This document shows, one piece after another, positions 1-64,000 of a DNA stretch of 64,000 bases. This DNA is from Chryseobacterium sp. CY350 (GTDB taxonomy: Bacteria; Bacteroidota; Bacteroidia; Flavobacteriales; Weeksellaceae). The notes beneath the pieces were generated by a model, which did not search any database, was not told the origin of the DNA, and worked only from the letters and a program-made list of their open reading frames with translations. The stretch's first letter is position 1; the number at the start of each line of letters is the position of its first letter. The position numbers and the translations under genes were made by a program. The stretch covers positions 4,026,638 to 4,090,637 of the forward strand of contig NZ_CP116034.1 of the NCBI RefSeq assembly GCF_027945075.1, written 5' to 3'.

Positions 1-642
1 AAAGATTTAGGTCACGTAAGATCAATGACTATCGAGCCGATCATGGCGGTGAGTCCTACATTGATTTTAGCTTCAGACAAAGACATCAATCCGGATTTAG
101 TAGGGAAAATAAAAGCTTCAGGAATCAAAACCGAGTTATTCAAGCAGGAATTTACCGTTGGCGGAACCAAAAAACTGATCGCCGACGTTGCAAAAGCAAT
201 CGGAAACACAGATTATCAAAAATTAAACGATAAAATTGATGCAGATCTGAAGCAGGTTCAGCCCATTGCTAAAAAACCGAAAGTATTGTTCATCTACGCA
301 AGAGGAAATATGATGATGGTTTCCGGTAAAAATACGCCGATGGCAGCCTTGATTAATCTTGCAGGAGGTGAAAATGCAATCAATGATTTTGAAGATTTTA
401 AACCTTTAACTCCGGAAGCCGTGGTAAAAGCAAATCCTGATGTACTGTTCTTTTTCACAAGCGGGTTGCAAGGTTCCGGAGGAAATGAAGGTGCTCTAAA
501 AATGCCGGGAGTTTCACAAACCAATGCCGGAAAAAATAAAAAAATTATTGCGATGGATGGAGGCTTGGTTTCAGGTTTCGGACCAAGATTAGGAGAAGCC
601 GCAGTTGCATTAAACAAGCTTTTAGTTGAGAACACAAAGTAA
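1..642 (+). CDS. hmuT: Haem ABC transporter, periplasmic haem-binding protein (5' end cut by window)
   Basis: Partial: the frame is already open at base 1, so the N-terminus and signal peptide lie outside the window. The visible 213 residues are the C-terminal part of a TroA/BtuF-type (cluster A-II) binding protein, with LASDKDINPDLVGKIKASGI early and a VGGTKK stretch resembling the family's 'preventing' linker helix region. In the family this protein captures haem in the periplasm and hands it to the HmuU permease. The 3' end overlaps hmuU by 17 bases, and hmuU is followed directly by hmuV, so the three are co-transcribed and probably translationally coupled. A vitamin B12 or siderophore binding protein is the alternative. 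The adjacent hmuS makes haem the better call. Confidence 0.85.
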   Translation, partial: KDLGHVRSMTIEPIMAVSPTLILASDKDINPDLVGKIKASGIKTELFKQEFTVGGTKKLIADVAKAIGNTDYQKLNDKIDADLKQVQPIAKKPKVLFIYARGNMMMVSGKNTPMAALINLAGGENAINDFEDFKPLTPEAVVKANPDVLFFFTSGLQGSGGNEGALKMPGVSQTNAGKNKKIIAMDGGLVSGFGPRLGEAAVALNKLLVENTK

Positions 643-1666
643 ATTATATTTTTATATTGCATTAAGTGCCATACTGCTTTTTATCATTGCAGTATGGTCG
701 CTTAATACCGGAGTTTACGACTTCGGCGGACGTTCTGCGTTCGAAGTTTTAGGAAAATTAATTCGCGAAGATTCTGGTGTTTCAGTAAGTGATAAATACA
801 TTGTCTGGGATGTAAGAGCTTCCAGAATTATAATGGCAATTTTGATCGGAAGCATGCTTTCGGTTTCAGGAACGAGTTTGCAGGGATTGTTCAAAAATCC
901 TCTGGCTACGGGAGACTTGATAGGTCTTACCTCTGGTGCAACATTGATGGCTGCCATCACCATTGTTTTAGGAAGACATTTCAGAGAGTTTTTTCCGGAG
1001 GCAGTACAGTTTTCATTGGTAGGCATTGCCGCATTTATCGGTTCACTTCTCGCTATGCTTTTGGTGTACAGAATTTCTACAAGTGGCGGTAAAACCAATG
1101 TTGTCATGATGCTCTTAACCGGAGTTGCCATCTCAGCAATCGGATTTTCCATTGTAGGTTTTCTGATTTATATCTCAAAAGATGATCAGTTACGAGATCT
1201 CACGTTTTGGAATATGGGAAGTCTTGCAGCTGCGACATGGACGAAGAATGCGATCTTAGCCGTAGTTCTAGTTTTTTCATTCAGTATTTTAATGCCGAAA
1301 GGAAAAGCCTTAAATGCCATGATGCTTGGTGAAAAAGATGCCCAACATCTGGGGATTAATGTAGAAAAACTGAAAAAAGAAGTCATCATCATCACCGCAT
1401 TGATGGTAGGATCGTGTGTTGCATTTTCCGGAACCATCGGCTTTGTAGGGTTGATTGTTCCGTATATTTTAAGGCTATTGTTTAAATCAAATTATGCATT
1501 CATATTACCATTGTCTGCAATCTGCGGAAGCATATTATTGTTAACTGCAGATACCTTCAGCAGAAGTATTGTAGAGCCTTCGGAACTTCCTATCGGGATT
1601 CTTACGGCGATGATGGGCGCACCTATTTTTATTGCAATTTTAATCAAATTTAAAAAATCAATGTAA
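626..1666 (+). CDS. hmuU: Haem ABC transporter permease (FecCD family)
   Basis: 346 residues with about ten hydrophobic segments, the normal size of a FecCD/BtuC permease. The family signature region GTSLQGLFKNPLATGDLIGL lies near residue 85-105, and GTIGFVGLIVPYILRLLFKS near 270-290 is the conserved coupling region that contacts the ATPase. It forms the inner-membrane channel for haem. The start lies 17 bases inside hmuT. The stop codon shares its last base with the hmuV start (TAATG), which indicates translational coupling. Substrate is inferred from hmuS downstream. Confidence 0.9.
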   Translation: MRTQSKLYFYIALSAILLFIIAVWSLNTGVYDFGGRSAFEVLGKLIREDSGVSVSDKYIVWDVRASRIIMAILIGSMLSVSGTSLQGLFKNPLATGDLIGLTSGATLMAAITIVLGRHFREFFPEAVQFSLVGIAAFIGSLLAMLLVYRISTSGGKTNVVMMLLTGVAISAIGFSIVGFLIYISKDDQLRDLTFWNMGSLAAATWTKNAILAVVLVFSFSILMPKGKALNAMMLGEKDAQHLGINVEKLKKEVIIITALMVGSCVAFSGTIGFVGLIVPYILRLLFKSNYAFILPLSAICGSILLLTADTFSRSIVEPSELPIGILTAMMGAPIFIAILIKFKKSM

Positions 1667-2436
1667 TGATCAGGGCACAGCAAATCAATTACAGACACAA
1701 AGATTTTTACATTCTGAATGACGTAGATGTCACGCTGGGTTTTGGCGAGTTTTTGGCCATTGTAGGTCCCAACGGTGCAGGAAAATCTAGTCTTCTGAGT
1801 GTTTTAGCCAATGAAGTAAAGACAAAACAGGAGATTTTATTTAAAGATAAAAATATCACCGATTGGAAAGTGACGGAAATTTCTAAGCACAAAGCGAAAT
1901 TCTCTCAGCACAATTCAAACGATATTCCTCTCAAGGTGAAAGATATTGTGATGATGGGGCGTTACCCATATTTTGATGCTCAGCCAAAAGCAGAAGATCA
2001 TCAGGCAACCCACGAAATGATGTTTGAAACCGATGTTTACCATCTGAAAAACAGAGAATATAATACATTGTCGGGAGGTGAAAAACAGCGCGTACATCTA
2101 TCCAGAGTTTTGGCACAGTTAAAAAACGAAATCATCCAAAAACTTCTTTTTTTAGATGAGCCATTGAATAATTTAGATATTAAACATCAGTATAAAGCTT
2201 TAGAAATTATAAAGAATTTCACGAAAAAAGAAAATTCTGCCGTGGTCGTTCTTCATGATCTCAATCTTGCGGCTCAGTATGCAGACAAAATTTTGCTGAT
2301 GAAAAACGGTAAAGTTGCAGCTTACGGAACTCCGCAAGAGGTTTTTACTGCTGAGAATATCAGCGAAGCGTACAATTTTCCGTGTACGATTTGCGACCAC
2401 CCGATCACCAGTAACCCGATGATTATTTTTGGCTGA
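1666..2436 (+). CDS. hmuV: Haem ABC transporter ATP-binding protein
   Basis: 256 residues, complete ABC ATPase. Walker A is GPNGAGKSS (about residues 34-42), the signature is LSGGEKQRVHLSR (about 136-148), Walker B with D-loop is LLFLDEPLNNLD, and the switch histidine is in VVVLHDLNLAAQYAD. It energises haem import through HmuU. The start overlaps the hmuU stop by one base. Its end is followed by 184 bases before hmuS on the same strand. I see no terminator there, so hmuS may be read from the same message. Confidence 0.92.
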   Translation: MIRAQQINYRHKDFYILNDVDVTLGFGEFLAIVGPNGAGKSSLLSVLANEVKTKQEILFKDKNITDWKVTEISKHKAKFSQHNSNDIPLKVKDIVMMGRYPYFDAQPKAEDHQATHEMMFETDVYHLKNREYNTLSGGEKQRVHLSRVLAQLKNEIIQKLLFLDEPLNNLDIKHQYKALEIIKNFTKKENSAVVVLHDLNLAAQYADKILLMKNGKVAAYGTPQEVFTAENISEAYNFPCTICDHPITSNPMIIFG

Positions 2437-2620
2437 ATATGGAAAAATATCAAAAAAAAATGCGGTCACCAAATCTTGCATATCCCTAGGTGAAAGGTTT
2501 TGAGATGGGTGAAATTTAAAAATAAAGATCTCCGAAAAAGAAGAAGAAACAAAAAGCAAACCCGGAGAAAAAATTAATAACAACAAATTATACAGTTTTT
2601 AACCATAAAAAAGTAAAATA

Positions 2621-3649
2621 ATGAGCACATTAGTAAACGAACTGAAAGAAAAATGGGAAGCTCTGAAAGCAGAAAACCCACATTTAAGAATAAGAAATGC
2701 TGCAGAACAGTTAGGCGTAAGTGAAGCAGAATTATTATCAACGAACGTAGGAGAAGGAGTTACTGTCTTGAAACCTGAATTTGCAAACATCTTAACAGAA
2801 GTTGAAAAATTAGGAAAAGTAATGGCTCTCACAAGAAACGATGAATGCGTACATGAGCGAAAAGGAACGTACCAGAATGGTGATTTCAGCAGCCCGCATG
2901 CACAGCTTTTTGTAGGAGAAGAGATCGATTTGAGAATCTTCCAGAATCACTGGAAATTTGCTTTCGCAGTCGTAGAAGGCGACAGAAGAAGTCTTCAGTT
3001 CTTCGGGAAAGACGGTTTGGCACTTCATAAAATATATTTAACGAAAGACAGCATTGAAGAAGCTTTCGATCCTATGGTAGCTCAGTTTAAGGCTGAAAAT
3101 CAGAATGAAATATTTGAATTTCAAGCAATTGCTCCAAAAGCTCCCGAAAAAGCAGATTCTGAAATTGATGCTGAAGGGTTTAAAAAAGCGTGGACAGAAT
3201 TGAAAGATACTCACGATTTCTTTATGATGACCAGAAAATTCGGAGTATCAAGAACTCAGGCGTTAAGACTGGCTCCTGAAGGATACGCTAAAAAAATTGA
3301 AACTTCAAAAGTGGTCAATGTACTTGAAGATGCATCTGAAAAGAACCTGCCGATCATGATTTTCGTTGGAAACAGAGGCATTATCCAGATTCACACCGGT
3401 GAAGTAAAGAAAACAATGTGGCACCAACAGTGGTTCAACGTGATGGATCCTGATTTCAACCTGCATTTAGATGTGACAAAAATCGCTGAAGCATGGATCG
3501 TGAAAAAACCAACGGAAGATGGCGAAGTAACAGCGATTGAAGTATTCAACAAAGAAGGTGATTTTATCGTTCAGTTTTTTGGAAAAAGAAAACCGGGAAT
3601 CCCTGAACTACAGGAATGGAAAGACCTTGTAGCAGATCTAGAAAAGTAA
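2621..3649 (+). CDS. hmuS: Haemin-degrading factor, HemS/ChuS family
   Basis: 342 residues, the usual length of HemS/ChuS proteins, built of two similar halves (about 1-165 and 170-342). The first half has HERKGTYQNGDF, matching the family region that carries a haem-ligating His. The second has WHQQWFNVMDPDFNLHL, a family hallmark. These cytoplasmic proteins accept imported haem and, in characterised members, degrade it or pass it on. It sits downstream of hmuTUV and is followed by a clear terminator. Regulation by Fur is likely from its role, but I could not identify a convincing Fur box. Confidence 0.9.
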   Translation: MSTLVNELKEKWEALKAENPHLRIRNAAEQLGVSEAELLSTNVGEGVTVLKPEFANILTEVEKLGKVMALTRNDECVHERKGTYQNGDFSSPHAQLFVGEEIDLRIFQNHWKFAFAVVEGDRRSLQFFGKDGLALHKIYLTKDSIEEAFDPMVAQFKAENQNEIFEFQAIAPKAPEKADSEIDAEGFKKAWTELKDTHDFFMMTRKFGVSRTQALRLAPEGYAKKIETSKVVNVLEDASEKNLPIMIFVGNRGIIQIHTGEVKKTMWHQQWFNVMDPDFNLHLDVTKIAEAWIVKKPTEDGEVTAIEVFNKEGDFIVQFFGKRKPGIPELQEWKDLVADLEK

Positions 3650-3669
3650 TAATTAGATAATTTGATTCA

Positions 3670-3710
3670 GGCCGTTTTGTTTTTTTTTAAAATCTCAAAA
3701 CGGTCTTTTC
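3670..3710 (+). terminator. Rho-independent terminator after hmuS
   Basis: Arms GGCCGTTTTG (3670-3679) and CAAAACGGTC (3696-3705) pair over ten bases with one G-T wobble. TTTT follows. Confidence 0.8.
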
Positions 3711-3734
3711 TGTTTTTAATTAAATATCAATTAC

Positions 3735-3800
3735 ATAAATGTCTTTTCACGGATACCACGAATTTTAATTTGAAAAAGATTTTTATCATTGCCATCACTG
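3735..3800. repeat. Possible decayed dispersed intergenic repeat
   Basis: Between the hmuS terminator and the tandem array, the sequence TTTTCACGGATACCACGAAT followed by a run of A/T resembles degenerate 'cacagattacacggat'-type intergenic repeats, and a similar motif (CCACAGATTTCACAGAT) occurs near 5214. An 80-residue open frame spans this stretch (3662-3904), but it begins inside the terminator and has no family features. I treat the rest of this spacer as non-coding. Confidence 0.3.
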
Positions 3801-3900
3801 AAAGTCGTGAGTGCCATTTGTGTTTAAAAACAAGTAGTTTCAAAATAAAAAGAGATTGTAACCAAGATAGAAAGAACCTCCTTAAATTTAATGTATACAT

Positions 3901-4265
3901 TTGAAAAGAATATTCTTTCTTCCCAAAGCAATATTTTAGTATCCCAAAGTAATATTCTCGCTTCCCAAAGTAATATTCTTGTAACCTAAAGTAATATTCT
4001 TATGTCCCAAAGTAATATTTTAGAATCTCAAAGTAATATTCTTGTAACCCAAAAGAATATTGTTGCTTCCCAAAATAATATTCTTGTTTCCCAAAGTAAT
4101 ATTGTTGCTTCCCAAAGTAATATTCTTGTAACCCAAAAGAATATTCTTGCAACCCAAAGTAATATTCTTGCAACCCAAAGTAATATTTTTGCATCCCAAA
4201 GTAATATTCTTGTAACCCAAAAGAATATTGTTGCTTCCCAAAATAATATTGTTGCTTCCCAAAAC
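3901..4265. repeat. 21-bp direct tandem repeat array, locus 1 (16 full units plus edges)
   Basis: From 3922 to 4257 there are sixteen exact-length 21-base units with consensus CCCAAAGTAATATTCTTGYWW. A degenerate unit precedes at 3901-3921 and a broken one follows at 4258-4265. There are no spacers. Variation is concentrated in the last five bases (GTAA, GCTT, GCAA, TTAGAAT) and at AAAG/AAAA. A three-unit block at 4027-4089 recurs at 4195-4257, so the array grew by multi-unit duplication. Because 21 is divisible by three, several frames stay open through the array, and none shows synonymous bias. The same unit in reverse complement forms the array at 32713-32964. Confidence 0.95.
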
Positions 4266-4332
4266 TAAAATGAGACATCTTTACATTAAATAGTTAAAAT
4301 AATAGTAAATTAAAACGATAAAATAATTAAGA

Positions 4333-5205
4333 ATGAAAAACACTTTCATCATCCTGTTGCTGATAGGATTTTCAATTTTGAAAGCACAAGAAATAAAACC
4401 ATATCAGTTCTACGACAAAAAAGGAAAAGAGATAAAAACCGATAAGCTCGTTAAAGAATTAGCCGATTATGATGTTGTTTTCTTTGGTGAAAACCACAAT
4501 AATTCCATTAATCACTGGCTTCAACTGAAAATCACCGAAGCTTTATTTGAAAAGAAAAACGGACAGTTAATTCTGGGAGCAGAAATGTTTGAAAGAGACA
4601 ATCAATCCCAACTGAATAATTATTTAAATGGAATATACGATGCTAAAACATTGAAAGACTCAGCCCGTCTTTGGAATAATTATGCAACAGATTACAAACC
4701 GTTGGTTGATTTTGCCAAAGACAAAAAACTAAAATTTATCGCGACCAATGTTCCCAGAAAATATGCTTCTCAAACTGCAAAAGAAGGTTTGGAATCATTA
4801 AATAAATTAAGCGAAAAAGATAAAACTTATATTGCGCAACTCCCAATCAAAGTGACCTTAGAAACTCCCGGTTATCCTGAAATGAAAAAAATGATGGGCG
4901 ATCATGCCGAAGGTACCAAAGTGATGAACTTTATCTCTGCGCAAGCCATTAAAGACGCAACGATGGCAGAATCTATCCTGAAAAATTATGAACCCGGAAA
5001 GACATTCATTCATTACAACGGAAATTTCCACAGCAAAGAATTTGGCGGAATTTACTGGTACATCAAACAGAAAAATCCTAATCTGAAAATGGCGGTCATC
5101 TCCGTATTCGAATCTGAAGATCCTGAATTAAAAATTCCAGAGAAAGAATATATCCCGACAGATTTTAATCTGATCATTCCGGCAGATATGACAAAAACTT
5201 ATTGA
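4333..5205 (+). CDS. ChaN/Tiki-family haem-binding, iron-regulated protein
   Basis: 290 residues. Residues 1-18 are a signal peptide (MKNTFIILLLIGFSILKA) without a lipobox cysteine, so it is exported but not a lipoprotein, unlike ChaN of Campylobacter. The family motif GENH (52-55) is followed by LGAEMFERD near residue 80, and HYNGNFHSKEFGG near 235 gives the second conserved histidine region. ChaN proteins bind haem and are iron-regulated. The Tiki superfamily also includes metalloproteases. Position next to hmuTUV-hmuS supports a haem role. It is separated from hmuS by the tandem array, so it has its own promoter or depends on readthrough. Confidence 0.8.
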   Translation: MKNTFIILLLIGFSILKAQEIKPYQFYDKKGKEIKTDKLVKELADYDVVFFGENHNNSINHWLQLKITEALFEKKNGQLILGAEMFERDNQSQLNNYLNGIYDAKTLKDSARLWNNYATDYKPLVDFAKDKKLKFIATNVPRKYASQTAKEGLESLNKLSEKDKTYIAQLPIKVTLETPGYPEMKKMMGDHAEGTKVMNFISAQAIKDATMAESILKNYEPGKTFIHYNGNFHSKEFGGIYWYIKQKNPNLKMAVISVFESEDPELKIPEKEYIPTDFNLIIPADMTKTY

Positions 5206-5294
5206 ATTCTTTTCCACAGATTTCACAGATCATTATGTGAAAAAGATCAGCTATATCAGCAAAATCTACGAGAAAAAACTCATGATGCAATCAA

Positions 5295-5350
5295 TAGGAA
5301 CGGGCTTTAGCCCGTTTTAGTGAAAATAAATTCAATCGGCTTTAGCCAAA
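5295..5350. repeat. Hairpin repeat with two GGCTTTAGCC cores
   Basis: The perfect stem AACGGGCT/AGCCCGTT (5299-5306 and 5309-5316) has a two-base centre. The core GGCTTTAGCC recurs at 5338-5347. It lies between the ChaN-like gene and the deformylase-like gene. It may act as a weak terminator but lacks a good T-run. It resembles a REP-type dispersed palindrome. Confidence 0.6.
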
Positions 5351-5390
5351 ACATAAAAACATTCTATATTTGTTCAACATTCCAGCAAAA

Positions 5391-6020
5391 ATGAAAAAAT
5401 TCCCTCTTTTCTTCGTCTTCTTTATCGTTTTTATTAACGCTCAAAAACTGACTACAGCTGAGATTTCCTTAATTAATCAAGGTGATGTCAAAACGCTAAT
5501 ACCGATATATCAAACAGCAGATTCTCATCAACACGCCGTTTTATTGGATCAGTCAACAGAAATTGATCCTACCGATCCGAATACCGCAACATTAGTTTCT
5601 AGAATGAAACAATCTCTTCTTTCCACAGATGGTGGAGTAGGAATTGCCGCGCCGCAGGTCGGTATCAATAGAAAAGTAATTTGGGTTCAGCGGTTTGACA
5701 AGCCGGATGAACCATTAGAATACTTTATTAATCCGGTAATCACGTGGAAATCGCAACTCCAGAATCTCGGTAGGGAAGGAGATCTTTCGATTGCTGATTT
5801 TAACGGACAATTTTACAGAAGTCAGGTTATTCAGTTGGAATATTTAGATTTGAAAGGGCAAAAATATTCAGAGATTGTAGAAGGTTTTACCGCTGTTATT
5901 TTCCAGCACGAGATCGACCATCTTTTCGGAATCTTAATTTCAGATAAAAAAGAAAAAGAACTGACTGATGAGTATATAAAGGTGGATGCTTATAAGAAGA
6001 GTGATGCTGTGGGGAGGTAA
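5391..6020 (+). CDS. Exported peptide-deformylase-like protein lacking the motif-2 cysteine
   Basis: 209 residues from the start chosen here. Seven residues upstream there is another ATG, but MKKFPLFFVFFIVFINAQ is a typical flavobacterial signal peptide and fixes the start at 5391. Deformylase motif 1 is GVGIAAPQVG (82-91) and motif 3 is HEIDH (173-177). Motif 2, normally EGCLS with the metal-ligand cysteine, reads EGDLS, with Asp131 instead of Cys (codon gat at 5781). Cytoplasmic deformylase removes formyl groups from nascent N-termini. A signal peptide and a changed metal ligand suggest a different, periplasmic role. Activity is uncertain. Confidence 0.8.
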   Translation: MKKFPLFFVFFIVFINAQKLTTAEISLINQGDVKTLIPIYQTADSHQHAVLLDQSTEIDPTDPNTATLVSRMKQSLLSTDGGVGIAAPQVGINRKVIWVQRFDKPDEPLEYFINPVITWKSQLQNLGREGDLSIADFNGQFYRSQVIQLEYLDLKGQKYSEIVEGFTAVIFQHEIDHLFGILISDKKEKELTDEYIKVDAYKKSDAVGR

Positions 6021-6045
6021 GTATTTTGGCTTTTATACTAGACGT

Positions 6046-6627
6046 TTAGGTAATAAATGTGTTTGTAATCTCTTTTATGATCCAACTTCCATCTTTTTGC
6101 TTTTCAAGTAAATATCCAAAACCAATTCCAAATACTGAGTCACGATATATGCTTTCGATATAAACAAAATTATCATTAAAATATACCGGATTTGAAAATT
6201 GATATAGTTGTACTCGTTTATCAATCTCTTGTTTATTTGCTATTTGAATGTTTGAATTTATCTTAGTATCAATATATAAGGAATTAAAGATATAGATGTT
6301 CTGTTTTAATAAATTTATTGAATCAGATTTTCTGTTTTTAAATTTACTCCCTTTTAAATCTAATAGACGAATAATATTTCTATTGAAAAATGGAGGAGGT
6401 CCTGGTTCTTCACCTAAAATCTCTTTCTGACTTGGAACATAAATTTTTAATTTTTGAAATTCCGGATTTATTAAAAATTTGTAATTTGCATTAAAGCTAT
6501 TTCGTTTGGATTCATATTTCAAAATAGTATTTAATATCTTGTTTACTTCTATTTTTTCTTTCATTTCACTCTTAGTGCAACTAATTAATAAAGTCAAAGA
6601 AATAATTAGCAAAAATATTTTATTCAT
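6046..6627 (-). CDS. Hypothetical lipoprotein
   Basis: 193 residues from the start at 6627, chosen because MNKIFLLIISLTLLISC is a lipoprotein signal peptide with lipobox LLISC. The open frame extends 23 residues further upstream without added sense. The mature part is hydrophilic, with no domain I recognise. It may lie at the outer or inner membrane facing the periplasm. It is convergent with the deformylase-like gene. It is more AT-rich than its neighbours, a hint of accessory origin. Confidence 0.7.
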   Translation of the reverse strand: MNKIFLLIISLTLLISCTKSEMKEKIEVNKILNTILKYESKRNSFNANYKFLINPEFQKLKIYVPSQKEILGEEPGPPPFFNRNIIRLLDLKGSKFKNRKSDSINLLKQNIYIFNSLYIDTKINSNIQIANKQEIDKRVQLYQFSNPVYFNDNFVYIESIYRDSVFGIGFGYLLEKQKDGSWIIKEITNTFIT

Positions 6628-6693
6628 ATCGAAAAGCTTTATAATTAAAAGTACATATAAAACTTGAAAAACATTAAACTTATTTAATTTAAA

Positions 6694-6726
6694 CAAAAAA
6701 AATCCGCCTCCAAAGGAAGCAGATTT
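6694..6726 (-). terminator. Terminator after ohr
   Basis: Imperfect 12-base stem: 6700-6711 pairs with 6715-6726 around AAA, with two mismatches. On the minus strand it is followed by a run of seven T. Confidence 0.7.
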
Positions 6727-6748
6727 ATATAATTTAAAAGAAAAAATC

Positions 6749-7171
6749 TTAGTTATTCGTTACCGAAAGTTTCACCTCAATATTATTTCTAGTCGCATTA
6801 GAGTACGGACAAATCTGATGAGCTTTTTCAGTCAGTTCCTGAGCTTTTTCAAGAGAAACTCCGGGAATGTTAACGTCTAATTCAGCGGCCAGACCAAATC
6901 CACCGTTATCTATCTGTCCGATGCTTACTTTTGCAGCAACCGAAGTTTCTCCTGTTTCGATTTTAGATTTACTGATGATCAAATTCAATGCACTGTCAAA
7001 ACAAGCCGCATATCCTGCTGCGAAAAGCATTTCGGGATTGGTAAAATCGTCATTTGCTCCGCCTAATCCTTTTGGCATTCTTACCTCAAGATCCAAAACT
7101 CCGTTTTCGCTTTTTACCTGTCCGTTTCTTCCGCCTTTTGCGGTAACGCTGGTTGTATATAATGTTTTCAT
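6749..7171 (-). CDS. ohr: Organic hydroperoxide resistance protein (Ohr, OsmC family)
   Basis: 140 residues, full length for Ohr. The two redox cysteines are visible: Cys57 in AAGYAACFDSAL and Cys121 in HQICPYSNATRNN, the latter being the Ohr-specific C-terminal motif. Ohr is a thiol peroxidase that reduces organic and lipid hydroperoxides, with lipoylated proteins as reductant in characterised members. It is the last gene of a three-gene unit with ohrR (5-base gap) and a nitroreductase, and lipB, needed for lipoylation, is the next gene upstream on the same strand. Confidence 0.93.
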   Translation of the reverse strand: MKTLYTTSVTAKGGRNGQVKSENGVLDLEVRMPKGLGGANDDFTNPEMLFAAGYAACFDSALNLIISKSKIETGETSVAAKVSIGQIDNGGFGLAAELDVNIPGVSLEKAQELTEKAHQICPYSNATRNNIEVKLSVTNN

Positions 7172-7176
7172 TTATT

Positions 7177-7617
7177 TTATTTTTGAATTTTATTTAAAAT
7201 TTTGTCGACTGTTTCTTTCAGTTCCAGAAGATCTTCTGTTGAAAGATTCAGTTTTTCCTGCATTTTTGCCGGAATTTCGCAGGCTTTTTGTTGTAAATTT
7301 TTTCCTATTTCACTTAAAAAAACTTGTACAACTCTTTCATCTTCCTTTTTTCTTTTTCGGAGGATAAAACCTTTAGATTCCAGTCTTTTAAGAAGTGGTG
7401 TTATAGTTCCGCTGTCGAGATAGAGTTTTTCACCAATCTGATTGACCGTCAATCCGTCTTTTTCCCAAAGCACCATCATCACAAGATATTGCGAATAGGT
7501 AATGTCTATTTCATCAAGAAACGGACGGTGCAAACCGGTAATTTCTTTTGCGATGACGTATAGCGGAAAGCATAGCTGATTTCCCAATTTGAGTGACTCG
7601 TGATTTTCCATGATCAA
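7177..7617 (-). CDS. ohrR: MarR-family peroxide-sensing repressor OhrR
   Basis: 146 residues with a MarR winged helix-turn-helix (about 45-110; LTVNQIGEKLYLDSGTITPL is the recognition region, followed by the KRKKEDERVV wing). The sensing cysteine of OhrR is present as Cys16 in GNQLCFPLYVIAKEI. Peroxide oxidation of this residue releases the repressor from DNA in characterised OhrR. The start may be Met1 or Met3. It is co-directional with ohr and the nitroreductase. A matching operator lies in the promoter upstream of the nitroreductase gene, suggesting autoregulation of the whole unit. Confidence 0.92.
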   Translation of the reverse strand: MIMENHESLKLGNQLCFPLYVIAKEITGLHRPFLDEIDITYSQYLVMMVLWEKDGLTVNQIGEKLYLDSGTITPLLKRLESKGFILRKRKKEDERVVQVFLSEIGKNLQQKACEIPAKMQEKLNLSTEDLLELKETVDKILNKIQK

Positions 7618-7638
7618 CAGCGATTTTGAAACTAAATA

Positions 7639-8271
7639 TTATTTTCTGATAATAAATTCCTCCATCGGAATTCTTACCTTCTTCATGTGAGAAAGATAGT
7701 CGTTTTCCAGATCTCTGTAACCGAGATATAAAAGACTTACACTTTTGAGACCCAATTCTCTCAAACCTAAAATTTCATCTACCACTTCATTGCTGAAACC
7801 TTCCGCTGGAGTAGAATCTATCTTCAACTCTGCAGCCTGAGCCATTGCTAAACCTAATGCAATATAAGTTTGTCTTGCAGTGTGCGCGAAATATTGATCA
7901 GGAGTTTGTGCACCATACATTTCTTTGATTTTATCGGTATAACTGCTGAATCGACCTCTCGGTAAATCTCTTACATCTGTGTGATGATCATAAACTTTGT
8001 CAATTTTTTCATCAGAATAACTGTCCCATGCAGCAAAAACCAAAACGTGCGAACAGTCGCTCATCACCTCAGGATTTAGTGCGCCTTTCACCATTTTCTC
8101 TTTCAATTCCTGGTTTTCAACTACAATCACGCGGAATGGTTGCAAACCTGATGAGGTAGGTGCCAATCTTGCAGCTTCTAAAATTTTATTTAAATGTTCT
8201 TCTGATACTTTTTTTGTTGAGTCGTATGCTTTTACAGCGTGTCTCCAGTTTAAATCTTCTATTAACGACAT
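7639..8271 (-). CDS. NAD(P)H-dependent nitroreductase-family oxidoreductase
   Basis: 210 residues, typical of NfsB-like FMN enzymes. WRHAVKAYD near the N-terminus and EAARLAPTSSGLQPFRVIVV (about 32-51) form the FMN-binding region, and GLRELGLKSVSLLYLGYR is near the C-terminus. Members reduce nitro compounds or quinones with NAD(P)H. As first gene of the ohrR-ohr unit (22-base gap to ohrR) it is probably induced by organic peroxides. The actual substrate cannot be told from sequence. Confidence 0.87.
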   Translation of the reverse strand: MSLIEDLNWRHAVKAYDSTKKVSEEHLNKILEAARLAPTSSGLQPFRVIVVENQELKEKMVKGALNPEVMSDCSHVLVFAAWDSYSDEKIDKVYDHHTDVRDLPRGRFSSYTDKIKEMYGAQTPDQYFAHTARQTYIALGLAMAQAAELKIDSTPAEGFSNEVVDEILGLRELGLKSVSLLYLGYRDLENDYLSHMKKVRIPMEEFIIRK

Positions 8272-8337
8272 TTGTTTTATTATTTTATTATTTGTTAAAT
8301 TTTGACTTGAATAATTAAATATTCAATTTTGATAAAT

Positions 8338-8368
8338 CAAAGGTAGTAAACAATTAAATTGTGTGCAA
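8338..8368 (-). promoter_or_regulatory. Bacteroidota promoter with overlapping OhrR operator
   Basis: On the minus strand TTG (8368-8366), a 20-base spacer and TACCTTTG (8345-8338) match the Bacteroidota -33/-7 consensus (TTG, 19-21, TAnnTTTG). The spacer contains ACAATTTAATTGT (8362-8350), which matches the palindrome I recall for OhrR operators (ACAATT-AATTGT). A second related AT palindrome occurs at 8380-8391. A repressor bound there would block RNA polymerase for the nitroreductase-ohrR-ohr unit. Confidence 0.75.
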
Positions 8369-8424
8369 TTTAATTTTGGAATTTAAATTGTAGATGAAAT
8401 CTATTTTCTGTATTATGAATTTTT

Positions 8425-8459
8425 GTAAAAAGAAAATCCATTGCAATAACAATGGATTT
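8425..8459 (-). terminator. Terminator after lipB
   Basis: Perfect ten-base stem AAATCCATTG/CAATGGATTT (8434-8443, 8450-8459) with a six-base loop. On the minus strand a T-rich tract follows. Confidence 0.85.
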
Positions 8460-8484
8460 ATATGATCTAATAATGTGTTTACGG

Positions 8485-9219
8485 TTAAATATTGTTTTTA
8501 ACCAATTCCGCTCCAAAAACATCTGCAAAATGCTTTTTGATCTTCAGTTTAATATTTTCAACTTCTTCGGATGTCAATTCTCTTTCCAATTCTCTTTTCA
8601 ACGAAGTGACTTGCTTATCTTTAATTCCACATGGAACAATGTATTCAAAGTAGCGCATATCAGTGTTGACATTGAAAGCAAAACCATGCAAAGTAACCCA
8701 GCGCGAAGCTTTTACACCCATCGCACAGATTTTTCTGGCGTAAGGTTTTCCGACATCAAGCCAAACTCCGGTTTCTCCTGGTGAACGTTCACCTTTTAAA
8801 CCAAGTTCTGCCATCGTTCGGATAATCACTTCTTCAAGATTTCGCATATATAAATGAATATCAGTAAAGAAGTTCTCAAGATCAAGAATCGGATAACCTA
8901 CAATCTGTCCGAAACCGTGATAGGTAATATCTCCGCCGCGGTTTACCTTTACAAATGTGGCTTCGATTTCTTTTAATTTATCAATTCCAGCCAACATATT
9001 TTCTTCATGACCACTTTTCCCTAAAGTATATACATGAGGATGCTCTACCAAAAGAAAGTGGTTTGAAGTTGTCTGGCGTTCTTCCTCTGGTAAGTCACGA
9101 TTTTTGACTTTGGTGTCGATGATGTCTTTCATCAGTTTTTCCTGATATTCCCAGGAAGACTGATACTCTTTTACACCAAGATCTTCAAATGCTACGACTT
9201 TATTTTGATATGTGTTCAT
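8485..9219 (-). CDS. lipB: Octanoyl-[acyl carrier protein]:protein N-octanoyltransferase
   Basis: 244 residues. RGGDITYHG (94-102) is the LipB signature, Lys163 in ARKICAMGVK and Cys197 in VPCGI are the catalytic pair. It transfers octanoate from acyl carrier protein to lipoyl domains of 2-oxoacid dehydrogenases and the glycine cleavage H protein, the first step of lipoate synthesis. gcvT at 49975 needs the lipoylated H protein. It lies 31 bases downstream of trpA's start-side neighbour on the same strand as the peroxide unit but has its own terminator. A long N-terminal linker (about residues 38-52) is usual in Bacteroidota versions. Confidence 0.94.
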   Translation of the reverse strand: MNTYQNKVVAFEDLGVKEYQSSWEYQEKLMKDIIDTKVKNRDLPEEERQTTSNHFLLVEHPHVYTLGKSGHEENMLAGIDKLKEIEATFVKVNRGGDITYHGFGQIVGYPILDLENFFTDIHLYMRNLEEVIIRTMAELGLKGERSPGETGVWLDVGKPYARKICAMGVKASRWVTLHGFAFNVNTDMRYFEYIVPCGIKDKQVTSLKRELERELTSEEVENIKLKIKKHFADVFGAELVKNNI

Positions 9220-9250
9220 GCCTTTAATTAACAGGCAAATTTAGTGATTT

Positions 9251-9985
9251 TTAATTTTTTATTGAATGAATAAAATCTATGGCATTTATCTTCCAATCTT
9301 TATCGTTCAGCAAAATATTGACGAAGGCAGTTCCTATGATTCCGCCGTCTGCTTTTTCGGTAACGTTTTCAAAATCTTCTTTAGATTTAATCCCAAAACC
9401 GATCATAACTGGATTTTTCAGTGGGAGAGAAGCAATTCTTGAAAGATAATCTTCGTTTTTTAAAACTGCATTTTCATTTCCTGTGGTGGAAGACGAACTT
9501 ACCGCATACAAAAATCCCGAACTTAGAGAATCAAGATATAAAATTCTTTCGTCAGAAGTTTCAGGTGTAATTAAAAAAGTAAAATTCAGATGATATATTT
9601 GTAAAATTTTCTGATAATTTTTTTCAAATTCAATCGGCGGAAGATCTGGAATTATTAAACCTGAAACTCCGCTGTCCGAACATTCCCGACAAAAATTTTC
9701 AAAACCAAAACTTAAAACAGGATTAATATATCCCATCAAAATAATTGGAATTTTGATTTCGTTTTTAATATTTTTTAATTGGGATAAAAGTTTTTCGATC
9801 GTCATTCCGTTTTTTAAGGCCAATTCATGCGCTTTTTGAATGACCGGCCCATCAGCAACAGGATCAGAATAAGGCATTCCGATTTCCAGCATATCGGCTC
9901 CGGAATTTTGTATGAGTCTTATAATGTCAGCAGTATCTTCCAATTCTGGAACTCCTGCTGTGAAATATATATTTAGTTTTTTCAT
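9251..9985 (-). CDS. trpA: Tryptophan synthase alpha subunit
   Basis: 244 residues, slightly shorter than the usual 260-270. Catalytic Glu34 and Asp45 are seen in LEIGMPYSDPVADGPVIQKA, and VMIGFGIKSKEDF near residue 195 binds the phosphate. It cleaves indole-3-glycerol phosphate to indole, which tunnels to TrpB. Last gene of the trp operon. Confidence 0.96.
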   Translation of the reverse strand: MKKLNIYFTAGVPELEDTADIIRLIQNSGADMLEIGMPYSDPVADGPVIQKAHELALKNGMTIEKLLSQLKNIKNEIKIPIILMGYINPVLSFGFENFCRECSDSGVSGLIIPDLPPIEFEKNYQKILQIYHLNFTFLITPETSDERILYLDSLSSGFLYAVSSSSTTGNENAVLKNEDYLSRIASLPLKNPVMIGFGIKSKEDFENVTEKADGGIIGTAFVNILLNDKDWKINAIDFIHSIKN

Positions 9986-10045
9986 TTTTTAAAATTTACG
10001 ATTTAAAGTTAAAAGCTAGATAAAAGAGCTTTGAAAGATAAATTT

Positions 10046-11236
10046 CTAATTGATAACTTCTAATTTTTTCAAATACGTTTCCATATCCTTATCGCCACGG
10101 CCGCTCAAGCAGATCACGACAACATCATTTTCATTAAATTTCTTTTTATTAAGAACGGCCAGCGCATGAGCACTTTCCAAAGCAGGAATTATTCCTTCCA
10201 ATTTTGTAAGTTCAAAAGCACATTCTAAAGCTTCGCCATCATTAATGCTGAAAAATTCAGCACGATTTTCCGTGAACAAATTGGCATGAAAAGGCCCGAT
10301 TCCCGGATAATCCAGACCCGCGGAGATTGAGTGAGGTTCAATAACCTGTCCGTCATCTGTCTGCATAACAAGACTTTTGCTTCCATGCAAAACGCCCAAA
10401 GTTCCCAGAAAAGTAGTTGCAGCAGATTTTCCTGATTCGACGCCGAAACCTCCTGCTTCCGCAGCGATAATTTTCACATTTTCTTCATTTACAAAATGAT
10501 AAAAAGTTCCTGCCGCATTGCTTCCTCCACCAACGCAGGCAATTACGTAATCAGGATTTTTCCTTCCTATTTGCTCGTGAAGCTGCTCCTTAATTTCTTC
10601 CGAAATCACACTTTGAAATCTCGCCACGAGATCAGGAAAAGGATGCGGACCAACCACACTTCCGATCACGTAATGTGTTGTGGTAGAGTTGTTAATCCAA
10701 TCCCGTAAAGCTTCATTTACAGCATCTTTCAAAGTTTTTGAACCAGAAGTGGCAGGAATTACGGTTGCTCCCAACATTTTCATTCTCCCAACATTCGGCG
10801 CTTGTCTTGCGATGTCAACTTCTCCCATGTAAACGATACATTCTAAACCTAGCAAAGCGCACGCTGTAGCGGTGGCAACGCCGTGTTGTCCGGCTCCGGT
10901 TTCTGCGATAATTCTGTGTTTTCCAAGTCGTTTTGCCAGTAAAACCTGTCCGAGAGCATTGTTGATTTTATGCGCGCCTGTATGATTAAGATCTTCTCGT
11001 TTGAGATAAATTTTCGTTTTGTATTTTTCACTTAAATTTCTCGCAAAATATAGCGGAGTAGCACGACCGACATAATTCTTCAGCAAATCCTGATATTCAA
11101 CCTGAAATTCTTCCGATTCTATGATATTTAAATAATTATTTTGAAGTTCTTCCACATTTGGATACAACATTTCAGGGACAAAAGCTCCGCCAAATTCGCC
11201 GTAATATCCGTTTTGATCTGGGTTTTTATAATTCAT
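10046..11236 (-). CDS. trpB: Tryptophan synthase beta subunit
   Basis: 396 residues, full length for the TrpB1 class. The PLP lysine is Lys90 in [13 protein letters not shown], the phosphate-binding glycine loop is [10 protein letters not shown], and the start [12 protein letters not shown] is family-typical. It condenses indole with serine to tryptophan and pairs with TrpA 60 bases downstream. Upstream, 273 bases separate it from trpF, an unusually wide gap filled by a hairpin repeat and a transposase remnant. Confidence 0.97.
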
Positions 11237-11258
11237 TTTTTACTTTTTTATAATTGCA

Positions 11259-11303
11259 GTCCCAACGGGACGATTTAACAAAGAATAGGAATTCATTCCT
11301 ATT
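11259..11303. repeat. Paired palindromes (REP/BIME-like) next to transposase remnant
   Basis: First hairpin: GTCCC AAC GGGAC (11259-11271). Second: AATAGGAAT TC ATTCCTATT (11284-11303), a perfect nine-base stem. Twelve bases separate them. They lie between trpB and the 3' end of an IS200-like transposase remnant, the arrangement expected of REP palindromes mobilised by RAYT-type transposases. Confidence 0.7.
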
Positions 11304-11329
11304 AATTTTTTTGGAATTAAAATCAAACA

Positions 11330-11590
11330 TCAATCCCAAAGATATTTTTCATCATAGACAATTTTGTATTTTTTATAGTAGTTCATCATCTCGTGTTTAA
11401 AATCATATTCCTTATGATACTGTCTTTGGTTTTTAATATATTCAGTCACTGCAAAATATTATGAGGACTTACAGAAAATGCTCCATAACCATTCTGCCAA
11501 AAAAAATCTTCATATTTTATTCCTCTTGTTTTCAACCATTTTGATGAAATTGCTTTTACTTCCCGAACAAATTTCATCAACGCTTTTTAA
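11330..11590 (-). pseudogene. C-terminal remnant of IS200-like / REP-associated (Y1) transposase
   Basis: Reading the minus strand from about 11587, one frame gives KALMKFVREVKAISSKW and then KYEDFFWQNGYGAFSVSPHN. A frameshift near 11435 follows, and the next frame gives AVTEYIKNQRQYHKEYDF and ends KIVYDEKYLWD-stop (TGA at 11332-11330). WQxGYGAFSVS and the terminal YDExYLWD are hallmarks of the C-terminal part of Bacteroidota Y1 (IS200/RAYT) transposases as I know them. The N-terminal half with the HUH motif and catalytic Tyr is absent. The first 75 bases are read in another frame as the end of trpF. Confidence 0.85.
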
Positions 11591-12214
11591 AGGATATAAA
11601 ACTTTTTTTATTTTCTCTACATCTTTATTTCCCGGCGAGATTTCAAATTTTGAATTGATATCTACTGAAAATGGTTTTTGATGTAGAAGATTACTGTTTT
11701 CGATATTTTCTAAAGAAACTCCGCCGCTTAAAAAATAAGGACGCTGAATTTCACATTCGTTTAAAATTTTCCAGTTAAATGTTTCTCCGGTTCCGCCGAA
11801 TGATTTTGAATCGGTGTCGAAAAGAAGATAATCGATGATCGAAGGTTGTCTGTTTATGATCGCCTGCAAGACATTTGAATTCTGATTCCCGATTCTTATA
11901 ACTTTAATGATTCCGATTTTAGAGTTCAGTTTTCGCCTTAATTCTAGTATAAATTCCTCATTTTCATCACCGTGAAGTTGTATGAAATTTAAATTTGCTT
12001 TTTTAGAAATCTCAACAATGTTTTCTACCGTTTCATTCACAAAAACTCCGACTTTTCCGAAATGATTTATTTTTGAAATATCATTCAGATTTAGTACATC
12101 TAGAACATATCTTGGAGATTTTTTATAAAAGATAAAACCAAGAAAATCTATATTTTCAGAAATCAATTCCTGAATCTGAATTAAATTGGTTAAACCACAA
12201 ACTTTGACTTTCAT
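11510..12214 (-). CDS. trpF: Phosphoribosylanthranilate isomerase with a transposase-derived tail
   Basis: 234 residues. The (beta/alpha)8 core is complete: Cys6 in VKVCGLTN is the catalytic cysteine, LLFDTDSKSFGGTGETFNW carries the catalytic Asp, FLSGGV and FSVDINSKFEISPGNKD form the phosphate site. The core normally ends about at residue 210 (KKVLYPLK). The last 24 residues (SVDEICSGSK... to KRNKI) are encoded by bases that in another frame read as Y1 transposase, so the native stop seems lost and the protein extended. It converts PRA to CdRP. It overlaps trpC by four bases (ATGA). Confidence 0.93.
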   Translation of the reverse strand: MKVKVCGLTNLIQIQELISENIDFLGFIFYKKSPRYVLDVLNLNDISKINHFGKVGVFVNETVENIVEISKKANLNFIQLHGDENEEFILELRRKLNSKIGIIKVIRIGNQNSNVLQAIINRQPSIIDYLLFDTDSKSFGGTGETFNWKILNECEIQRPYFLSGGVSLENIENSNLLHQKPFSVDINSKFEISPGNKDVEKIKKVLYPLKSVDEICSGSKSNFIKMVENKRNKI

Positions 12215-12987
12215 GATATTTTGTTTATAAATTCTTCGAAAGATTTGCCCGGATTTTCATTTTTCATGAAATATTCTCCCATTAAAAATCCGTCAAAACC
12301 TTTCTCTTTGAGATAGCTGAAGTCTTCAGTATTATAAATTCCGCTTTCTGCTATTGCTAAAACGCTTTTTGGGAGCTTATTTTTAAGATTGACAGAATGC
12401 TGCAGATCAACCTGAAAATCCTTTAAATTTCTATTGTTAATTCCGACAAAGTCAATTTTTTTATGATAATGCTGAAGTTCGTCTTCTGTATGAATTTCCA
12501 ATAAAACTTCAAGACCCAATTGATGAGACAATTCTGTGAAATCCATAACCTGAGAAGGACTTAGACATGCTGCAATCAACAAAATAACATCTGCACCAAT
12601 GCTTTTTGCTTCATAAAACTGATACTCGTCGATCATAAAATCTTTTCTCAAAATCGGAATATTGATTTCTTTTCTAACACTTAAAATATCATCAAAAGAA
12701 CCTCCGAAAAAATCATGATCTGTCAGAATAGAAATTGCGCTTGCTCCGAAATTTTCATAATCAGAGACCACTTCTACTGGAGAAACTTTGTTATTAATTA
12801 TTCCTTTTGATGGAGATTGTCTTTTAAATTCGGCGATAACTCCGGATTTTGATTTTAAAGTTTCTTTTAAGGATAATGATTTTCTGTTGAAAAATTCTGA
12901 ATCTTTCAACTGCTGTACAGAAATTTTTGATTTTGAATCTTTAATTTCCTGTTTTTTCCTTTCTATTATTTTGTCTAAAATCGTCAT
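12211..12987 (-). CDS. trpC: Indole-3-glycerol phosphate synthase
   Basis: 258 residues, complete. AEFKRQSPSKG (about 52-62) holds the catalytic Lys and the phosphate loop, ILRKDFMIDEYQ has the second catalytic Lys, and FVGINNRNLKDF plus AESGIYN complete the barrel motifs. It closes the indole ring from CdRP. The stop overlaps the trpF start, indicating translational coupling. A 108-base gap with a hairpin repeat separates it from trpD. Confidence 0.96.
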   Translation of the reverse strand: MTILDKIIERKKQEIKDSKSKISVQQLKDSEFFNRKSLSLKETLKSKSGVIAEFKRQSPSKGIINNKVSPVEVVSDYENFGASAISILTDHDFFGGSFDDILSVRKEINIPILRKDFMIDEYQFYEAKSIGADVILLIAACLSPSQVMDFTELSHQLGLEVLLEIHTEDELQHYHKKIDFVGINNRNLKDFQVDLQHSVNLKNKLPKSVLAIAESGIYNTEDFSYLKEKGFDGFLMGEYFMKNENPGKSFEEFINKIS

Positions 12988-13013
12988 TTTTGTTGATCAG
13001 TTTCTATTTCGTG

Positions 13014-13090
13014 CATATTGCGACCCGGCTTGAACGGAACTCCTTTTGCAAAGCAAAAGAGTGGGAGTGGTAGACGGAATTTGTCGCCCT
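13014..13090. repeat. Structured hairpin repeat inside the trp operon (trpD-trpC gap)
   Basis: An outer stem GCGAC/GTCGC (13020-13024, 13083-13087) encloses an inner hairpin CTCCTTTTGC AAA GCAAAAGAG with one bulge (about 13040-13061), then GGGAGTGGTAGACGGAA. It is much more G+C-rich than the neighbouring spacers and fits a dispersed intergenic element. It has no clear T-run, so it should not terminate the operon but could slow or process the message. Confidence 0.6.
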
Positions 13091-13095
13091 AAAAA

Positions 13096-14082
13096 TCAGC
13101 TAAGCAGGCTGTTCAGACTTCTTAAAGCTTTTCCGCTCACCAGACTTTCCTGCGCCATGAGAAGGCATTCCTGGTAATTTCCAAATTTCTGTGTGTGATG
13201 CAAAGCTACGGCAGCATTGGCGACCACAACGGCATTTTGCTCAGAACTTCCGTTTCCTTCCAGTATGTTTCTGAATATCTTAGCAGATTCTGAAGCAGTA
13301 GTTCCTGCAGCAATACTTTTTGGATCTAAAGTGTTGAAGCCCAGATCTTTTGTTGAGAGAATTTCTTCACTGTTTTTTGTGATGATTTTACTATCGCTCG
13401 TGAGGCTTATTTCGTCGTAACCGTCTAATCCATGCACGATTGTAAACTCGCGCTCGTCTTTTTGAAGTAAATATTGATAGATTCTTGCAATTTCCAGATT
13501 ATAAACTCCTATAACCGAGAATTTGGGTTTTGCAGGGTTTACAAGCGGACCCAGCAGATTAAAAAAAGTACGCAAACCCAGTGAACTCCGCAAAGCAACC
13601 ACAGATTGCAACGCAGGATGAAAATGTGGAGCATGCAGAAAGCAGATGTTTGCTTTTTCTAAATCTTCATTAAGTTTTTCTGAATTATTATGAAACTGAT
13701 AACCAAGTTTTTCTAAAACATTAGATGAACCAGTAATTGTTGATGCTCCGTAATTGCCGTGTTTGGTTACCTTTTGCCCTGCTCCTGCAATGACAAAGCT
13801 TGCCAAAGTAGAAATATTGATGGTATTTTTTCCGTCACCGCCGGTTCCTACGATATCGAGAGTGTCGTCACAATCAATATTTGCAGGAACTGCCATTTGC
13901 AACAGAGCTCTGCGGAAACCTTCGAGTTCGTCTAAGGTGATATTCCGCATCAGGAAAACGGTAATAAATGCTGTAATTTCTGCGGTGTTAAATTTATTTT
14001 GGGCAATCTCAATCATAATCGCTTTTGCTTCAGATTTTGACAAAGTGTGATGATTGAAAAGGTATTGTAATATTTCTTTCAT
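13096..14082 (-). CDS. trpD: Anthranilate phosphoribosyltransferase
   Basis: 328 residues. GTGGDGKNT (79-87) is the glycine-rich PRPP loop, followed by NISTLASFVIAGAGQKVTKHGN and the anthranilate-site region. It joins anthranilate to PRPP. Not fused to TrpG, which is a separate gene 16 bases upstream, as in other flavobacteria. Confidence 0.96.
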   Translation of the reverse strand: MKEILQYLFNHHTLSKSEAKAIMIEIAQNKFNTAEITAFITVFLMRNITLDELEGFRRALLQMAVPANIDCDDTLDIVGTGGDGKNTINISTLASFVIAGAGQKVTKHGNYGASTITGSSNVLEKLGYQFHNNSEKLNEDLEKANICFLHAPHFHPALQSVVALRSSLGLRTFFNLLGPLVNPAKPKFSVIGVYNLEIARIYQYLLQKDEREFTIVHGLDGYDEISLTSDSKIITKNSEEILSTKDLGFNTLDPKSIAAGTTASESAKIFRNILEGNGSSEQNAVVVANAAVALHHTQKFGNYQECLLMAQESLVSGKALRSLNSLLS

Positions 14083-14098
14083 AATCGTGAGATTTGAA

Positions 14099-14692
14099 TT
14101 AATTTAAAAGAAAATTTCTTATAATGACTTCGCCTTCAGGTGTTAATATACTTTCTGGGTGAAACTGAACGCCATGTACATCATAAGTTTTATGTTGTAA
14201 AGCCATGATCATTCCGTCATTATCTATTGCAGTGATTTCTAACTCTTCCGGAAAATTTTCACTATTTACAGCCCAGCTGTGATATCTGCCGACCTCGATT
14301 TCTTCGGGTAAATTCTGAAAGAGTTTTGAATCCTTTTTAATTGTTTTCGAGCTCGTTGCTACACCATGGAAAATCTCAGAAAGATTGATCAGATTTCCTC
14401 CAAAAGCTTCTGCAATCGCCTGCTGACCGAGACATACTCCCAAAATACTTTTTGTGGGTGCATACTTTTTAATTAAATCTAGCAAAATTCCGGCTTCTTC
14501 GGGAATTCCGGGACCTGGAGAAAGAATGATTTTGTCATACATTGCGATTTCTTCTAATGAAATTTCATCATTACGGTAAACATCTACTTTTTGATCTGTA
14601 ATTCTTTCAATCATCTGTACAAGATTGTAGGTGAAACTGTCGTAGTTGTCGAACACCAAAATTTTTGTTGTATTTAATATATTGCTTTTCAT
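14099..14692 (-). CDS. trpG: Anthranilate synthase component II (glutamine amidotransferase)
   Basis: 197 residues, class I amidotransferase. The nucleophile is Cys87 in ILGVCLGQQAIAEAFGG, and GVQFHPESIL near the C-terminus gives the His-Glu pair. It supplies ammonia to TrpE. Ten bases downstream of trpE. It could also serve aminodeoxychorismate synthase, but the operon context favours tryptophan. Confidence 0.95.
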   Translation of the reverse strand: MKSNILNTTKILVFDNYDSFTYNLVQMIERITDQKVDVYRNDEISLEEIAMYDKIILSPGPGIPEEAGILLDLIKKYAPTKSILGVCLGQQAIAEAFGGNLINLSEIFHGVATSSKTIKKDSKLFQNLPEEIEVGRYHSWAVNSENFPEELEITAIDNDGMIMALQHKTYDVHGVQFHPESILTPEGEVIIRNFLLN

Positions 14693-14702
14693 TTTCTTAG
14701 AT

Positions 14703-16133
14703 CTATTTAACTAATTTTTCCGCTTTCTCGACGGCTTTTTTTAAGGCATTAAGTTTATTGTTTACCTCTTGCAATTCATTTTCGGGAATCGATTTTGCCA
14801 CCAAACCGGCACCTGCCTGATAAAAAAGTGTATTATTTTTGCTTAAAAATGTTCTGATCATAATTGCCTGGTTACAATCGCCATTCAGCCCGATCATTCC
14901 TATACAGCCGCCGTAATAACCGCGCGAATCTTTTTCGTATTCATTGATCAATTCGAGAGCTTTGTATTTTGGCGCTCCGCTGAGGGTTCCCTGCGGAAAT
15001 GTGCTCGCGACAACTTCAAAAGGATTGGTGTTTTCTTCTAATTCTGCAGTGACCTCACTTACCATATGAATGACGTGGGAAAAAAACTGAATTTCTTTAA
15101 GTTTGGTCACGGTAACGTTTTTTCCCATTTTTCCTAAGTCATTTCGTGCTAAATCAACCAACATGGTATGTTCCGCATTTTCTTTAGGATCTTCTTTTAA
15201 CGCTTCGGCAGAAAGTAAGTCGGTGTGAATATCGCCACTTCTTTTAAAAGTTCCGGCAATGGGATGGATGGTTGCTTTATTATCATTAATAAGTAACTGA
15301 CTTTCAGGACTGGAGCCGAATAGTTTGTAATTTCCGTAATCAAAAAAGAAAAGATAAGGTGATGGATTGATATTTCGTAACGCACGATAAACATTAAACT
15401 CATCGCCTTTAAATTTCTGCTCAAACCTTCTGCTGAGAACAAGTTGGAAGACATCGCCCCTTTTACAATGTTTTTGGGCAACTTTTACCAAATCCAGATA
15501 TTCTTCGTCGGTAAGATTAGATGTTTCTTCATCTATTTTCTCAAAAGGAAAAACAACAGAATTTTTATTTTTAATTAAATTTTCCAAAGTGTATGCTTCA
15601 GATTTTACGCCTTCGATTTCATTTTCTATCAAATGCATCTGGTCATTATAATGATTGATCGCAATCACATACTGATACAATCTGTAACGAAGAATAGGAA
15701 TTTCTACTTCTTCACTTTGAGGTTTAAAATCAATCTTCTCAAAAAGCGGAACTGCATCAAAACTCGTGTATCCAAAAAGACTTTGAGCCGTCTGTTCAAT
15801 TTTTTCATTGGTTTTTTCACAAGCGAAAACTTTCGAAAAATCATTGAGTAAATCTGTGATTTTAATATTTTCCAGTGTTCTTTTTTCGGGATTTTCATTG
15901 GGGAATTTTATTTCAAATTCGTGATGATTTTTGATTTCAATTCCGGCAATGGCGTTAATAGCAATAAACGAAAAATTATTGTCGGTGCTTTTGATGTCAG
16001 AACTTTCCAGTAAAATGGTGTCTCTGAATTTGTCACGAATCTGCAGGTAAATATTCATCGGAGTTTGCAGGTCTCCGAGTGACGTTCGTGATGTGGTTTT
16101 TATATTGATTTTTTTAGTAAACATTTTGGGCAT
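14703..16133 (-). CDS. trpE: Anthranilate synthase component I
   Basis: 476 residues. The chorismate-binding domain fills the C-terminal half: QLVLSRRFEQKF, SPSPYLFF-type NPSPYLFFFDYG, HPIAGTFKRSG, LVDLARNDLGKMGK and FPQGTLSGAPK-type motifs are all seen. The N-terminal domain should carry the Trp feedback site (the LLESS element is at about residues 37-41). First structural gene of the operon and controlled by the leader peptide and attenuator upstream. Start at 16133, with Met4 as the alternative. Confidence 0.96.
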   Translation of the reverse strand: MPKMFTKKINIKTTSRTSLGDLQTPMNIYLQIRDKFRDTILLESSDIKSTDNNFSFIAINAIAGIEIKNHHEFEIKFPNENPEKRTLENIKITDLLNDFSKVFACEKTNEKIEQTAQSLFGYTSFDAVPLFEKIDFKPQSEEVEIPILRYRLYQYVIAINHYNDQMHLIENEIEGVKSEAYTLENLIKNKNSVVFPFEKIDEETSNLTDEEYLDLVKVAQKHCKRGDVFQLVLSRRFEQKFKGDEFNVYRALRNINPSPYLFFFDYGNYKLFGSSPESQLLINDNKATIHPIAGTFKRSGDIHTDLLSAEALKEDPKENAEHTMLVDLARNDLGKMGKNVTVTKLKEIQFFSHVIHMVSEVTAELEENTNPFEVVASTFPQGTLSGAPKYKALELINEYEKDSRGYYGGCIGMIGLNGDCNQAIMIRTFLSKNNTLFYQAGAGLVAKSIPENELQEVNNKLNALKKAVEKAEKLVK

Positions 16134-16148
16134 TTTAAATTTTTAGAC

Positions 16149-16181
16149 AAAAAAAAGACTTCAACGCATTCGTCAAAGTCT
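16149..16181 (-). terminator. trp attenuator terminator
   Basis: On the minus strand AGACTTTGACG (16181-16171) pairs with CGTTGAAGTCT (16166-16156) over eleven bases with two G-T wobbles, around loop AATG. It is followed by a run of eight T (one within the stem). It sits between the leader peptide and trpE. An upstream segment in the leader (TTCGTC, complement of 16244-16249, then GTCT) can pair with AGAC and GACGAA of the left arm as antiterminator. Confidence 0.9.
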
Positions 16182-16215
16182 CTGTATGTTTTTCTATAAT
16201 ATTCTTGCTGTAAAA

Positions 16216-16293
16216 TTAACAACACGATAATAGCATCAGACCCGACGAAGAGTTTGAGTGCCACCACCAATTTTTGTTAACTGAATTAATCAT
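16216..16293 (-). CDS. trpL: trp operon leader peptide
   Basis: 25 codons starting at ATG 16293: MINSVNKNWWWHSNSSSG then LMLLSCC and TAA. Three consecutive Trp codons at 9-11 are the signature of a ribosome-sensing attenuator. Stalling there leaves codons 15-19 free to pair with the left arm of the terminator at 16171-16181, allowing transcription into trpE. The peptide itself needs no function. Confidence 0.9.
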   Translation of the reverse strand: MINSVNKNWWWHSNSSSGLMLLSCC

Positions 16294-16297
16294 GGGA

Positions 16298-16305
16298 CAA
16301 ATGTA
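16298..16305 (-). promoter_or_regulatory. Candidate trp promoter -7 box
   Basis: TACATTTG on the minus strand matches TAnnTTTG. It ends only four bases before the leader ATG (TCCC-ATG). No TTG is found at the optimal 19-21 spacing (candidates at 16 and 22). If used, the transcript would begin at or very near the ATG. Confidence 0.5.
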
Positions 16306-16479
16306 GAACTTTTTTTTATATCAAAAACAAAAATCAGGGAAAATTTAATTGTGATTTAAAAAACGCACATAGTCTCTCTTTATAAAACTTTATTTTTATA
16401 TTTTTGTGATCGAATTTAGAAATCAAAGGAATCATCAAAGGTTCCATTGAAATTATCAAAAATAAAAAGAAATTTAACT

Positions 16480-16689
16480 ATGAAAAAAGTAATAGCGATC
16501 GCATTTATCGGAAGTTTAGTGGCAGTTAGCTGCTCGAAAAAAACAGACAAATCTTTACAAGACAGCAATATTATGCTAGAAGAGCCTGCTGCTGCCACTG
16601 TACCTGCAGATTCTACAGCTAAAACTGACAGTACACCTGCTGCAATACCTGCACCGTCGCCTTCTACAGATTCTACGGCAACAAAATAA
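16480..16689 (+). CDS. Small hypothetical lipoprotein
   Basis: 69 residues. The start at 16480 is set by the lipoprotein signal MKKVIAIAFIGSLVAVSC (lipobox VAVSC). The mature part is low-complexity, rich in Ala, Pro, Ser, Thr and Asp with repeated DST motifs, a flexible tether. The stop shares a base with the start of the cytochrome gene, so the two are coupled. Function unknown. Confidence 0.75.
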   Translation: MKKVIAIAFIGSLVAVSCSKKTDKSLQDSNIMLEEPAAATVPADSTAKTDSTPAAIPAPSPSTDSTATK

Positions 16690-17051
16690 TGAAAAAATTG
16701 TTTTTTACAGGAGCAATAAGTTTGCTGGCGTTTTCCTGTTCTAAAAAAGAAAATTCAGAAATAAAGCCATCTTCAGAAGGTTCAGCGCCGATTGCAACCA
16801 GTGTTTCCGGGAAGAGTCTTATCGAAGCTTCTGACTGTATGTCTTGTCATAATACTAGCGAGAGAATGATAGGTCCTTCTTATCAGGATATTGCAGGTAA
16901 GTATTCTGATAAAGATATCGAAATGCTGGCATCAAAAATCATTGATGGTGGAAGCGGAGTTTGGGGAAGCGTTCCTATGCAACCTCATCCGCAAGTGTCT
17001 AAAGCAGATGCAAAAAAAATGGTGGAGTATATTTTGAAACAGAAAAAATAA
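16689..17051 (+). CDS. Lipoprotein c-type cytochrome (cytochrome c551/552-like)
   Basis: 120 residues. Signal with lipobox (SLLAFSC), a linker, then a single-haem class I cytochrome c: CMSCH is the haem-attachment motif (about 55-59), IGPSYQDIAGKY follows, and Met in GSVPMQPHPQVS is the likely axial ligand. It would carry electrons in the periplasm while anchored to a membrane. It is coupled to the small lipoprotein upstream and lies 3 bases from rlmF. A partner oxidase is not in the immediate vicinity (cydAB uses quinol). Confidence 0.9.
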   Translation: MKKLFFTGAISLLAFSCSKKENSEIKPSSEGSAPIATSVSGKSLIEASDCMSCHNTSERMIGPSYQDIAGKYSDKDIEMLASKIIDGGSGVWGSVPMQPHPQVSKADAKKMVEYILKQKK

Positions 17052-17054
17052 TTC

Positions 17055-17981
17055 ATGGTCGAAAAATCAGGACTGCACACAAGAAATCTTCATAAAAATC
17101 CCTACGATTTTGAAGAGTTGATTTCCTGTGTGCCGGAACTGAAGCATTATGTTTTTAAAAATACTTACGGAAGTTTAACCATCAATTTCAGTATTCCGAA
17201 AGCTGTAAAATTGCTTAATAAAGCTTTGCTGGAACATTTTTATAATGTTAAAAATTGGGATATTCCTGACGAAAATCTTTGTCCGCCAATCCCGGGACGT
17301 GCAGATTATATTCATAATATTGCAGATTTATTAGCAGAAAATTTACGTGAAATTCCGGTAGGTTTATCGGTAAAAGGTTTAGATATTGGAACGGGGGCTA
17401 ATTTGGTTTATCCTTTAATTGCACATCAATCTTACGGTTGGCAAATGCTGGGAACAGATATCAATCAAAAATCTTTAGATAATGCTCATAAGATTTTAGT
17501 TGGAAATTCTGATCTTCTAAAAGATATTCAACTTAAATTTCAGCCGGATTCAAATTTTATATTTAAAAATATTCTCAACTCTGAAGATAGATTCACGTTT
17601 TCCATGTGCAATCCGCCTTTCCATGATTCCGAAGAATCTGCAATGAAAGGCAATCTCAGAAAAACAAAAAATCTAAAAAAATCTAAGACTCAAAAACCTA
17701 ATCTCAATTTCAGCGGACAACAATCTGAGTTGTGGTGTGAGGGTGGTGAATTGGCATTTATTTCAAAAATGATTGAAGAAAGTGCATCGTATTCTTCTCA
17801 AATTCTTTGGTTTACCTGTCTGGTTTCAAAAAAAGAAAATTTATTTAAACTCAATTCGCTTTTAAAGAAATTTAAAGCTTTTGAAGTGAAAACAATTGAT
17901 ATGGCGCAAGGTCAGAAGGTCAGTAGAATTTTAGCTTGGAGTTTTGTGCCTCCACAAGAAAGAAGAATTTGGTTTAAGTAA
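17055..17981 (+). CDS. rlmF: 23S rRNA (adenine1618-N6)-methyltransferase
   Basis: 308 residues. SGLHTRNLHKNPYDFEELI at the N-terminus and IPGRADYIHNIADLL are RlmF/METT10 hallmarks. The SAM loop is GLDIGTGANLVYPLI, and the catalytic N6-adenine motif is CNPPFHDS. It would methylate A1618 of 23S rRNA. Three bases after the cytochrome gene, probably co-transcribed. Confidence 0.9.
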   Translation: MVEKSGLHTRNLHKNPYDFEELISCVPELKHYVFKNTYGSLTINFSIPKAVKLLNKALLEHFYNVKNWDIPDENLCPPIPGRADYIHNIADLLAENLREIPVGLSVKGLDIGTGANLVYPLIAHQSYGWQMLGTDINQKSLDNAHKILVGNSDLLKDIQLKFQPDSNFIFKNILNSEDRFTFSMCNPPFHDSEESAMKGNLRKTKNLKKSKTQKPNLNFSGQQSELWCEGGELAFISKMIEESASYSSQILWFTCLVSKKENLFKLNSLLKKFKAFEVKTIDMAQGQKVSRILAWSFVPPQERRIWFK

Positions 17982-17989
17982 TTTTGGAT

Positions 17990-18130
17990 TTTTAACCATT
18001 AAGATTTTTTAAAAAGTTTAGAATGGTTAAGAATTCGCAAGCGAATTTTAGGGATATGTCTTAATAATATCTTCAGATATTTCGCTTAAATAATCTTAAA
18101 ACATTAAATTCCTTGATGGTTTAAAATTAA
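17990..18130. repeat. Repeat-like spacer with imperfect terminal inverted repeats
   Basis: The left end TTTTTAACCATTAAGATTTT (from about 17991) resembles the reverse complement of the right end (TTTAAACCATCAAGG reading back from about 18127). Inside there is a perfect hairpin AATTCGC AA GCGAATT (18032-18047). It may be a decayed MITE-like element or a strongly AT-rich spacer. No gene is seen between rlmF and lysS. Confidence 0.4.
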
Positions 18131-18199
18131 ATATTGTTTTATCGATTTTAAATAAATTTAAGTGTAAAAATTTAACTTCCATAAACACTTAAATTTCCT

Positions 18200-18207
18200 T
18201 ATTTTTG
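18200..18207 (+). promoter_or_regulatory. Candidate -7 box of lysS
   Basis: TATTTTTG matches TAnnTTTG, 23 bases before the lysS ATG. No good -33 TTG is seen. Confidence 0.45.
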
Positions 18208-18230
18208 CAATTCGAAAAAATTGAATTATA

Positions 18231-19931
18231 ATGCAATTATCAGAACAGGAAATCATTAGAAGAGAAAAGCTGACTAAGCTTGTTGAAATGGGAATCAACG
18301 CATTCCCGGCGGAAGAATACACGGTTACAGATACTACAGAATCTATAAAACAGAATTTTTCTGAAAGTAAACAGGTGAAGATTGCGGGCAGATTGATGTC
18401 TCGCCGTATTCAGGGGAAGGCTTCTTTCGCTGAATTGCAGGATTCTACAGGTAAAATTCAGGTGTACTTCAACAGAGACGAAATCTGCACGGGAGAAGAT
18501 AAAACTTTATACAACGATGTTTATAAACATCTTTTAGATATTGGTGATATTATCGGTATTGAAGGAGAATTGTTCACGACTCAGGTTGGTGAAATGACGG
18601 TTTTGGTAAAAAACTTTACGCTTTTAACGAAAACTTTAAGACCGCTTCCTCAGGCAAAGACTGATGAAAATGGAGTCGTACATGATGCTTTCAATGATCC
18701 TGAGATGAGATACAGACAGCGTTACGTAGATTTAATTGTGAATCCTCAGGTAAAGGAAACTTTCGTGAAGAGAACAAAAATGTACACGGCAATGCGTCAG
18801 TTTTTCAATGAAGCAGGTTATATTGAGGTTGAAACTCCGGTTTTACAGGCGATTCCAGGTGGTGCAGCAGCAAGACCTTTTATCACACATCACAATGCTT
18901 TAGATATTCCTTTATATATGAGAATTGCTAATGAATTATATCTGAAAAGATTGATCGTTGGTGGTTTTGACGGTGTGTATGAATTTTCAAAAAACTTCAG
19001 AAATGAAGGGATGGACAGAACGCACAATCCGGAATTTACGGTGATGGAAATCTACGTTGCCTACAAAGACTATTATTGGATGATGGATTTCACAGAAAAA
19101 ATGATAGAACATTGTGCTATCGCAGTGAACGGAACTACGAAAGCGAAATTTGGTGATCAGGAAATTGATTTCAAAGCACCTTACGCAAGAGTTTCTATGA
19201 CGGAAGCGATCATAAAATATACAGGTTTTGATATTACAGGAAAATCTGAGCAGGAATTGTTCGACTTTGCAAAATCTATCGGAATCGAGGCAAACGAAAC
19301 GATGGGTAAAGGAAAATTAATCGACGAAATTTTTGGTGAAAAATGTGAAGGAAACTTTATTCAGCCGACTTTCATCACAGATTATCCTGTAGAAATGTCG
19401 CCTCTTACCAAGAAACACAGAAGTCAGGAAGGTCTTACTGAGCGTTTTGAATTGATGGTTTGTGGTAAAGAAATTGCCAATGCTTATTCGGAATTAAATG
19501 ATCCGATTGATCAGAGAGAACGTTTTGAAGATCAGTTAAAATTAGCTGAAAAGGGTGATGATGAAGCAGGACAATTTATTGATGAAGATTTCTTGAGAGC
19601 ACTGGAATACGGAATGCCGCCAACTTCAGGAATGGGAATCGGGATGGACAGATTGATTATGTTCTTAACAAATAATCCATCAATTCAGGAAGTATTGTTT
19701 TTCCCACAAATGAAGCCGGAGAAAACTGTTCCTCAAGTTGAATTAGGTGAAGACGAGAAAGTGATTCTGGAGATTTTAAATTCTCGTGAAGAAGCGTTCT
19801 CTTTAGCTGACATAAAAGAAAGAAGTCAATTATCCGGTAAAAAATGGGATAAAGCTTCTAAAACTTTGACGAAAGGAGGTTTGGTGAAAGTTGAGAAGAT
19901 TGATGAGAATGTTTTGATGAAGTTGGTTTAA
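18231..19931 (+). CDS. lysS: Lysyl-tRNA synthetase, class II
   Basis: 566 residues. An N-terminal OB fold (about 50-150, KIAGRLMSRRIQGKASFAEL) is followed by the class II core: motif 2 FRNEGMDRTHNPEFT, and motif 3 GMGIGMDRLIMFLTN. The classic bacterial enzyme ends about residue 500. Here some 60 more residues form a charged extension with a winged-helix flavour (LADIKERSQLSGKKWDKASK), which I believe is common in Bacteroidota. A terminator follows. Confidence 0.96.
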   Translation: MQLSEQEIIRREKLTKLVEMGINAFPAEEYTVTDTTESIKQNFSESKQVKIAGRLMSRRIQGKASFAELQDSTGKIQVYFNRDEICTGEDKTLYNDVYKHLLDIGDIIGIEGELFTTQVGEMTVLVKNFTLLTKTLRPLPQAKTDENGVVHDAFNDPEMRYRQRYVDLIVNPQVKETFVKRTKMYTAMRQFFNEAGYIEVETPVLQAIPGGAAARPFITHHNALDIPLYMRIANELYLKRLIVGGFDGVYEFSKNFRNEGMDRTHNPEFTVMEIYVAYKDYYWMMDFTEKMIEHCAIAVNGTTKAKFGDQEIDFKAPYARVSMTEAIIKYTGFDITGKSEQELFDFAKSIGIEANETMGKGKLIDEIFGEKCEGNFIQPTFITDYPVEMSPLTKKHRSQEGLTERFELMVCGKEIANAYSELNDPIDQRERFEDQLKLAEKGDDEAGQFIDEDFLRALEYGMPPTSGMGIGMDRLIMFLTNNPSIQEVLFFPQMKPEKTVPQVELGEDEKVILEILNSREEAFSLADIKERSQLSGKKWDKASKTLTKGGLVKVEKIDENVLMKLV

Positions 19932-19959
19932 TATTGATCATCATTTAATTATAAAAGAG

Positions 19960-19990
19960 ATTCCTGAAATTATTTTCAGGAATTTTTTTA
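19960..19990 (+). terminator. Terminator after lysS
   Basis: Perfect ten-base stem ATTCCTGAAA/TTTCAGGAAT with loop TTAT, then seven T. Confidence 0.92.
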
Positions 19991-20036
19991 TGGATACAAA
20001 CTATAAATTATTATTTCTCGTTCTAAAGAAAAACTA

Positions 20037-20861
20037 ATGAAAGTCTATCTTTGTATTCTCTTACTTTTCTTTTTAGCAGAGATAAATTCTCAAACGCTTA
20101 CATCTGTTTATTTTAAAAATAACAGTTACGAACTCAGTCAAAATTCTAAAACAAAGCTGGATAGTTTGTCTCAATTAAAAAGTAATCTCGCATTCAGGAT
20201 TTTTGGGAATTGCGATCCTTCCGGGAATATAGAACTTAATAAAAAGTTATCAGAAAACCGTGCATATGCAGTCAGTCAATATTTAAAAAATAAAATTGGA
20301 AGTAATATAAAATTAGGAAGTGCCATAGGTTTAGGAATAGAAAAACAGATCAACGATAACAGTACCGAAAAATTACGCAACAAAAACAGAAGAGTAGATA
20401 TCTTTATTGAAAAAACATTTGCGCAGGGAGAAAAAATTTCACGGAAAATGTTACCAAGCTTTCTTGATTCAAATATTGAAATGATGAAAGTGAAAGATAC
20501 ATTTTCTCTTCCTGACGTTAATTTTATCGGAGCTAAACATGTCTGGCTTCCAAATGGAAATACAAACCTCTTCAAATTGTATAAAGTATTAAAACTAAAT
20601 CCGACTTTTGAGGTAGAGTTGCAAGGTCACATCTGTTGCGACTACGAAAATTTTGATGGTGAAGATGAAGATTTAGGTACATTTAATCTTTCCTGGACGA
20701 GAGCCAATGCCATGAAAGAATATCTGCTGAAACAAGGCATAGAGTCCAAGAGAATAAAAGTTGTTGGGTTGGGGCATCTTAATCCGTTGGTCTACCCTGA
20801 AATTACAGAAGCAGACCGTGTTAAGAACAGAAGAGTGGAAATTGTTTTACTTAAAAAATAA
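20037..20861 (+). CDS. Exported protein with two OmpA-like peptidoglycan-binding domains
   Basis: 274 residues with a signal peptide (MKVYLCILLLFFLAEINSQ). Two OmpA-C domains in tandem: the first, about 25-120, has SVYFKNNSYELSQNS and RAYAVSQYLKNK with RNKNRRVDI. The second, about 165-274, has VELQGHICCDYEN, RANAMKEYLLKQGI and RVKNRRVEIVLL. Both end in the NRRV motif that binds diaminopimelate. No beta-barrel, so it probably tethers or senses peptidoglycan from the periplasm. It is convergent with cydB with only two bases between stops and no terminator visible. Confidence 0.85.
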   Translation: MKVYLCILLLFFLAEINSQTLTSVYFKNNSYELSQNSKTKLDSLSQLKSNLAFRIFGNCDPSGNIELNKKLSENRAYAVSQYLKNKIGSNIKLGSAIGLGIEKQINDNSTEKLRNKNRRVDIFIEKTFAQGEKISRKMLPSFLDSNIEMMKVKDTFSLPDVNFIGAKHVWLPNGNTNLFKLYKVLKLNPTFEVELQGHICCDYENFDGEDEDLGTFNLSWTRANAMKEYLLKQGIESKRIKVVGLGHLNPLVYPEITEADRVKNRRVEIVLLKK

Positions 20862-20863
20862 TT

Positions 20864-21874
20864 TTACAATTTCCCTTTTGCCTTTGTAAATGAAAACATC
20901 AGATAAAATAAAAACGGAAGTATAAATAACGATCCCAATATCAAAGCCCATCCTAAAGCTACGATTGTTTTCTCAGCTGCAATATGTTTTAGTAATGAAA
21001 GATGTTCGCCGTTTCCTAATAATATAATGTTCGGATTGTGCTGATAAGTTGCAGCTACCAGAATCATAATGATCTGAAATCCTGCCAAAGCCCGCACGGG
21101 AAGTAGCTTTTTAATATGCATTGCTCGTAAAATCAAACCTAAAGAAACAGTTGCGAATGAGACTGCCATTACGCCTAAAGGTTTGGAAAATACCCATTTC
21201 AACAAAGGAATACCTGAAAAATAAGCAGTTGCAAAAACCAAAATCCCAGTGATAACGACAAAAATCATGGTCTGATGAGATTTTTTAATCATTAAATTGA
21301 GTTCTAATTTGTCGCTTGCTTCTCTTAGCGAAAAGATAGATGCCAAATAAGCACAGAGCGCCACAACAAAGAGTCCAACAGAAATTCCAAACCAATTGAG
21401 CCAACTGTAGATATACAGGTCTAAAAAAGTTTTTGCATCTGGATTAATTGATTGTGAAACGGTTGCCCCAGCAATTAAACCTAAAAAAAATGGTGTTAAA
21501 AGACTCGCGTAATAGAAAATTTGAGTGTAAATAATTTGCCAACGATCTTCCACAGCATCGTAATGCCTGAAAGTAAATGCCGTGCCTCTCGCGATAATAC
21601 CTAAAAGCATCAAAACCAATGGAATATGAAGATAGGTTGACATCGTGGTATAAATTTCGGGAAAGCCTACAAAGAGAATTACAATGGCAATAATCAGCCA
21701 CATATGATTGGCTTCCCATACGGGTGCAATCGACTCGTACATTAATTTTTCTGTGTACTTTCTGTTTTTCTTTTTGGTCATTAATTCTACAATTCCTGCT
21801 CCGAAATCTGCTCCGCCCAAAATCACATAAAGACAAACGGAAAGCCATAAGAAACCTATTACAACGTAGATCAT
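20864..21874 (-). CDS. cydB: Cytochrome bd ubiquinol oxidase subunit II
   Basis: 336 residues with about eight membrane helices. The N-terminus ...VCLYVILGGADFGAGIVEL is the CydB hallmark, and PVWEANHMWLIIAIVILFVG follows. With CydA it forms the high-affinity bd oxidase that reduces oxygen using quinol. It overlaps cydA by four bases. Confidence 0.95.
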   Translation of the reverse strand: MIYVVIGFLWLSVCLYVILGGADFGAGIVELMTKKKNRKYTEKLMYESIAPVWEANHMWLIIAIVILFVGFPEIYTTMSTYLHIPLVLMLLGIIARGTAFTFRHYDAVEDRWQIIYTQIFYYASLLTPFFLGLIAGATVSQSINPDAKTFLDLYIYSWLNWFGISVGLFVVALCAYLASIFSLREASDKLELNLMIKKSHQTMIFVVITGILVFATAYFSGIPLLKWVFSKPLGVMAVSFATVSLGLILRAMHIKKLLPVRALAGFQIIMILVAATYQHNPNIILLGNGEHLSLLKHIAAEKTIVALGWALILGSLFILPFLFYLMFSFTKAKGKL

Positions 21875-23214
21875 GATTTTTTGTTTTTAGAGTTAAATTG
21901 TGCGTCTGTCGGGTCATAAAGCTTCGGAACCATCTGTATTTGTCTTTTCAAAAGAAAAATAATAATGAGTGACAGAGAAATAAAAATTGCAGTAAAGAAG
22001 TAAAATGAATACTGAATTCCCGGCATTGGTGTCACTGCGTCTGCTGTTCTCATGATACCGTAAATGATCCAGGGTTGTCTGCCGACTTCAGTAACTGTCC
22101 AGCCGGCTTCCAACGCAATATATCCGAAAGGTGTGGCAAAAAGAAAGGTTTTCAATAACCAGTTTTTAGTTAGCCAATCTTTTTTGAAAAAGAATGCGTA
22201 TAGATAAAGACTTCCGATGGAGATCATGACTACCCCAAAAAAGATCATAATCTGAAAAGCGTAATGTACAACGGCAACGGGCGGCCATTCATCTTTCGGG
22301 AAATCATTTAAACCTTTTATTTCTGCATTAAAATTATTGGTTGCCAAAAAACTTAAAAGCTTCGGAATTTTTATGGCATAATTAAGTTCGCCTTTTTCTT
22401 CGTCAGGAATTCCGCCAATCACGAAAGCTGCACCTTTTTCAGTTTCAAAATGAGCTTCCATGGCAGCTAATTTTATCGGTTGCCTTTCTGCAACAGATTT
22501 TGCCGCAACATCGCCACTTAATGGAGCTCCAAACGCACCAATCATTGCAAAAGCAGCAGAAATTCTGAAGGCTTTTGTGTGAAATTCCACATTCTTTTTT
22601 TTCATAATTAAAAAAGCATGAACACCCGCAACTGCAAATCCTGTCGCACAAAAAGCGGCAACCGTCATATGCAAAGCCTGAGGAAACCAAGCCTCATTAA
22701 ACATTGCTTTAATTGGATCGATATTCACATATTCTCCATTAATATAATCAAAACCCGCCGGGGAATTCATCCATGCGTTTGCGGCAACTACTAAAATTCC
22801 TGAAGCCAGACCGCTTAAACCAACTAAAAATCCGCAAAACCAATGAAACCATTTATTGAATTTATCCCAACCATAAAGAAAAAATCCTATAGCAATGGCT
22901 TCAATAAAAAATGCCGTTCCCTCGAGTGAAAATGGCATTCCGAAAATAGGACCTGCGTGCTTCATAAATCCCGGCCAAAGAAGTCCTAATTCGAAAGACA
23001 GCATCGTTCCGGAAACGGCTCCAGTTGCAAAAAGAATAGCAACACCTTTACTCCAGGCTTTTGTGAGACCTTTGTAAATTTCGTTTCCTGTTTTAAGATA
23101 TTTCCAGTGTGCAAAAGCCATCAAAAACGGCATCACCATTCCGACACAGGCAAAAATGATGTGGAAACCGAGGGAAAGCGCCATTTGGGCACGTGCAGCT
23201 ATGAAATCGTCCAT
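21871..23214 (-). CDS. cydA: Cytochrome bd ubiquinol oxidase subunit I
   Basis: 447 residues from the start at 23214 (MDDFIAARAQMAL), preferred because the family begins there. Six further codons upstream are possible. ARAQMALSLGFHIIFAC holds the haem b595 His. GWTVTEVGRQPWIIYG is the conserved haem/quinol region, and the Q-loop is the short type. It supports microaerobic respiration. No cydDC or cydX is visible nearby. Confidence 0.94.
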   Translation of the reverse strand: MDDFIAARAQMALSLGFHIIFACVGMVMPFLMAFAHWKYLKTGNEIYKGLTKAWSKGVAILFATGAVSGTMLSFELGLLWPGFMKHAGPIFGMPFSLEGTAFFIEAIAIGFFLYGWDKFNKWFHWFCGFLVGLSGLASGILVVAANAWMNSPAGFDYINGEYVNIDPIKAMFNEAWFPQALHMTVAAFCATGFAVAGVHAFLIMKKKNVEFHTKAFRISAAFAMIGAFGAPLSGDVAAKSVAERQPIKLAAMEAHFETEKGAAFVIGGIPDEEKGELNYAIKIPKLLSFLATNNFNAEIKGLNDFPKDEWPPVAVVHYAFQIMIFFGVVMISIGSLYLYAFFFKKDWLTKNWLLKTFLFATPFGYIALEAGWTVTEVGRQPWIIYGIMRTADAVTPMPGIQYSFYFFTAIFISLSLIIIFLLKRQIQMVPKLYDPTDAQFNSKNKKS

Positions 23215-23310
23215 ATGATTTATTTTCAACATTAAAGTTAAGGATAAATTTCTGTGTTAAAATATGATATAAAACATTCAATTGTTTCCGGTATTTCAGC
23301 TTAACTTTGA

Positions 23311-25380
<2,070 letters not shown>

Positions 25381-25402
25381 TCATCTTTAAAAATAATACA
25401 GT

Positions 25403-25437
25403 AAAGACTCCATTGAAAAATGGAGTCTTTTTTTTAT
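25403..25437 (+). terminator. Terminator after gyrB
   Basis: Perfect twelve-base stem AAAGACTCCATT/AATGGAGTCTTT, loop GAAA, then seven T. Confidence 0.95.
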
Positions 25438-25521
25438 CTTGAAACTAATAAATCTCATATTAATGATAATTATTTAACATTTTCTTAAGAATTTTTATAT
25501 TTTTGGGAAAATTAAAAAACC

Positions 25522-27417
25522 ATGATTAAATTTCTTTGCCTTGGTGCTTTTTCTTTAGCATCAATGTACTATTCGCAAAGTTATCCGATCTCTGAAATCA
25601 GTGAAAATCTGAAGAAAAATGCAAGTGTTGTCATCAGAAATGAAAGCACAATTGTTGAGATCAATAAAGTCGACGAAATTGTTTATAAAAATCTTTCTGT
25701 TGTTACCATTCTGAATCGTGAGGCTATTTCTTATTCGGTTCCAAAGATCTATTACGAGAAAGGTGATGTGATCTCGAATATAAAAGTTACTGTGTTTGAT
25801 GAGAAAGGCACGAAAATTAAAAGCTTTTCTAAAGGCGATTTTTCAGATGTGGCAGCCAATTCTCAGGGAACATTCTATTCGGATAACAGAATAATGGTTT
25901 TACCTTTTACACCAACATCATTTCCCTACACGGTTGAGTTTAGCTATGATCAAAAAGATCAAAACACGATCTTTATTCCAGATTTTACACCTTTTTACAA
26001 TTACAATATTTCATTAGAAAAAAGTAATTTTAAAATCATTAATAAATCAGGAATTAATCTGCGCTCAAAAACGTATGATTCTCCGTTTAAATATGCATCG
26101 GTTCAAATTCAGGATAATGGTAACGAAAAGTTGTACACGTATCAGAACGTTCCGGCAATTGATAATGCAGAATTGGCTCCTAATCCGCAGAAAATTTTAC
26201 CGAAAGTAAGCTTTTCGTTAGACCAGTTTAATTTAGTTGGTAAAAAAGGAAATATCACTTCATGGAAAGATTTTGGAGTTTGGTACAATAACAATCTTTT
26301 GACTCCGGTTTCTGTCTCAACGCCACAGATAAAATCTGAAATTGCGGCACTTAATCTTTCCGGAAGTACAGAAGATAAAGTGAAGAAAGTCTTTCAGTAT
26401 ATGCAGAGTAAAACAAGATATATTTTTGTAGCTCTGGGAATTGGCGGTTGGCAACCTATGACGCCCGATGAGGTTCAGAAAAAAGGTTATGGCGACTGTA
26501 AAGGTCTCAGTAATTACATGAAAACTCTTCTCGATGAGGCCGGAATTCCGTCTTATTACTGTAAAATAAATATGAATGAATCGCCAATTTCTTTCGATAA
26601 AGATTTCCCAAAGATGGGCGGCAATCATATTATTCTAATGGTTCCTACAGAGAAAGGAAATATCTGGCTTGAAAATACGTCACAAGATATCGCTTTCAAT
26701 CATTTAAGTTATCATACAACCGACAGAAATGTTCTGGCGGTAATGCCTACGGGAATTGAAGTGATGGAAACGCCGAGCTACACATCGAGCCAAAATAAAG
26801 AGAAGCAGATACTGAATATTCAGGTAAATCCGGATAAAACGATTACCGGTAAAGGTAAATTTTCTTATACCGGAAACCAATATGACTTTAATATGAGTTA
26901 CATCGCGCTTTCTCAGAAAGAAAAGAATGAGGCGGTGAAGTCTAAATTTTCGACTTTAAATTTTGAAAATGTTGAGATGGTAAATTTCAGCAATAATAAA
27001 GATTTGGCGTCTATAGATTTTGATTTGAATTTTAAAGCATCAAATTATTCTAAAATGATGGGTGACAGTTTTATTTTCCGTGCCGTACCTATTTATTCTA
27101 ATGGTTTTTATCATCAGGACGAAAACAGAGAATTGCCTTTTGAAAATAAATTTTCTTTTGAAGACGAGTACGAAATCGTTTATCAGATTCCGGCAAATTA
27201 TGCCATAGAAGAAATGCCACAGAACGGAATTCTGACTTCAGATTTTGGAACTTATATCCTCACATTTGAGAAAAAACAGGATCAAATTGTGGTAAAAAGA
27301 ATTGTTACAATCAAAAAAGGGATTTATTCTAAAGAAAAATTTAACGATTACGTCAACTTTAGAAAGAAAATAATGAATGCCGATAACTCAAAAATTTTAA
27401 TAACCAAAAAATCATAA
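25522..27417 (+). CDS. Exported DUF3857 / transglutaminase-like protein with intact Cys
   Basis: 631 residues with a signal peptide (MIKFLCLGAFSLASMYYSQ). DUF3857 occupies about 50-220 (VVTILNREAI, KIKSFSKGDFSDVAA). A transglutaminase-like core at about 275-410 has GYGDCKGLSNYMKTLLDEAG with Cys326, GGNHIILMVP as the His motif, and LENTSQDIAF with the Asp. A C-terminal beta region resembles DUF3858. Role unknown. In Bacteroidota these proteins are periplasmic and often occur in pairs. It is followed after one base by a second family member. Confidence 0.85.
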   Translation: MIKFLCLGAFSLASMYYSQSYPISEISENLKKNASVVIRNESTIVEINKVDEIVYKNLSVVTILNREAISYSVPKIYYEKGDVISNIKVTVFDEKGTKIKSFSKGDFSDVAANSQGTFYSDNRIMVLPFTPTSFPYTVEFSYDQKDQNTIFIPDFTPFYNYNISLEKSNFKIINKSGINLRSKTYDSPFKYASVQIQDNGNEKLYTYQNVPAIDNAELAPNPQKILPKVSFSLDQFNLVGKKGNITSWKDFGVWYNNNLLTPVSVSTPQIKSEIAALNLSGSTEDKVKKVFQYMQSKTRYIFVALGIGGWQPMTPDEVQKKGYGDCKGLSNYMKTLLDEAGIPSYYCKINMNESPISFDKDFPKMGGNHIILMVPTEKGNIWLENTSQDIAFNHLSYHTTDRNVLAVMPTGIEVMETPSYTSSQNKEKQILNIQVNPDKTITGKGKFSYTGNQYDFNMSYIALSQKEKNEAVKSKFSTLNFENVEMVNFSNNKDLASIDFDLNFKASNYSKMMGDSFIFRAVPIYSNGFYHQDENRELPFENKFSFEDEYEIVYQIPANYAIEEMPQNGILTSDFGTYILTFEKKQDQIVVKRIVTIKKGIYSKEKFNDYVNFRKKIMNADNSKILITKKS

Positions 27418-27418
27418 G

Positions 27419-29353
27419 ATGAAAAAACTTTTAATGATCTGTGTAATCCTGATGACTTCATCAATAGTTGCGCAGAAGCATGAGTTTCTGAAAATGCCAA
27501 AATTCACAATAGAAGATTTAAAAAAATCAAAATCTAATATTGACGAAAAAGCTCCCGCTGAGATTCTTTACCGATCGATACATTACCGTATTGATCCTTA
27601 CAACGGTCAATTAATAAAAAACTTCGCTTACAGAGTAAAGATTTACGATAAAGATAAATCTGAAGACTGGCTGAATCTCGAAATTTCTTTACGAGAGAAT
27701 AAATCGGGAAGCAGAGAAACTCTAAACTCTATAAAAGCTTTGGTCTACAATCTCGAAAATGATCAGATTGCTGAGACAAAAGTTGATAAAAGTTCGAAAT
27801 TTAAATCGAAAGAAAATAAATATACCACAGTAAGTAAATACGCGTTCCCAAATATAAAAAACGGTTCGGTGCTTGAGTATCAGTACGAGGTGATTTCTCC
27901 TTTTCTGTATGAAATTCCTGTAATTTATATGGAACTTGATACTCCGTCGATGTATTCTGAATATATTTTAGATTCGCCTACCAACATGTCTTATCACATC
28001 GATTTCACGGGCGGTCTGAAGCCCAAACATCAAAAAGTGGGCGAAGAGTTTCTGTATGGTACAGATTCTAAAACATACCGATTTGCTTACGAAAATGTAA
28101 AGCCTTTTAAGGAAGAAAAATTCGTGAGAAACAGTGATAATTACAGAACTAAAATCCGGGCAGAGCTGCATTCTACATTTTTTAATAACGGACTGAAAAC
28201 TTATACCTCTACCTGGGAAGACATCAGAAAAAGTCTTTGGGAAGATGAAGAGTTTGGTCAGCAATACAAAAGAGAACGATTGGTAAAGGATTTAATTCCC
28301 ATTACGATCTCTCAGGAAAAAGATGAACTTAAGAAAGCTAATGCAATTTTCGACCATGTTAAAAATTCTTACACATGGAATCAGACCACAGGATTTTATA
28401 CCGAAAATGGAATTAAAGAACTGGCAAAAACCAAAACAGGAAATACGGGAGATCTAAACCTTATGTTGATCAATATGTTGCGTGCTGAAAAGCTGAAAGC
28501 ATATCCGATTTTAATTTCGACAATTAAAAATGGTTTTGTAAATCTTACGTTCCCAAATATCGGAAACTTTAATTACGTCATCGCAGCAGTAGAAATTGAT
28601 AAAAATGTTTATCTCTACGATGCAACATCGAAGCAGGCGAAAGAAGGTGTTCTCCCAGGTCGGGTTTGGAACAGCAATGGGCTTTTGCTGAGAGACGAAA
28701 AAGCTGAGGTAATCTCGCTAAATAATATAAAAGTAAGCTATACAACGCATACATTAAAAGCGAAGATAAATCCCGACGGAACACTAACCGGGCAATATCA
28801 GGATGAAGACGAAGGTTTGCTTGCTCTTAACGCTAAAGAAAATTTTGATGAAAACCCCGATCGGTACAGAAAACAGTACAAAGAAAATTTCTCAGTTGAT
28901 TTTTCTAATATCAGTTCTCGGGTTTTAGATAATGGCGAATTCAGATCTACGATGAGTTTTACAGCAAATAACTTAGTCGATAATCTTGGCAAGAGAAAAA
29001 TTATCAATCCGCTTTTATTTTTGCATCAGACGACAAACGATTTTGATCAGCAGGAAGAAAGAAAATATATGATCGATTTTATTTCGCCGATGACCAAAAC
29101 AAAAATTGTAGAAATAGAAATTCCTGAAGGATATGACATTACGGAATTACCGAAAAGTAAGAAAATCGTTACTCAGGATAAGGAGATCAGCTATTCTTAT
29201 ACCGTAGAAAAAAAGGAAAATAAAATTTTAACGATTTCTAAATTTGAAATTGCAAGTGCAGATTATCCTAAAGAATATTATCCTGCCTTTAAACAAATCT
29301 GGAAAGTAATCTCCGATAGCGAGAATCAGGTGATGAGTCTGATCAAAAAATAA
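27419..29353 (+). CDS. Exported DUF3857 / transglutaminase-like protein lacking the catalytic Cys
   Basis: 644 residues with signal peptide MKKLLMICVILMTSSIVAQ. Same architecture as the upstream gene: DUF3857 (about 60-235) and a transglutaminase-like core. Where the active-site cysteine should lie, the sequence reads TKTGNTGDLNLMLINMLRAE, so Thr343 replaces Cys. YLYDATSKQAKEG retains the Asp motif. Probably a non-catalytic partner of the upstream protein, coupled by a one-base gap. A terminator follows at 29384. Confidence 0.82.
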   Translation: MKKLLMICVILMTSSIVAQKHEFLKMPKFTIEDLKKSKSNIDEKAPAEILYRSIHYRIDPYNGQLIKNFAYRVKIYDKDKSEDWLNLEISLRENKSGSRETLNSIKALVYNLENDQIAETKVDKSSKFKSKENKYTTVSKYAFPNIKNGSVLEYQYEVISPFLYEIPVIYMELDTPSMYSEYILDSPTNMSYHIDFTGGLKPKHQKVGEEFLYGTDSKTYRFAYENVKPFKEEKFVRNSDNYRTKIRAELHSTFFNNGLKTYTSTWEDIRKSLWEDEEFGQQYKRERLVKDLIPITISQEKDELKKANAIFDHVKNSYTWNQTTGFYTENGIKELAKTKTGNTGDLNLMLINMLRAEKLKAYPILISTIKNGFVNLTFPNIGNFNYVIAAVEIDKNVYLYDATSKQAKEGVLPGRVWNSNGLLLRDEKAEVISLNNIKVSYTTHTLKAKINPDGTLTGQYQDEDEGLLALNAKENFDENPDRYRKQYKENFSVDFSNISSRVLDNGEFRSTMSFTANNLVDNLGKRKIINPLLFLHQTTNDFDQQEERKYMIDFISPMTKTKIVEIEIPEGYDITELPKSKKIVTQDKEISYSYTVEKKENKILTISKFEIASADYPKEYYPAFKQIWKVISDSENQVMSLIKK

Positions 29354-29383
29354 ATTCAGATATAATAAACTAAAAACTGTAAG

Positions 29384-29411
29384 AACCATTCAACTTTTGA
29401 ATGGTTTTTGC
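29384..29411 (+). terminator. Terminator after DUF3857 pair
   Basis: Perfect ten-base stem AACCATTCAA/TTGAATGGTT, loop CTT, then T-run. Confidence 0.9.
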
Positions 29412-29434
29412 ATTGCTAAGAAAAATAATAAATT

Positions 29435-30268
29435 ATGAAAAATATCATTGCTGTTTTAGCAGTTTCTACAATTTTTGCCGTTTCGTCATGTAAAAAGACG
29501 GATTCTAAAAATACTGTTGCAGCAGAAACAGGTGAAAAGATTGAAACTACCGAACAATTTACAGTCGATTCTGTTAAATTGAGTGATTCTACGAAAGTAA
29601 ATAATTTACTGTCACTAAAATACGAGGCGAAAATGCTTGTATTTCCTACGATCAAGGACAAGTCGCTTCTAGACAGTATTTACTATGATAAAAAAGGAAT
29701 TATCGATTTTTCCAAGCAAGGTTTACAAACATTTCTTAATAAAGATAAGGATGAATACTTTGCATCTGTAAAAGAAAAAGACAACAGTTGGATCAACGAT
29801 ATCGCAAGACCTCAAAGCTGGGATACAGGTTCGTTTATGAAACTGAAGTCAAACACAAATGATTTTTTACAGATTGAATACATGTATTCTTCATATGAAG
29901 GAGGAGCGCATGGAAATTATGGTTTTGCTGAAAGAGTTTTTGATCTTAAGAATAAGAAAAGAGTTTTATTAAAAGATATTACAACAATGCCGAAAGCGAG
30001 ATTAGAGGCGCTTCTTACTAAAAATATCAATAACATCCCAAGTGGAACTACAGATTCTCAAGGTGCTGTAAAAAATTCGGAAATGCTGTTGATTGATGCA
30101 ATACCAGCGAACGATAATTTTTATTTTGACGACAAAAATCTGTACTTCCATTACAGTCCGTATGAGATTGCAGCTTTTGCAGCCGGAGATATTGTAATTC
30201 CTGTTTCGTGGGAAGATCTTAAAGGAACGCTTAATCCGCAGTTTAAAGAAAGAATGAAAATTAATTAA
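29435..30268 (+). CDS. DUF3298 (RsiV-like) lipoprotein
   Basis: 277 residues. Lipoprotein signal MKNIIAVLAVSTIFAVSSC, a Ser/Thr linker to about residue 55, then a DUF4163-like segment and DUF3298: YEGGAHGNYGFAERVFDL (about 152-170) and YFHYSPYEIAAFAAGDIVIP near the C-terminus. The RsiV relatives bind lysozyme, while most Bacteroidota members are uncharacterised. The gene lies between two terminators, a single-gene unit. Confidence 0.85.
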   Translation: MKNIIAVLAVSTIFAVSSCKKTDSKNTVAAETGEKIETTEQFTVDSVKLSDSTKVNNLLSLKYEAKMLVFPTIKDKSLLDSIYYDKKGIIDFSKQGLQTFLNKDKDEYFASVKEKDNSWINDIARPQSWDTGSFMKLKSNTNDFLQIEYMYSSYEGGAHGNYGFAERVFDLKNKKRVLLKDITTMPKARLEALLTKNINNIPSGTTDSQGAVKNSEMLLIDAIPANDNFYFDDKNLYFHYSPYEIAAFAAGDIVIPVSWEDLKGTLNPQFKERMKIN

Positions 30269-30272
30269 TATT

Positions 30273-30302
30273 AATGCTTCCAAATCAGGAAGCATTTTTT
30301 AT
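30273..30302 (+). terminator. Terminator after DUF3298 gene
   Basis: Perfect nine-base stem AATGCTTCC/GGAAGCATT, loop AAATCA, then T-run. It ends eleven bases before the lipid kinase start. Confidence 0.9.
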
Positions 30303-30312
30303 TTTTGTGTCA

Positions 30313-31164
30313 ATGGAAAAAGTAGCTTTTATTATCAATCCTTTTTCAGCGAAAAAGAATTATCAGCCCTTTCTGGATGAGCTAAAAACCAAAGCTGAAA
30401 ATCCGTTATACTACATTTCAGAATCAATCTTGGGAACCGACGAGTTTATTCAGAAACATTTTCCAGATACAGATATCTTTGTGGCAATCGGCGGTGACGG
30501 TACGATCTCTACTGTTGCGAAAAACCTTATCAATACAGAAAAAGTCTTAGCTATTTTTCCTGCCGGCTCGGGAAATGGTTTTTCCAACGAAACTCAGTTC
30601 AGTAAAAATTTAGATGAGCTTTTAACAAAATTAAAGCAGAGAAAATCAAGAAAAATAGATACTTTTACGGTCAACGGAAGATTATCCATCAATGTTTCAG
30701 GAACCGGTTTTGACGGAAAAGTGGTAAAAGAATTCGAAAAGACCAGCCGAGGATTTAAAAATTACATTAAAGTATCACTCAAGACTTTTTTCAGTTACAA
30801 ACCCATTAAGCTCAAATTTTTAGACGAAAAATACAAACAGCACAACGGAAAATATTTGATGGTGAATATTGCCAACACCCGCCAATTTGGTAACAATGCA
30901 TACATTGCTCCAATGGCGAGCAAGAGTGACGGTTTGGTAGATATGGTTTTGGTTAAAAAATTTCCGCTGACATATTCGCCTTTATTTGCTTTCAGAATGT
31001 TTACGAAAAAACTGAAAGAAGATGATTACATTACCTATTTGCCCGTTTCTGAAGTAGAATTCAAAGTGAATACCAAAAATTGGCATCTCGATGGAGAATT
31101 TAATAAGATAAAATCTCCGATTCATATTAAAGTGCAGCCTGCGAGTTTGACGATTTTGATATAA
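30313..31164 (+). CDS. Diacylglycerol kinase-family lipid kinase
   Basis: 283 residues from MEKVAFIINPFSAKKN. Longer reading of the frame starts inside the terminator and is rejected. The DAGK catalytic domain has IGGDGTISTVAKNL (nucleotide loop) and FPAGSGNGFSNE, with the C-terminal beta-sandwich. Such YegS/BmrU-like enzymes phosphorylate diacylglycerol or other lipids at the membrane face. The lipid substrate is not known from sequence. No terminator is seen. The next spacer carries a hairpin repeat. Confidence 0.88.
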   Translation: MEKVAFIINPFSAKKNYQPFLDELKTKAENPLYYISESILGTDEFIQKHFPDTDIFVAIGGDGTISTVAKNLINTEKVLAIFPAGSGNGFSNETQFSKNLDELLTKLKQRKSRKIDTFTVNGRLSINVSGTGFDGKVVKEFEKTSRGFKNYIKVSLKTFFSYKPIKLKFLDEKYKQHNGKYLMVNIANTRQFGNNAYIAPMASKSDGLVDMVLVKKFPLTYSPLFAFRMFTKKLKEDDYITYLPVSEVEFKVNTKNWHLDGEFNKIKSPIHIKVQPASLTILI

Positions 31165-31169
31165 TTTAT

Positions 31170-31302
31170 TTTTTTTGGAGCTTAATCCCGCTTTCCGTTG
31201 CAAACCTAACGAAGTGGTTCGACGAAGTCAATCTTTTTTTGTTGTCTTCGGCTTCGCTCAGACATCAAAAAAAGGATTTCCTCTCCAATCGGGGCTAGGA
31301 TT
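31170..31302. repeat. Structured intergenic repeat with 14-base stem
   Basis: Starting GGAGCTTAATCCCGCTTTCC (31177) and ending CGGGGCTAGGA (to 31300). In the middle CTTTTTTTGTTGTC (31233-31246) pairs with GACATCAAAAAAAG (31261-31274) with one mismatch, around a 14-base loop. The outer CCCG/CGGG and AGC/GCT can pair too. It resembles a type of dispersed element I associate with Chryseobacterium/Flavobacterium spacers. It fills most of the gap between two convergent genes and may also end transcription. Confidence 0.65.
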
Positions 31303-31367
31303 TTCGTCTTCGTTAAATAAGTTATCCGTTTTAGAAAGAATTATTTGATACTTATTTAAGAGAAATA

Positions 31368-32648
31368 TCAAACTTCCAACTTCTTTTCGACTTCATTTGG
31401 ATGAGCCAAAGCATATCGCAACTGACCCTTATCCAACTGTTTTTCCCAGTTTGCAACCACTACAGTAGCCACAGAATTTCCAATAACATTGGTTAAAGCG
31501 CGACATTCACTCATAAATTTATCTATTCCCAGAATCAAAGTCATTCCGGCAATCGGAATTTCCGGAACTACTGCCAATGTTGCAGCTAAAGTAACAAATC
31601 CAGCTCCGGTAACTCCGGCAGCACCTTTTGAACTCAGCATTGCAACTAAAAGTAACATCAATTGTTTTTCAAGGGAAAGATCAATATTCAAAGCCTGTGC
31701 GATAAATAATGAAGCCAAAGTCATGTAAATATTGGTTCCATCGAGGTTAAAAGAATAGCCTGTGGGAACTACTAATCCTACAATTGCTTTGGAACAGCCT
31801 GCTTTTTCCAGCTTTTCCATAATTCCCGGAAGTGCAGATTCTGAGGAACTTGTTCCTAAAACCAGAAGAAGTTCTTCCTTCAGATAATACATCAGTTTGA
31901 AAATATTAAAACCATTGTACAACGCAACTGCTCCTAAAACAAGAACGACAAACAGGGCAGAAGTGATGTAGAATGTTCCTACGAGGAAAATTAAATTTAA
32001 TACAGAAGCCAATCCGTATTTTCCGATCGTGAAAGCCATCGCCCCGAAAGCACCGATGGGAGCAAGCTTCATCAGCATATGTACAATTTTGAAAATAGGT
32101 GTTGCCAGATCCTGCAAAAAATCTGTGACCTTTCGGCTTTTTTCTTTGGTTAAAACCAATGCAACACCCATAAGTATTGCAACCAAGAGAACCTGAAGAA
32201 TATTATCACCAACCAACGGACTAAATAAAGTTTCGGGAATAATATTCATCATAAACCCCGTAAGAGTAGTGTCATGAGCTTTCTGCTGATATTGGGAAAC
32301 GTCGCCCGACAAACTTGCGGGATCAATATTGAGTCCGGATCCGGGATGTAAAAGATTTCCCACAATTAATCCGATGATCAAAGCCAGAGTAGAAAATGTA
32401 AAAAAGTAGATCATTGCTTTCACGGCAATTCTTCCTACTTTTTTCAGATCGGTCATGTGAGCAATTCCTAAAGTCAGGGTGATGAAAATGACCGGAGCAA
32501 TGATCATTTTTACTAATTTAATGAATCCGTCACCAAGAGGTTTCATTTTTTCACCTATTTCGGGATAAAATTTTCCTAAGAGAATTCCTGCAATAATGGC
32601 AATAATTACCTGAAAGTAAAGTTGCTGATAGAATTTTTTTGCTTTCAA
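31368..32648 (-). CDS. Dicarboxylate/amino acid:cation symporter (DAACS family)
   Basis: 426 residues with about eight membrane helices and two re-entrant loops. The substrate-binding signatures are [21 protein letters not shown] (serine-rich HP1) and [13 protein letters not shown], followed by [20 protein letters not shown] (HP2). Couples Na+ or H+ flow to uptake of C4-dicarboxylates, glutamate or aspartate, as in DctA/GltP. The exact substrate cannot be decided here. The 5' side faces the second 21-bp array. Confidence 0.9.
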
Positions 32649-32712
32649 AACGTATTTATTTAAAGTGTGAAAAGTAAGAAAATTACTTGGGAAAACAGGA
32701 GTGATGATTTTA

Positions 32713-32964
32713 TAAAATATTGTGTTTACTATGCAAGAATATTGTTTCGGGACGCGAGAATATTGTTTCGGGACGCGAGAATATTGTTTAGGGAAGCTAG
32801 AATATTGTTTTGGGATGCGAGAATATTGTTTTGGGATGCAAGAATATGGTTTCGGGACGCAAGAATATAGTTTCGGGACGAAAGAATATGGTTTCGGGAC
32901 GCGAGAATATTGTTTTGGGATGCAAGAATATTGCTTCCGGATGTGAGAATATTCTTTTAGGGTG
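32713..32964. repeat. 21-bp direct tandem repeat array, locus 2 (11 full units)
   Basis: Eleven units from 32734 to 32964 with consensus CRAGAATATTGTTTYGGGAYG and a degenerate unit before them (32713-32733). The reverse complement (CRTCCCRAAACAATATTCTYG) matches the locus 1 unit CCCAAAGTAATATTCTTG, sharing the CCC-RAA-N2-AATATTCT core. Coupled changes (TTTCGGGACG versus TTTTGGGATG) mark two sub-types. Variation is not third-position biased in any frame. The array lies between the divergent starts/stops of the symporter gene (start at 32648) and ggt (stop at 33083). Confidence 0.95.
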
Positions 32965-33082
32965 TAGGAAGAGAGATTTGAGGTGAATAATTGTAATTTT
33001 TTGTAGAAGATATTGCTTTATGAAGCTTTAAATTTGAAAAGAATCTTAAATGTTTTATTACGATCAGTAGCGACATGTAAAA
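32965..33082. other. Spacer between array 2 and ggt
   Basis: AT-rich; no gene, hairpin or promoter could be supported here. Confidence 0.5.
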
Positions 33083-34774
33083 TCATTCTACTGCCACAGA
33101 ATCGTCACCACGACCGTCTGCAACGGCATGAATGTTTCCGTTATCATCAATTAAAATCATTTCGGTTCTCCCAAGCTGTCCCCATCTTTCGCCTTTATAG
33201 CCGAGTTTTTCAAGATCCATAATGGTAGTTTCGGGGAAGTTTTTTTCAAATGCTACGGTTTCGGGCAACCACTGATGGTGAAATTTCGGAGAATTTACCG
33301 AAGTATTGGCATTGAGTTTAAAATCTACCACATCTACAATCGACTGATACACAGAAGTCGGGATCGTGGTGCCACCCGGAGTTCCTACGATCATATACGG
33401 TTTTCTGTTTTTCATAACGATTGTGGGAGTCATTGAAGAAAGCATTCTTTTATGTGGCTGAATAGCATTTGCCTCACCGCCTACCGCCCCAAACATATTC
33501 GGAACGCCAGGTTTTACAGAGAAATCATCCATTTCGTTATTCAGAAAGAAACCGGCACCCGAAACGACAACTTTGCTTCCGTACAAACCATTTAAAGTTG
33601 TGGTCACTGCTGCTGCATTTCCTTCTTTGTCGATCACCGAAATATGAGTGGTTTCTTTAGATTCTTTCGGTTGCTGAATGATTTTTCCTACTTCCGAACT
33701 TAGAGTAGCTTTGTTAAAACTAAAAGTTTTCCATCTGTTCTTTAAGTATTCTTCGGAAGTCAGGTAAGAAGTTTTATCCTGAATAAAATCCGGATCGCCC
33801 ATGTATTCTGCTCTGTCTGCGAAAGCTCTTCTTTCGGCTTCCACCATAATCTGAACTGCCGGAGTAGAGTTGTGCTGATATTTTTCTAAATTTTCAAAAC
33901 CCGACATTTTCAGCATTTGAGCTAAAAGAATTCCGCCGCTTGACGGTAAAGGCATTGAGACGATCTGGTTTCCTTTATAATCAAATTCGAGAGCTTTTCT
34001 TTCGGCAACCTTGTAGTTTTTAAGGTCTTCCAAAGTGATGATTCCGTTTCCTTTTTTCATTTCGGCAACCAAAAGTTCTGCCGTTTTCCCTTCATAAAAT
34101 CCTTTTAAACCTGCTTTTTGAATCAGTTTTAAAGTTTCAGCCAATTCTTTTTGGATCAAAATATCTCCTGATTTCCAGCTTTCATTTTTCACAAAAGCAT
34201 TTGACGTTTTATTATGTTTTTGGAAATATTCTTTGCTTGAATTGAGTAAATTGGCTTCCTGCTCGGTAATTGCAAAACCCTTTTCTGCCAACTCAATTGC
34301 AGGCTGAATCAATTGATTCATAGGAAGTTTACAATATTTTAAAGTAGCAAAAAAACCTGCCACACTTCCGGGGATTCCAACGGCTAGACGACCGTTTTGA
34401 GATAAATCTGTATTTGCATTTCCTTTTTTGTCGAGATACATATCTCTTGAAGCCTTTCTGGGAGCCGTTTCGCGATAATCTATGGTAAATGCTTCACCGT
34501 TATTTTGTACTCCAACCAAAAAACCACCACCACCGATGTTTCCCGCTTGTGGATAAACTACAGCTAGGGCGTACTGTGTTGCGACAATTGCGTCATAAGC
34601 ATTTCCTCCCATTTTTAGAATTTTTGCACCAGCTTCACTGGCGAGAGGATGTGCAGAAACCACCACGCCTTTGTTTTTAACTTTGACTTCTTTCACAATA
34701 TTGAACGACACAAATTGGCTAAAATAGGTTCCGTACGTTGTCAGTAAAGTGATTGCTATAAGTATTTTTTTCAT
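33083..34774 (-). CDS. ggt: Gamma-glutamyltranspeptidase
   Basis: 563 residues from the start at 34774, where MKKILIAITLLTTYGTYFSQ gives a signal peptide. Fourteen further residues upstream are less likely. GGNAYDAIVATQYALAVVYP is the N-terminal family signature. The autocleavage/nucleophile Thr is in AAAVTTTLNGLYGSK, and PLPSSGGILLAQML and MTPTIVM complete the active site. The precursor self-cleaves into two subunits and hydrolyses or transfers the gamma-glutamyl group of glutathione in the periplasm. Confidence 0.95.
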   Translation of the reverse strand: MKKILIAITLLTTYGTYFSQFVSFNIVKEVKVKNKGVVVSAHPLASEAGAKILKMGGNAYDAIVATQYALAVVYPQAGNIGGGGFLVGVQNNGEAFTIDYRETAPRKASRDMYLDKKGNANTDLSQNGRLAVGIPGSVAGFFATLKYCKLPMNQLIQPAIELAEKGFAITEQEANLLNSSKEYFQKHNKTSNAFVKNESWKSGDILIQKELAETLKLIQKAGLKGFYEGKTAELLVAEMKKGNGIITLEDLKNYKVAERKALEFDYKGNQIVSMPLPSSGGILLAQMLKMSGFENLEKYQHNSTPAVQIMVEAERRAFADRAEYMGDPDFIQDKTSYLTSEEYLKNRWKTFSFNKATLSSEVGKIIQQPKESKETTHISVIDKEGNAAAVTTTLNGLYGSKVVVSGAGFFLNNEMDDFSVKPGVPNMFGAVGGEANAIQPHKRMLSSMTPTIVMKNRKPYMIVGTPGGTTIPTSVYQSIVDVVDFKLNANTSVNSPKFHHQWLPETVAFEKNFPETTIMDLEKLGYKGERWGQLGRTEMILIDDNGNIHAVADGRGDDSVAVE

Positions 34775-34816
34775 ATCAATTGTATAGTGTGCTTTATAAC
34801 ACATTATTAAATTCAT

Positions 34817-35189
34817 TAGTAAATAACAAGAATTAATATTTTTCTTTAAGATTACCCTTTTTTAATTAAAAAATATACTAAAATAAATTCAATATGTCAA
34901 TAATTTTTTCCGAATGATTAATCATATCTGCCGGATGAAATAAGAAAACGATAAAACTTTATCAATAATGATTTAATCTGTCTTCAAAAAACTAATATTC
35001 AAATATTATATTGATAAAGATTTGTTATTTATTTTAACTTTTTTATTTTTAATTAACTTTTTTATTACTATGTTTGAAAGATTAAATATAACAAAATTTT
35101 GATTATCTGTAAAAAAAATTAATTTTATATATTTTCGTTATTCTACTTATGAGGGAGATATATACTCAGTAAAAAAATAAAACATAAAT
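34817..35189. other. Long AT-rich spacer between divergent ggt and TonB receptor genes
   Basis: Holds the promoters for both flanking genes by position. I find TATATTTTCG near 35130 as a poor -7 candidate for the receptor, and no riboswitch, repeat or small gene. Confidence 0.4.
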
Positions 35190-38045
35190 ATGAAAAAAAA
35201 CTACCAGAAAATTATTTCTTTAGGTGTGCTATTGTCTATTTCAGTAGGATTAAGCGCTCAAACAAATGATTCTTTAAGAGTCAAGACAGTAGAAGAGGTT
35301 AAAATTACTGTCGGCTCCAGAAATAAAAACAGAGTTGCAACCGACACAGCAGTTCCTGTAGATGTTATTAATATTTCTGCACAAGGAGTTTTGAGTCCGC
35401 AAACAGATTTAAATCAGATTTTAAATTTTGCAGCTCCCTCTTTCACCTCTAATACAGCTACTGTTGCTGATGGGACTGATCATATCGATCCTGCACAATT
35501 ACGAGGTTTAGGTCCAGATCAGGTTTTGGTTTTATTAAACGGAAAAAGAAGACATACTTCTTCTTTAGTAAATATTAATGGAACGCCAGGAAGAGGATCT
35601 GTAGGAACAGACTTAAATGCAATTCCTGCTTTTGCAATTGATAGATTAGAGGTTTTACGAGATGGTGCTTCAGCACAGTATGGTTCTGATGCTATTGCAG
35701 GAGTAATAAATGTTGCCATGAAAAGAGCAACCAATCAATTAACTGCTGCAATTACGGCCGGAAGTTTTAATTCCCAAGGAGCAAATGATCACATCGGAGG
35801 TTGGGACGGTGGCAAGTATCAAGTCGATTTAAATTATGGAGCAAAATTGGGTGAGAAAGGCTTTATTAATTTTACAGGAAGCCTAATGACTCGTGACGAT
35901 ACCCAACGTGCTAAACCTAGAACAGGTACTATTTTTAATGCTTATAATTCTATAGAACAGCGTGCATTAGAAAATGGCGTCAATATTTCTTCGCTTTTTT
36001 CTAATATTGGAAATACCCCAAACACGACTCAAATTGTAGATTATATTCATCAATATGCAACGGGTGTTAATTATTTTAGTAGCGCACAGCAAACGGCTAT
36101 ACAATCTGCAAATACAATTGCAGGTTTGCAAACTGCCCTTAATTTTGATGTAACAGATAACGAATTGGCTTACAGAGGTCTGAATCGTGAAGATTTTAAC
36201 ATGAGAGTTGGCCAATCTAAATTAAAATCCGGACAGTTGTATGTAAATTCAGAATTTGACTTGGGGAGTAATATAACAGGTTATGCTTTTGGTGGTTACT
36301 CATACAGAAACGGAAATGCCGCGGGATTTTACAGATTGCCAAACCAGAGTAGAACGGCAACCTCTATCTATCCAAATGGGTTTTTACCGGAAATTGGTTC
36401 GGATGTGATTGATCTTTCTTTTGCCTCAGGATTAAAAGGGAAATTAGGAAGATTCAACTATGATGTAAGCAATACATTTGGGAAGAATTCTTTTGATTAC
36501 GCAATAAAAAATACGGCCAATGCAAGTATGCCTTATCCTAGCAAAACAGAGTTTGATGCAGGGGCTTTAGCTTTTTCGCAGAATACAATCAATGCGGATT
36601 TTGATACTAAAATTGATGTTTTAAAAGGTTTAAACTTAGCGTTTGGAGGAGAAGGAAGATTTGAGAATTTTAAAATTTCCGCAGGAGAAGAAGCATCGTA
36701 TGCGTTGTATGATATAAACGGCAATATCCAAACTCCATTAAGTCCAGCAGACCTGAAACCTACTGATTTTTATGGCGCAACAAGACCAGGAGGTTCACAA
36801 GTCTTCCCGGGTTTCAGGCCAGAAAATGCAATTAACAAAGGCAGGAATTCTTTCGCACTGTATTCTGATAATGAATTGGATGTTACAGACAAATGGTTGC
36901 TAAGTGTTGCATTGAGGTTCGAAAATTATTCAGATTTTGGCTCGACCTTTAATTACAAATTCGCTACACGCTACAAAATTACAGACAATATTAACGTGAG
37001 AGGTGCATTATCCACAGGTTTCAGAGCGCCTTCTTTACACCAAATTTATTTTAATTCTACTTCTACACAATTTGTGGGTGGCAGTGCTTTTGAGGTGGGT
37101 ACATTTTCTAATGATTCTAAGATTGCGGACATGTTAGGAATCGATAAATTAAAACAAGAAAAATCTTCTAGTTATTCTGCGGGATTTGCTGCAAAAATTC
37201 CTAGTGCGAAATTAGCTATAACAGTTGATGGATATTATATCAGAATTAATGATCGTATCGTTCTTACCGATCAATTTTCCAGACCGGGAGGTACTCCTTC
37301 TTCAGGAAGCCCGAATGCTGTTTTGAATGGATTATTTGATCAGGCAAACGCAAACGCGGCAACGTTTTTTGCCAATGCTATTGATACCCAAACTAAAGGA
37401 ATTGAAGCGGTGATTTCTCATAAAGCCAGTTTTTCTGATGTAAAGTTGAATAGTGATTTTTCTCTTACTGTTTCAAAAACAAATAGTGTAGGAGAAATTC
37501 ATTCGTCTGATGTTTTACAAAATGCAGGACAGGTAAATAGATATTATTCAGAAGCAAGCCGGGTTTATTTAGAAGAAGCAATACCAAGATTCAAATCATC
37601 ATTAATCAATACTTTAGAATTTTCTAAATTGAGTTTTATGATGAAAAATGTATATTTCGGAAAAGTGACAGACCCAAATACGGTAGATGTAAATGGAAAC
37701 GGGCAAATAGATGCTATCGTAGTAAACGGGCAGGCTGTAGAAAATGAACACCCGGTTTGGGGTGCTAAAGTGATAACAGATTTTTCTATTGCCTACAAAT
37801 TTACTAAGCAGGTCAGTTTGACAATTGGTGCAAATAATATATTTGATATTTATCCCGATCTAAACTATGGTCCTGTAGCTGCTAAAAGACCTACCGGTAT
37901 AGATGCAAACGGCAATGTAGTTTATGGCACAGCAACTTCAACTGTAGATTTATCAAATGCCAATCAATTTGTGTATTCTAGAAATGTTTCTCAGTTTGGG
38001 ATGAATGGCAGGTTTCTTTTTGCAAGAATAAATATGAATTTTTAA
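35190..38045 (+). CDS. TonB-dependent outer-membrane receptor
   Basis: 951 residues with signal peptide (MKKNYQKIISLGVLLSISVGLSAQ). No carboxypeptidase-like N-terminal domain. The plug starts about residue 40 and has LRGLGPDQVLVLLNGKRRH, RLEVLRDGASAQYGSDAIAG and GVINV, all TonB plug hallmarks. A 22-stranded barrel follows and ends in a typical aromatic terminus (FARINMNF). No SusD partner is present, so it more likely imports a siderophore, haem or small ligand than a polysaccharide. Ligand unknown. Single gene with its own terminator. Confidence 0.93.
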   Translation: MKKNYQKIISLGVLLSISVGLSAQTNDSLRVKTVEEVKITVGSRNKNRVATDTAVPVDVINISAQGVLSPQTDLNQILNFAAPSFTSNTATVADGTDHIDPAQLRGLGPDQVLVLLNGKRRHTSSLVNINGTPGRGSVGTDLNAIPAFAIDRLEVLRDGASAQYGSDAIAGVINVAMKRATNQLTAAITAGSFNSQGANDHIGGWDGGKYQVDLNYGAKLGEKGFINFTGSLMTRDDTQRAKPRTGTIFNAYNSIEQRALENGVNISSLFSNIGNTPNTTQIVDYIHQYATGVNYFSSAQQTAIQSANTIAGLQTALNFDVTDNELAYRGLNREDFNMRVGQSKLKSGQLYVNSEFDLGSNITGYAFGGYSYRNGNAAGFYRLPNQSRTATSIYPNGFLPEIGSDVIDLSFASGLKGKLGRFNYDVSNTFGKNSFDYAIKNTANASMPYPSKTEFDAGALAFSQNTINADFDTKIDVLKGLNLAFGGEGRFENFKISAGEEASYALYDINGNIQTPLSPADLKPTDFYGATRPGGSQVFPGFRPENAINKGRNSFALYSDNELDVTDKWLLSVALRFENYSDFGSTFNYKFATRYKITDNINVRGALSTGFRAPSLHQIYFNSTSTQFVGGSAFEVGTFSNDSKIADMLGIDKLKQEKSSSYSAGFAAKIPSAKLAITVDGYYIRINDRIVLTDQFSRPGGTPSSGSPNAVLNGLFDQANANAATFFANAIDTQTKGIEAVISHKASFSDVKLNSDFSLTVSKTNSVGEIHSSDVLQNAGQVNRYYSEASRVYLEEAIPRFKSSLINTLEFSKLSFMMKNVYFGKVTDPNTVDVNGNGQIDAIVVNGQAVENEHPVWGAKVITDFSIAYKFTKQVSLTIGANNIFDIYPDLNYGPVAAKRPTGIDANGNVVYGTATSTVDLSNANQFVYSRNVSQFGMNGRFLFARINMNF

Positions 38046-38067
38046 ATGTTTTATTGAAATATGATCG

Positions 38068-38100
38068 AAAAGGTGTGTTTTGCGCACCTTTTTTATTTTT
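38068..38100 (+). terminator. Terminator after TonB receptor
   Basis: Ten-base stem AAAAGGTGTG/CGCACCTTTT with one wobble, loop TTTTG, then T-run. Confidence 0.88.
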
Positions 38101-38116
38101 GTTGGTTTGATTTTTT

Positions 38117-38124
38117 TACTTTTG
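38117..38124 (+). promoter_or_regulatory. Candidate -7 box of threonine dehydrogenase gene
   Basis: TACTTTTG matches TAnnTTTG, 32 bases before the ATG at 38157. The nearest TTG upstream is only 15 bases away. Confidence 0.45.
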
Positions 38125-38156
38125 CGACATCTAATAAAATAGTAAAAAAATATACT

Positions 38157-39119
38157 ATGGAAAAAATTCTCATTACAGGAGCTTTGGGGCAAATTGGCAC
38201 AGAGCTTACCAACAGACTTGTAGAAATTCACGGAGCCGAAAATGTAGTTGCTTCAGGACTCGACAGATGGCAAAAAGACCTTACTTCTGCAGGATATTAC
38301 GAAAGAATGGATGTTACCAACACACAATTGGTAAGACAGGTCATTAAAGATTACGATATCACAACAGTTTATCATTTGGCTTCATTATTGTCCGGAACTT
38401 CTGAAAAGCAACCGGTTTTTGCATGGAAACTAAATCTGGAGCCGCTTCTTCATTTCTGTGAAATGGCGAAAGAAGGTTTGCTTAAAAAGATTTTCTGGCC
38501 CAGCTCGATCGCTGTTTTCGGAAAAGGAATTCCTAAAAATGATGTTGCTCAGGATGTTGTTTTGAATCCTACGACAGTGTACGGAATTTCAAAAATGGCA
38601 GGTGAAAAATGGTGCGAATATTATTTTGATAAATATGGTGTTGATGTAAGAAGTATCAGATATCCCGGTTTGATTTCATGGAAAACTCCGGCAGGTGGAG
38701 GAACCACAGATTATGCAGTTGAGATTTTTTATGAAGCAGTAGAAGAGGGGAAATATACAAGTTTTATTTCCGAAGATACGGCAATGCCGATGTTGTATAT
38801 GGATGATGCAATCAACGCAACGCTGAAATTAATGGAAGCTCCTAAAGAAAATCTGACGGTTCGTTCTTCGTATAATTTAGGAGGAATGTCTTTTACTCCA
38901 AAAGAATTGGCTGCTGAAATTAAGAGGGAAATTCCGGAATTTGAGATTGATTATAAACCAGATTTCAGACAGGCAATTGCTGATTCCTGGCCATCATCAA
39001 TCGATGACTCTATCGCTAAAAAAGATTGGAATCTTTCTTATGATTTCGGAATTTCTGAAATGTCTCAAGATATGATTAAGAATCTTAAAGTAAAATTGGA
39101 CAAAAAGAATCAAGGTTAA
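38157..39119 (+). CDS. SDR-type L-threonine 3-dehydrogenase / NAD-dependent epimerase-like
   Basis: 320 residues from MEKILITGALGQIGTEL. The start lies 32 codons inside the open frame because the upstream part overlaps the receptor terminator. The NAD loop is GALGQIG, the catalytic Tyr-Lys pair is in TTVYGISKMAGEKW, and the Ser in WPSSIAVFG. SSYNLGGMSFTPKEL is typical of the SDR threonine dehydrogenase family, which oxidises threonine to 2-amino-3-ketobutyrate. A related UDP-sugar epimerase cannot be excluded. Confidence 0.85.
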   Translation: MEKILITGALGQIGTELTNRLVEIHGAENVVASGLDRWQKDLTSAGYYERMDVTNTQLVRQVIKDYDITTVYHLASLLSGTSEKQPVFAWKLNLEPLLHFCEMAKEGLLKKIFWPSSIAVFGKGIPKNDVAQDVVLNPTTVYGISKMAGEKWCEYYFDKYGVDVRSIRYPGLISWKTPAGGGTTDYAVEIFYEAVEEGKYTSFISEDTAMPMLYMDDAINATLKLMEAPKENLTVRSSYNLGGMSFTPKELAAEIKREIPEFEIDYKPDFRQAIADSWPSSIDDSIAKKDWNLSYDFGISEMSQDMIKNLKVKLDKKNQG

Positions 39120-39193
39120 ATTAACTTTAACTGAAATGTTATTTAACTACTGAAAAATAATAACTTATACTATTTATCTAAACTTTAATTTAA

Positions 39194-39946
39194 ATGATTT
39201 TACTGACCTTTAATTTAATCAATATAGAATCTGAAACTAAAAATGAACTTCAGATTTCTGATGTTGAAAGGTTAGCAATCACAGAGGCCAATACTAAATC
39301 GGTCTTAAGAATTTTAGATATTCACGAAGTTAAAGCAAGTTTCTTTATTGAAATTTCAATCGCAGAAAAACTAAAAAATTTGATAAAAGCAATTTCTGCT
39401 CAAGGGCATGAAATTGCTTTTTACAATAAAAACTCATCATCTTCACAAATTGAGTTTACCAAGAAATGGGCTGAAGATTTTCTTGAAAAACAGATTCGTG
39501 GTATTCGTCAAAAGGAATTTAAGATCGGCGAAACAGAATTGAAATTGATGGGATTTAATTATATCTCAAACATCGATCACGCAGATATTCTGTTTCCTTT
39601 CAAACGTCTGAAAAGAGATTCGGAGATCACTGAAGAAAACGGAATCAGCATTGTCCCGGAAAGTATCTCGCCTTACAGTCAGCTTCCTTATAATGATTTT
39701 GTGTTTCAGGTTTTGCCAATGAAATATTATCAGAATATGCTTTTTGAAACTTTAAAAAAGGACGATTTTGTTTTGGTCTATCTTGATACATGGCAGTTTA
39801 CCGATGTTAAAAAATACAATTTTAAAGTTCCATTCCACAGAAGTTTTAACTGTGGAAAAAAGATGGAAGACAAACTTGAAGATTTTCTAGTTTGGATTAA
39901 CGAAAAAGAATTGGCGACTTCGAGAATGAAGGATTATATTTTTTGA
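39194..39946 (+). CDS. NodB-like (polysaccharide deacetylase fold) protein lacking metal ligands
   Basis: 250 residues, no signal peptide. The stretch VKASFFIEISIAEKLKNLIK (about 46-65) and SAQGHEIAFY match the core of polysaccharide deacetylases. Motif 1, normally TFDxxD, is LTFNLIN (Asp to Asn7), and the second motif, normally SHxxxH, is FYNKN (His to Tyr77), so the zinc site appears lost. Likely not a deacetylase. Convergent with the next gene, four bases between stops. Confidence 0.7.
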   Translation: MILLTFNLINIESETKNELQISDVERLAITEANTKSVLRILDIHEVKASFFIEISIAEKLKNLIKAISAQGHEIAFYNKNSSSSQIEFTKKWAEDFLEKQIRGIRQKEFKIGETELKLMGFNYISNIDHADILFPFKRLKRDSEITEENGISIVPESISPYSQLPYNDFVFQVLPMKYYQNMLFETLKKDDFVLVYLDTWQFTDVKKYNFKVPFHRSFNCGKKMEDKLEDFLVWINEKELATSRMKDYIF

Positions 39947-39950
39947 TGTT

Positions 39951-40250
39951 CTATAACTTTCTGCTACTATTTTCCTGTAGAAATTTGATGATAGCGTCGT
40001 TTGCTAATCGTTCTACATCTCCTTTTATATTACGGTCTTTAAATTTAGAAAGCGCATACTGTTGGATCTCCATTACCAAAGAATTTAGATAGTTTCGTCC
40101 ACTATTTTCATATTCCTTCAGTTCAGATTCATTTAATTGAATAAGCATGTTAAAATTGATAAATGAATGACTGCAGTTAACGTCAATGTAGCAGTCGTTT
40201 TCATGACTGAGGAAGAACCATGATTTAGATTCAAAATCAATTATTTTCAT
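39951..40250 (-). CDS. Hypothetical cytoplasmic protein
   Basis: 99 residues, acidic start (MKIIDFESKSWFFLSHENDC) and a helical C-terminus with many Lys and Glu. No family recognised. It has a good length and codon pattern and fills the gap between two genes, and lies 20 bases downstream of the metallophosphoesterase start-strand neighbour, possibly co-transcribed. Confidence 0.6.
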   Translation of the reverse strand: MKIIDFESKSWFFLSHENDCYIDVNCSHSFINFNMLIQLNESELKEYENSGRNYLNSLVMEIQQYALSKFKDRNIKGDVERLANDAIIKFLQENSSRKL

Positions 40251-40270
40251 AATAAGTTTTTAATGAAGAA

Positions 40271-41476
40271 CTACGAAAGTACCAGTAAGGTAATCTCTGG
40301 CAAAACCCCAACTCTTCCCGGATATCCCAATACTCCGAAACCGCGGTTTACATAAAGCATTTTGCCTTCACTTTCATACAAATCTGCCCATTTCGGATAA
40401 CGGTATTGTACAGGCGACCATTTGATGTTTTTTAAATCTAAACCAAACTGCATTCCGTGTGTGTGACCGGAAAGTGTCAAGCTAATGTCTGCAGGGTGTT
40501 TTTTAACAACGTAATCAAAATGAGTAGGGTCATGGCTCATTAAAATTTTAGCAGCATTTTGGGGAACGTTTTCTAACGCTTTATCGATTTTTCCAAATTG
40601 CGGAAAAGGCTTCAGTCCCCAGTTTTCGACTCCTAGAATGTATAATTTTTCTCCATTTCTGTCGATTGCGCGGTTTTCGTTCATCAGCATTTCAAAACCG
40701 GCCTGTTTCTCGTATTCAATGAGCATTGCAAGATTCGCGTCTTTTGCTTTGGGCGATTCCCACGTCACATAATCACCGTAATCATGGTTTCCTAAAACCG
40801 CAAACTTTCCGTCTTTTGCTTTAATTTTAGAGAAAAGAGGGATGAAAGGTTTGAATTCTTCAGATACATTATTTACCATATCTCCGGTAAATAGAACCAA
40901 ATCAGCTTCTTGTTCATTAATCAAATCAATTGCGTGTTGCAATTTGCTTGGATCAGAAAAACTTCCGCTGTGAACGTCTGAAATCTGAATGATTTTGTAT
41001 CCTTTAAAACTACTTGGAAGATTTTTAATTTTAACTTTTACTCTTCTTACTTTGTGTCTGTATTTTCCGAAAGTAATGCCGTCAATAAATAGTGCAGAAA
41101 GAACTCCGCCCAAACCTAATCCTACGATGCTTAAAAATTTTCTTCTTTCCGGAAAAAAGTTTTCGTCTGGCTTTAAAAAACCTACAAAATATGCACCTGC
41201 TCTGAAAATATCGTCTATCAATAAGAATAAAACAATAAAAATTTTAGGTAAAATAAAGACCAAAAACAAGGAGATCATAATTTGTGCTCTCATCGTACTT
41301 CTGTCTGATTTCTGAAAATGAGAAACTTCGTAAGCAAAGAATCCGTAGATGGCCAGAGACAAGACGCAATAACCGATTTTGATCCACGAATTATCAGTTA
41401 ATGTTCTTATTGCCTGATAGATATAGACTTCGAGAAACAGGAAGATAGCAGTTATAAATAAAAAATTTTTTTGCAT
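40271..41476 (-). CDS. Membrane-bound metallophosphoesterase (YkuE-like)
   Basis: 401 residues. Three to four N-terminal membrane helices (to about residue 135) precede a calcineurin-like phosphoesterase: ISDVHSGS, FTGDMVNN, GNHDYGDY, MSHDPTHF and SGHTHGMQFG supply all metal-binding motifs. It may act on UDP-diacylglucosamine-like or other phospho-substrates at the membrane. Substrate unknown. Confidence 0.88.
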   Translation of the reverse strand: MQKNFLFITAIFLFLEVYIYQAIRTLTDNSWIKIGYCVLSLAIYGFFAYEVSHFQKSDRSTMRAQIMISLFLVFILPKIFIVLFLLIDDIFRAGAYFVGFLKPDENFFPERRKFLSIVGLGLGGVLSALFIDGITFGKYRHKVRRVKVKIKNLPSSFKGYKIIQISDVHSGSFSDPSKLQHAIDLINEQEADLVLFTGDMVNNVSEEFKPFIPLFSKIKAKDGKFAVLGNHDYGDYVTWESPKAKDANLAMLIEYEKQAGFEMLMNENRAIDRNGEKLYILGVENWGLKPFPQFGKIDKALENVPQNAAKILMSHDPTHFDYVVKKHPADISLTLSGHTHGMQFGLDLKNIKWSPVQYRYPKWADLYESEGKMLYVNRGFGVLGYPGRVGVLPEITLLVLS

Positions 41477-41486
41477 AATTGAGTTT

Positions 41487-41521
41487 TAAAAAAGCACAAA
41501 AGAAATTTCCTCTGTGCTTTT
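41487..41521 (-). terminator. Terminator after KAS III gene
   Basis: AAAAGCACA (41490-41498) pairs with TGTGCTTTT (41513-41521) with a 14-base loop. On the minus strand a T-run follows. Confidence 0.75.
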
Positions 41522-41549
41522 CAATATTTTTTAAATTAAATTTTAAGTC

Positions 41550-42617
41550 TTAGGGAAATTTGTAAACGATCGCGTTAATATTCATTCCGGCACCTACAGA
41601 AGTCATCACGACGTTTCCTTTTTCTTTAAACGTTTGACCTTGCATTTTTCCTTTAATTATTAAATCAAACATGGTAGGAATGGTTGCAACAGAAGAATTT
41701 CCAAACTCCTGAATTGTCATTGGTGAAATTGAATGGTCGTAATCTTTGATGTCATACAATTTGTGAAGTCTTTCGATCATGGCATAATCCATCTTTGCAT
41801 TAGCCTGATGAATTAATATTTTGTCGATATCTTCGATAGAAAGACCGGCGTTATCAATGGTTTCTTTAATTGCAGACGGTACGTTTTTAAGTGCGTATTC
41901 GTAGATTTTTCTGCCCATCATTCTGATATACAGTTTCTGATCGTCAAAATCTCTGTTGATGGAAGGGCCATTTCGTAAGTATTCTAATTCCGGGCCGTTA
42001 TCGCAGATTGTATTGTGAGAAATAATCCCGACATTTTCTTCATCTGTAGCTTTTACAACAACTGCTCCTGCTCCGTCGGCAAATATCATTTTGTTTCTGT
42101 CGTACGGGTCTGTCACGCGGCTTAAAGTTTCTGCGCCAACAACCAAAATAGTTTTTGCAACACCTGCTTTGATAAGATTATTTGCCAAAATCATTGCTTC
42201 GACCCATCCCGGGCAACCAAAAATCATATCGTAAGTGATACATTTTTTATTTTTTATACCCAGATGATTCTTCACTCTTCCTGCCATATTCGGCATAAAA
42301 TTGGCAGCGCCATTGGTACCTACTTCACCAAAATTGCTGGCGTATATAATGTAGTCTAAATCTTCGCCGTCAACTTTTGCATCTTCTAAAGCAATTTTCG
42401 AAGCTTCATAACCAATTTTTGAGTTTGAGGTGTCATCGCCAATATATCTTCTGTTTTCAATTTCTGTAATTTCTACAAATTTTGAGATGATTTCTTCAGT
42501 TGGCTTTTCTATTTTTTCGCCTTCATCGGTATAGAATTCAGAATTAAGAAAATGATTTCTACCAATAACTCTGCTAGGAATGTAAGATCCAGAACCAATT
42601 ATGATCGTATTCGGCAT
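41550..42617 (-). CDS. 3-oxoacyl-ACP synthase III family protein
   Basis: 355 residues from MPNTIIIGSGSYIPSRV at 42617. The triad is visible: Cys in TYDMIFGCPGWVEA, His in ILIHQANAKMDY, Asn in QEFGNSSVATIPTM. Thiolase-fold enzyme that condenses an acyl-CoA with malonyl-ACP to begin fatty acid synthesis, as FabH. The substrate loop differs from E. coli FabH, and Bacteroidota have several paralogues, so a role in a secondary pathway is possible. Confidence 0.88.
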   Translation of the reverse strand: MPNTIIIGSGSYIPSRVIGRNHFLNSEFYTDEGEKIEKPTEEIISKFVEITEIENRRYIGDDTSNSKIGYEASKIALEDAKVDGEDLDYIIYASNFGEVGTNGAANFMPNMAGRVKNHLGIKNKKCITYDMIFGCPGWVEAMILANNLIKAGVAKTILVVGAETLSRVTDPYDRNKMIFADGAGAVVVKATDEENVGIISHNTICDNGPELEYLRNGPSINRDFDDQKLYIRMMGRKIYEYALKNVPSAIKETIDNAGLSIEDIDKILIHQANAKMDYAMIERLHKLYDIKDYDHSISPMTIQEFGNSSVATIPTMFDLIIKGKMQGQTFKEKGNVVMTSVGAGMNINAIVYKFP

Positions 42618-42685
42618 TCGTTTAAATAATTTTAAAGATGCAAAGTTAATAATTAATATTAATAAGAAAGAATTAAAAATATTAT

Positions 42686-42693
42686 TAAATTTG
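42686..42693 (+). promoter_or_regulatory. Candidate -7 box for the 42717 gene (divergent region)
   Basis: TAAATTTG, 23 bases before ATG 42717. On the opposite strand TAACTTTG (42648-42641) stands 23 bases before the KAS III start. The two would be divergent promoters 37 bases apart. Confidence 0.45.
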
Positions 42694-42716
42694 CAAAAAT
42701 TGTGCATTACAATACT

Positions 42717-43286
42717 ATGAAAAACAATCCGTCACTCAAAGGTTTACTCATTGCCGCTGTAGTTTTTATTCTTGCTTTCGGAGTCTACTTCTTCTTCCTT
42801 GCCAAGAAAAATTATTATTTGGTAGATAATCCGACGCCTGAAACTTACTATTTTAAGATCAATAACGGTTCTGAAGGCATTATTTCGGCAGGACAATTTG
42901 TAAATGTTGACCTTAAAAAGGGTAAAAATTCAATTAAAGTTTTTGATCAGAATAAGAAATTACTGTATGATTCTGCCTTTGAGGTGAATAAAATTAGAGG
43001 TCTTATTAATATTGCTCACAAGGATTATTATATTAATCGTCAATATTATGGGTACAATCTTAAAAAAGATTCATTACTTTTGGCGTTGGATAAAACGATT
43101 ATAGACGGGAAACCGTATTTTGGAGGGGCAAAACACTTCAATAAACTTTATACAGAAGATTTTTATTACAATGTTGATGAAGATTATGATAAGCTGATTA
43201 AGAATATTGATAAAGTCGAAAGCCGGTCAAAGATTTTTAGAAAAGAAGATTACCTTAACTATTATAAAGAATATTACAAGTTTTGA
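42717..43286 (+). CDS. Hypothetical single-pass membrane protein
   Basis: 189 residues from ATG 42717 (MKNNPSLKGLL), one membrane helix at about 9-30 (LIAAVVFILAFGVYFFFLA) and a Tyr/Lys-rich periplasmic domain that begins with a beta region (TYYFKINNGSEGI). No family recognised. Its stop overlaps the TTG start of the methyltransferase gene, so both are probably one operon. Confidence 0.7.
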   Translation: MKNNPSLKGLLIAAVVFILAFGVYFFFLAKKNYYLVDNPTPETYYFKINNGSEGIISAGQFVNVDLKKGKNSIKVFDQNKKLLYDSAFEVNKIRGLINIAHKDYYINRQYYGYNLKKDSLLLALDKTIIDGKPYFGGAKHFNKLYTEDFYYNVDEDYDKLIKNIDKVESRSKIFRKEDYLNYYKEYYKF

Positions 43287-44014
43287 CAAACGATATTAAT
43301 AAAGTAACTCCCTACAATTCTGAGGCTACCAAAAAAAGCCAGGTAGAGGATATGTTCGACAATATAGCGCCGAAATACGATTTGCTAAACCATGCGTTAT
43401 CTATGAAAATAGATGTTCTGTGGAGAAATAAAATGGTGAAGATGATGAAGGAAGATGCTCCTCAGGAAGTACTAGATGTGGCTACCGGAACAGGAGATCT
43501 TGCGATAGCGGTGGAAAAAGGAACCAATGCTAAAGTAGTTGGTCTCGATCTATCGCAACAAATGTTAAATGTTGGCGTTATTAAAATAAAAAAACTTAAA
43601 TTAGACGGCAAAATTTCTATGCAGAAAGGTGATGCAGAAAATTTACCTTTCGAGGACAATAGATTCGATGCTGTTTCCGTTGCATTTGGAGTGAGAAATT
43701 TTGAAAACCTTACCAAAGGTTTGGCAGAGCTGAGAAGAGTAGTGAAAGAAAACAAGAGCGTGTATATTCTGGAGTTTTCAAAAGTGGAAGGTTTTTTAGG
43801 ACCGTTTTATATGTTTTATTTTAAAAATATATTACCGGCAATCGGCAGATTGGTTTCTAAAGATAACAGGGCGTATACTTATTTACCAGATTCTGTAAAT
43901 GCTTTTCCATTCGGAGAAAAAATGAGACAAATCCTGCTAGATACAGGATTTAAAAAAGTAGAATATAAAAAATTAAGTTTAGGTATAGCCACAATTTATA
44001 AAGCAACAAAATAA
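43283..44014 (+). CDS. ubiE: Demethylmenaquinone methyltransferase / UbiE family
   Basis: 243 residues beginning at TTG 43283. TTG-ACA also creates the stop TGA of the gene upstream. MFDNIAPKYDLLNHALSMKI is the UbiE hallmark, LDVATGTGDLAIA the SAM loop, and RVVKENKSVYILEFSKVEG motif III. In menaquinone-making flavobacteria it does the last step (menG role). The cydAB oxidase here would use that quinone. Confidence 0.94.
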   Translation: MTNDINKVTPYNSEATKKSQVEDMFDNIAPKYDLLNHALSMKIDVLWRNKMVKMMKEDAPQEVLDVATGTGDLAIAVEKGTNAKVVGLDLSQQMLNVGVIKIKKLKLDGKISMQKGDAENLPFEDNRFDAVSVAFGVRNFENLTKGLAELRRVVKENKSVYILEFSKVEGFLGPFYMFYFKNILPAIGRLVSKDNRAYTYLPDSVNAFPFGEKMRQILLDTGFKKVEYKKLSLGIATIYKATK

Positions 44015-44017
44015 CCT

Positions 44018-44800
44018 ATGAATAAATTTCTATTAAAAGCTCTGGTTTTAGCATCAGTTAGCATAGCAACTTTTGCAGATGCGCAATTTAGAACTCGCAA
44101 CAGGATGGATAAGCTGGAAGATTTTGACCAGCAAAAATTCAGTTGGGGTTTCTTTCTAAACGGAAATAGACTAGACTACCGCATCGTACTTAATCCTAGA
44201 TATGGGATGAATGCTAATCAAAATCTTGTAACGTCAAAAGAAAGTTACAGTTTTGGAGCTGGTCTTATCACAAAATTCAGATTAAATGATTACTTAGACG
44301 TAAGAGTAGAGCCAGGTTTACAGTTTGCGCAAAGACAATTGATTTTCAATACACAATCTAACGATATATATCAGAACGGAAACCCTCAAAACCCTCCGTT
44401 TACACCTATTGCACTTACTGAAAAAGACAGAGTAAGAGAGATAAAATCTACTTTGGTAGACGTTCCGGTATTATTGGAACTTCACGGGGAAAGATGGTAT
44501 AACTCAAGACCTTATGTTGCTGCAGGGGTTAATTATATTGTGAATCTGCAATCAAACTCAGATTCTGAAGATGATAACCAACAGCAGGTTTTCAGATCTA
44601 CAACGCATAATTTTGCATGGTCTGCGGAAATGGGAATTCAGTTTTACTTTAATAAATTTAAATTGACACCAGCAATCAGAGGAACATTTTTCATGAATAA
44701 CGAAATGGTATCAGATAATGCTACAACACCACCTTACTGGTCTGCGGCAGTTTCTACGTTGCAGACAAGAGCAGTAATGTTTGTATTGAAATTTGAATAA
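44018..44800 (+). CDS. PorT/SprT-family type IX secretion protein
   Basis: 260 residues with a signal peptide (MNKFLLKALVLASVSIATFADAQ) and an eight-stranded outer-membrane barrel pattern. The order ubiE then porT/sprT is known from other flavobacteria (sprT next to ubiE in Flavobacterium johnsoniae), and the length and RxxRNRMDKLEDFDQQKFSWG-type start fit. PorT is required for the type IX secretion system that exports adhesins and proteases. Distance to ubiE is three bases. A terminator follows. Confidence 0.85.
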   Translation: MNKFLLKALVLASVSIATFADAQFRTRNRMDKLEDFDQQKFSWGFFLNGNRLDYRIVLNPRYGMNANQNLVTSKESYSFGAGLITKFRLNDYLDVRVEPGLQFAQRQLIFNTQSNDIYQNGNPQNPPFTPIALTEKDRVREIKSTLVDVPVLLELHGERWYNSRPYVAAGVNYIVNLQSNSDSEDDNQQQVFRSTTHNFAWSAEMGIQFYFNKFKLTPAIRGTFFMNNEMVSDNATTPPYWSAAVSTLQTRAVMFVLKFE

Positions 44801-44820
44801 AATAACACAAAATTAATAGA

Positions 44821-44856
44821 GAAAGGAGGTGCTTTGGCATCTCCTTTCCTGTTTTT
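44821..44856 (+). terminator. Terminator after porT
   Basis: Twelve-base stem GAAAGGAGGTGC/GCATCTCCTTTC with one wobble, loop TTTG, then T-run. Confidence 0.93.
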
Positions 44857-44881
44857 AGTCAAAATATAGAGACTTTTATTT

Positions 44882-44910
44882 TTGTTAGTCTTTTTATTTT
44901 CATATTTTTG
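44882..44910 (+). promoter_or_regulatory. Candidate promoter of the coiled-coil/zapA unit
   Basis: TTG (44882-44884), 18-base spacer, TATTTTTG (44903-44910), 30 bases before the ATG at 44940. Confidence 0.5.
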
Positions 44911-44939
44911 CTTTTAGTTAGAATATTTAGAAACCTGAA

Positions 44940-45242
44940 ATGCTTCAAGAACTAGAAAACAATTTTTCAGAACTGGAAAAAAAGATTTTGAATCTTCATA
45001 AAAGTCATCAAAGTCTTTCTGAAAAGTTGTCAGAATTGAATAAAGAGCATGAAGAACTGAAGATGAGATATGATGAAGAGCGAAAGAAAAATCAGGTATT
45101 AGCAGAAGAACAGAAAAATATAAAATTGTATTCGGCAATATCAGGAAATCCTGAACACAACAGACTCATGAAAAACCATATCAACAGATTGGTAAAAGAA
45201 GTAGACTTTTGTATTGCACAGCTTCAAAACAGTGGACTATAA
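44940..45242 (+). CDS. Small coiled-coil protein upstream of ZapA (ZapB-like by position)
   Basis: 100 residues, nearly all coiled coil, with heptad-spaced Leu (ELEKKILNLHKSHQSLSEKL), no signal peptide. In E. coli ZapB is a small coiled-coil protein that ties the Z ring via ZapA. This protein is different in sequence and a little longer, but stop and start overlap by one base with zapA, so a related role is likely. Inference from position and structure only. Confidence 0.6.
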   Translation: MLQELENNFSELEKKILNLHKSHQSLSEKLSELNKEHEELKMRYDEERKKNQVLAEEQKNIKLYSAISGNPEHNRLMKNHINRLVKEVDFCIAQLQNSGL

Positions 45243-45529
45243 TGGAGGTAAGGAGAATAACCATCAATATTGCAGGAAGAGTATATCCGCTGAACGTACC
45301 CGCAGCTGAAGAAGAAACTTTACGCAAAGTGGGGAAGCAGATTGAAAATATGATTAAAGATTTTGAACAGAATTTCGATGTAAGAGACAAACAAGATGCT
45401 TTGGCAATGTGTGCCCTAAAATTGGGAACCAATGCTGAAGTAGTGTCTATGAACTACGAAAAAAATATAAATTCTACCAACGAAAGATTAGCCAAAATTA
45501 ATCAGACGTTGAATGAAGTTGGGAAATAA
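45242..45529 (+). CDS. zapA: Cell division protein ZapA
   Basis: 95 residues from ATG 45242 (MEVRRITINIAGRVYPLNVP). ZapA has a short beta N-terminus then a long coiled coil, seen here with DKQDALAMCALKLGT. Stabilises FtsZ protofilaments at the septum. Start overlaps the stop of the coiled-coil gene. A further 11 codons upstream are possible but overlap it. 6S RNA candidate follows 15 bases after the stop. Confidence 0.9.
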   Translation: MEVRRITINIAGRVYPLNVPAAEEETLRKVGKQIENMIKDFEQNFDVRDKQDALAMCALKLGTNAEVVSMNYEKNINSTNERLAKINQTLNEVGK

Positions 45530-45540
45530 TATTCCCAAAA

Positions 45541-45712
45541 AGCTGCCTACAGTAATTCTAACACATTAAGGTAAACTCAACACTAAACAATTAATGTTCG
45601 AAAGTCTTTTCAATGGCGTGCTGCTTTACGCAGATTACAGAGAGAAGAAATCAGATCAAATCGTGGAGATCGGGAGTTTACTCTAAATCACTGGATTATT
45701 GTAGGCTTTTTT
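45541..45712 (+). ncRNA. ssrS: 6S RNA (ssrS) candidate
   Basis: About 170 bases, non-coding, between zapA and rny. The ends close on each other: GCCTACAGTAAT (45545-45556) with ATTATTGTAGGC (45695-45706), one wobble, then six T. Next inward GTAAACTC (45571-45578) pairs with GAGTTTAC (45674-45681), leaving a large central bubble as in 6S RNA, which binds RNA polymerase holoenzyme. The zapA-linked position is also seen for ssrS in other bacteria. Assigned by structure and neighbourhood, not by sequence search. Confidence 0.7.
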
Positions 45713-45746
45713 ATTTTTAAATTTAGACAATTAAAACTCAATATAT

Positions 45747-47315
45747 ATGACAACAGCCATAATAGTCGGCGTTATTTGTTTGGTAATAGGTGCTGTTTTA
45801 GGAATGGTATTTTCTAAAAGCTCCCTGAATGCTAAAGGCAAATTTATTATAGACGATGCAACAAAAAATGCCGAAAATCTTATAGAAAAAGCCACGGTGC
45901 AGGCTGAATCGATAAAAAAAGAAAAAAATCTTCAGGCTAAGGAAAAATTTCTTGAATTAAAATCTCAGCACGATGCAGATATTCAGATTCGTGAAAAGAA
46001 AATGCAGGAGGCAGAAAAAAGAATCAAAGACAAGGAAAACAAACTTAATGACGAACTTAGTAAAGCTGGGAAGCTAGAAAAAGATCTAGACAGACAGATC
46101 GCTGATTATGCAAGGAAAACTGAAGTTTTAGAGAAAAAACAACAAGAACTTGACTCTGCAACAGCTAAGAAAGTTGAAATGCTCGAAAAAATTTCAAATT
46201 ATACGGCTGAAGAGGCGAAAGCAGAATTGGTAGAAACAATGAAAGCTGAAGCAAAAACAAGAGCTCAGGCACACGTTCAGAGCATCATGGAAGAAGCTCA
46301 GTTGAACGCCAAGAGTGAAGCTAGAAAAATTGTTATTCAAACTATTCAGAGAATTGGTACAGAACAGGCGATCGAAAATTCAGTTTCAGTATTTAATATA
46401 GAATCAGACGAAGTAAAAGGTAGAATTATTGGTAGAGAAGGTCGAAATATTCGCGCATTGGAAGCAATGACAGGTGTTGAGATCATTGTGGATGATACTC
46501 CGGAAGCCATTCTCCTTTCGTGTTTTGATCCTGTAAGAAGAGAAATTGCCAGATTATCACTGCACAGATTGGTTACGGATGGTAGAATTCACCCAGCGAG
46601 AATCGAGGAAGTTGTAGAAAAAACTAAAAAAATGATCGAAGAAGAGATCATTGAAGTAGGTAAAAGAACGATCATCGATCTTGGAATTCATGGTTTACAC
46701 CCAGAATTGGTGAAAATTGTAGGTAGAATGAAATACCGTTCATCTTATGGACAAAATCTTCTTCAGCACTCAAGAGAAGTAGCAAATATTGCGGCAACAA
46801 TGGCTGCTGAATTAGGATTAAATGTAAAAATGGCTAAAAGAGCTGGTCTTTTACACGATATTGGTAAAGTTCCTGAGCAGGAATCTGAGCTCCCTCACGC
46901 TTTATTGGGAATGCAATGGGCAGAGAAATATGGTGAAAATCCTGAAGTAATCAACGCAATTGGAGCTCACCACGACGAGGTAGAAATGACTTCATTATTA
47001 TCTCCGATTATTCAGGTTGCCGATGCTATTTCGGGAGCAAGACCTGGTGCAAGACGTCAGGTTTTAGAATCTTACATCCAGAGATTGAAAGATCTTGAAG
47101 CGGCTGCATTAAGTTTCGAAGGTGTTTCAAGTGCTTACGCAATTCAGGCGGGAAGAGAACTTCGTGTGATGGTAGAAAGTGGGAAAGTAAATGACGAAAT
47201 TGCGTCTCAGCTTTCGTATGACATTTCAGAGAAAATTCAGAACGAGTTGACTTATCCTGGTCAGGTGAGAGTTACCGTAATTAGAGAAACAAGAGCTGTG
47301 AATATCGCAAGATAA
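45747..47315 (+). CDS. rny: Ribonuclease Y
   Basis: 522 residues. An N-terminal membrane helix (ITTAIIVG... to about residue 22), a long coiled coil (25-200), a KH domain near 210-270 ([20 protein letters not shown]) and an HD domain ([18 protein letters not shown]). Membrane-bound endonuclease that starts mRNA decay. 6S RNA lies immediately upstream, and its own terminator follows. Confidence 0.95.
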
Positions 47316-47340
47316 TTGATATAAACACTTTACATAAAAA

Positions 47341-47373
47341 AAACCTCTCAAAGCAATTTGTGAGGTTTTTTGT
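47341..47373 (+). terminator. Terminator after rny
   Basis: AAACCTCTCA pairs with TGTGAGGTTT with one T-T mismatch, loop AAGCAATT, then T-run. Confidence 0.85.
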
Positions 47374-47483
47374 TGCAGTTAATTTAGCATTAGGAATTAT
47401 GAAGGGTTATTAAGAAACTTTAGTTATTTGTTAAAGTTTAATAGAAATTATTTATTAATATAAATTAGATAAGATAATTATGG

Positions 47484-47511
47484 TTGTAGTGAAATAAAAT
47501 TATTAAATTTG
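47484..47511 (+). promoter_or_regulatory. Candidate promoter of the Cys-rich peptide pair
   Basis: TTG (47484-47486), a 17-base spacer, slightly short, and TAAATTTG (47504-47511), 25 bases before the first precursor ATG. Confidence 0.5.
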
Positions 47512-47536
47512 ATTATCAACTTAAAACCAAATTATT

Positions 47537-47734
47537 ATGTTAAATGAAATTTTAAAAAATGCTAAGAAATTAAAAACTGCAGATCTAAAAGAGATTGTTG
47601 GTGGTGCTGGAAAAATCGGAACTCCTGATTTATCACTATGCGGATGCAGTTGCTCTGGTTCTGTGACTGGACCGAAATATTGTGCCGCTTATATTGGCTG
47701 CCCGCAGGTTTACACTTGTAATGATGCAGTATAA
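47537..47734 (+). CDS. Cys-rich peptide precursor with double-glycine leader, copy 1
   Basis: 65 residues. Leader MLNEILKNAKKLKTADLKEIVGG ends in a GG-type processing site (LKEIVGG) as in Bacteroidota 'GG-leader' natural-product precursors. The core of 42 residues has six Cys in the pattern C-x-C-x-C-x9-C-x5-C-x5-C (CGCSC, KYC, GC, TC) and TGPKYC. Not a zinc-finger motif I know. No radical SAM, lanthionine synthetase, peptidase-exporter or grasp protein is in this region, so any maturation would be encoded elsewhere. The second copy is 38 bases downstream. Confidence 0.8.
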   Translation: MLNEILKNAKKLKTADLKEIVGGAGKIGTPDLSLCGCSCSGSVTGPKYCAAYIGCPQVYTCNDAV

Positions 47735-47772
47735 AACATTGAAATTTACATAAACCCTTAAAACAAAATAGT

Positions 47773-47958
47773 ATGTTAAACGAGATTTTAAAAAACGCTA
47801 AGAAGCTGAAAAGTTCTGAATTGAAAGATATCGTAGGAGGTGTTGGAAAAATCGGAACCCCGGATTTATCGCTATGCAAATGTAGTTGTACAGGTGCAGT
47901 AACAGGGCCAAAATATTGCAGTCAATATATGAATTGTCCGCAAATAATTACTTGTTAA
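47773..47958 (+). CDS. Cys-rich peptide precursor with double-glycine leader, copy 2
   Basis: 61 residues, clearly duplicated from copy 1: the leader MLNEILKNAKKLK is identical, continuing SSELKDIVGG. The core keeps KIGTPDLSLC, TGPKYC and all six Cys with identical spacing (C-x-C-x-C-x9-C-x5-C-x5-C) while residues between the Cys vary. It ends exactly at the last Cys (ITC). Same operon as copy 1, with a strong terminator after it. Confidence 0.8.
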   Translation: MLNEILKNAKKLKSSELKDIVGGVGKIGTPDLSLCKCSCTGAVTGPKYCSQYMNCPQIITC

Positions 47959-47981
47959 TAATAATTTAAAAATTAAAATAG

Positions 47982-48014
47982 AAAGTCTTCCATAAAGGAA
48001 GACTTTTGTTTTTA
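47982..48014 (+). terminator. Terminator after the peptide pair
   Basis: Perfect ten-base stem AAAGTCTTCC/GGAAGACTTT, loop ATAAA, then TGTTTTT. Confidence 0.92.
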
Positions 48015-48033
48015 TATATATTTTGAGCTTGCT

Positions 48034-48906
48034 TTATTTTAAGAAAAAGCTGTTATTATCGATATATTTCTTGCTCATATTCACACTTTCAAAAATATCT
48101 TTATCACTAGAATCTTGCTCCACAAACCAGTATTTTAAACCGGCCTTTTTTCTAAATTCAAATATTTTTTTAAAATCTATACTTCCGTTTCCAACTTCTT
48201 CAAAATGTTTGGTTTTACTATGCATGTCTTTCACATGCCACAGAGGAAATCTTCCGGGGTATTTGTCGAAATAATGCAAGGGATCAAATCCTGCTTTTGT
48301 GATCCAATAAAGATCCAGCTCCATTTTCACAAGATCTGACGGCGTGTTTTCTAATAGAAAATCATAGATCAGTTGATCATCAGTTAATTTTTCAAACTCA
48401 AAATCGTGATTATGATAACAAAATTGGATTCCTGCCTGCTGCGTTATCTCTGCTGATTGACTCAGTATGACAGGGAGATTTTTATAATTTTCGATCGTTC
48501 TTTCTTTAGGAACCAGGTAAGAACAAACCATATATTCTGAGCCGATAAATTTTAAATCTTCAACAGATTTTTTCCAATTATTACGCAAAGTTCCTTTTCC
48601 TTCACCAATGACTCCGGTTTGATGATGAGAACTTACAACCTTCAAACCTGTATTGTTTAAAATAGATTGAAATTCATTTCTGTTTTTACCAAAGAAATTT
48701 CCGTCATAGCCATAGATTTCCAGATCTGTAAAACCAAGTGATGCAATTTTTTCTAATGCTCTTTCCGGATTTTTAGAAACTGCTTCTCTTATGGTATAAA
48801 GTTGTATTCCCAGTCGCCTCTTTTTTGTCGTTGAACCTGCAATTCCACAGGAATAAAGTCCTAAGAATCCTAAAGATGACAACTTTAAAAAATCGCTTCT
48901 TTCCAT
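48034..48906 (-). CDS. Exported sugar phosphate isomerase/epimerase-like TIM-barrel protein
   Basis: 290 residues. N-terminal MERSDFLKLSSLGFLGLYSC resembles a Tat-type or lipoprotein signal with a lipobox Cys20. Xylose-isomerase-like TIM barrel follows: GIQLYTIREAVSKNPERAL, SHHQTG, FCYHNHDFEFE, MELDLYWITKAGFDP, WHVKDMH and WFVEQD, the metal-binding residues of this superfamily. Catalysis on a sugar or inositol derivative is likely. Four to seven bases separate it from the thioesterase gene. Confidence 0.82.
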   Translation of the reverse strand: MERSDFLKLSSLGFLGLYSCGIAGSTTKKRRLGIQLYTIREAVSKNPERALEKIASLGFTDLEIYGYDGNFFGKNRNEFQSILNNTGLKVVSSHHQTGVIGEGKGTLRNNWKKSVEDLKFIGSEYMVCSYLVPKERTIENYKNLPVILSQSAEITQQAGIQFCYHNHDFEFEKLTDDQLIYDFLLENTPSDLVKMELDLYWITKAGFDPLHYFDKYPGRFPLWHVKDMHSKTKHFEEVGNGSIDFKKIFEFRKKAGLKYWFVEQDSSDKDIFESVNMSKKYIDNNSFFLK

Positions 48907-48912
48907 GATTTA

Positions 48913-49380
48913 CTATAGAAAAGGTTTCATTTCATCCTCAATCTGAGTTCTGAGTTCCATCAGCCGTTTCGCATACATTTCCTGTTGTTTCTCCTCACTG
49001 GTTTCAGGAATCCATTTAGGAACTGGTAATTTTATACCATTTTCGTCTACGGCCACAAAAACGATAATACAATGCGTTTTCTTATCAAAAATAGGTTGTT
49101 TAAGATTTCTTGAGAATACATTAATTGAAATATGCATACTCGAAGAACCTGTGTAAATAACCTGAGCTTCCACTTTTACAATTTCGCCTATTTTTATCGG
49201 ATCATAAAAACGGATTCCGCCTACGTACACAGTTACCGAATAATTGCCACTCCACGTTGTAGCACAGGCATATCCCGCTTGGTCAATCCATTTCATTACG
49301 CTACCTCCATGCACATTTCCTCCATAATTGACATCTGAAGGCTCTGAAATAAACTGAAAAGTAACAGGTTTGTTATCCAT
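48913..49380 (-). CDS. Acyl-CoA thioesterase (hotdog, YciA/BFIT-like)
   Basis: 155 residues. NYGGNVHGGSVMKWIDQAGYACATTW is the hotdog signature with the active-site region, and VEAQVIYTGSSSMHI and HCIIVFVAVDENG follow. Hydrolyses acyl-CoA thioesters. Six bases upstream of the isomerase-like gene on the same strand. Confidence 0.9.
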   Translation of the reverse strand: MDNKPVTFQFISEPSDVNYGGNVHGGSVMKWIDQAGYACATTWSGNYSVTVYVGGIRFYDPIKIGEIVKVEAQVIYTGSSSMHISINVFSRNLKQPIFDKKTHCIIVFVAVDENGIKLPVPKWIPETSEEKQQEMYAKRLMELRTQIEDEMKPFL

Positions 49381-49520
49381 TTTTTCTAAATATTTTACTA
49401 AAGATATTTAAATATTTTCACAAAGTCGAATAAAATTCGTATTTTAAGATATTAAAGTGTTATATTGTCAAAATGTTCAATTTTGAACTTAAATAATAAA
49501 AATTATAAATTATAATATAG

Positions 49521-49877
49521 ATGAAAAAAGTATTTTATCTTAATAGTTGCGACACTTGCAGAAAAATCTTAGCAAAATTTGATCTGAGAGATTGGGAAAT
49601 GCGTGAAATAAAAAAAGAGCCTATTACACAGGAGGAAGTTGAAGCAATGCACAAGATTACCAATTCTTACGAAGATCTTTTTAGTAAAAAATCTACCCAG
49701 ATCAAATTGAGAGAACTTGATTTGAAAACAATGGGCGAAGATGATTTTAAAGAGTTGCTTTTAGATCATTATACATTCCTGAAACGTCCGGTTTTCCTTA
49801 CAGATACAGAGATTTTCATAGGAAATGATAAGAAAAACATTGAGAACTTAAGAGCTCACTTCAACGGAAATAATTAA
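49521..49877 (+). CDS. ArsC/Spx-family thioredoxin-fold protein
   Basis: 118 residues. The N-terminus has SCDTCRKILA, a Cys-x-x-Cys where ArsC keeps the first Cys, and FLKRPVFLTD matches the ArsC C-terminal motif containing the conserved Arg. Without other ars genes nearby, it may be a YfgD-like reductase rather than an arsenate reductase. Confidence 0.82.
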   Translation: MKKVFYLNSCDTCRKILAKFDLRDWEMREIKKEPITQEEVEAMHKITNSYEDLFSKKSTQIKLRELDLKTMGEDDFKELLLDHYTFLKRPVFLTDTEIFIGNDKKNIENLRAHFNGNN

Positions 49878-49901
49878 GTATTACTTTCTGATTAAAAAGG
49901 T

Positions 49902-49930
49902 AAAACCACAGAGCGATCTGTGGTTTTTTA
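49902..49930 (+). terminator. Terminator after ArsC-like gene
   Basis: Perfect eleven-base stem AAAACCACAGA/TCTGTGGTTTT with loop GCGA, then T-run. Confidence 0.95.
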
Positions 49931-49974
49931 TGTTTAGAAGCATCAATAAAAAGCCCGCTTCAAATGGTTAATTT

Positions 49975-51051
49975 TTACACGAAAGGCATTTTCACCACTT
50001 TCGCAGGAATATTTTTATTTCTTACCTGAATAAAAATTTCTGTCCCTAATTTAAAGTGAGGCTTATCGACATATGCGATTCCCAAACCAATCTTCTTCAT
50101 CGGAGACTGTGTTCCGGAAGTTACTTTTCCGATTACGTTTCCTTCTGCATCTACAACAGGATAATCGTGTCTTGGAACTCCTTTATCAGTTAATTCAAAA
50201 CCAACAAGTTTTCTGGTTACTCCTTCTTCTTTTTGTTTTGCAAAAATTTCTTTAGATACAAAATCTTTATCAAATTTTGTGATCCAGCCAAGTCCAGCTT
50301 CGATCGGAGAAGTAGTATCGTCAATGTCCATTCCGTAAAGACAGAAGCCTTTTTCTAATCTCAAGGTATCTCTTGCAGCCAATCCGCATGGGACTATTCC
50401 TTCGCTTTCGCCAGCTTTTAGAATTTCATCCCAAAGCTTTTCAGCATCATCATTTTTAAAATAAATTTCAAAGCCTCCGCTTCCGGTATAGCCTGTATTT
50501 GAGATAATGACATCACTTACTCCGGCAACCGAACCTACTGTAAAATGGTAGTAAGGAATTTCAGAGAGATTGGTTTCAGTTAATTTCTGAAGAATTTCTG
50601 CTGCTTTCGGACCCTGAACTGCCAATAAAGACATTTCATCTGAAGCATTCGTCATCTTTGCTCCGAAAGTATTGTATTTTGAAATGTGATTCCAGTCTTT
50701 TTCGATGTTTGAAGCGTTTACGACAACAAAATATTTATCATCTTCCATTTTGTAAACGATAAGATCATCTACAATTCCTCCATCTTCGTTAGGAAGACAA
50801 GAATATTGAGCTTTTCCGTTTTCCAGAGCATCAAGATTATTGGTCGTCACAAACTGCAAAAGATCCTTAGATCCTGCGCCTTCAATGAAAAACTGTCCCA
50901 TATGAGATACGTCAAATAATCCTGCTTTTTCTCTTACCGCAAAATGTTCTTCCGTTACCCCGGAATATTGTACAGGCATATCAAATCCTGCAAAAGGTAC
51001 AATTTTCGCTCCCAGAGAAACGTGTTTGTCGTACAAGGCTGTTTTTTTCAT
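49975..51051 (-). CDS. gcvT: Glycine cleavage system T protein (aminomethyltransferase)
   Basis: 358 residues. YDKHVSLGAKIVPFAGFDMP at the start, GLFDVSHMGQF, GYTGSGGFEIYF, CGLAARDTLRLEKGFCLYG and GKVTSGTQSP are all GcvT hallmarks. It takes the aminomethyl group from lipoylated H protein to tetrahydrofolate. The upstream gene on the same strand ends 17 bases before. No glycine riboswitch seen. Confidence 0.96.
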   Translation of the reverse strand: MKKTALYDKHVSLGAKIVPFAGFDMPVQYSGVTEEHFAVREKAGLFDVSHMGQFFIEGAGSKDLLQFVTTNNLDALENGKAQYSCLPNEDGGIVDDLIVYKMEDDKYFVVVNASNIEKDWNHISKYNTFGAKMTNASDEMSLLAVQGPKAAEILQKLTETNLSEIPYYHFTVGSVAGVSDVIISNTGYTGSGGFEIYFKNDDAEKLWDEILKAGESEGIVPCGLAARDTLRLEKGFCLYGMDIDDTTSPIEAGLGWITKFDKDFVSKEIFAKQKEEGVTRKLVGFELTDKGVPRHDYPVVDAEGNVIGKVTSGTQSPMKKIGLGIAYVDKPHFKLGTEIFIQVRNKNIPAKVVKMPFV

Positions 51052-51068
51052 AGTAGATTGATTACTTT

Positions 51069-51545
51069 TTATTTCTTTATTTTAAAACTTTCAAAAGTTT
51101 CGTTAAAAACCTTCATATAATTTCCGTTCCAGTATTTATTTTCGCAATTGATGCTGATAATATAAAGATCCTTATTTTTTTGAAAAACTTTAGTGATCCA
51201 CAAAAGTTGATCTTTTTCATCGAGATATTCATAGAAATACTCGGTGTAGCCCTTCTTTCCTCCGCTGCTTTTTATTTTTTTCTCATCTTCTGAAGAATTG
51301 TATAGTGCGAGAATAAATTTTTTAGTTTCGGCTTTTGGAAGTTCAAGATCATGATATTCTGATATCGTCACTGCGCCGATTTGATTTGTCGGAAAAATGT
51401 TTACGATACCATCATCATTGGTAATTTTCCAGGTATCGGGCATTACAATCGAATAATTTTCACTTTCAAAAACTTCTGTATCTGTTTTCTGGGCGAAGAC
51501 CGTCAAGTGGAATAGAACCGAAAAAATTAATAATGTTTTTTTCAT
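51069..51545 (-). CDS. Hypothetical exported protein
   Basis: 158 residues with signal peptide MKKTLLIFSVLFHLTVFAQ. SENYSIVMPDTWKI is the sort of start seen in periplasmic 'PsbP/DUF1795-like' domains, and the length fits, but I make no firm family call. Between idi and gcvT on the same strand with short gaps (11 and 17 bases), so probably one operon. Confidence 0.65.
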   Translation of the reverse strand: MKKTLLIFSVLFHLTVFAQKTDTEVFESENYSIVMPDTWKITNDDGIVNIFPTNQIGAVTISEYHDLELPKAETKKFILALYNSSEDEKKIKSSGGKKGYTEYFYEYLDEKDQLLWITKVFQKNKDLYIISINCENKYWNGNYMKVFNETFESFKIKK

Positions 51546-51556
51546 TGTGTGTTTTT

Positions 51557-52066
51557 TTAAAAATTGTGTTTATATTCTTCAAGAATGATCTTGAACCATT
51601 CTGTGAAATTTTTGGGATGCTGCGAAATCTCATAATCAAGATCAGCCATGGAAATGTAACGCACTTCTCCCACCTCATTTTCATTTAAATTAAAGCCAGA
51701 ATTGTATGTTCCTGTAAAAACATAATCTAACTCATGCTCCCAAAGTCCGCCGCCAACATCTGCTTTATAGATAAATTTAAATTTTTCTGAAAGTTCAGTT
51801 TCAATTCCAAGTTCTTCTTTTAACCTTCTGTTTGCGCCTTCAATATAGCTTTCGCCATCTCGGGGATGCGAGCAAACAGCATTGGTCCATTGATTGGGAG
51901 AATGGTATTTTCCTGACGCACGCTTCTGCAAGAGCATTTCACCTTTGTCGTTAAATAAAAAAACAGAAAATGCACGATGAAGAAGACCGTTAATGTGAGC
52001 CTGCTGTTTTTCCATCAAACCTAGAGTTTCATCCTGAGCATTTACTAAAACTACAAATTCTTCCAT
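51557..52066 (-). CDS. idi: Isopentenyl-diphosphate delta-isomerase, type I
   Basis: 169 residues of Nudix type. HINGLLHRAFSVFLFNDKG, LLQKRASGKYHSPNQWTNAVCSHP (Cys67 region metal/catalytic) and GESYIEGANRRLKEELGIE (Nudix helix) match Idi, and ELDYVFTG carries the catalytic Glu. Interconverts IPP and DMAPP for isoprenoid and menaquinone synthesis. TAAATTTG (52079-52072) is five bases upstream of the ATG, implying a very short 5' leader. Confidence 0.93.
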   Translation of the reverse strand: MEEFVVLVNAQDETLGLMEKQQAHINGLLHRAFSVFLFNDKGEMLLQKRASGKYHSPNQWTNAVCSHPRDGESYIEGANRRLKEELGIETELSEKFKFIYKADVGGGLWEHELDYVFTGTYNSGFNLNENEVGEVRYISMADLDYEISQHPKNFTEWFKIILEEYKHNF

Positions 52067-52071
52067 TCCTA

Positions 52072-52079
52072 CAAATTTA
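52072..52079 (-). promoter_or_regulatory. Candidate -7 box of idi
   Basis: TAAATTTG on the minus strand, only five bases from the ATG, so transcripts could be leaderless or nearly so. No TTG at the ideal distance. Confidence 0.4.
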
Positions 52080-52277
52080 AGTTTAAATAGCGATTTCGTA
52101 AAATATTTATTGGAAATTTTTATTTTTTATGAAATTTTGGCTTTTTTATAAACAAGGTAAAGAGTTCAATTTTATGAATAATGCAAAAGATGGATCGTTT
52201 TCTCTTTTATAAATTAAATTTTAAGTTAAAATTTTAACATATACTAAGTTTAATATCTCTGTTAATCGGATAATGTG

Positions 52278-52285
52278 TAACTTTG
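52278..52285 (+). promoter_or_regulatory. Candidate -7 box of the HAD gene
   Basis: TAACTTTG, 19 bases before the ATG at 52305. No -33 TTG is seen. Confidence 0.4.
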
Positions 52286-52304
52286 CGCTTTAAAAAAATT
52301 AAAG

Positions 52305-52706
52305 ATGGAACTAGATTATATTGAGCATATAAGTCCGATTTTGAAGGACGGAGTTAAGAATTATCTTATTGATATTGACGGAACAATTACTGATGATGTT
52401 CCCAATGAAGAGCCGGAAAGAATGACAACTTGCTTACCATATCCCGATGCGCTGGAAACGGTAAACAAATGGTATGACGAAGGCCATCAGATTTGTTTTT
52501 TTACATCACGAACAGAAAATCTTAAACAGATTACTATCGATTGGTTAGACAAACACGGTTTTAAGTATCACAGCGTATTATGCGGAAAACCGAGAGGCGG
52601 AAACTATCATTGGATCGATAATCATTTGGTACGCGCCACAAGATACAAAGGTAAATTTACCGATCTTGTGGAAAAACAGGTAACGATAGAAGTTTTTAAA
52701 GATTAA
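52305..52706 (+). CDS. Small HAD-superfamily phosphatase
   Basis: 133 residues. Motif I is LIDIDGTITDD with Asp23 and Asp25, motif II is CFFTSRTEN (Ser/Thr), Lys near 94, and motif IV is HWIDNHLVR. HAD hydrolase of the minimal (capless) kind. The name 'phosphoheptose isomerase' is sometimes attached to such proteins, but the motifs are those of a phosphatase. Substrate unknown. serA follows 94 bases later. Confidence 0.8.
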   Translation: MELDYIEHISPILKDGVKNYLIDIDGTITDDVPNEEPERMTTCLPYPDALETVNKWYDEGHQICFFTSRTENLKQITIDWLDKHGFKYHSVLCGKPRGGNYHWIDNHLVRATRYKGKFTDLVEKQVTIEVFKD

Positions 52707-52800
52707 AATCTAAATAAAGGATTTAAAAATTAAATAAAAAAGTTTAAAAAGACTCCATTTTATTAATTTTTAAATCTTTCATTTTTAATATAAAAAAGAT

Positions 52801-53760
52801 ATGAAAGTTTTAGCAAATGACGGATTAGATCAATCAGGAATTGATGCGTTGACGGAGAAAGGTTTTGACGTAATTACTAAAAAAGTTCCACAGGAATTTT
52901 TGGTTGATTATATCAATGAGCACAAGATCAAAACAATCCTGGTAAGGAGTGCAACACAGGTTAGAAAAGATATTATCGACAATTGCCCGTCTATAGAGAT
53001 TATAGGAAGAGGTGGGGTAGGAATGGATAATATTGATGTAGATTACGCAAGAGAAAAGGGGATTCATGTAATCAATACACCTTCAGCCTCATCAGAATCT
53101 GTTGCAGAATTGGTTTTTGCACATTTATTCTCGGGAGCGAGATTCTTGCAAGATTCAAACAGAAAAATGCCTGTGGTTGGCGATACAGAATTTGCCTCAC
53201 TTAAAAAAGCTTACGCGGCGGGAATAGAATTGAAAGGTAAAACCATCGGAATCGTCGGCATGGGAAGAATCGGTCAGGAAGTAGCAAAAATAGCTTTAGG
53301 ACTTGGTATGAGAGTGATCGCAGCTGATAATATGATTGGTAAAGCAAGCATTAAAGTGACATTTTACAATAAACAATTCATCAACGTTGACATAGAAACT
53401 GAGCCATTACAGGAAGTTTTAAAACATTCAGACTTCATTACGCTTCACGTTCCGGCACAGAAAGAAGGTTTCATGATCGGTAAAAACGAGTTTTCAATGA
53501 TGAAAGATGGCGTTGCAATCGTAAACTGCTCAAGAGGCGGTGTGATCGACGAAGCTGCATTACTTGAAGCTTTAGATTCTGGGAAAGTGAAATTTGCAGG
53601 TTTAGATGTTTTCATTAATGAACCTACACCTTCAAAAGAAATTTTGAATCATTCTAAAATTTCTCTTACGCCTCATACAGGCGCGGCAACTTTAGAGGCT
53701 CAGGACAGAATTGGTCTCTCTTTGGCCGAGCAGATCTCGAGTATTTTGCAGATTCATTAA
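52801..53760 (+). CDS. serA: D-3-phosphoglycerate dehydrogenase (short form)
   Basis: 319 residues with no ACT domain. GRGGVGMDNID, the NAD loop GIVGMGRIGQEVAK, VNCSRGGVIDE (Arg catalytic) and LTPHTGAATLEAQ (His) match D-2-hydroxyacid dehydrogenases of the SerA type. Starts serine synthesis. The enzyme used with TrpB needs serine. A D-lactate or other hydroxyacid enzyme is the alternative. Confidence 0.88.
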   Translation: MKVLANDGLDQSGIDALTEKGFDVITKKVPQEFLVDYINEHKIKTILVRSATQVRKDIIDNCPSIEIIGRGGVGMDNIDVDYAREKGIHVINTPSASSESVAELVFAHLFSGARFLQDSNRKMPVVGDTEFASLKKAYAAGIELKGKTIGIVGMGRIGQEVAKIALGLGMRVIAADNMIGKASIKVTFYNKQFINVDIETEPLQEVLKHSDFITLHVPAQKEGFMIGKNEFSMMKDGVAIVNCSRGGVIDEAALLEALDSGKVKFAGLDVFINEPTPSKEILNHSKISLTPHTGAATLEAQDRIGLSLAEQISSILQIH

Positions 53761-53775
53761 GATTGAATTCTTAAC

Positions 53776-53813
53776 AAAAAAGAACCGCCGCAAATTTATT
53801 TGCGGCGGTTCTT
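53776..53813. terminator. Bidirectional terminator between serA and mscL
   Basis: Perfect 15-base stem AGAACCGCCGCAAAT/ATTTGCGGCGGTTCT (53781-53795, 53798-53812) with a two-base centre. Six A before it give a T-run on the minus strand for mscL. On the plus strand T follows more weakly. Confidence 0.95.
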
Positions 53814-53814
53814 T

Positions 53815-54204
53815 CTATATATTGTTTTTGCTTTTTAGTAAATCTCTGATTTCCATAAGTAATTTCTGATCTTCGGTAGGTCCCGCCGGAGCTTCTACTA
53901 CTGCATCTTCTTTTTTGCTTAAACTTGCGATTCCTTTAATTAGAAAGAATAAAACAAGAGCTACAATTAGAAAACTGATGACTGAGGATAAGAAATTCCC
54001 ATATTTTACGCCGTTCCAGGAAAGTTCTGCAATATTTTTTACATTTGCCTTTTCAAGTGCAGGGTTCAATAATAAGGGTGTGATAATATCATCAACGAAT
54101 GATTTTACAATTGCACTGAAAGCCGCTCCGATGATAACACCGACCGCCAGATCGACAACATTTCCTTTAAAGGCAAAATCTTTAAAATCTTTAATAAATC
54201 CCAT
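53815..54204 (-). CDS. mscL: Large-conductance mechanosensitive channel
   Basis: 129 residues. FKDFAFKGNVVDLAVGVIIGAAF is the MscL hallmark and TM1. A second helix follows at about 70-95, then a cytoplasmic helix. Pentameric safety valve in osmotic downshift. Ends on the strong palindrome shared with serA. Confidence 0.95.
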   Translation of the reverse strand: MGFIKDFKDFAFKGNVVDLAVGVIIGAAFSAIVKSFVDDIITPLLLNPALEKANVKNIAELSWNGVKYGNFLSSVISFLIVALVLFFLIKGIASLSKKEDAVVEAPAGPTEDQKLLMEIRDLLKSKNNI

Positions 54205-54340
54205 AATTTATATTTTTTTGATTGTTTAAAACAAAATTATAATTTAAAAACAGGAATCGTGCATAGTTTGATAGTTTTTTAAGATAATAATCAGATTATT
54301 TTTAAAAATTAATCATTAAATTTATGTAAAACATTATTCT

Positions 54341-55858
54341 ATGAAAATTTTCACAGCAGAAAAAATAAAGGCTGGAGATCAATTTACTATTAAAAATGAA
54401 CCCATAACTTCGATCGCATTGATGGAAAGAGCAGCGCAGAAATGTGTTGACTGGATCCTTACTTATTGTAAAAACCATCACAAGTTTGCAGTGTTTTGTG
54501 GAAACGGTAATAATGGTGGTGATGGTTTTGCCATTGCAAGAATGCTTTATCTAAAAGGTTTTGATGTTGATGTTTTTATCGATTCATCAAACGAAAAATT
54601 TTCTGATGATGCTCATTTCAATTACGAAAAGGTTAAGGAAATTTCAGGTATTTCTATTTATGATTTTAGTGCGATCGATAAATTTAAATTTGATAATGAT
54701 ACAGTGATTGTCGATGCACTTTTTGGAACAGGATTATCTAGGAAATTAGAGGGGAAATTTGTTTGGTTAATCAATGCGCTCAATGATTTAAAACAAGTTA
54801 AGATTTCTATTGACGTTCCTTCCGGACTGTTTTCTGATCAGATTTCGGAAGAAAATCAGACAATTTTAAAAGCTGATTACACATTAAGTTTTCAATTCTG
54901 GAAACGTACTTTTCTTCACCCTGAAACAGGTAAATTTACTGGAAAGGTTATCGTTTTAGATATAGATTTAAATAAAGAATATATCGACGAAACGTCAACC
55001 GATTATTTTGTAATTGATGATGAAATTATCAAAGAAATCTTCAGACCACGAAGCGATTTTGCACACAAAGGAACTTATGGAAGAGCCGCCATTGTTGCCG
55101 GAAGTTTCGGTAAAATGGGAGCAGCAGTTTTGGCAACTAAATCAACTTTAAAAACAGGAACGGGTTTAACATTTACAGTTGCACCAAACTGCGGATATGA
55201 AATTCTGCAGACCAGCTGCCCCGAAGCGATGTTTGTTTCTGGCGGAGAAAAATGTATAGAAAATATTGAAATTCAGAAAGAAACGGTTTACGGAATCGGG
55301 CCAGGTTTGGGAACAGATATTTTAACAAAGAAAGCCCTTATAGAATTTTTAAACGACGTTAAAGAACCCTTGCTGTTAGATGCTGATGCTTTAAATATTA
55401 TTTCCGAAAGTCGGGAAACTATCAATTTAATTCCCAAAAATTCTGTTATCACGCCACATCCGAAAGAGTTTGAAAGACTTTTTGGAAAAACTGAAAATTC
55501 TTTTAAAAGAGTAGAACTGGGGATACGAAAAGCAAAAGAATTACAAATTTTCATTGTCTTGAAAGATCATCATACGCAGATCATCACTCCTGAAGGAAAA
55601 GTATTTTACAATATTACCGGAAATTCTGGTCTCGCAAAAGGTGGAAGCGGCGATATTTTAACAGGAATTATTACATCACTTTTAGCCCAAAAATACTCAC
55701 CCGAAACGGCCTGTATATTAGGAGTCTGGCTTCATGGGAAAGCTGCTGATCTTACTGCTGAAAAAATTTCGAAAGAATCAATGCTTCCTACCGATGTGAT
55801 TGGCGAGTTGGGAAATGTTTTCCTTGATCTAAACAAAAAAGTCACAACTCTGTTGTGA
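54341..55858 (+). CDS. nnr: Bifunctional NAD(P)H-hydrate repair enzyme
   Basis: 505 residues. The N-terminal epimerase domain (1-about 215) has FCGNGNNGGDGFAIARML and DALFGTGLSR. The C-terminal ADP-dependent dehydratase (about 230-505) has GTYGRAAIVAGSFGKMGAAV, GIGPGLG, LDADALN, TPHPKEFERL and NSGLAKGGSGDILTGII. Repairs hydrated NAD(P)H. The stop codon lies inside a terminator stem. Confidence 0.96.
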   Translation: MKIFTAEKIKAGDQFTIKNEPITSIALMERAAQKCVDWILTYCKNHHKFAVFCGNGNNGGDGFAIARMLYLKGFDVDVFIDSSNEKFSDDAHFNYEKVKEISGISIYDFSAIDKFKFDNDTVIVDALFGTGLSRKLEGKFVWLINALNDLKQVKISIDVPSGLFSDQISEENQTILKADYTLSFQFWKRTFLHPETGKFTGKVIVLDIDLNKEYIDETSTDYFVIDDEIIKEIFRPRSDFAHKGTYGRAAIVAGSFGKMGAAVLATKSTLKTGTGLTFTVAPNCGYEILQTSCPEAMFVSGGEKCIENIEIQKETVYGIGPGLGTDILTKKALIEFLNDVKEPLLLDADALNIISESRETINLIPKNSVITPHPKEFERLFGKTENSFKRVELGIRKAKELQIFIVLKDHHTQIITPEGKVFYNITGNSGLAKGGSGDILTGIITSLLAQKYSPETACILGVWLHGKAADLTAEKISKESMLPTDVIGELGNVFLDLNKKVTTLL

Positions 55859-55866
55859 CTTTTCAA
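55837..55866. terminator. Terminator overlapping the nnr stop codon
   Basis: Perfect twelve-base stem AAAAGTCACAAC/GTTGTGACTTTT with loop TCT. The TGA of nnr (55856-55858) is in the right arm. T-runs on both strands suit bidirectional use with lgt. Confidence 0.9.
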
Positions 55867-55883
55867 TAATATTTTATATTTTT

Positions 55884-57152
55884 TTAAACTGTTTTTTCTG
55901 TTTCAGGAAGAGCTTTGTTATTTTTAGAATAGACCATGATGACCAAACCTGCGATCATAAATGGTATTGATAAAATCTGTCCTGTATTTAATCCCGCAAA
56001 TGAAATAACTTCATCACCTTGAGGCATTTTAAGAAATTCTACAGAAAATCTAATTGCCCAAAGAAGGAAAAAGAATAATCCGAATAACCATCCTTGTTGA
56101 AATTTTTTGTCAGTTTTTCTGTATAAAACCCAAAGAATTATAAATAGCGTTACGTATCCTGCAGCTTCAAACAATTGCGTAGGATAGCGCGTTACAGTGA
56201 TTCCGTACTCGCTGCTCTGTTGCGGGAAAAATAAAGCAAATGGTGAAGAAGAATCAACAGGTTTTCCGATAATTTCAGAGTTGAAAAAGTTCCCCATTCT
56301 TACAAAAGCACCTCCAATTGCTACAACGATTCCTAATCTGTCGAAAACCCAAAGCGGATTTTTTTTCACTATTTTATATGAATAATACAGCGTTGTTACA
56401 ATTACGGCAAGTGTTGCTCCGTGACTTGCTAAACCTGCAAATCCTGTAAATTTTATTCCGTTTTTGGTACTGATCGGTAAAAATACACTCCAGAAATCTT
56501 CTTTAAATAATTCCGGCTGGTAAAAAATAACGTGACCTAATCTCGCTCCCAGAATGGTTCCTATCAACGTCCACGTGAAAAATGGTTCTACATATTTTGT
56601 GTCAACACCATCGATGGAATACATTTTTGTCATCAGGAAATATCCGATTCCAAAAGCGAAAATGAACATTAAACTGTAAAAATGTAACGTAACCGGACCT
56701 AAATGAATTCCGGTTGAAGGATCCCAGATTTTAAAAGGTGTATCAAGTTCAACTTTATCGTTTGCTTTAACAGGACTTGAAGATTTTACTGCATATTTGA
56801 GAGTTTCAATGTTATTTTCATTAATACTTACATTTTCCACAAGTCTAAAATCTTTGTCAAAAAACTGATAATGATCTGCTTTAAATTTGCCCAAAATCAT
56901 TGAACTGCTCATGAAATGCGAAGTTTCAAGATTCGATTTGTTCAGAATTACCACCATATTTTTATTGGTGTTTAAACTAGCAAAAGAATCAAGTTCTGCA
57001 AGCTCTGAAGTTGCGAAAATTTTGACAGGAATTTCTGCGGAATTAACTTTTAAAGTTCCTTGCGATAAGCCGGAAGGAGTGTTTTGTGCAAAAAATGCCT
57101 GTGCCGTGATTGCAAATATGAAAAGGTAAATTCTGAAAAAAATATTGCTCAT
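55884..57152 (-). CDS. lgt: Prolipoprotein diacylglyceryl transferase with extra N-terminal domain
   Basis: 422 residues from the start at 57152, where MSNIFFRIYLFIFAITAQAFFAQ gives a signal peptide. Residues about 24-140 form an extracytoplasmic domain absent from the classic 270-300 residue enzyme. From about 141 the Lgt core follows: HFYSLMFIFAFGIGYFLM, GARLGHVIFYQPE, GLASHGATL, RMGNFFNSEIIG (lipid-binding motif) and YPTQLFEA. Attaches diacylglycerol to lipobox Cys; several lipoproteins in this window are its expected substrates. Confidence 0.9.
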   Translation of the reverse strand: MSNIFFRIYLFIFAITAQAFFAQNTPSGLSQGTLKVNSAEIPVKIFATSELAELDSFASLNTNKNMVVILNKSNLETSHFMSSSMILGKFKADHYQFFDKDFRLVENVSINENNIETLKYAVKSSSPVKANDKVELDTPFKIWDPSTGIHLGPVTLHFYSLMFIFAFGIGYFLMTKMYSIDGVDTKYVEPFFTWTLIGTILGARLGHVIFYQPELFKEDFWSVFLPISTKNGIKFTGFAGLASHGATLAVIVTTLYYSYKIVKKNPLWVFDRLGIVVAIGGAFVRMGNFFNSEIIGKPVDSSSPFALFFPQQSSEYGITVTRYPTQLFEAAGYVTLFIILWVLYRKTDKKFQQGWLFGLFFFLLWAIRFSVEFLKMPQGDEVISFAGLNTGQILSIPFMIAGLVIMVYSKNNKALPETEKTV

Positions 57153-57183
57153 TTCTATTTTTTTAAAGTTCTTATCGTTATAA

Positions 57184-57426
57184 TTATTTTTTTGGAGGAA
57201 CAGGATCAAAACCGCTTCCGCCCCAGGGATGACACTTTGCAATTCTTTTTACACCGAGCCAAAATCCTTTAAAAATGCCGTGAACCTGAAGAGATTCTAC
57301 CATGTAATGCGAACAAGTAGGTTCGTATCTGCAATTTTTCGGAAGTAATGGCGAGATAAACCATTGGTAGAATCTGATTAAAATTACCAAAGGTGCTGTA
57401 ACTATTTTATTGATTGAAAGTTTCAA
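57184..57426 (-). CDS. yidD: Membrane protein insertion efficiency factor YidD
   Basis: 80 residues. [20 protein letters not shown] and [20 protein letters not shown] are the YidD hallmarks with three Cys. Peripheral inner-membrane protein that assists YidC. Separated from lgt by 31 bases. Confidence 0.93.
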
Positions 57427-57545
57427 AACACTGCAAAAATAGGCTAAAAAATTGAAAATTAGTTTAAATTGGTAGAAGTTTGAGAATCATAGATAGGTTT
57501 TTGTCGGATTATTTGATGTGTTTATAGATTTCAGATATAGACTTA

Positions 57546-57584
57546 GAAAAAAAACAAAAACTCGTATAAGATAAACGAGTTTTT
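57546..57584 (-). terminator. Terminator after hypothetical 57606 gene
   Basis: AAAAACTCGT (57556-57565) pairs with ACGAGTTTTT (57575-57584), loop ATAAGATAA. A-run before the stem gives a T-run on the minus strand. Confidence 0.85.
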
Positions 57585-57605
57585 ATATTAAACTTAACAA
57601 AAGTT

Positions 57606-58397
57606 TTAATAAGATATTGTGTAAGAAAAACTTATAAGATTTATATCATTTGATAATATTTTCCAGTCTTTTAAATATTGATTGTAAAAATAAATATTTC
57701 CTTTTTCTTTTGAATTATAAAATTGAATTGAAGGTTCTTTAAGATTTTTATCTGTTAGCCCTGTTTCATCAATAATTCTTATGCTAATTAGAATATTTCC
57801 AATGATTGGAATATTGTATTTATGTAAATCAATTACATTGTTTTTTTTTGTAGTTAAATCATTTACGTTTATAAATATACTCTCATTATTCAGAATCTCT
57901 TTATCTATCACGTCGTTTTCAAAGTTGTAAAAATCAATTTTTAATAATGTATTATTAGCATAAATTCTTTTGACAGGAATTGAAATTTTTTGCAATTTTC
58001 CACTTATATTTTCCTTGCCTTTTATTTTGAATCCAATTGTTAAATCATTAGGTAGTTTTGTAGTATTTTTATTTATAGATTTCGATGCAAACTCTACATT
58101 TTTTTTATTTTTAATTATTACTTCTTCAATATCTTTAATAATAGGTTTCAAATATATGATTCGATTATAATTTGCTTTCTTTTGTTCCTCATATCCATTT
58201 TTTTTTAAAAATATTGGCTGTTCATTTTTCTTTGTTAATTCAATAGTTCCCAACGAATCAGAAAAATAAGAATTACCGTCGACAATAAACTCTACATAGG
58301 AAATAGTTTTATGATCTATGCTATCTAAAACGGTTATTTTTTGTGAATAATAATAGAGTGTTGAAAATATAAAAAAGAAACTAAAATATGTTTTCAT
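57606..58397 (-). CDS. Hypothetical exported protein with carboxypeptidase-like regulatory start
   Basis: 263 residues, signal peptide MKTYFSFFFIFSTLYYYSQ. Residues about 20-75 look like a CarboxypepD_reg-like beta-sandwich (VLDSIDHKTISYVEFIV, LKKNGYEEQKK), as found at the start of many Bacteroidota outer-membrane proteins. The rest is low in recognisable motifs and very AT-rich in codon use. No barrel seen. Role unknown. Confidence 0.7.
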   Translation of the reverse strand: MKTYFSFFFIFSTLYYYSQKITVLDSIDHKTISYVEFIVDGNSYFSDSLGTIELTKKNEQPIFLKKNGYEEQKKANYNRIIYLKPIIKDIEEVIIKNKKNVEFASKSINKNTTKLPNDLTIGFKIKGKENISGKLQKISIPVKRIYANNTLLKIDFYNFENDVIDKEILNNESIFINVNDLTTKKNNVIDLHKYNIPIIGNILISIRIIDETGLTDKNLKEPSIQFYNSKEKGNIYFYNQYLKDWKILSNDINLISFSYTISY

Positions 58398-58403
58398 AAA
58401 GAA

Positions 58404-58436
58404 AATTTTAAAGTGACTGGTTTTTTACCAGTCACT
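58404..58436 (-). terminator. Terminator after small exported gene
   Basis: Perfect ten-base stem AGTGACTGGT/ACCAGTCACT (58412-58421, 58427-58436) around TTTTT. On the minus strand TTAAAATTTTC follows. Confidence 0.8.
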
Positions 58437-58444
58437 GAAGTTAG

Positions 58445-58699
58445 TTACTCAAGGCTTGTTGATTGCTGTAGTGAAGTTTGGCAATCAACGAAAGTTGTTG
58501 TTGTACTAATTGGTATTCCAAATAAATAAAAAGTTTCTGTCTTAGACTGTACTCCTCTTCCACCTTGTCCGTTATAAGAATTACAAGTTCCATATGTCGT
58601 TTCAGTACCTATGAATTTTCCTGTTGAGCTTTCTGGTCCAAATGATGTAATAGAAAGTAAACCTACTGATAATAATCCTACGGTTAAAATTTTTTTCAT
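58445..58699 (-). CDS. Small exported protein of unknown function
   Basis: 84 residues with a signal peptide (MKKILTVGLLSVGLLSITSF). The mature part is rich in Thr, Ser and Gly, with two Cys (TYGTCNSYNGQGG and FVDCQTSL) that may form a disulphide. No family known. Divergent from an XRE regulator at 58866, with a 166-base spacer between. Confidence 0.7.
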   Translation of the reverse strand: MKKILTVGLLSVGLLSITSFGPESSTGKFIGTETTYGTCNSYNGQGGRGVQSKTETFYLFGIPISTTTTFVDCQTSLQQSTSLE

Positions 58700-58839
58700 T
58701 GTTTAAGATATTAAAGTTAAAAAATTAAAAAAAAACAATCTGTGCACTTATGTTTTACAAATACAATATTATTGCAATTGCAAAATCTCTACAATTACTT
58801 TTAGTAAAATTAATTTTACTTTTAATGAATTATTTTATA

Positions 58840-58847
58840 CTTTTGAT
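58840..58847 (+). promoter_or_regulatory. Candidate -7 box of the XRE gene
   Basis: TACTTTTG, 18 bases before the ATG. No good -33 element. Confidence 0.4.
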
Positions 58848-58865
58848 ATCTAACACGATCTGAAG

Positions 58866-59195
58866 ATGGAAAAAATTCTTAAAAAAATTACCACCTGTAG
58901 AAGAGAAAGAGGATTTACATTTGAAAATATGGGCCATGAGCTTGATATTACCATGGCAGCGTACAGGAAGATTGAGATTGGAAAGACTAGACTTACTGTA
59001 GATAGACTTTTTAAAATATCAAATATCTTAAATTTACATATTAGAGATCTAATTTCTTTGCATTCAGAATTTACGGAATATGTAAATGAAGAGTATTCTG
59101 TAAATAATATTGATTTTTTCAAAAAGCTTTTGGAAGCTAAAGATGAACAAATATTTTTACTGAAAGAAAGAGAGAAGATAAAATATAAAAAATAG
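58866..59195 (+). CDS. XRE-family helix-turn-helix regulator
   Basis: 109 residues. HTH_3 domain at about 8-62: RRERGFTFENMGHELDITMAAYRKIEIGKTRL-like order, with the recognition helix in MAAYRKIE and VDRLFKISNILNLHI. The C-terminal 45 residues are a charged helix (FFKKLLEAKDEQIFLLKERE), possibly for dimerisation. It lies 12 bases upstream of rarA on the same strand and divergent from a small exported gene. Confidence 0.85.
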   Translation: MEKILKKITTCRRERGFTFENMGHELDITMAAYRKIEIGKTRLTVDRLFKISNILNLHIRDLISLHSEFTEYVNEEYSVNNIDFFKKLLEAKDEQIFLLKEREKIKYKK

Positions 59196-59207
59196 AATCA
59201 TAAAATT

Positions 59208-60485
59208 TTGAGTCAGAATACTCCTTTAGCCGAAAGAATGAGACCGAAAAACCTGGATGAAGTTTTGGGACAGGAACATCTTACCGGCGAAAAAGGAACC
59301 ATAAGGAAAATGCTGGAGAATGATACTTTAAATTCTTTGATTCTCTGGGGACCGCCTGGAACAGGTAAAACAACTCTTGCGGAAATTATTTCTGAGAAAT
59401 CAGGTCGGAAGTTTTTTAAGCTTTCAGCGGTTTCTTCCGGAGTGAAAGATGTACGGGACGTAATTGAAGAAGCCAAAAAGCAAAATCTTTTTTCCGGAAA
59501 ATCACCCATTCTTTTTATTGATGAAATTCACAGATTCAACAAATCTCAACAGGATTCTCTGCTTCATGCGGTAGAAAAAGGCTGGATCGTTTTAATTGGC
59601 GCGACTACAGAAAATCCTAGTTTTGAGGTAGTTTCGGCTTTGCTTTCCAGAAGTCAGGTCTATGTTTTAAAAGCTTTAACTCACGAAAAACTTGAGGAAT
59701 TAATCGATATCGCTCTTGAAAGATTTAATAAAGATGAAAAAACAGATTTTAAAATCAACGAAAAACAGGCTTTTATACAATATTCGGGTGGTGACGGAAG
59801 AAAACTGATCAATTCTGTAGAACTGGTTCTCAGCCAGTTTATTAACTCAGATACTACAGAAATTTCGAATAATGAAGTGTTAGAAGTGCTTCAGGAGACG
59901 ATGGCGCTGTATGATAAAAATGGCGAACAACATTATGATATCATTTCGGCTTTCATAAAATCGATGCGCGGCGGCGATCCGAATGGTGCAGTGTACTGGC
60001 TGGCAAGAATGATCGCAGGAGGTGAAGATATAAAATTTATCGCCAGGAGAATGCTTATTTTGGCATCTGAAGATATTGGTTTGGCAAATCCGAATGCGCT
60101 TGTGATTGCCAACAGTTGCTTTCAGGCTGTTAATGTTATAGGAAATCCGGAAGCTAGAATTTTGCTTAGTGAAACGGCGGTTTATCTGGCAGTTTCTCCA
60201 AAAAGCAACTCTACTTATATGGCAATTAATGAAGCTTTGGCTTTTGTAAAAAAAACAGGAAATTTACCTGTGCCACTGCATTTGAGGAACGCCCCGACAA
60301 AGTTGATGAAAGATCTGGATTATGGTAAGGAGTACAAATATGCCCATTCTTATGAGGGCAATTTTGTAAATCAGGATTTTTTGCCTGAAGAAATAAAAGA
60401 TCAGAAATTTTACGAACCCGGAAATAATGCCACCGAAAAGAAAATTTACGAAGAACTCAAGAAAAAATGGAACGATAAATATTAA
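59208..60485 (+). CDS. rarA: Replication-associated recombination protein A (RarA/MgsA)
   Basis: 425 residues starting at TTG 59208 (MSQNTPLAERMRP); the only nearby ATG would start at MRPKNLDEVLG, losing the family's PLAERMRP. AAA+ ATPase: WGPPGTGKTTLAEIIS, ILFIDEIHRFNKSQQDSLL, GATTENPSFEVVSALLSRSQ. The C-terminal half has the MgsA domain (SAFIKSMRGGDPNGAVYWLARMI). Acts at stalled replication forks. A terminator follows. Confidence 0.94.
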   Translation: MSQNTPLAERMRPKNLDEVLGQEHLTGEKGTIRKMLENDTLNSLILWGPPGTGKTTLAEIISEKSGRKFFKLSAVSSGVKDVRDVIEEAKKQNLFSGKSPILFIDEIHRFNKSQQDSLLHAVEKGWIVLIGATTENPSFEVVSALLSRSQVYVLKALTHEKLEELIDIALERFNKDEKTDFKINEKQAFIQYSGGDGRKLINSVELVLSQFINSDTTEISNNEVLEVLQETMALYDKNGEQHYDIISAFIKSMRGGDPNGAVYWLARMIAGGEDIKFIARRMLILASEDIGLANPNALVIANSCFQAVNVIGNPEARILLSETAVYLAVSPKSNSTYMAINEALAFVKKTGNLPVPLHLRNAPTKLMKDLDYGKEYKYAHSYEGNFVNQDFLPEEIKDQKFYEPGNNATEKKIYEELKKKWNDKY

Positions 60486-60524
60486 AGAAAAAAACGGATA
60501 CTCAATTGAATATCCGTTTTTTAG
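60485..60524. terminator. Bidirectional terminator between rarA and exported gene
   Basis: Perfect stem AAAACGGATA/TATCCGTTTT (60491-60500, 60511-60520) around CTCAATTGAA, which itself can pair in part; A-run before and T-run after. Confidence 0.9.
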
Positions 60525-60541
60525 TATTTATTTAGTGAAAA

Positions 60542-60979
60542 TTATTTTTTTACGGTTGTGATAACCAAAGCTTTTTTACCTTCTACAGTTTCCACTTTTG
60601 CATCTGCAATCATGTCTGCAAAGATTTTAGTATCAGGATTTTTAAATTCGTATCCTTCGATGAAAACAGAAGCGTCTTGTGGAAGGCCGCTCTGAGCATT
60701 GTAGCTTCCTAAGGTCATGAAATCTAATGTTCCGACATCTTTCTTAAATTTTACTTCAGCCAAACCATTGTCAGCTAAAAAATCAAATTTCTTAAGATTT
60801 TGTGGAAGATTTGATTTTGTTTTAAAAACATTTACGCTTTGAACAAAATCTTTCTTCAAATCAAACATTGCTACAGTTCCCACAGCATCATTACAAATTG
60901 CAAATTTTACGTTAGGATTTTTTTGAGCAAATAATGTTGCTGAAGCAAAGATTAATAGAGAATATAGAAGTTTTTTCAT
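60542..60979 (-). CDS. Hypothetical exported protein
   Basis: 145 residues with signal peptide MKKLLYSLLIFASATLFAQ. Beta-rich body, no known motif. Single gene between the shared terminator and a 187-base spacer. Confidence 0.65.
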   Translation of the reverse strand: MKKLLYSLLIFASATLFAQKNPNVKFAICNDAVGTVAMFDLKKDFVQSVNVFKTKSNLPQNLKKFDFLADNGLAEVKFKKDVGTLDFMTLGSYNAQSGLPQDASVFIEGYEFKNPDTKIFADMIADAKVETVEGKKALVITTVKK

Positions 60980-61166
60980 ATGTAGATAATTTTTTTTGGA
61001 GAAATTGCCAACTTAAAAAAGTAATCTCTAACTTGGAAACACCATTTTTGAGATCTAAATTTTAAGTATTAAAAACGTGATAAATATAGTTATTTTTTGT
61101 AAATCGTCAACAAAAATTTAATTTAAATTAATAATTAATTACAAATATTCGATTTAACCTTATAAT

Positions 61167-63371
61167 TTAGAATGTTTTCTGATCAGAATCTTCTTTCTTG
61201 TCAACCAGGTTTTTTATCAGGTTTTTAAGTCGCTGAAACATGAAAGAACTTAATAATAAGATGATTCCTAAAATAATGAAGGCAATGATTCTGGAGACAT
61301 TATCCATCTGCCAGATATCAACAGCGTATAATTTAATGATCATAATTCCGAGTAATGTAAACCCTATTTTATTGAGTTCAGGCAATTCTTTTTTAAGGCC
61401 AAAATAAATAAACAGGCACGCTAAAACTGCCCAGATAATTGGCAGATATAACCTGCTGAAGTGATTTTGAAGCGCATAAATTTGATTTGGATTTTCAGCA
61501 TTCATTAATATGTAAAAACGATATGACTCGAAACTGAAAGCTAAAATAACAAGTAGCGAAATTGCCCAATATGAAATGTGAACTTTGATAAAATCTGAAT
61601 TCGGAATTATTTTACAAATTAAATGTAAAAAAGGCAAGATATACAGCAAGTGTATAAAGTAGAAACCGGTAAAAATTTTGTTACTGATTATCTCTGTTGC
61701 AACCTGCGAAGTTAAAATATGCATGAAAAGGAAAAGCAGAAATAAATAGATCATTCCGGTCTGGAAGCTCTTGCTGATTTTTAGTTTTCGTCCGAGAATG
61801 ATTAAGACAAATAGATAATAGATCGTGAAAAGGAAACCGATGATAAATATAAAAACCAAACTTTCATCGGAAATATGATAAATGATTTCAAATAAAATGG
61901 AAAAATAAATTACAATAAAAGATAAAGTTTTAAAGAGATTTTCATAATAGGTGTTCTCAGATTTTTCTACATCAGAACTGTCCTGTAGCAAAATCAGATT
62001 CGCAAAACAGCTTCCGATAACAACTATACTCGTAATAAAAACAGGATTTACGATCACTTGCAAAGAATCTACATGTAAATATTGCGTCCAGGTCAACATT
62101 TGAGAGACAATGACCATAGGAAACAAAATATAGAAGAAAACCTTGAAGAGCTTGTGGTTGGTTTTTTTCCAAATATATAGCAACAGACTTGCTTCGATTG
62201 CCCAAATGCTTGTGATGAGATGTGTTTTTAGCTCAAGTGCAAAAGCCAGCGTTATTAAACTTATTGTGATGCTTGTAAATACTGAATAATTGATTCCAAA
62301 ATCTTTTTTCTGATATTCTCTATAAAAGCCAATAGCATTAATAACGGCAAAAATGATAGGAAATACTGATGCCGGAAAAAGCTGTAATTGGTTGAAGATG
62401 AAAACAAGTCCTGCGATGGAAGAAAAATTGATTAAAATCAACATTAAAATATCAAATTCCTTCAAAACATTATTTCTGAAATAATTCTGAAGCGCAAACG
62501 CATAGAAAATAATATAAGTGATGACGTAAAACAGAATTGCAGAAAATTCCGCTTTCTCCATGGTCCAGAAAAAAAGATAAAAAGCTGTGAGTACGAAGGC
62601 AATCCAGCCGATGCTTTTCCATTGTTTAAGGTAGGAAATAAAGAGCATTCCAATATTCAAAACAGATAGATAAGTAAAGAGGAAAATGTAATTGCTTTGT
62701 CCGGTACTGATCATTAATGGAGCTAAAAATCCACCAAATAAGGAAAATATGATTAGCGTTTCGCTTTTGTAATAATAGGATAGTCCTACGGAGGCGAGGG
62801 TAATCAGGCAAGTGATGAGAAAACCAGTATTCTGCGAGAAAATATGGTATTCTCTGAAAGCGATTGTCGTCGTAAAATAAAGCACAGCAACACCGCCACC
62901 TGTAATTATAGATGAGAAAACGGCGTAGTTCTTTCTAAGAAAATGCCCGACTGCGATGATAGAAATGCCTGCAATAAATCCTATCCCGGCTCTTGAAGTT
63001 TCGCCGATCCAATTTTTATCGATTGCATATTTAACGAAATATCCGATCCCCAGAACAAGAGTGAAAATACCAATAATCGTAAGCGCATTTTGTTTTAAAA
63101 AATCAAATACTGGTGATAGCCAGTCTTTTTTGGGTTCTGTTTCCTCAATCTCATCTGAAACTTTGTGGTGTTGAGATCTTATTTCGGTTTTAAATTGCGC
63201 AATCGGAAGATCATCAATATTGTCTTCGGAAACTTTTTCTACTTCACGGGAATCACTCTTGGTAAGTTCAGAAATCTGTTTCTCCAGAAGATCGATTCTT
63301 CTGCTTAGTTTGTGGTAAACCAATATGAGAAGCACAATCAGTATGACAACAATAGTAAAAACAGAAATCAT
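61167..63371 (-). CDS. DUF2339 multi-pass membrane protein
   Basis: 734 residues. A short coiled coil after the first helix (residues about 20-50, KLSRRIDLLEKQISELTKSD), then some twenty or more membrane helices. Features of DUF2339 are the N-terminal helix plus coiled coil, FLKQNALTIIGIFTLVLGIGYF and GGFLAPLMISTG. Function of the family is unknown. Confidence 0.85.
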   Translation of the reverse strand: MISVFTIVVILIVLLILVYHKLSRRIDLLEKQISELTKSDSREVEKVSEDNIDDLPIAQFKTEIRSQHHKVSDEIEETEPKKDWLSPVFDFLKQNALTIIGIFTLVLGIGYFVKYAIDKNWIGETSRAGIGFIAGISIIAVGHFLRKNYAVFSSIITGGGVAVLYFTTTIAFREYHIFSQNTGFLITCLITLASVGLSYYYKSETLIIFSLFGGFLAPLMISTGQSNYIFLFTYLSVLNIGMLFISYLKQWKSIGWIAFVLTAFYLFFWTMEKAEFSAILFYVITYIIFYAFALQNYFRNNVLKEFDILMLILINFSSIAGLVFIFNQLQLFPASVFPIIFAVINAIGFYREYQKKDFGINYSVFTSITISLITLAFALELKTHLITSIWAIEASLLLYIWKKTNHKLFKVFFYILFPMVIVSQMLTWTQYLHVDSLQVIVNPVFITSIVVIGSCFANLILLQDSSDVEKSENTYYENLFKTLSFIVIYFSILFEIIYHISDESLVFIFIIGFLFTIYYLFVLIILGRKLKISKSFQTGMIYLFLLFLFMHILTSQVATEIISNKIFTGFYFIHLLYILPFLHLICKIIPNSDFIKVHISYWAISLLVILAFSFESYRFYILMNAENPNQIYALQNHFSRLYLPIIWAVLACLFIYFGLKKELPELNKIGFTLLGIMIIKLYAVDIWQMDNVSRIIAFIILGIILLLSSFMFQRLKNLIKNLVDKKEDSDQKTF

Positions 63372-63451
63372 AAGTAAGAATTATTTTCAAATATAGGAAT
63401 TTGAAAATAAGCTCTGAAAAAAACTCAGTACATCAGAAACTGAAAAAAAAA

Positions 63452-63865
63452 TTAATTTTCTTTCCAATTATTTTCAATCAATTTCATTAAAAAATCCGGA
63501 CATTTTATGACTTTGTTGGTTTCTGCATGTAAAAAGAAAAGGGTAGTGCGGGCTTCTGTTATTTTTATTTTTTCCTCATTATAAATTTCGTATTCAAATT
63601 CTATTCGCACCCCCGGAATTTTTTTTACATAGGTATGAATTTCTAATTTTTGATCGTACAAAGCTGGTTTTAAATACTTAATATTGTAATCGGAAACCGG
63701 AAGCCAGATTCCTAGTTTTTCGATCTCATCATAGGATATTCCTATGCTTCTGAAAAGTTCGACTCTACCCAATTCAAAATAAGCGGCGTAGTTGCCGTAA
63801 TATACATATTTCATAGGGTCTGTTTCTGCGTAACGTACTCGTAATGAGTGTGTTGTGTGTATCAT
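63452..63865 (-). CDS. Acyl-CoA thioesterase (YbgC/4-hydroxybenzoyl-CoA type)
   Basis: 137 residues from the start at 63865 (MIHTTHSLRVRYAETDPMKY); eighteen extra codons upstream are less likely. VRYAETDPMKYVYYGNYAAYFE is the YbgC hallmark with the catalytic Asp in place. Hydrolyses short-chain acyl-CoA or acyl-ACP. The last 80 bases of the window beyond hold no gene I can support. Confidence 0.9.
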   Translation of the reverse strand: MIHTTHSLRVRYAETDPMKYVYYGNYAAYFELGRVELFRSIGISYDEIEKLGIWLPVSDYNIKYLKPALYDQKLEIHTYVKKIPGVRIEFEYEIYNEEKIKITEARTTLFFLHAETNKVIKCPDFLMKLIENNWKEN

Positions 63866-64000
63866 GTAAACGGTTGAATTATACATACAAATATATTTTT
63901 TAATAATCAATACCTGCAATATTTTTTTTTAAAATTAAAATATGAGACCTTTGTCTTCCTAATAAAAACAAGTACCACAAAATTAATCAGGGCATAAAAT

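What the first reader, a model, noticed from the sequence alone, without database searches (positions are those of the whole stretch)
3901..32964. One 21-bp tandem-repeat family at two intergenic loci in inverted orientation
Locus 1 (3901-4265) has sixteen exact 21-base units, consensus CCCAAAGTAATATTCTTGYWW. Locus 2 (32713-32964) has eleven, whose reverse complement is CRTCCCRAAACAATATTCTYG. They share CCC-RAA, the palindromic AATATT and TCTYG, so they are one family. There are no spacers (not CRISPR), and each array sits in a gap next to a haem-related gene or a transporter and ggt. I know no described element with this unit. Possible roles: protein-binding array, site-specific nucleoid or segregation signal, or a source of short RNAs. 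Orientation is opposite at the two loci.
Basis: seen in the sequence. Interest (0 to 1): 0.85.

Follow-up and report, generated by a model that had tools for sequence, protein, structure and literature searches.

The report
Protein gene paired with 21-bp DNA arrays
The two repeat arrays are satellites of a third array elsewhere in the genome that sits behind a gene for an uncharacterised helical protein, and this gene-plus-array pairing recurs across related bacteria, so the arrays look like one half of an undescribed protein-DNA system.

Summary
In detail: 17 units (3905-4263, +) and about 11 (32736-32957, -), every spacing 21 bp. They are one family. The genome has a third array about 190-220 kb away, directly 3' of a gene for a ~240-aa protein with no Pfam, NCBIfam or PADLOC family. 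That gene is the key. Of 58 copies examined, 52 have a 21-bp-periodic array within 700 bp downstream (two of them weak), and two more have one just upstream. Units differ greatly between paralogues; the period does not. The window arrays are solo arrays. Ten solo sites were found, nine shared by two or more genomes, with fixed orientation at each. Arrays within one genome resemble each other more than same-site arrays of other genomes (permutation 0 of 5000; one site is an exception). Arrays are non-coding, and most gene-linked ones follow or begin with a terminator-like hairpin. Most likely a DNA element: helically phased sites recognised in trans by the cognate protein, predicted to be two homologous helical bundles. 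Binding is inferred, not shown. I found no description in eight narrow searches of an open-access library. The opposite orientation in the window has no special meaning.

The parts
3905..4263 (+). Solo array A: 17 tandem 21-bp units, consensus ATATTnTTGnnTCCCAAAGTA
   Evidence: TRF; spacing 16 of 16 exact; consensus
32736..32957 (-). Solo array B: about 11 tandem 21-bp units read on the minus strand, consensus ATATTCTnGCnTCCCnAAACA; degenerate ends extend to about 32722-32973
   Evidence: TRF; spacing 11 of 11 exact; consensus; extent
2621..3649 (+). Upstream neighbour of array A: haem-degrading HemS/ChuX protein (site marker, not thought part of the system)
   Evidence: Pfam PF05171 and PF06228
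3670..3709 (+). Terminator-like hairpin with T run after hmuS, before array A (seen by eye); a similar hairpin is in the five array-less genomes printed
   Evidence: sequence; relatives L186, L187, L188, L194, L211
4333..5205 (+). Downstream neighbour of array A: ChaN-like haem-binding protein
   Evidence: Pfam PF04187
31368..32648 (-). Neighbour of array B (downstream in the minus direction): sodium:dicarboxylate symporter
   Evidence: Pfam PF00375
33083..34816 (-). Neighbour of array B (upstream in the minus direction): gamma-glutamyltranspeptidase
   Evidence: Pfam PF01019

Best explanation
The arrays are the DNA half of a two-part, trans-acting system. The other half is a ~240-aa protein made of two homologous helical domains. 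Its gene (G000:C1:3841120-3841833, minus strand, outside the window) carries its own 21-bp array just behind its stop codon. Proposed mechanism: protein molecules dock side by side on units spaced two helical turns apart, so that all sit on one face of the DNA. They do this at the home array and at the solo arrays (A and B in the window), making cooperative protein-DNA assemblies that organise or mark those chromosome sites, and perhaps bring them together. Shown here: the near-constant linkage of gene and array, the strict period, conservation against length change, the non-coding nature, co-variation of unit with genome and with protein, and solo arrays at sites shared between species. Inferred: direct binding, side-by-side assembly, and the cellular role.
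For: In the 700 bp after the stop codon, lag 21 is the strongest of lags 12-33 in 52 of 58 gene copies (score 8.0-214.6; 50 of 58 at 14 or more; L154 and L174 weak). Of the six misses, L180 and L181 have the array just upstream, L148 ends at a contig end, and L178, L182 and L183 have none. Unit type follows the protein: Mantel Spearman 0.618, n=50, null maximum 0.230 in 999 permutations; in 11 of 11 same-genome paralogue pairs tested the unit profiles are less alike than among orthologues, by little in two. Arrays at different sites of one genome are more alike (0.800, 24 pairs) than same-site arrays of different genomes (0.741, 111 pairs); label permutation reached this 0 of 5000 times, and 0 of 2000 when nine arrays first left out were added (0.788 against 0.745). 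Spacing is 21 in 408 of 415 steps despite 5.7 differences per step. In four genomes the site-C array block has 0 indel events over 201 columns, against 6 and 30 in its flanks, summed over six genome pairs. Arrays are not coding: 42 of 76 have an open frame against 37.6 expected. A terminator-like hairpin precedes the array or falls in its first three units in 41 of 52 copies, 0.9 expected. Solo arrays were read in 17 genomes, 16 of which have some copy of the gene, against 19 of the other 156; for a gene of the close type it is 13 of 17 against 14 of 156. A cognate solo array also exists in a genome of another family of the order (G402).
Against: No binding was measured. The predicted fold has no recognised DNA-binding domain, and no PDB or viral structure matched at E 0.001 or better. 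Two of six copies checked are acidic (pI 5.2 and 5.6). Four of the 17 solo-array genomes lack a cognate gene: G088 has no copy at E 1e-20, and G011, G306 and G315 have only 32-40% identical paralogues, whose own arrays have other units. At site J the array of G057 resembles that of G315 (0.927), not G057's other arrays (0.66-0.72). Gene-array association across genomes is confounded by shared ancestry, for which I did not correct, and co-variation of unit and protein is also expected from common descent. The arrays were found with patterns and a model of 21-bp-spaced units, which favours arrays of exact spacing. In 11 of 52 copies no hairpin was found before the array (4 only at or after its end, 7 none), so transcription through some arrays is possible.
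Confidence: 0.5

Rival explanations
1. RNA system: the arrays are transcribed and the repeated 21-nt RNA is the ligand of the protein, in the way the helical-bundle Avd protein of diversity-generating retroelements works in a ribonucleoprotein.
Confidence: 0.2
2. Selfish or neutral satellite: the arrays expand by slippage and are homogenised by gene conversion, with no function for the host; the protein may promote their spread.
For: Sparse distribution (37 of 173 genus genomes), higher-order repeats such as the 84-bp period in array A, empty sites in 29 of 29 other genomes read at site A, G088 keeping arrays without the gene.
Against: Neutral repeats should gain indels freely; only 7 of 415 steps are not 21 and the site-C array is indel-free beside indel-rich flanks. 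Near-constant adjacency to one gene family, with very different unit sequences, is not expected of slippage.
Confidence: 0.22
3. Local cis-regulation: each solo array is an operator for its neighbouring gene (haem uptake, transporter), read by the protein acting as an ordinary transcription factor.
For: Array A ends about 70 bp before chaN and array B lies before the symporter gene.
Against: At sites D, F, G and H the array runs against its neighbours, site C is between converging genes, I saw no shared function among neighbours, and 29 of 29 other genomes read at site A have hmuS and chaN without an array.
Confidence: 0.12
4. Hidden protein-coding repeat of seven residues.
For: 21 is 7 codons; one forward frame of array B is open; a marginal antifreeze beta-roll match for an ORF in array A, E 0.00017 but below Pfam's cut-off.
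Against: Array A has stops in all six frames; 34 of 76 arrays have no open frame, and the number that do is close to what column shuffling predicts. The ATATT core is nearly fixed although some of its bases would be free third codon positions (entropies).
Confidence: 0.02

Closest known systems
RAYT / REP elements (recalled)
   Same: A gene flanked by cognate repeats, with further copies of the repeat elsewhere in the same genome whose sequence tracks the gene's own.
   Different: RAYTs are Y1/HUH transposases and REPs are short palindromes scattered in large numbers. Here the protein has no Pfam family, the units are not palindromic in consensus, they are strictly tandem, and one to four arrays per genome were found.
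Plasmid iterons with Rep initiators, and centromere arrays such as parC/ParR (recalled)
   Same: Direct repeats spaced by about two helical turns, read by a protein encoded next to them.
   Different: Chromosomal, usually 3' of the gene, no Rep or Par family detected, and satellite arrays at unrelated loci. A tblastn with one paralogue (L156) found nothing among 72,556 plasmids.
CRISPR arrays
   Same: Regular repeat array beside a protein gene.
   Different: No spacers; the whole 21 bp is repeat. Three family members match no PADLOC model.
Avd protein of diversity-generating retroelements
   Same: Helical bundle; moderate structural similarity over 97 residues.
   Different: Two fused helical domains here, no reverse transcriptase among the ten neighbours scanned, and the similarity is within the noise for helical bundles.
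VNTR repeats used for typing
   Same: Tandem repeats between genes.
   Different: The F. psychrophilum VNTR set of which I read passages and Table 3 (PMC4501049) has units of 4-9 bp; its authors selected units of four to ten bases, so 21-bp arrays could not have appeared there.

Membership tests
CRISPR array | Repeats separated by unique spacers | tested here: not met
   Units are contiguous, 408 of 415 steps exactly 21 bp
CRISPR array | Known defence protein beside it | tested here: not met
   PADLOC-DB gives 0 families for 3 family members; other neighbours not scanned with it
RAYT / REP | Y1/HUH transposase encoded with the repeats | tested here: not met
   No Pfam family at E 0.01 for two copies and only weak hits below cut-off at E up to 10 for six; predicted all-helical fold
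RAYT / REP | Palindromic, hairpin-forming repeat | tested here: not met
   RNAalifold of 65 three-unit rows predicts 0 pairs; some divergent unit types do contain a dyad
RAYT / REP | Dispersed copies matching the gene's own repeats | tested here: met
   Within-genome arrays alike, permutation 0 of 5000 and 0 of 2000
Iteron-Rep replicon | Direct repeats in helical phase | tested here: met
   21-bp spacing
Iteron-Rep replicon | Replication initiator of a Rep family and a plasmid replicon | tested here: not met
   No Pfam or NCBIfam family; chromosomal; no plasmid match for one paralogue
Diversity-generating retroelement (Avd) | Avd fold | tested here: inconclusive
Diversity-generating retroelement (Avd) | Reverse transcriptase and template/variable repeats nearby | tested here: inconclusive
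   No reverse transcriptase among ten neighbouring ORFs scanned with Pfam; other neighbours and loci not scanned
Structured non-coding RNA family | Match to an Rfam family | tested here: not met
   0 matches at gathering score in the window
DNA-binding array (what it is thought to work like) | Direct binding of the cognate protein to the units | not testable with these tools
   Needs EMSA or ChIP

The most novel reading that the evidence does not exclude
A previously undescribed chromosomal protein-DNA system of Bacteroidota: a duplicated helical-bundle protein and a cognate, helically phased 21-bp array encoded as one unit. The specificity of each pair diverges between paralogues, and the home pair maintains satellite arrays at chosen sites in trans, making cooperative, centromere-like or chromosome-bridging assemblies.
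Probability: 0.35. Interest if true: 0.92.

Novelty: categorically new. Interest (0 to 1): 0.85.

Why it matters
A gene family with thousands of members in sequence databases (3233 at E 1e-5), none of the copies tested having a Pfam or NCBIfam family, gets a first testable partner: the DNA beside it. Natural pairs of diverged proteins and diverged 21-bp units amount to a ready-made specificity experiment. If the arrays are bound, they would be a new kind of chromosomal protein-DNA assembly. If they are not, a gene that has a phased 21-bp array behind it in 52 of 58 copies still needs an explanation.

Tried and rejected
Coding repeat: disfavoured. Structured RNA: no Rfam match, no consensus structure. 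Phage or plasmid origin: 0 stretches with the unit pattern in viral contigs, no plasmid match for the two window arrays, no plasmid or phage match for one paralogue of the protein (L156). One contig of the viral collection (L184) does carry the gene followed by a terminator-like hairpin and a 21-bp array.

Orientation always with transcription: my first idea from the two window loci; dropped when sites D, F, G and H showed the opposite. Origin-proximal placement: the three arrays of this genome lie within about 250 kb of the contig's end, and the contig begins with an ORF that I took by eye for DnaA. In G104 the arrays are spread over 1.37 Mb of one contig, so I did not pursue it.

Biases. My early patterns and the model R1 were built from the ATATTCTTGC type of unit, so counts of array-bearing genomes (7 of 148, 10 of 296, 37 of 173) are lower bounds and miss other unit types, such as those printed (its output was cut in the middle). 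They also favour exact 21-bp spacing. The spacing count and the co-evolution test use 39 of the arrays that I had fetched. Arrays first left out (sites J of G057 and G315, F of one MAG, five site-C arrays of genomes with one array, and G of G139, of which only two units were recovered) were added: 27 within-genome pairs 0.788, same-site 0.745, others 0.727, 0 of 2000 permutations; the new site-J pairs within G057 are low (0.66-0.72). In the indel count the fifth genome, G018, was dropped because its 5' flank is off the contig. At site A I read 29 loci besides the window's own, the best-matching of 59 other genomes with chaN; the five other genomes known to have array A were not in that sample.

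Controls for the downstream signal: 370 other ORFs, mostly from loci fetched because of arrays, gave 40 with lag 21 on top; from their positions 36 are neighbours of arrays already listed, two flank a further array in L121 (G139), and two score 8.1. Cleaner controls are the upstream flanks of the same genes, at most 10.9 where available except in L180, and the 29 hmuS-chaN gaps, at most 5.9. The 17 solo-array genomes are those whose arrays I fetched and judged from flanking ORFs, not all 37; G139 is not counted.

Papers: eight searches. Four returned no paper, their terms perhaps too narrow; one search listed one, searches listed 20, 10 and 10 of 1,151, 304 and 6,431 papers. None of the listings is about such arrays. 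Of PMC4501049 and PMC9723704 I saw passages only. Absence from print is therefore weakly tested.
Full report
WHAT IS THERE. Both arrays are real and strictly periodic. Tandem Repeats Finder gives 3905-4263 (17.1 copies of 21 bp) and 32736-32957 (10.6 copies), and a chain allowed spacings of 15-27 bp chose 21 at all 16 and all 11 steps. A two-unit pattern hits 18 times, all in the arrays, and never in 100 shuffles. Array A lies between hmuS (HemS/ChuX) and chaN; array B lies between ggt and a dicarboxylate symporter. Read in the same sense, A is ATATTnTTGnnTCCCAAAGTA and B is ATATTCTnGCnTCCCnAAACA, so they are one family.

A THIRD ARRAY AND THE FAMILY. The genome (one contig of 4,090,637 bp; the window is its last 64 kb) has a third array near 3,840,704-3,840,994. 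An exact-pattern scan found the family almost only in Chryseobacterium and Epilithonimonas: 14 of 15 stretches among the genome contigs, the fifteenth being a single match with no array in it. A sequence model of three units (R1) found matches in 37 of 173 genomes of the genus at E 0.001, with much more varied units. In 450 aligned units ATATT and the AA at positions 17-18 are the least variable and the middle the most.

FIXED SITES, FIXED ORIENTATION. Reading the flanks (with Pfam) shows that arrays recur at the same intergenic sites in different species, in the same orientation at each site. A is hmuS/chaN (6 genomes), B is ggt/symporter (4), D is a di-haem peroxidase and PhoX pair (3), and E, F, G, H, I and J are further pairs (two or more genomes each); K was seen once. 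The most frequent, C, lies behind a ~240-aa gene that faces pnp or a cold-shock gene. A and B run with their neighbours; D, F, G and H run against theirs. The 'inverted' pair in the window is therefore a property of two sites, not a signal. At site A, 29 of 29 other genomes whose locus I read have hmuS and chaN with a gap of 115-673 bp and no 21-bp signal; these were the best-matching 29 of 59 others searched.

THE GENE BEHIND THE ARRAYS. The site-C gene belongs to a family with the motif SETGHAKNVAN...YNP...STSQQSYD...YxPNE...VKKYVKS. The copies tested have no Pfam, NCBIfam or PADLOC family. 35 of 173 genus genomes carry a copy at E 1e-20, and 9 of 395 genomes sampled across the phylum at E 1e-8. 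A profile search counts 3233 related proteins. I scored periodicity at lags 12-33 in the 700 bp after each of 58 copies. Lag 21 was top in 52, with scores of 8.0 to 214.6, against mostly 4-7 for the best other lag (up to 41 in L141, where lag 21 has 65); two of the 52 (L154, L174) are weak. The same genes' upstream flanks score at most 10.9 at lag 21 where available, except L180. Of the six misses, L180 and L181, distant homologues, carry the array just upstream. L148 runs into a contig end, and its array is probably the one on another contig of that genome (L122; compare). L178, L182 and L183 have none, though short repeats of other periods lie in those loci. Many of the 58 are orthologues, so they are not 58 independent events; but paralogues at 26-40% identity, at unrelated loci, nearly all have an array with a unit of their own.

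IT IS PROBABLY A DNA ELEMENT. Thirty-four of 76 arrays have no open frame, including array A, and the 42 that do are close to the 37.6 expected from column shuffles. The consensus has no RNA structure. For gene-linked arrays, a terminator-like hairpin stands before the array in 24 of 52 copies and in its first three units in 17 more, against 0.9 expected; in 4 it is only at or after the end, and in 7 it was not found. Most such arrays thus lie where the gene's transcript should already have ended. Spacing is 21 in 408 of 415 steps in 39 arrays although neighbouring units differ at 5.7 of 21 bases; arrays were found with 21-bp-spaced probes, which biases this upward. Less open to that bias: in four related genomes the site-C block is 95.3% identical with no indel events over 201 columns, while its flanks are 88.7% with 6 events and 73.3% with 30, summed over six pairs. 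Length is guarded more strictly than sequence, as expected if units must keep the same face of the helix.

TRANS CO-EVOLUTION. If each site evolved alone, same-site arrays of different genomes should be most alike. On average they are not. Among 39 arrays, different sites of one genome score 0.800 (24 pairs), same sites of different genomes 0.741 (111 pairs), and the rest 0.733 (606 pairs); shuffling genome labels within sites never reached 0.800 in 5000 trials. Adding nine arrays first left out gives 0.788, 0.745 and 0.727, and 0 of 2000. Site J is an exception: the G057 array matches that of G315 (0.927) and not its own genome's others (0.66-0.72). Array A's closest relative among the 39 is this genome's own gene-linked array; B's is the gene-linked array of G104, with this genome's own second. 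Across 50 gene-linked arrays the unit profile follows protein identity (Mantel 0.618, 0 of 999); that alone could be shared descent. Solo arrays were read in 17 genomes, 16 with some copy of the gene, against 19 of the other 156 (Fisher 4e-12). Counting only close-type genes it is 13 of 17 against 14 of 156 (3e-9): G088 has none, and G011, G306 and G315 only 32-40% identical paralogues with other units. I did not correct for phylogeny. In G402, of another family in the order, with a quite different unit, a second array of the same type lies on another contig; in G099 the same test found only the gene-linked array. So satellite arrays are not confined to one unit type, nor always present.

MECHANISM. 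I commit to phased binding of the cognate protein to home and solo arrays as most likely, at 0.5. Shown: linkage, period, constraint, non-coding nature, co-variation. Inferred: binding, assembly and role. The RNA reading and the selfish-satellite reading each keep about a fifth.

NOVELTY. It shares traits with RAYT/REP (gene plus matching dispersed repeats) and with iterons (phased direct repeats) but fails a defining feature of each; those traits are recalled. Eight searches of an open-access library gave no description; four of them returned no paper at all, and subscription papers were not searchable. The genus name rests on named contigs of the same lengths as relatives in the window's genus.

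Noticed in passing
G000:C1:3841120-3841833 (L131, L077): Home gene of the system in this genome, minus strand, with a terminator-like hairpin and a 15-unit array behind it; outside the window.
   Followed up: yes
L087 and L086 (genome G088): Two strong solo arrays in a genome where the gene was not found at E 1e-20: arrays may outlive the gene.
   Followed up: no
L104 and L117 (site J): The site-J arrays of G057 and G315 match each other (0.927) and not the other arrays of G057; they may belong to another pair or be recently exchanged.
   Followed up: no
L183:1905-1966, L178:1236-1307, L182:1236-1315: The three distant homologues without a 21-bp array have short tandem repeats of other periods (8-bp or 24-bp) in the same locus, in L183 directly behind the gene. 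Could be chance or a related habit.
   Followed up: partly
L106, L109, L118, L119, L122, 3' of the site-C array: Stretches with CTCCGGAG-like dyads and 'AGCAATATCTGTGTAGAA' vary in presence between close relatives, as if a small REP-like element inserted there (by eye).
   Followed up: no
L187 (G011), hmuS-chaN gap: The gap is 673 bp but filled with a different, longer repeat ('AAACCACAAATTCCACAAATATTTACTGCA...') rather than the 21-bp array.
   Followed up: no
window 3905-4263: Array A has an 84-bp higher-order repeat (four units), suggesting block duplication inside the array.
   Followed up: no
L184 (IMG/VR contig of 37,680 bp): One contig labelled viral carries the gene, a hairpin and a 21-bp array; whether it is truly viral was not examined.
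   Followed up: no
L128, L133-L138, L140: In these copies the terminator-like hairpin seems built from the first units themselves, which contain the dyad TTACAT...ATGTAA (by eye).
   Followed up: partly
L070 (Epilithonimonas xixisoli): The gene beside this site-C array is split over two reading frames, apparently a broken copy with its array still present; left as found.
   Followed up: no
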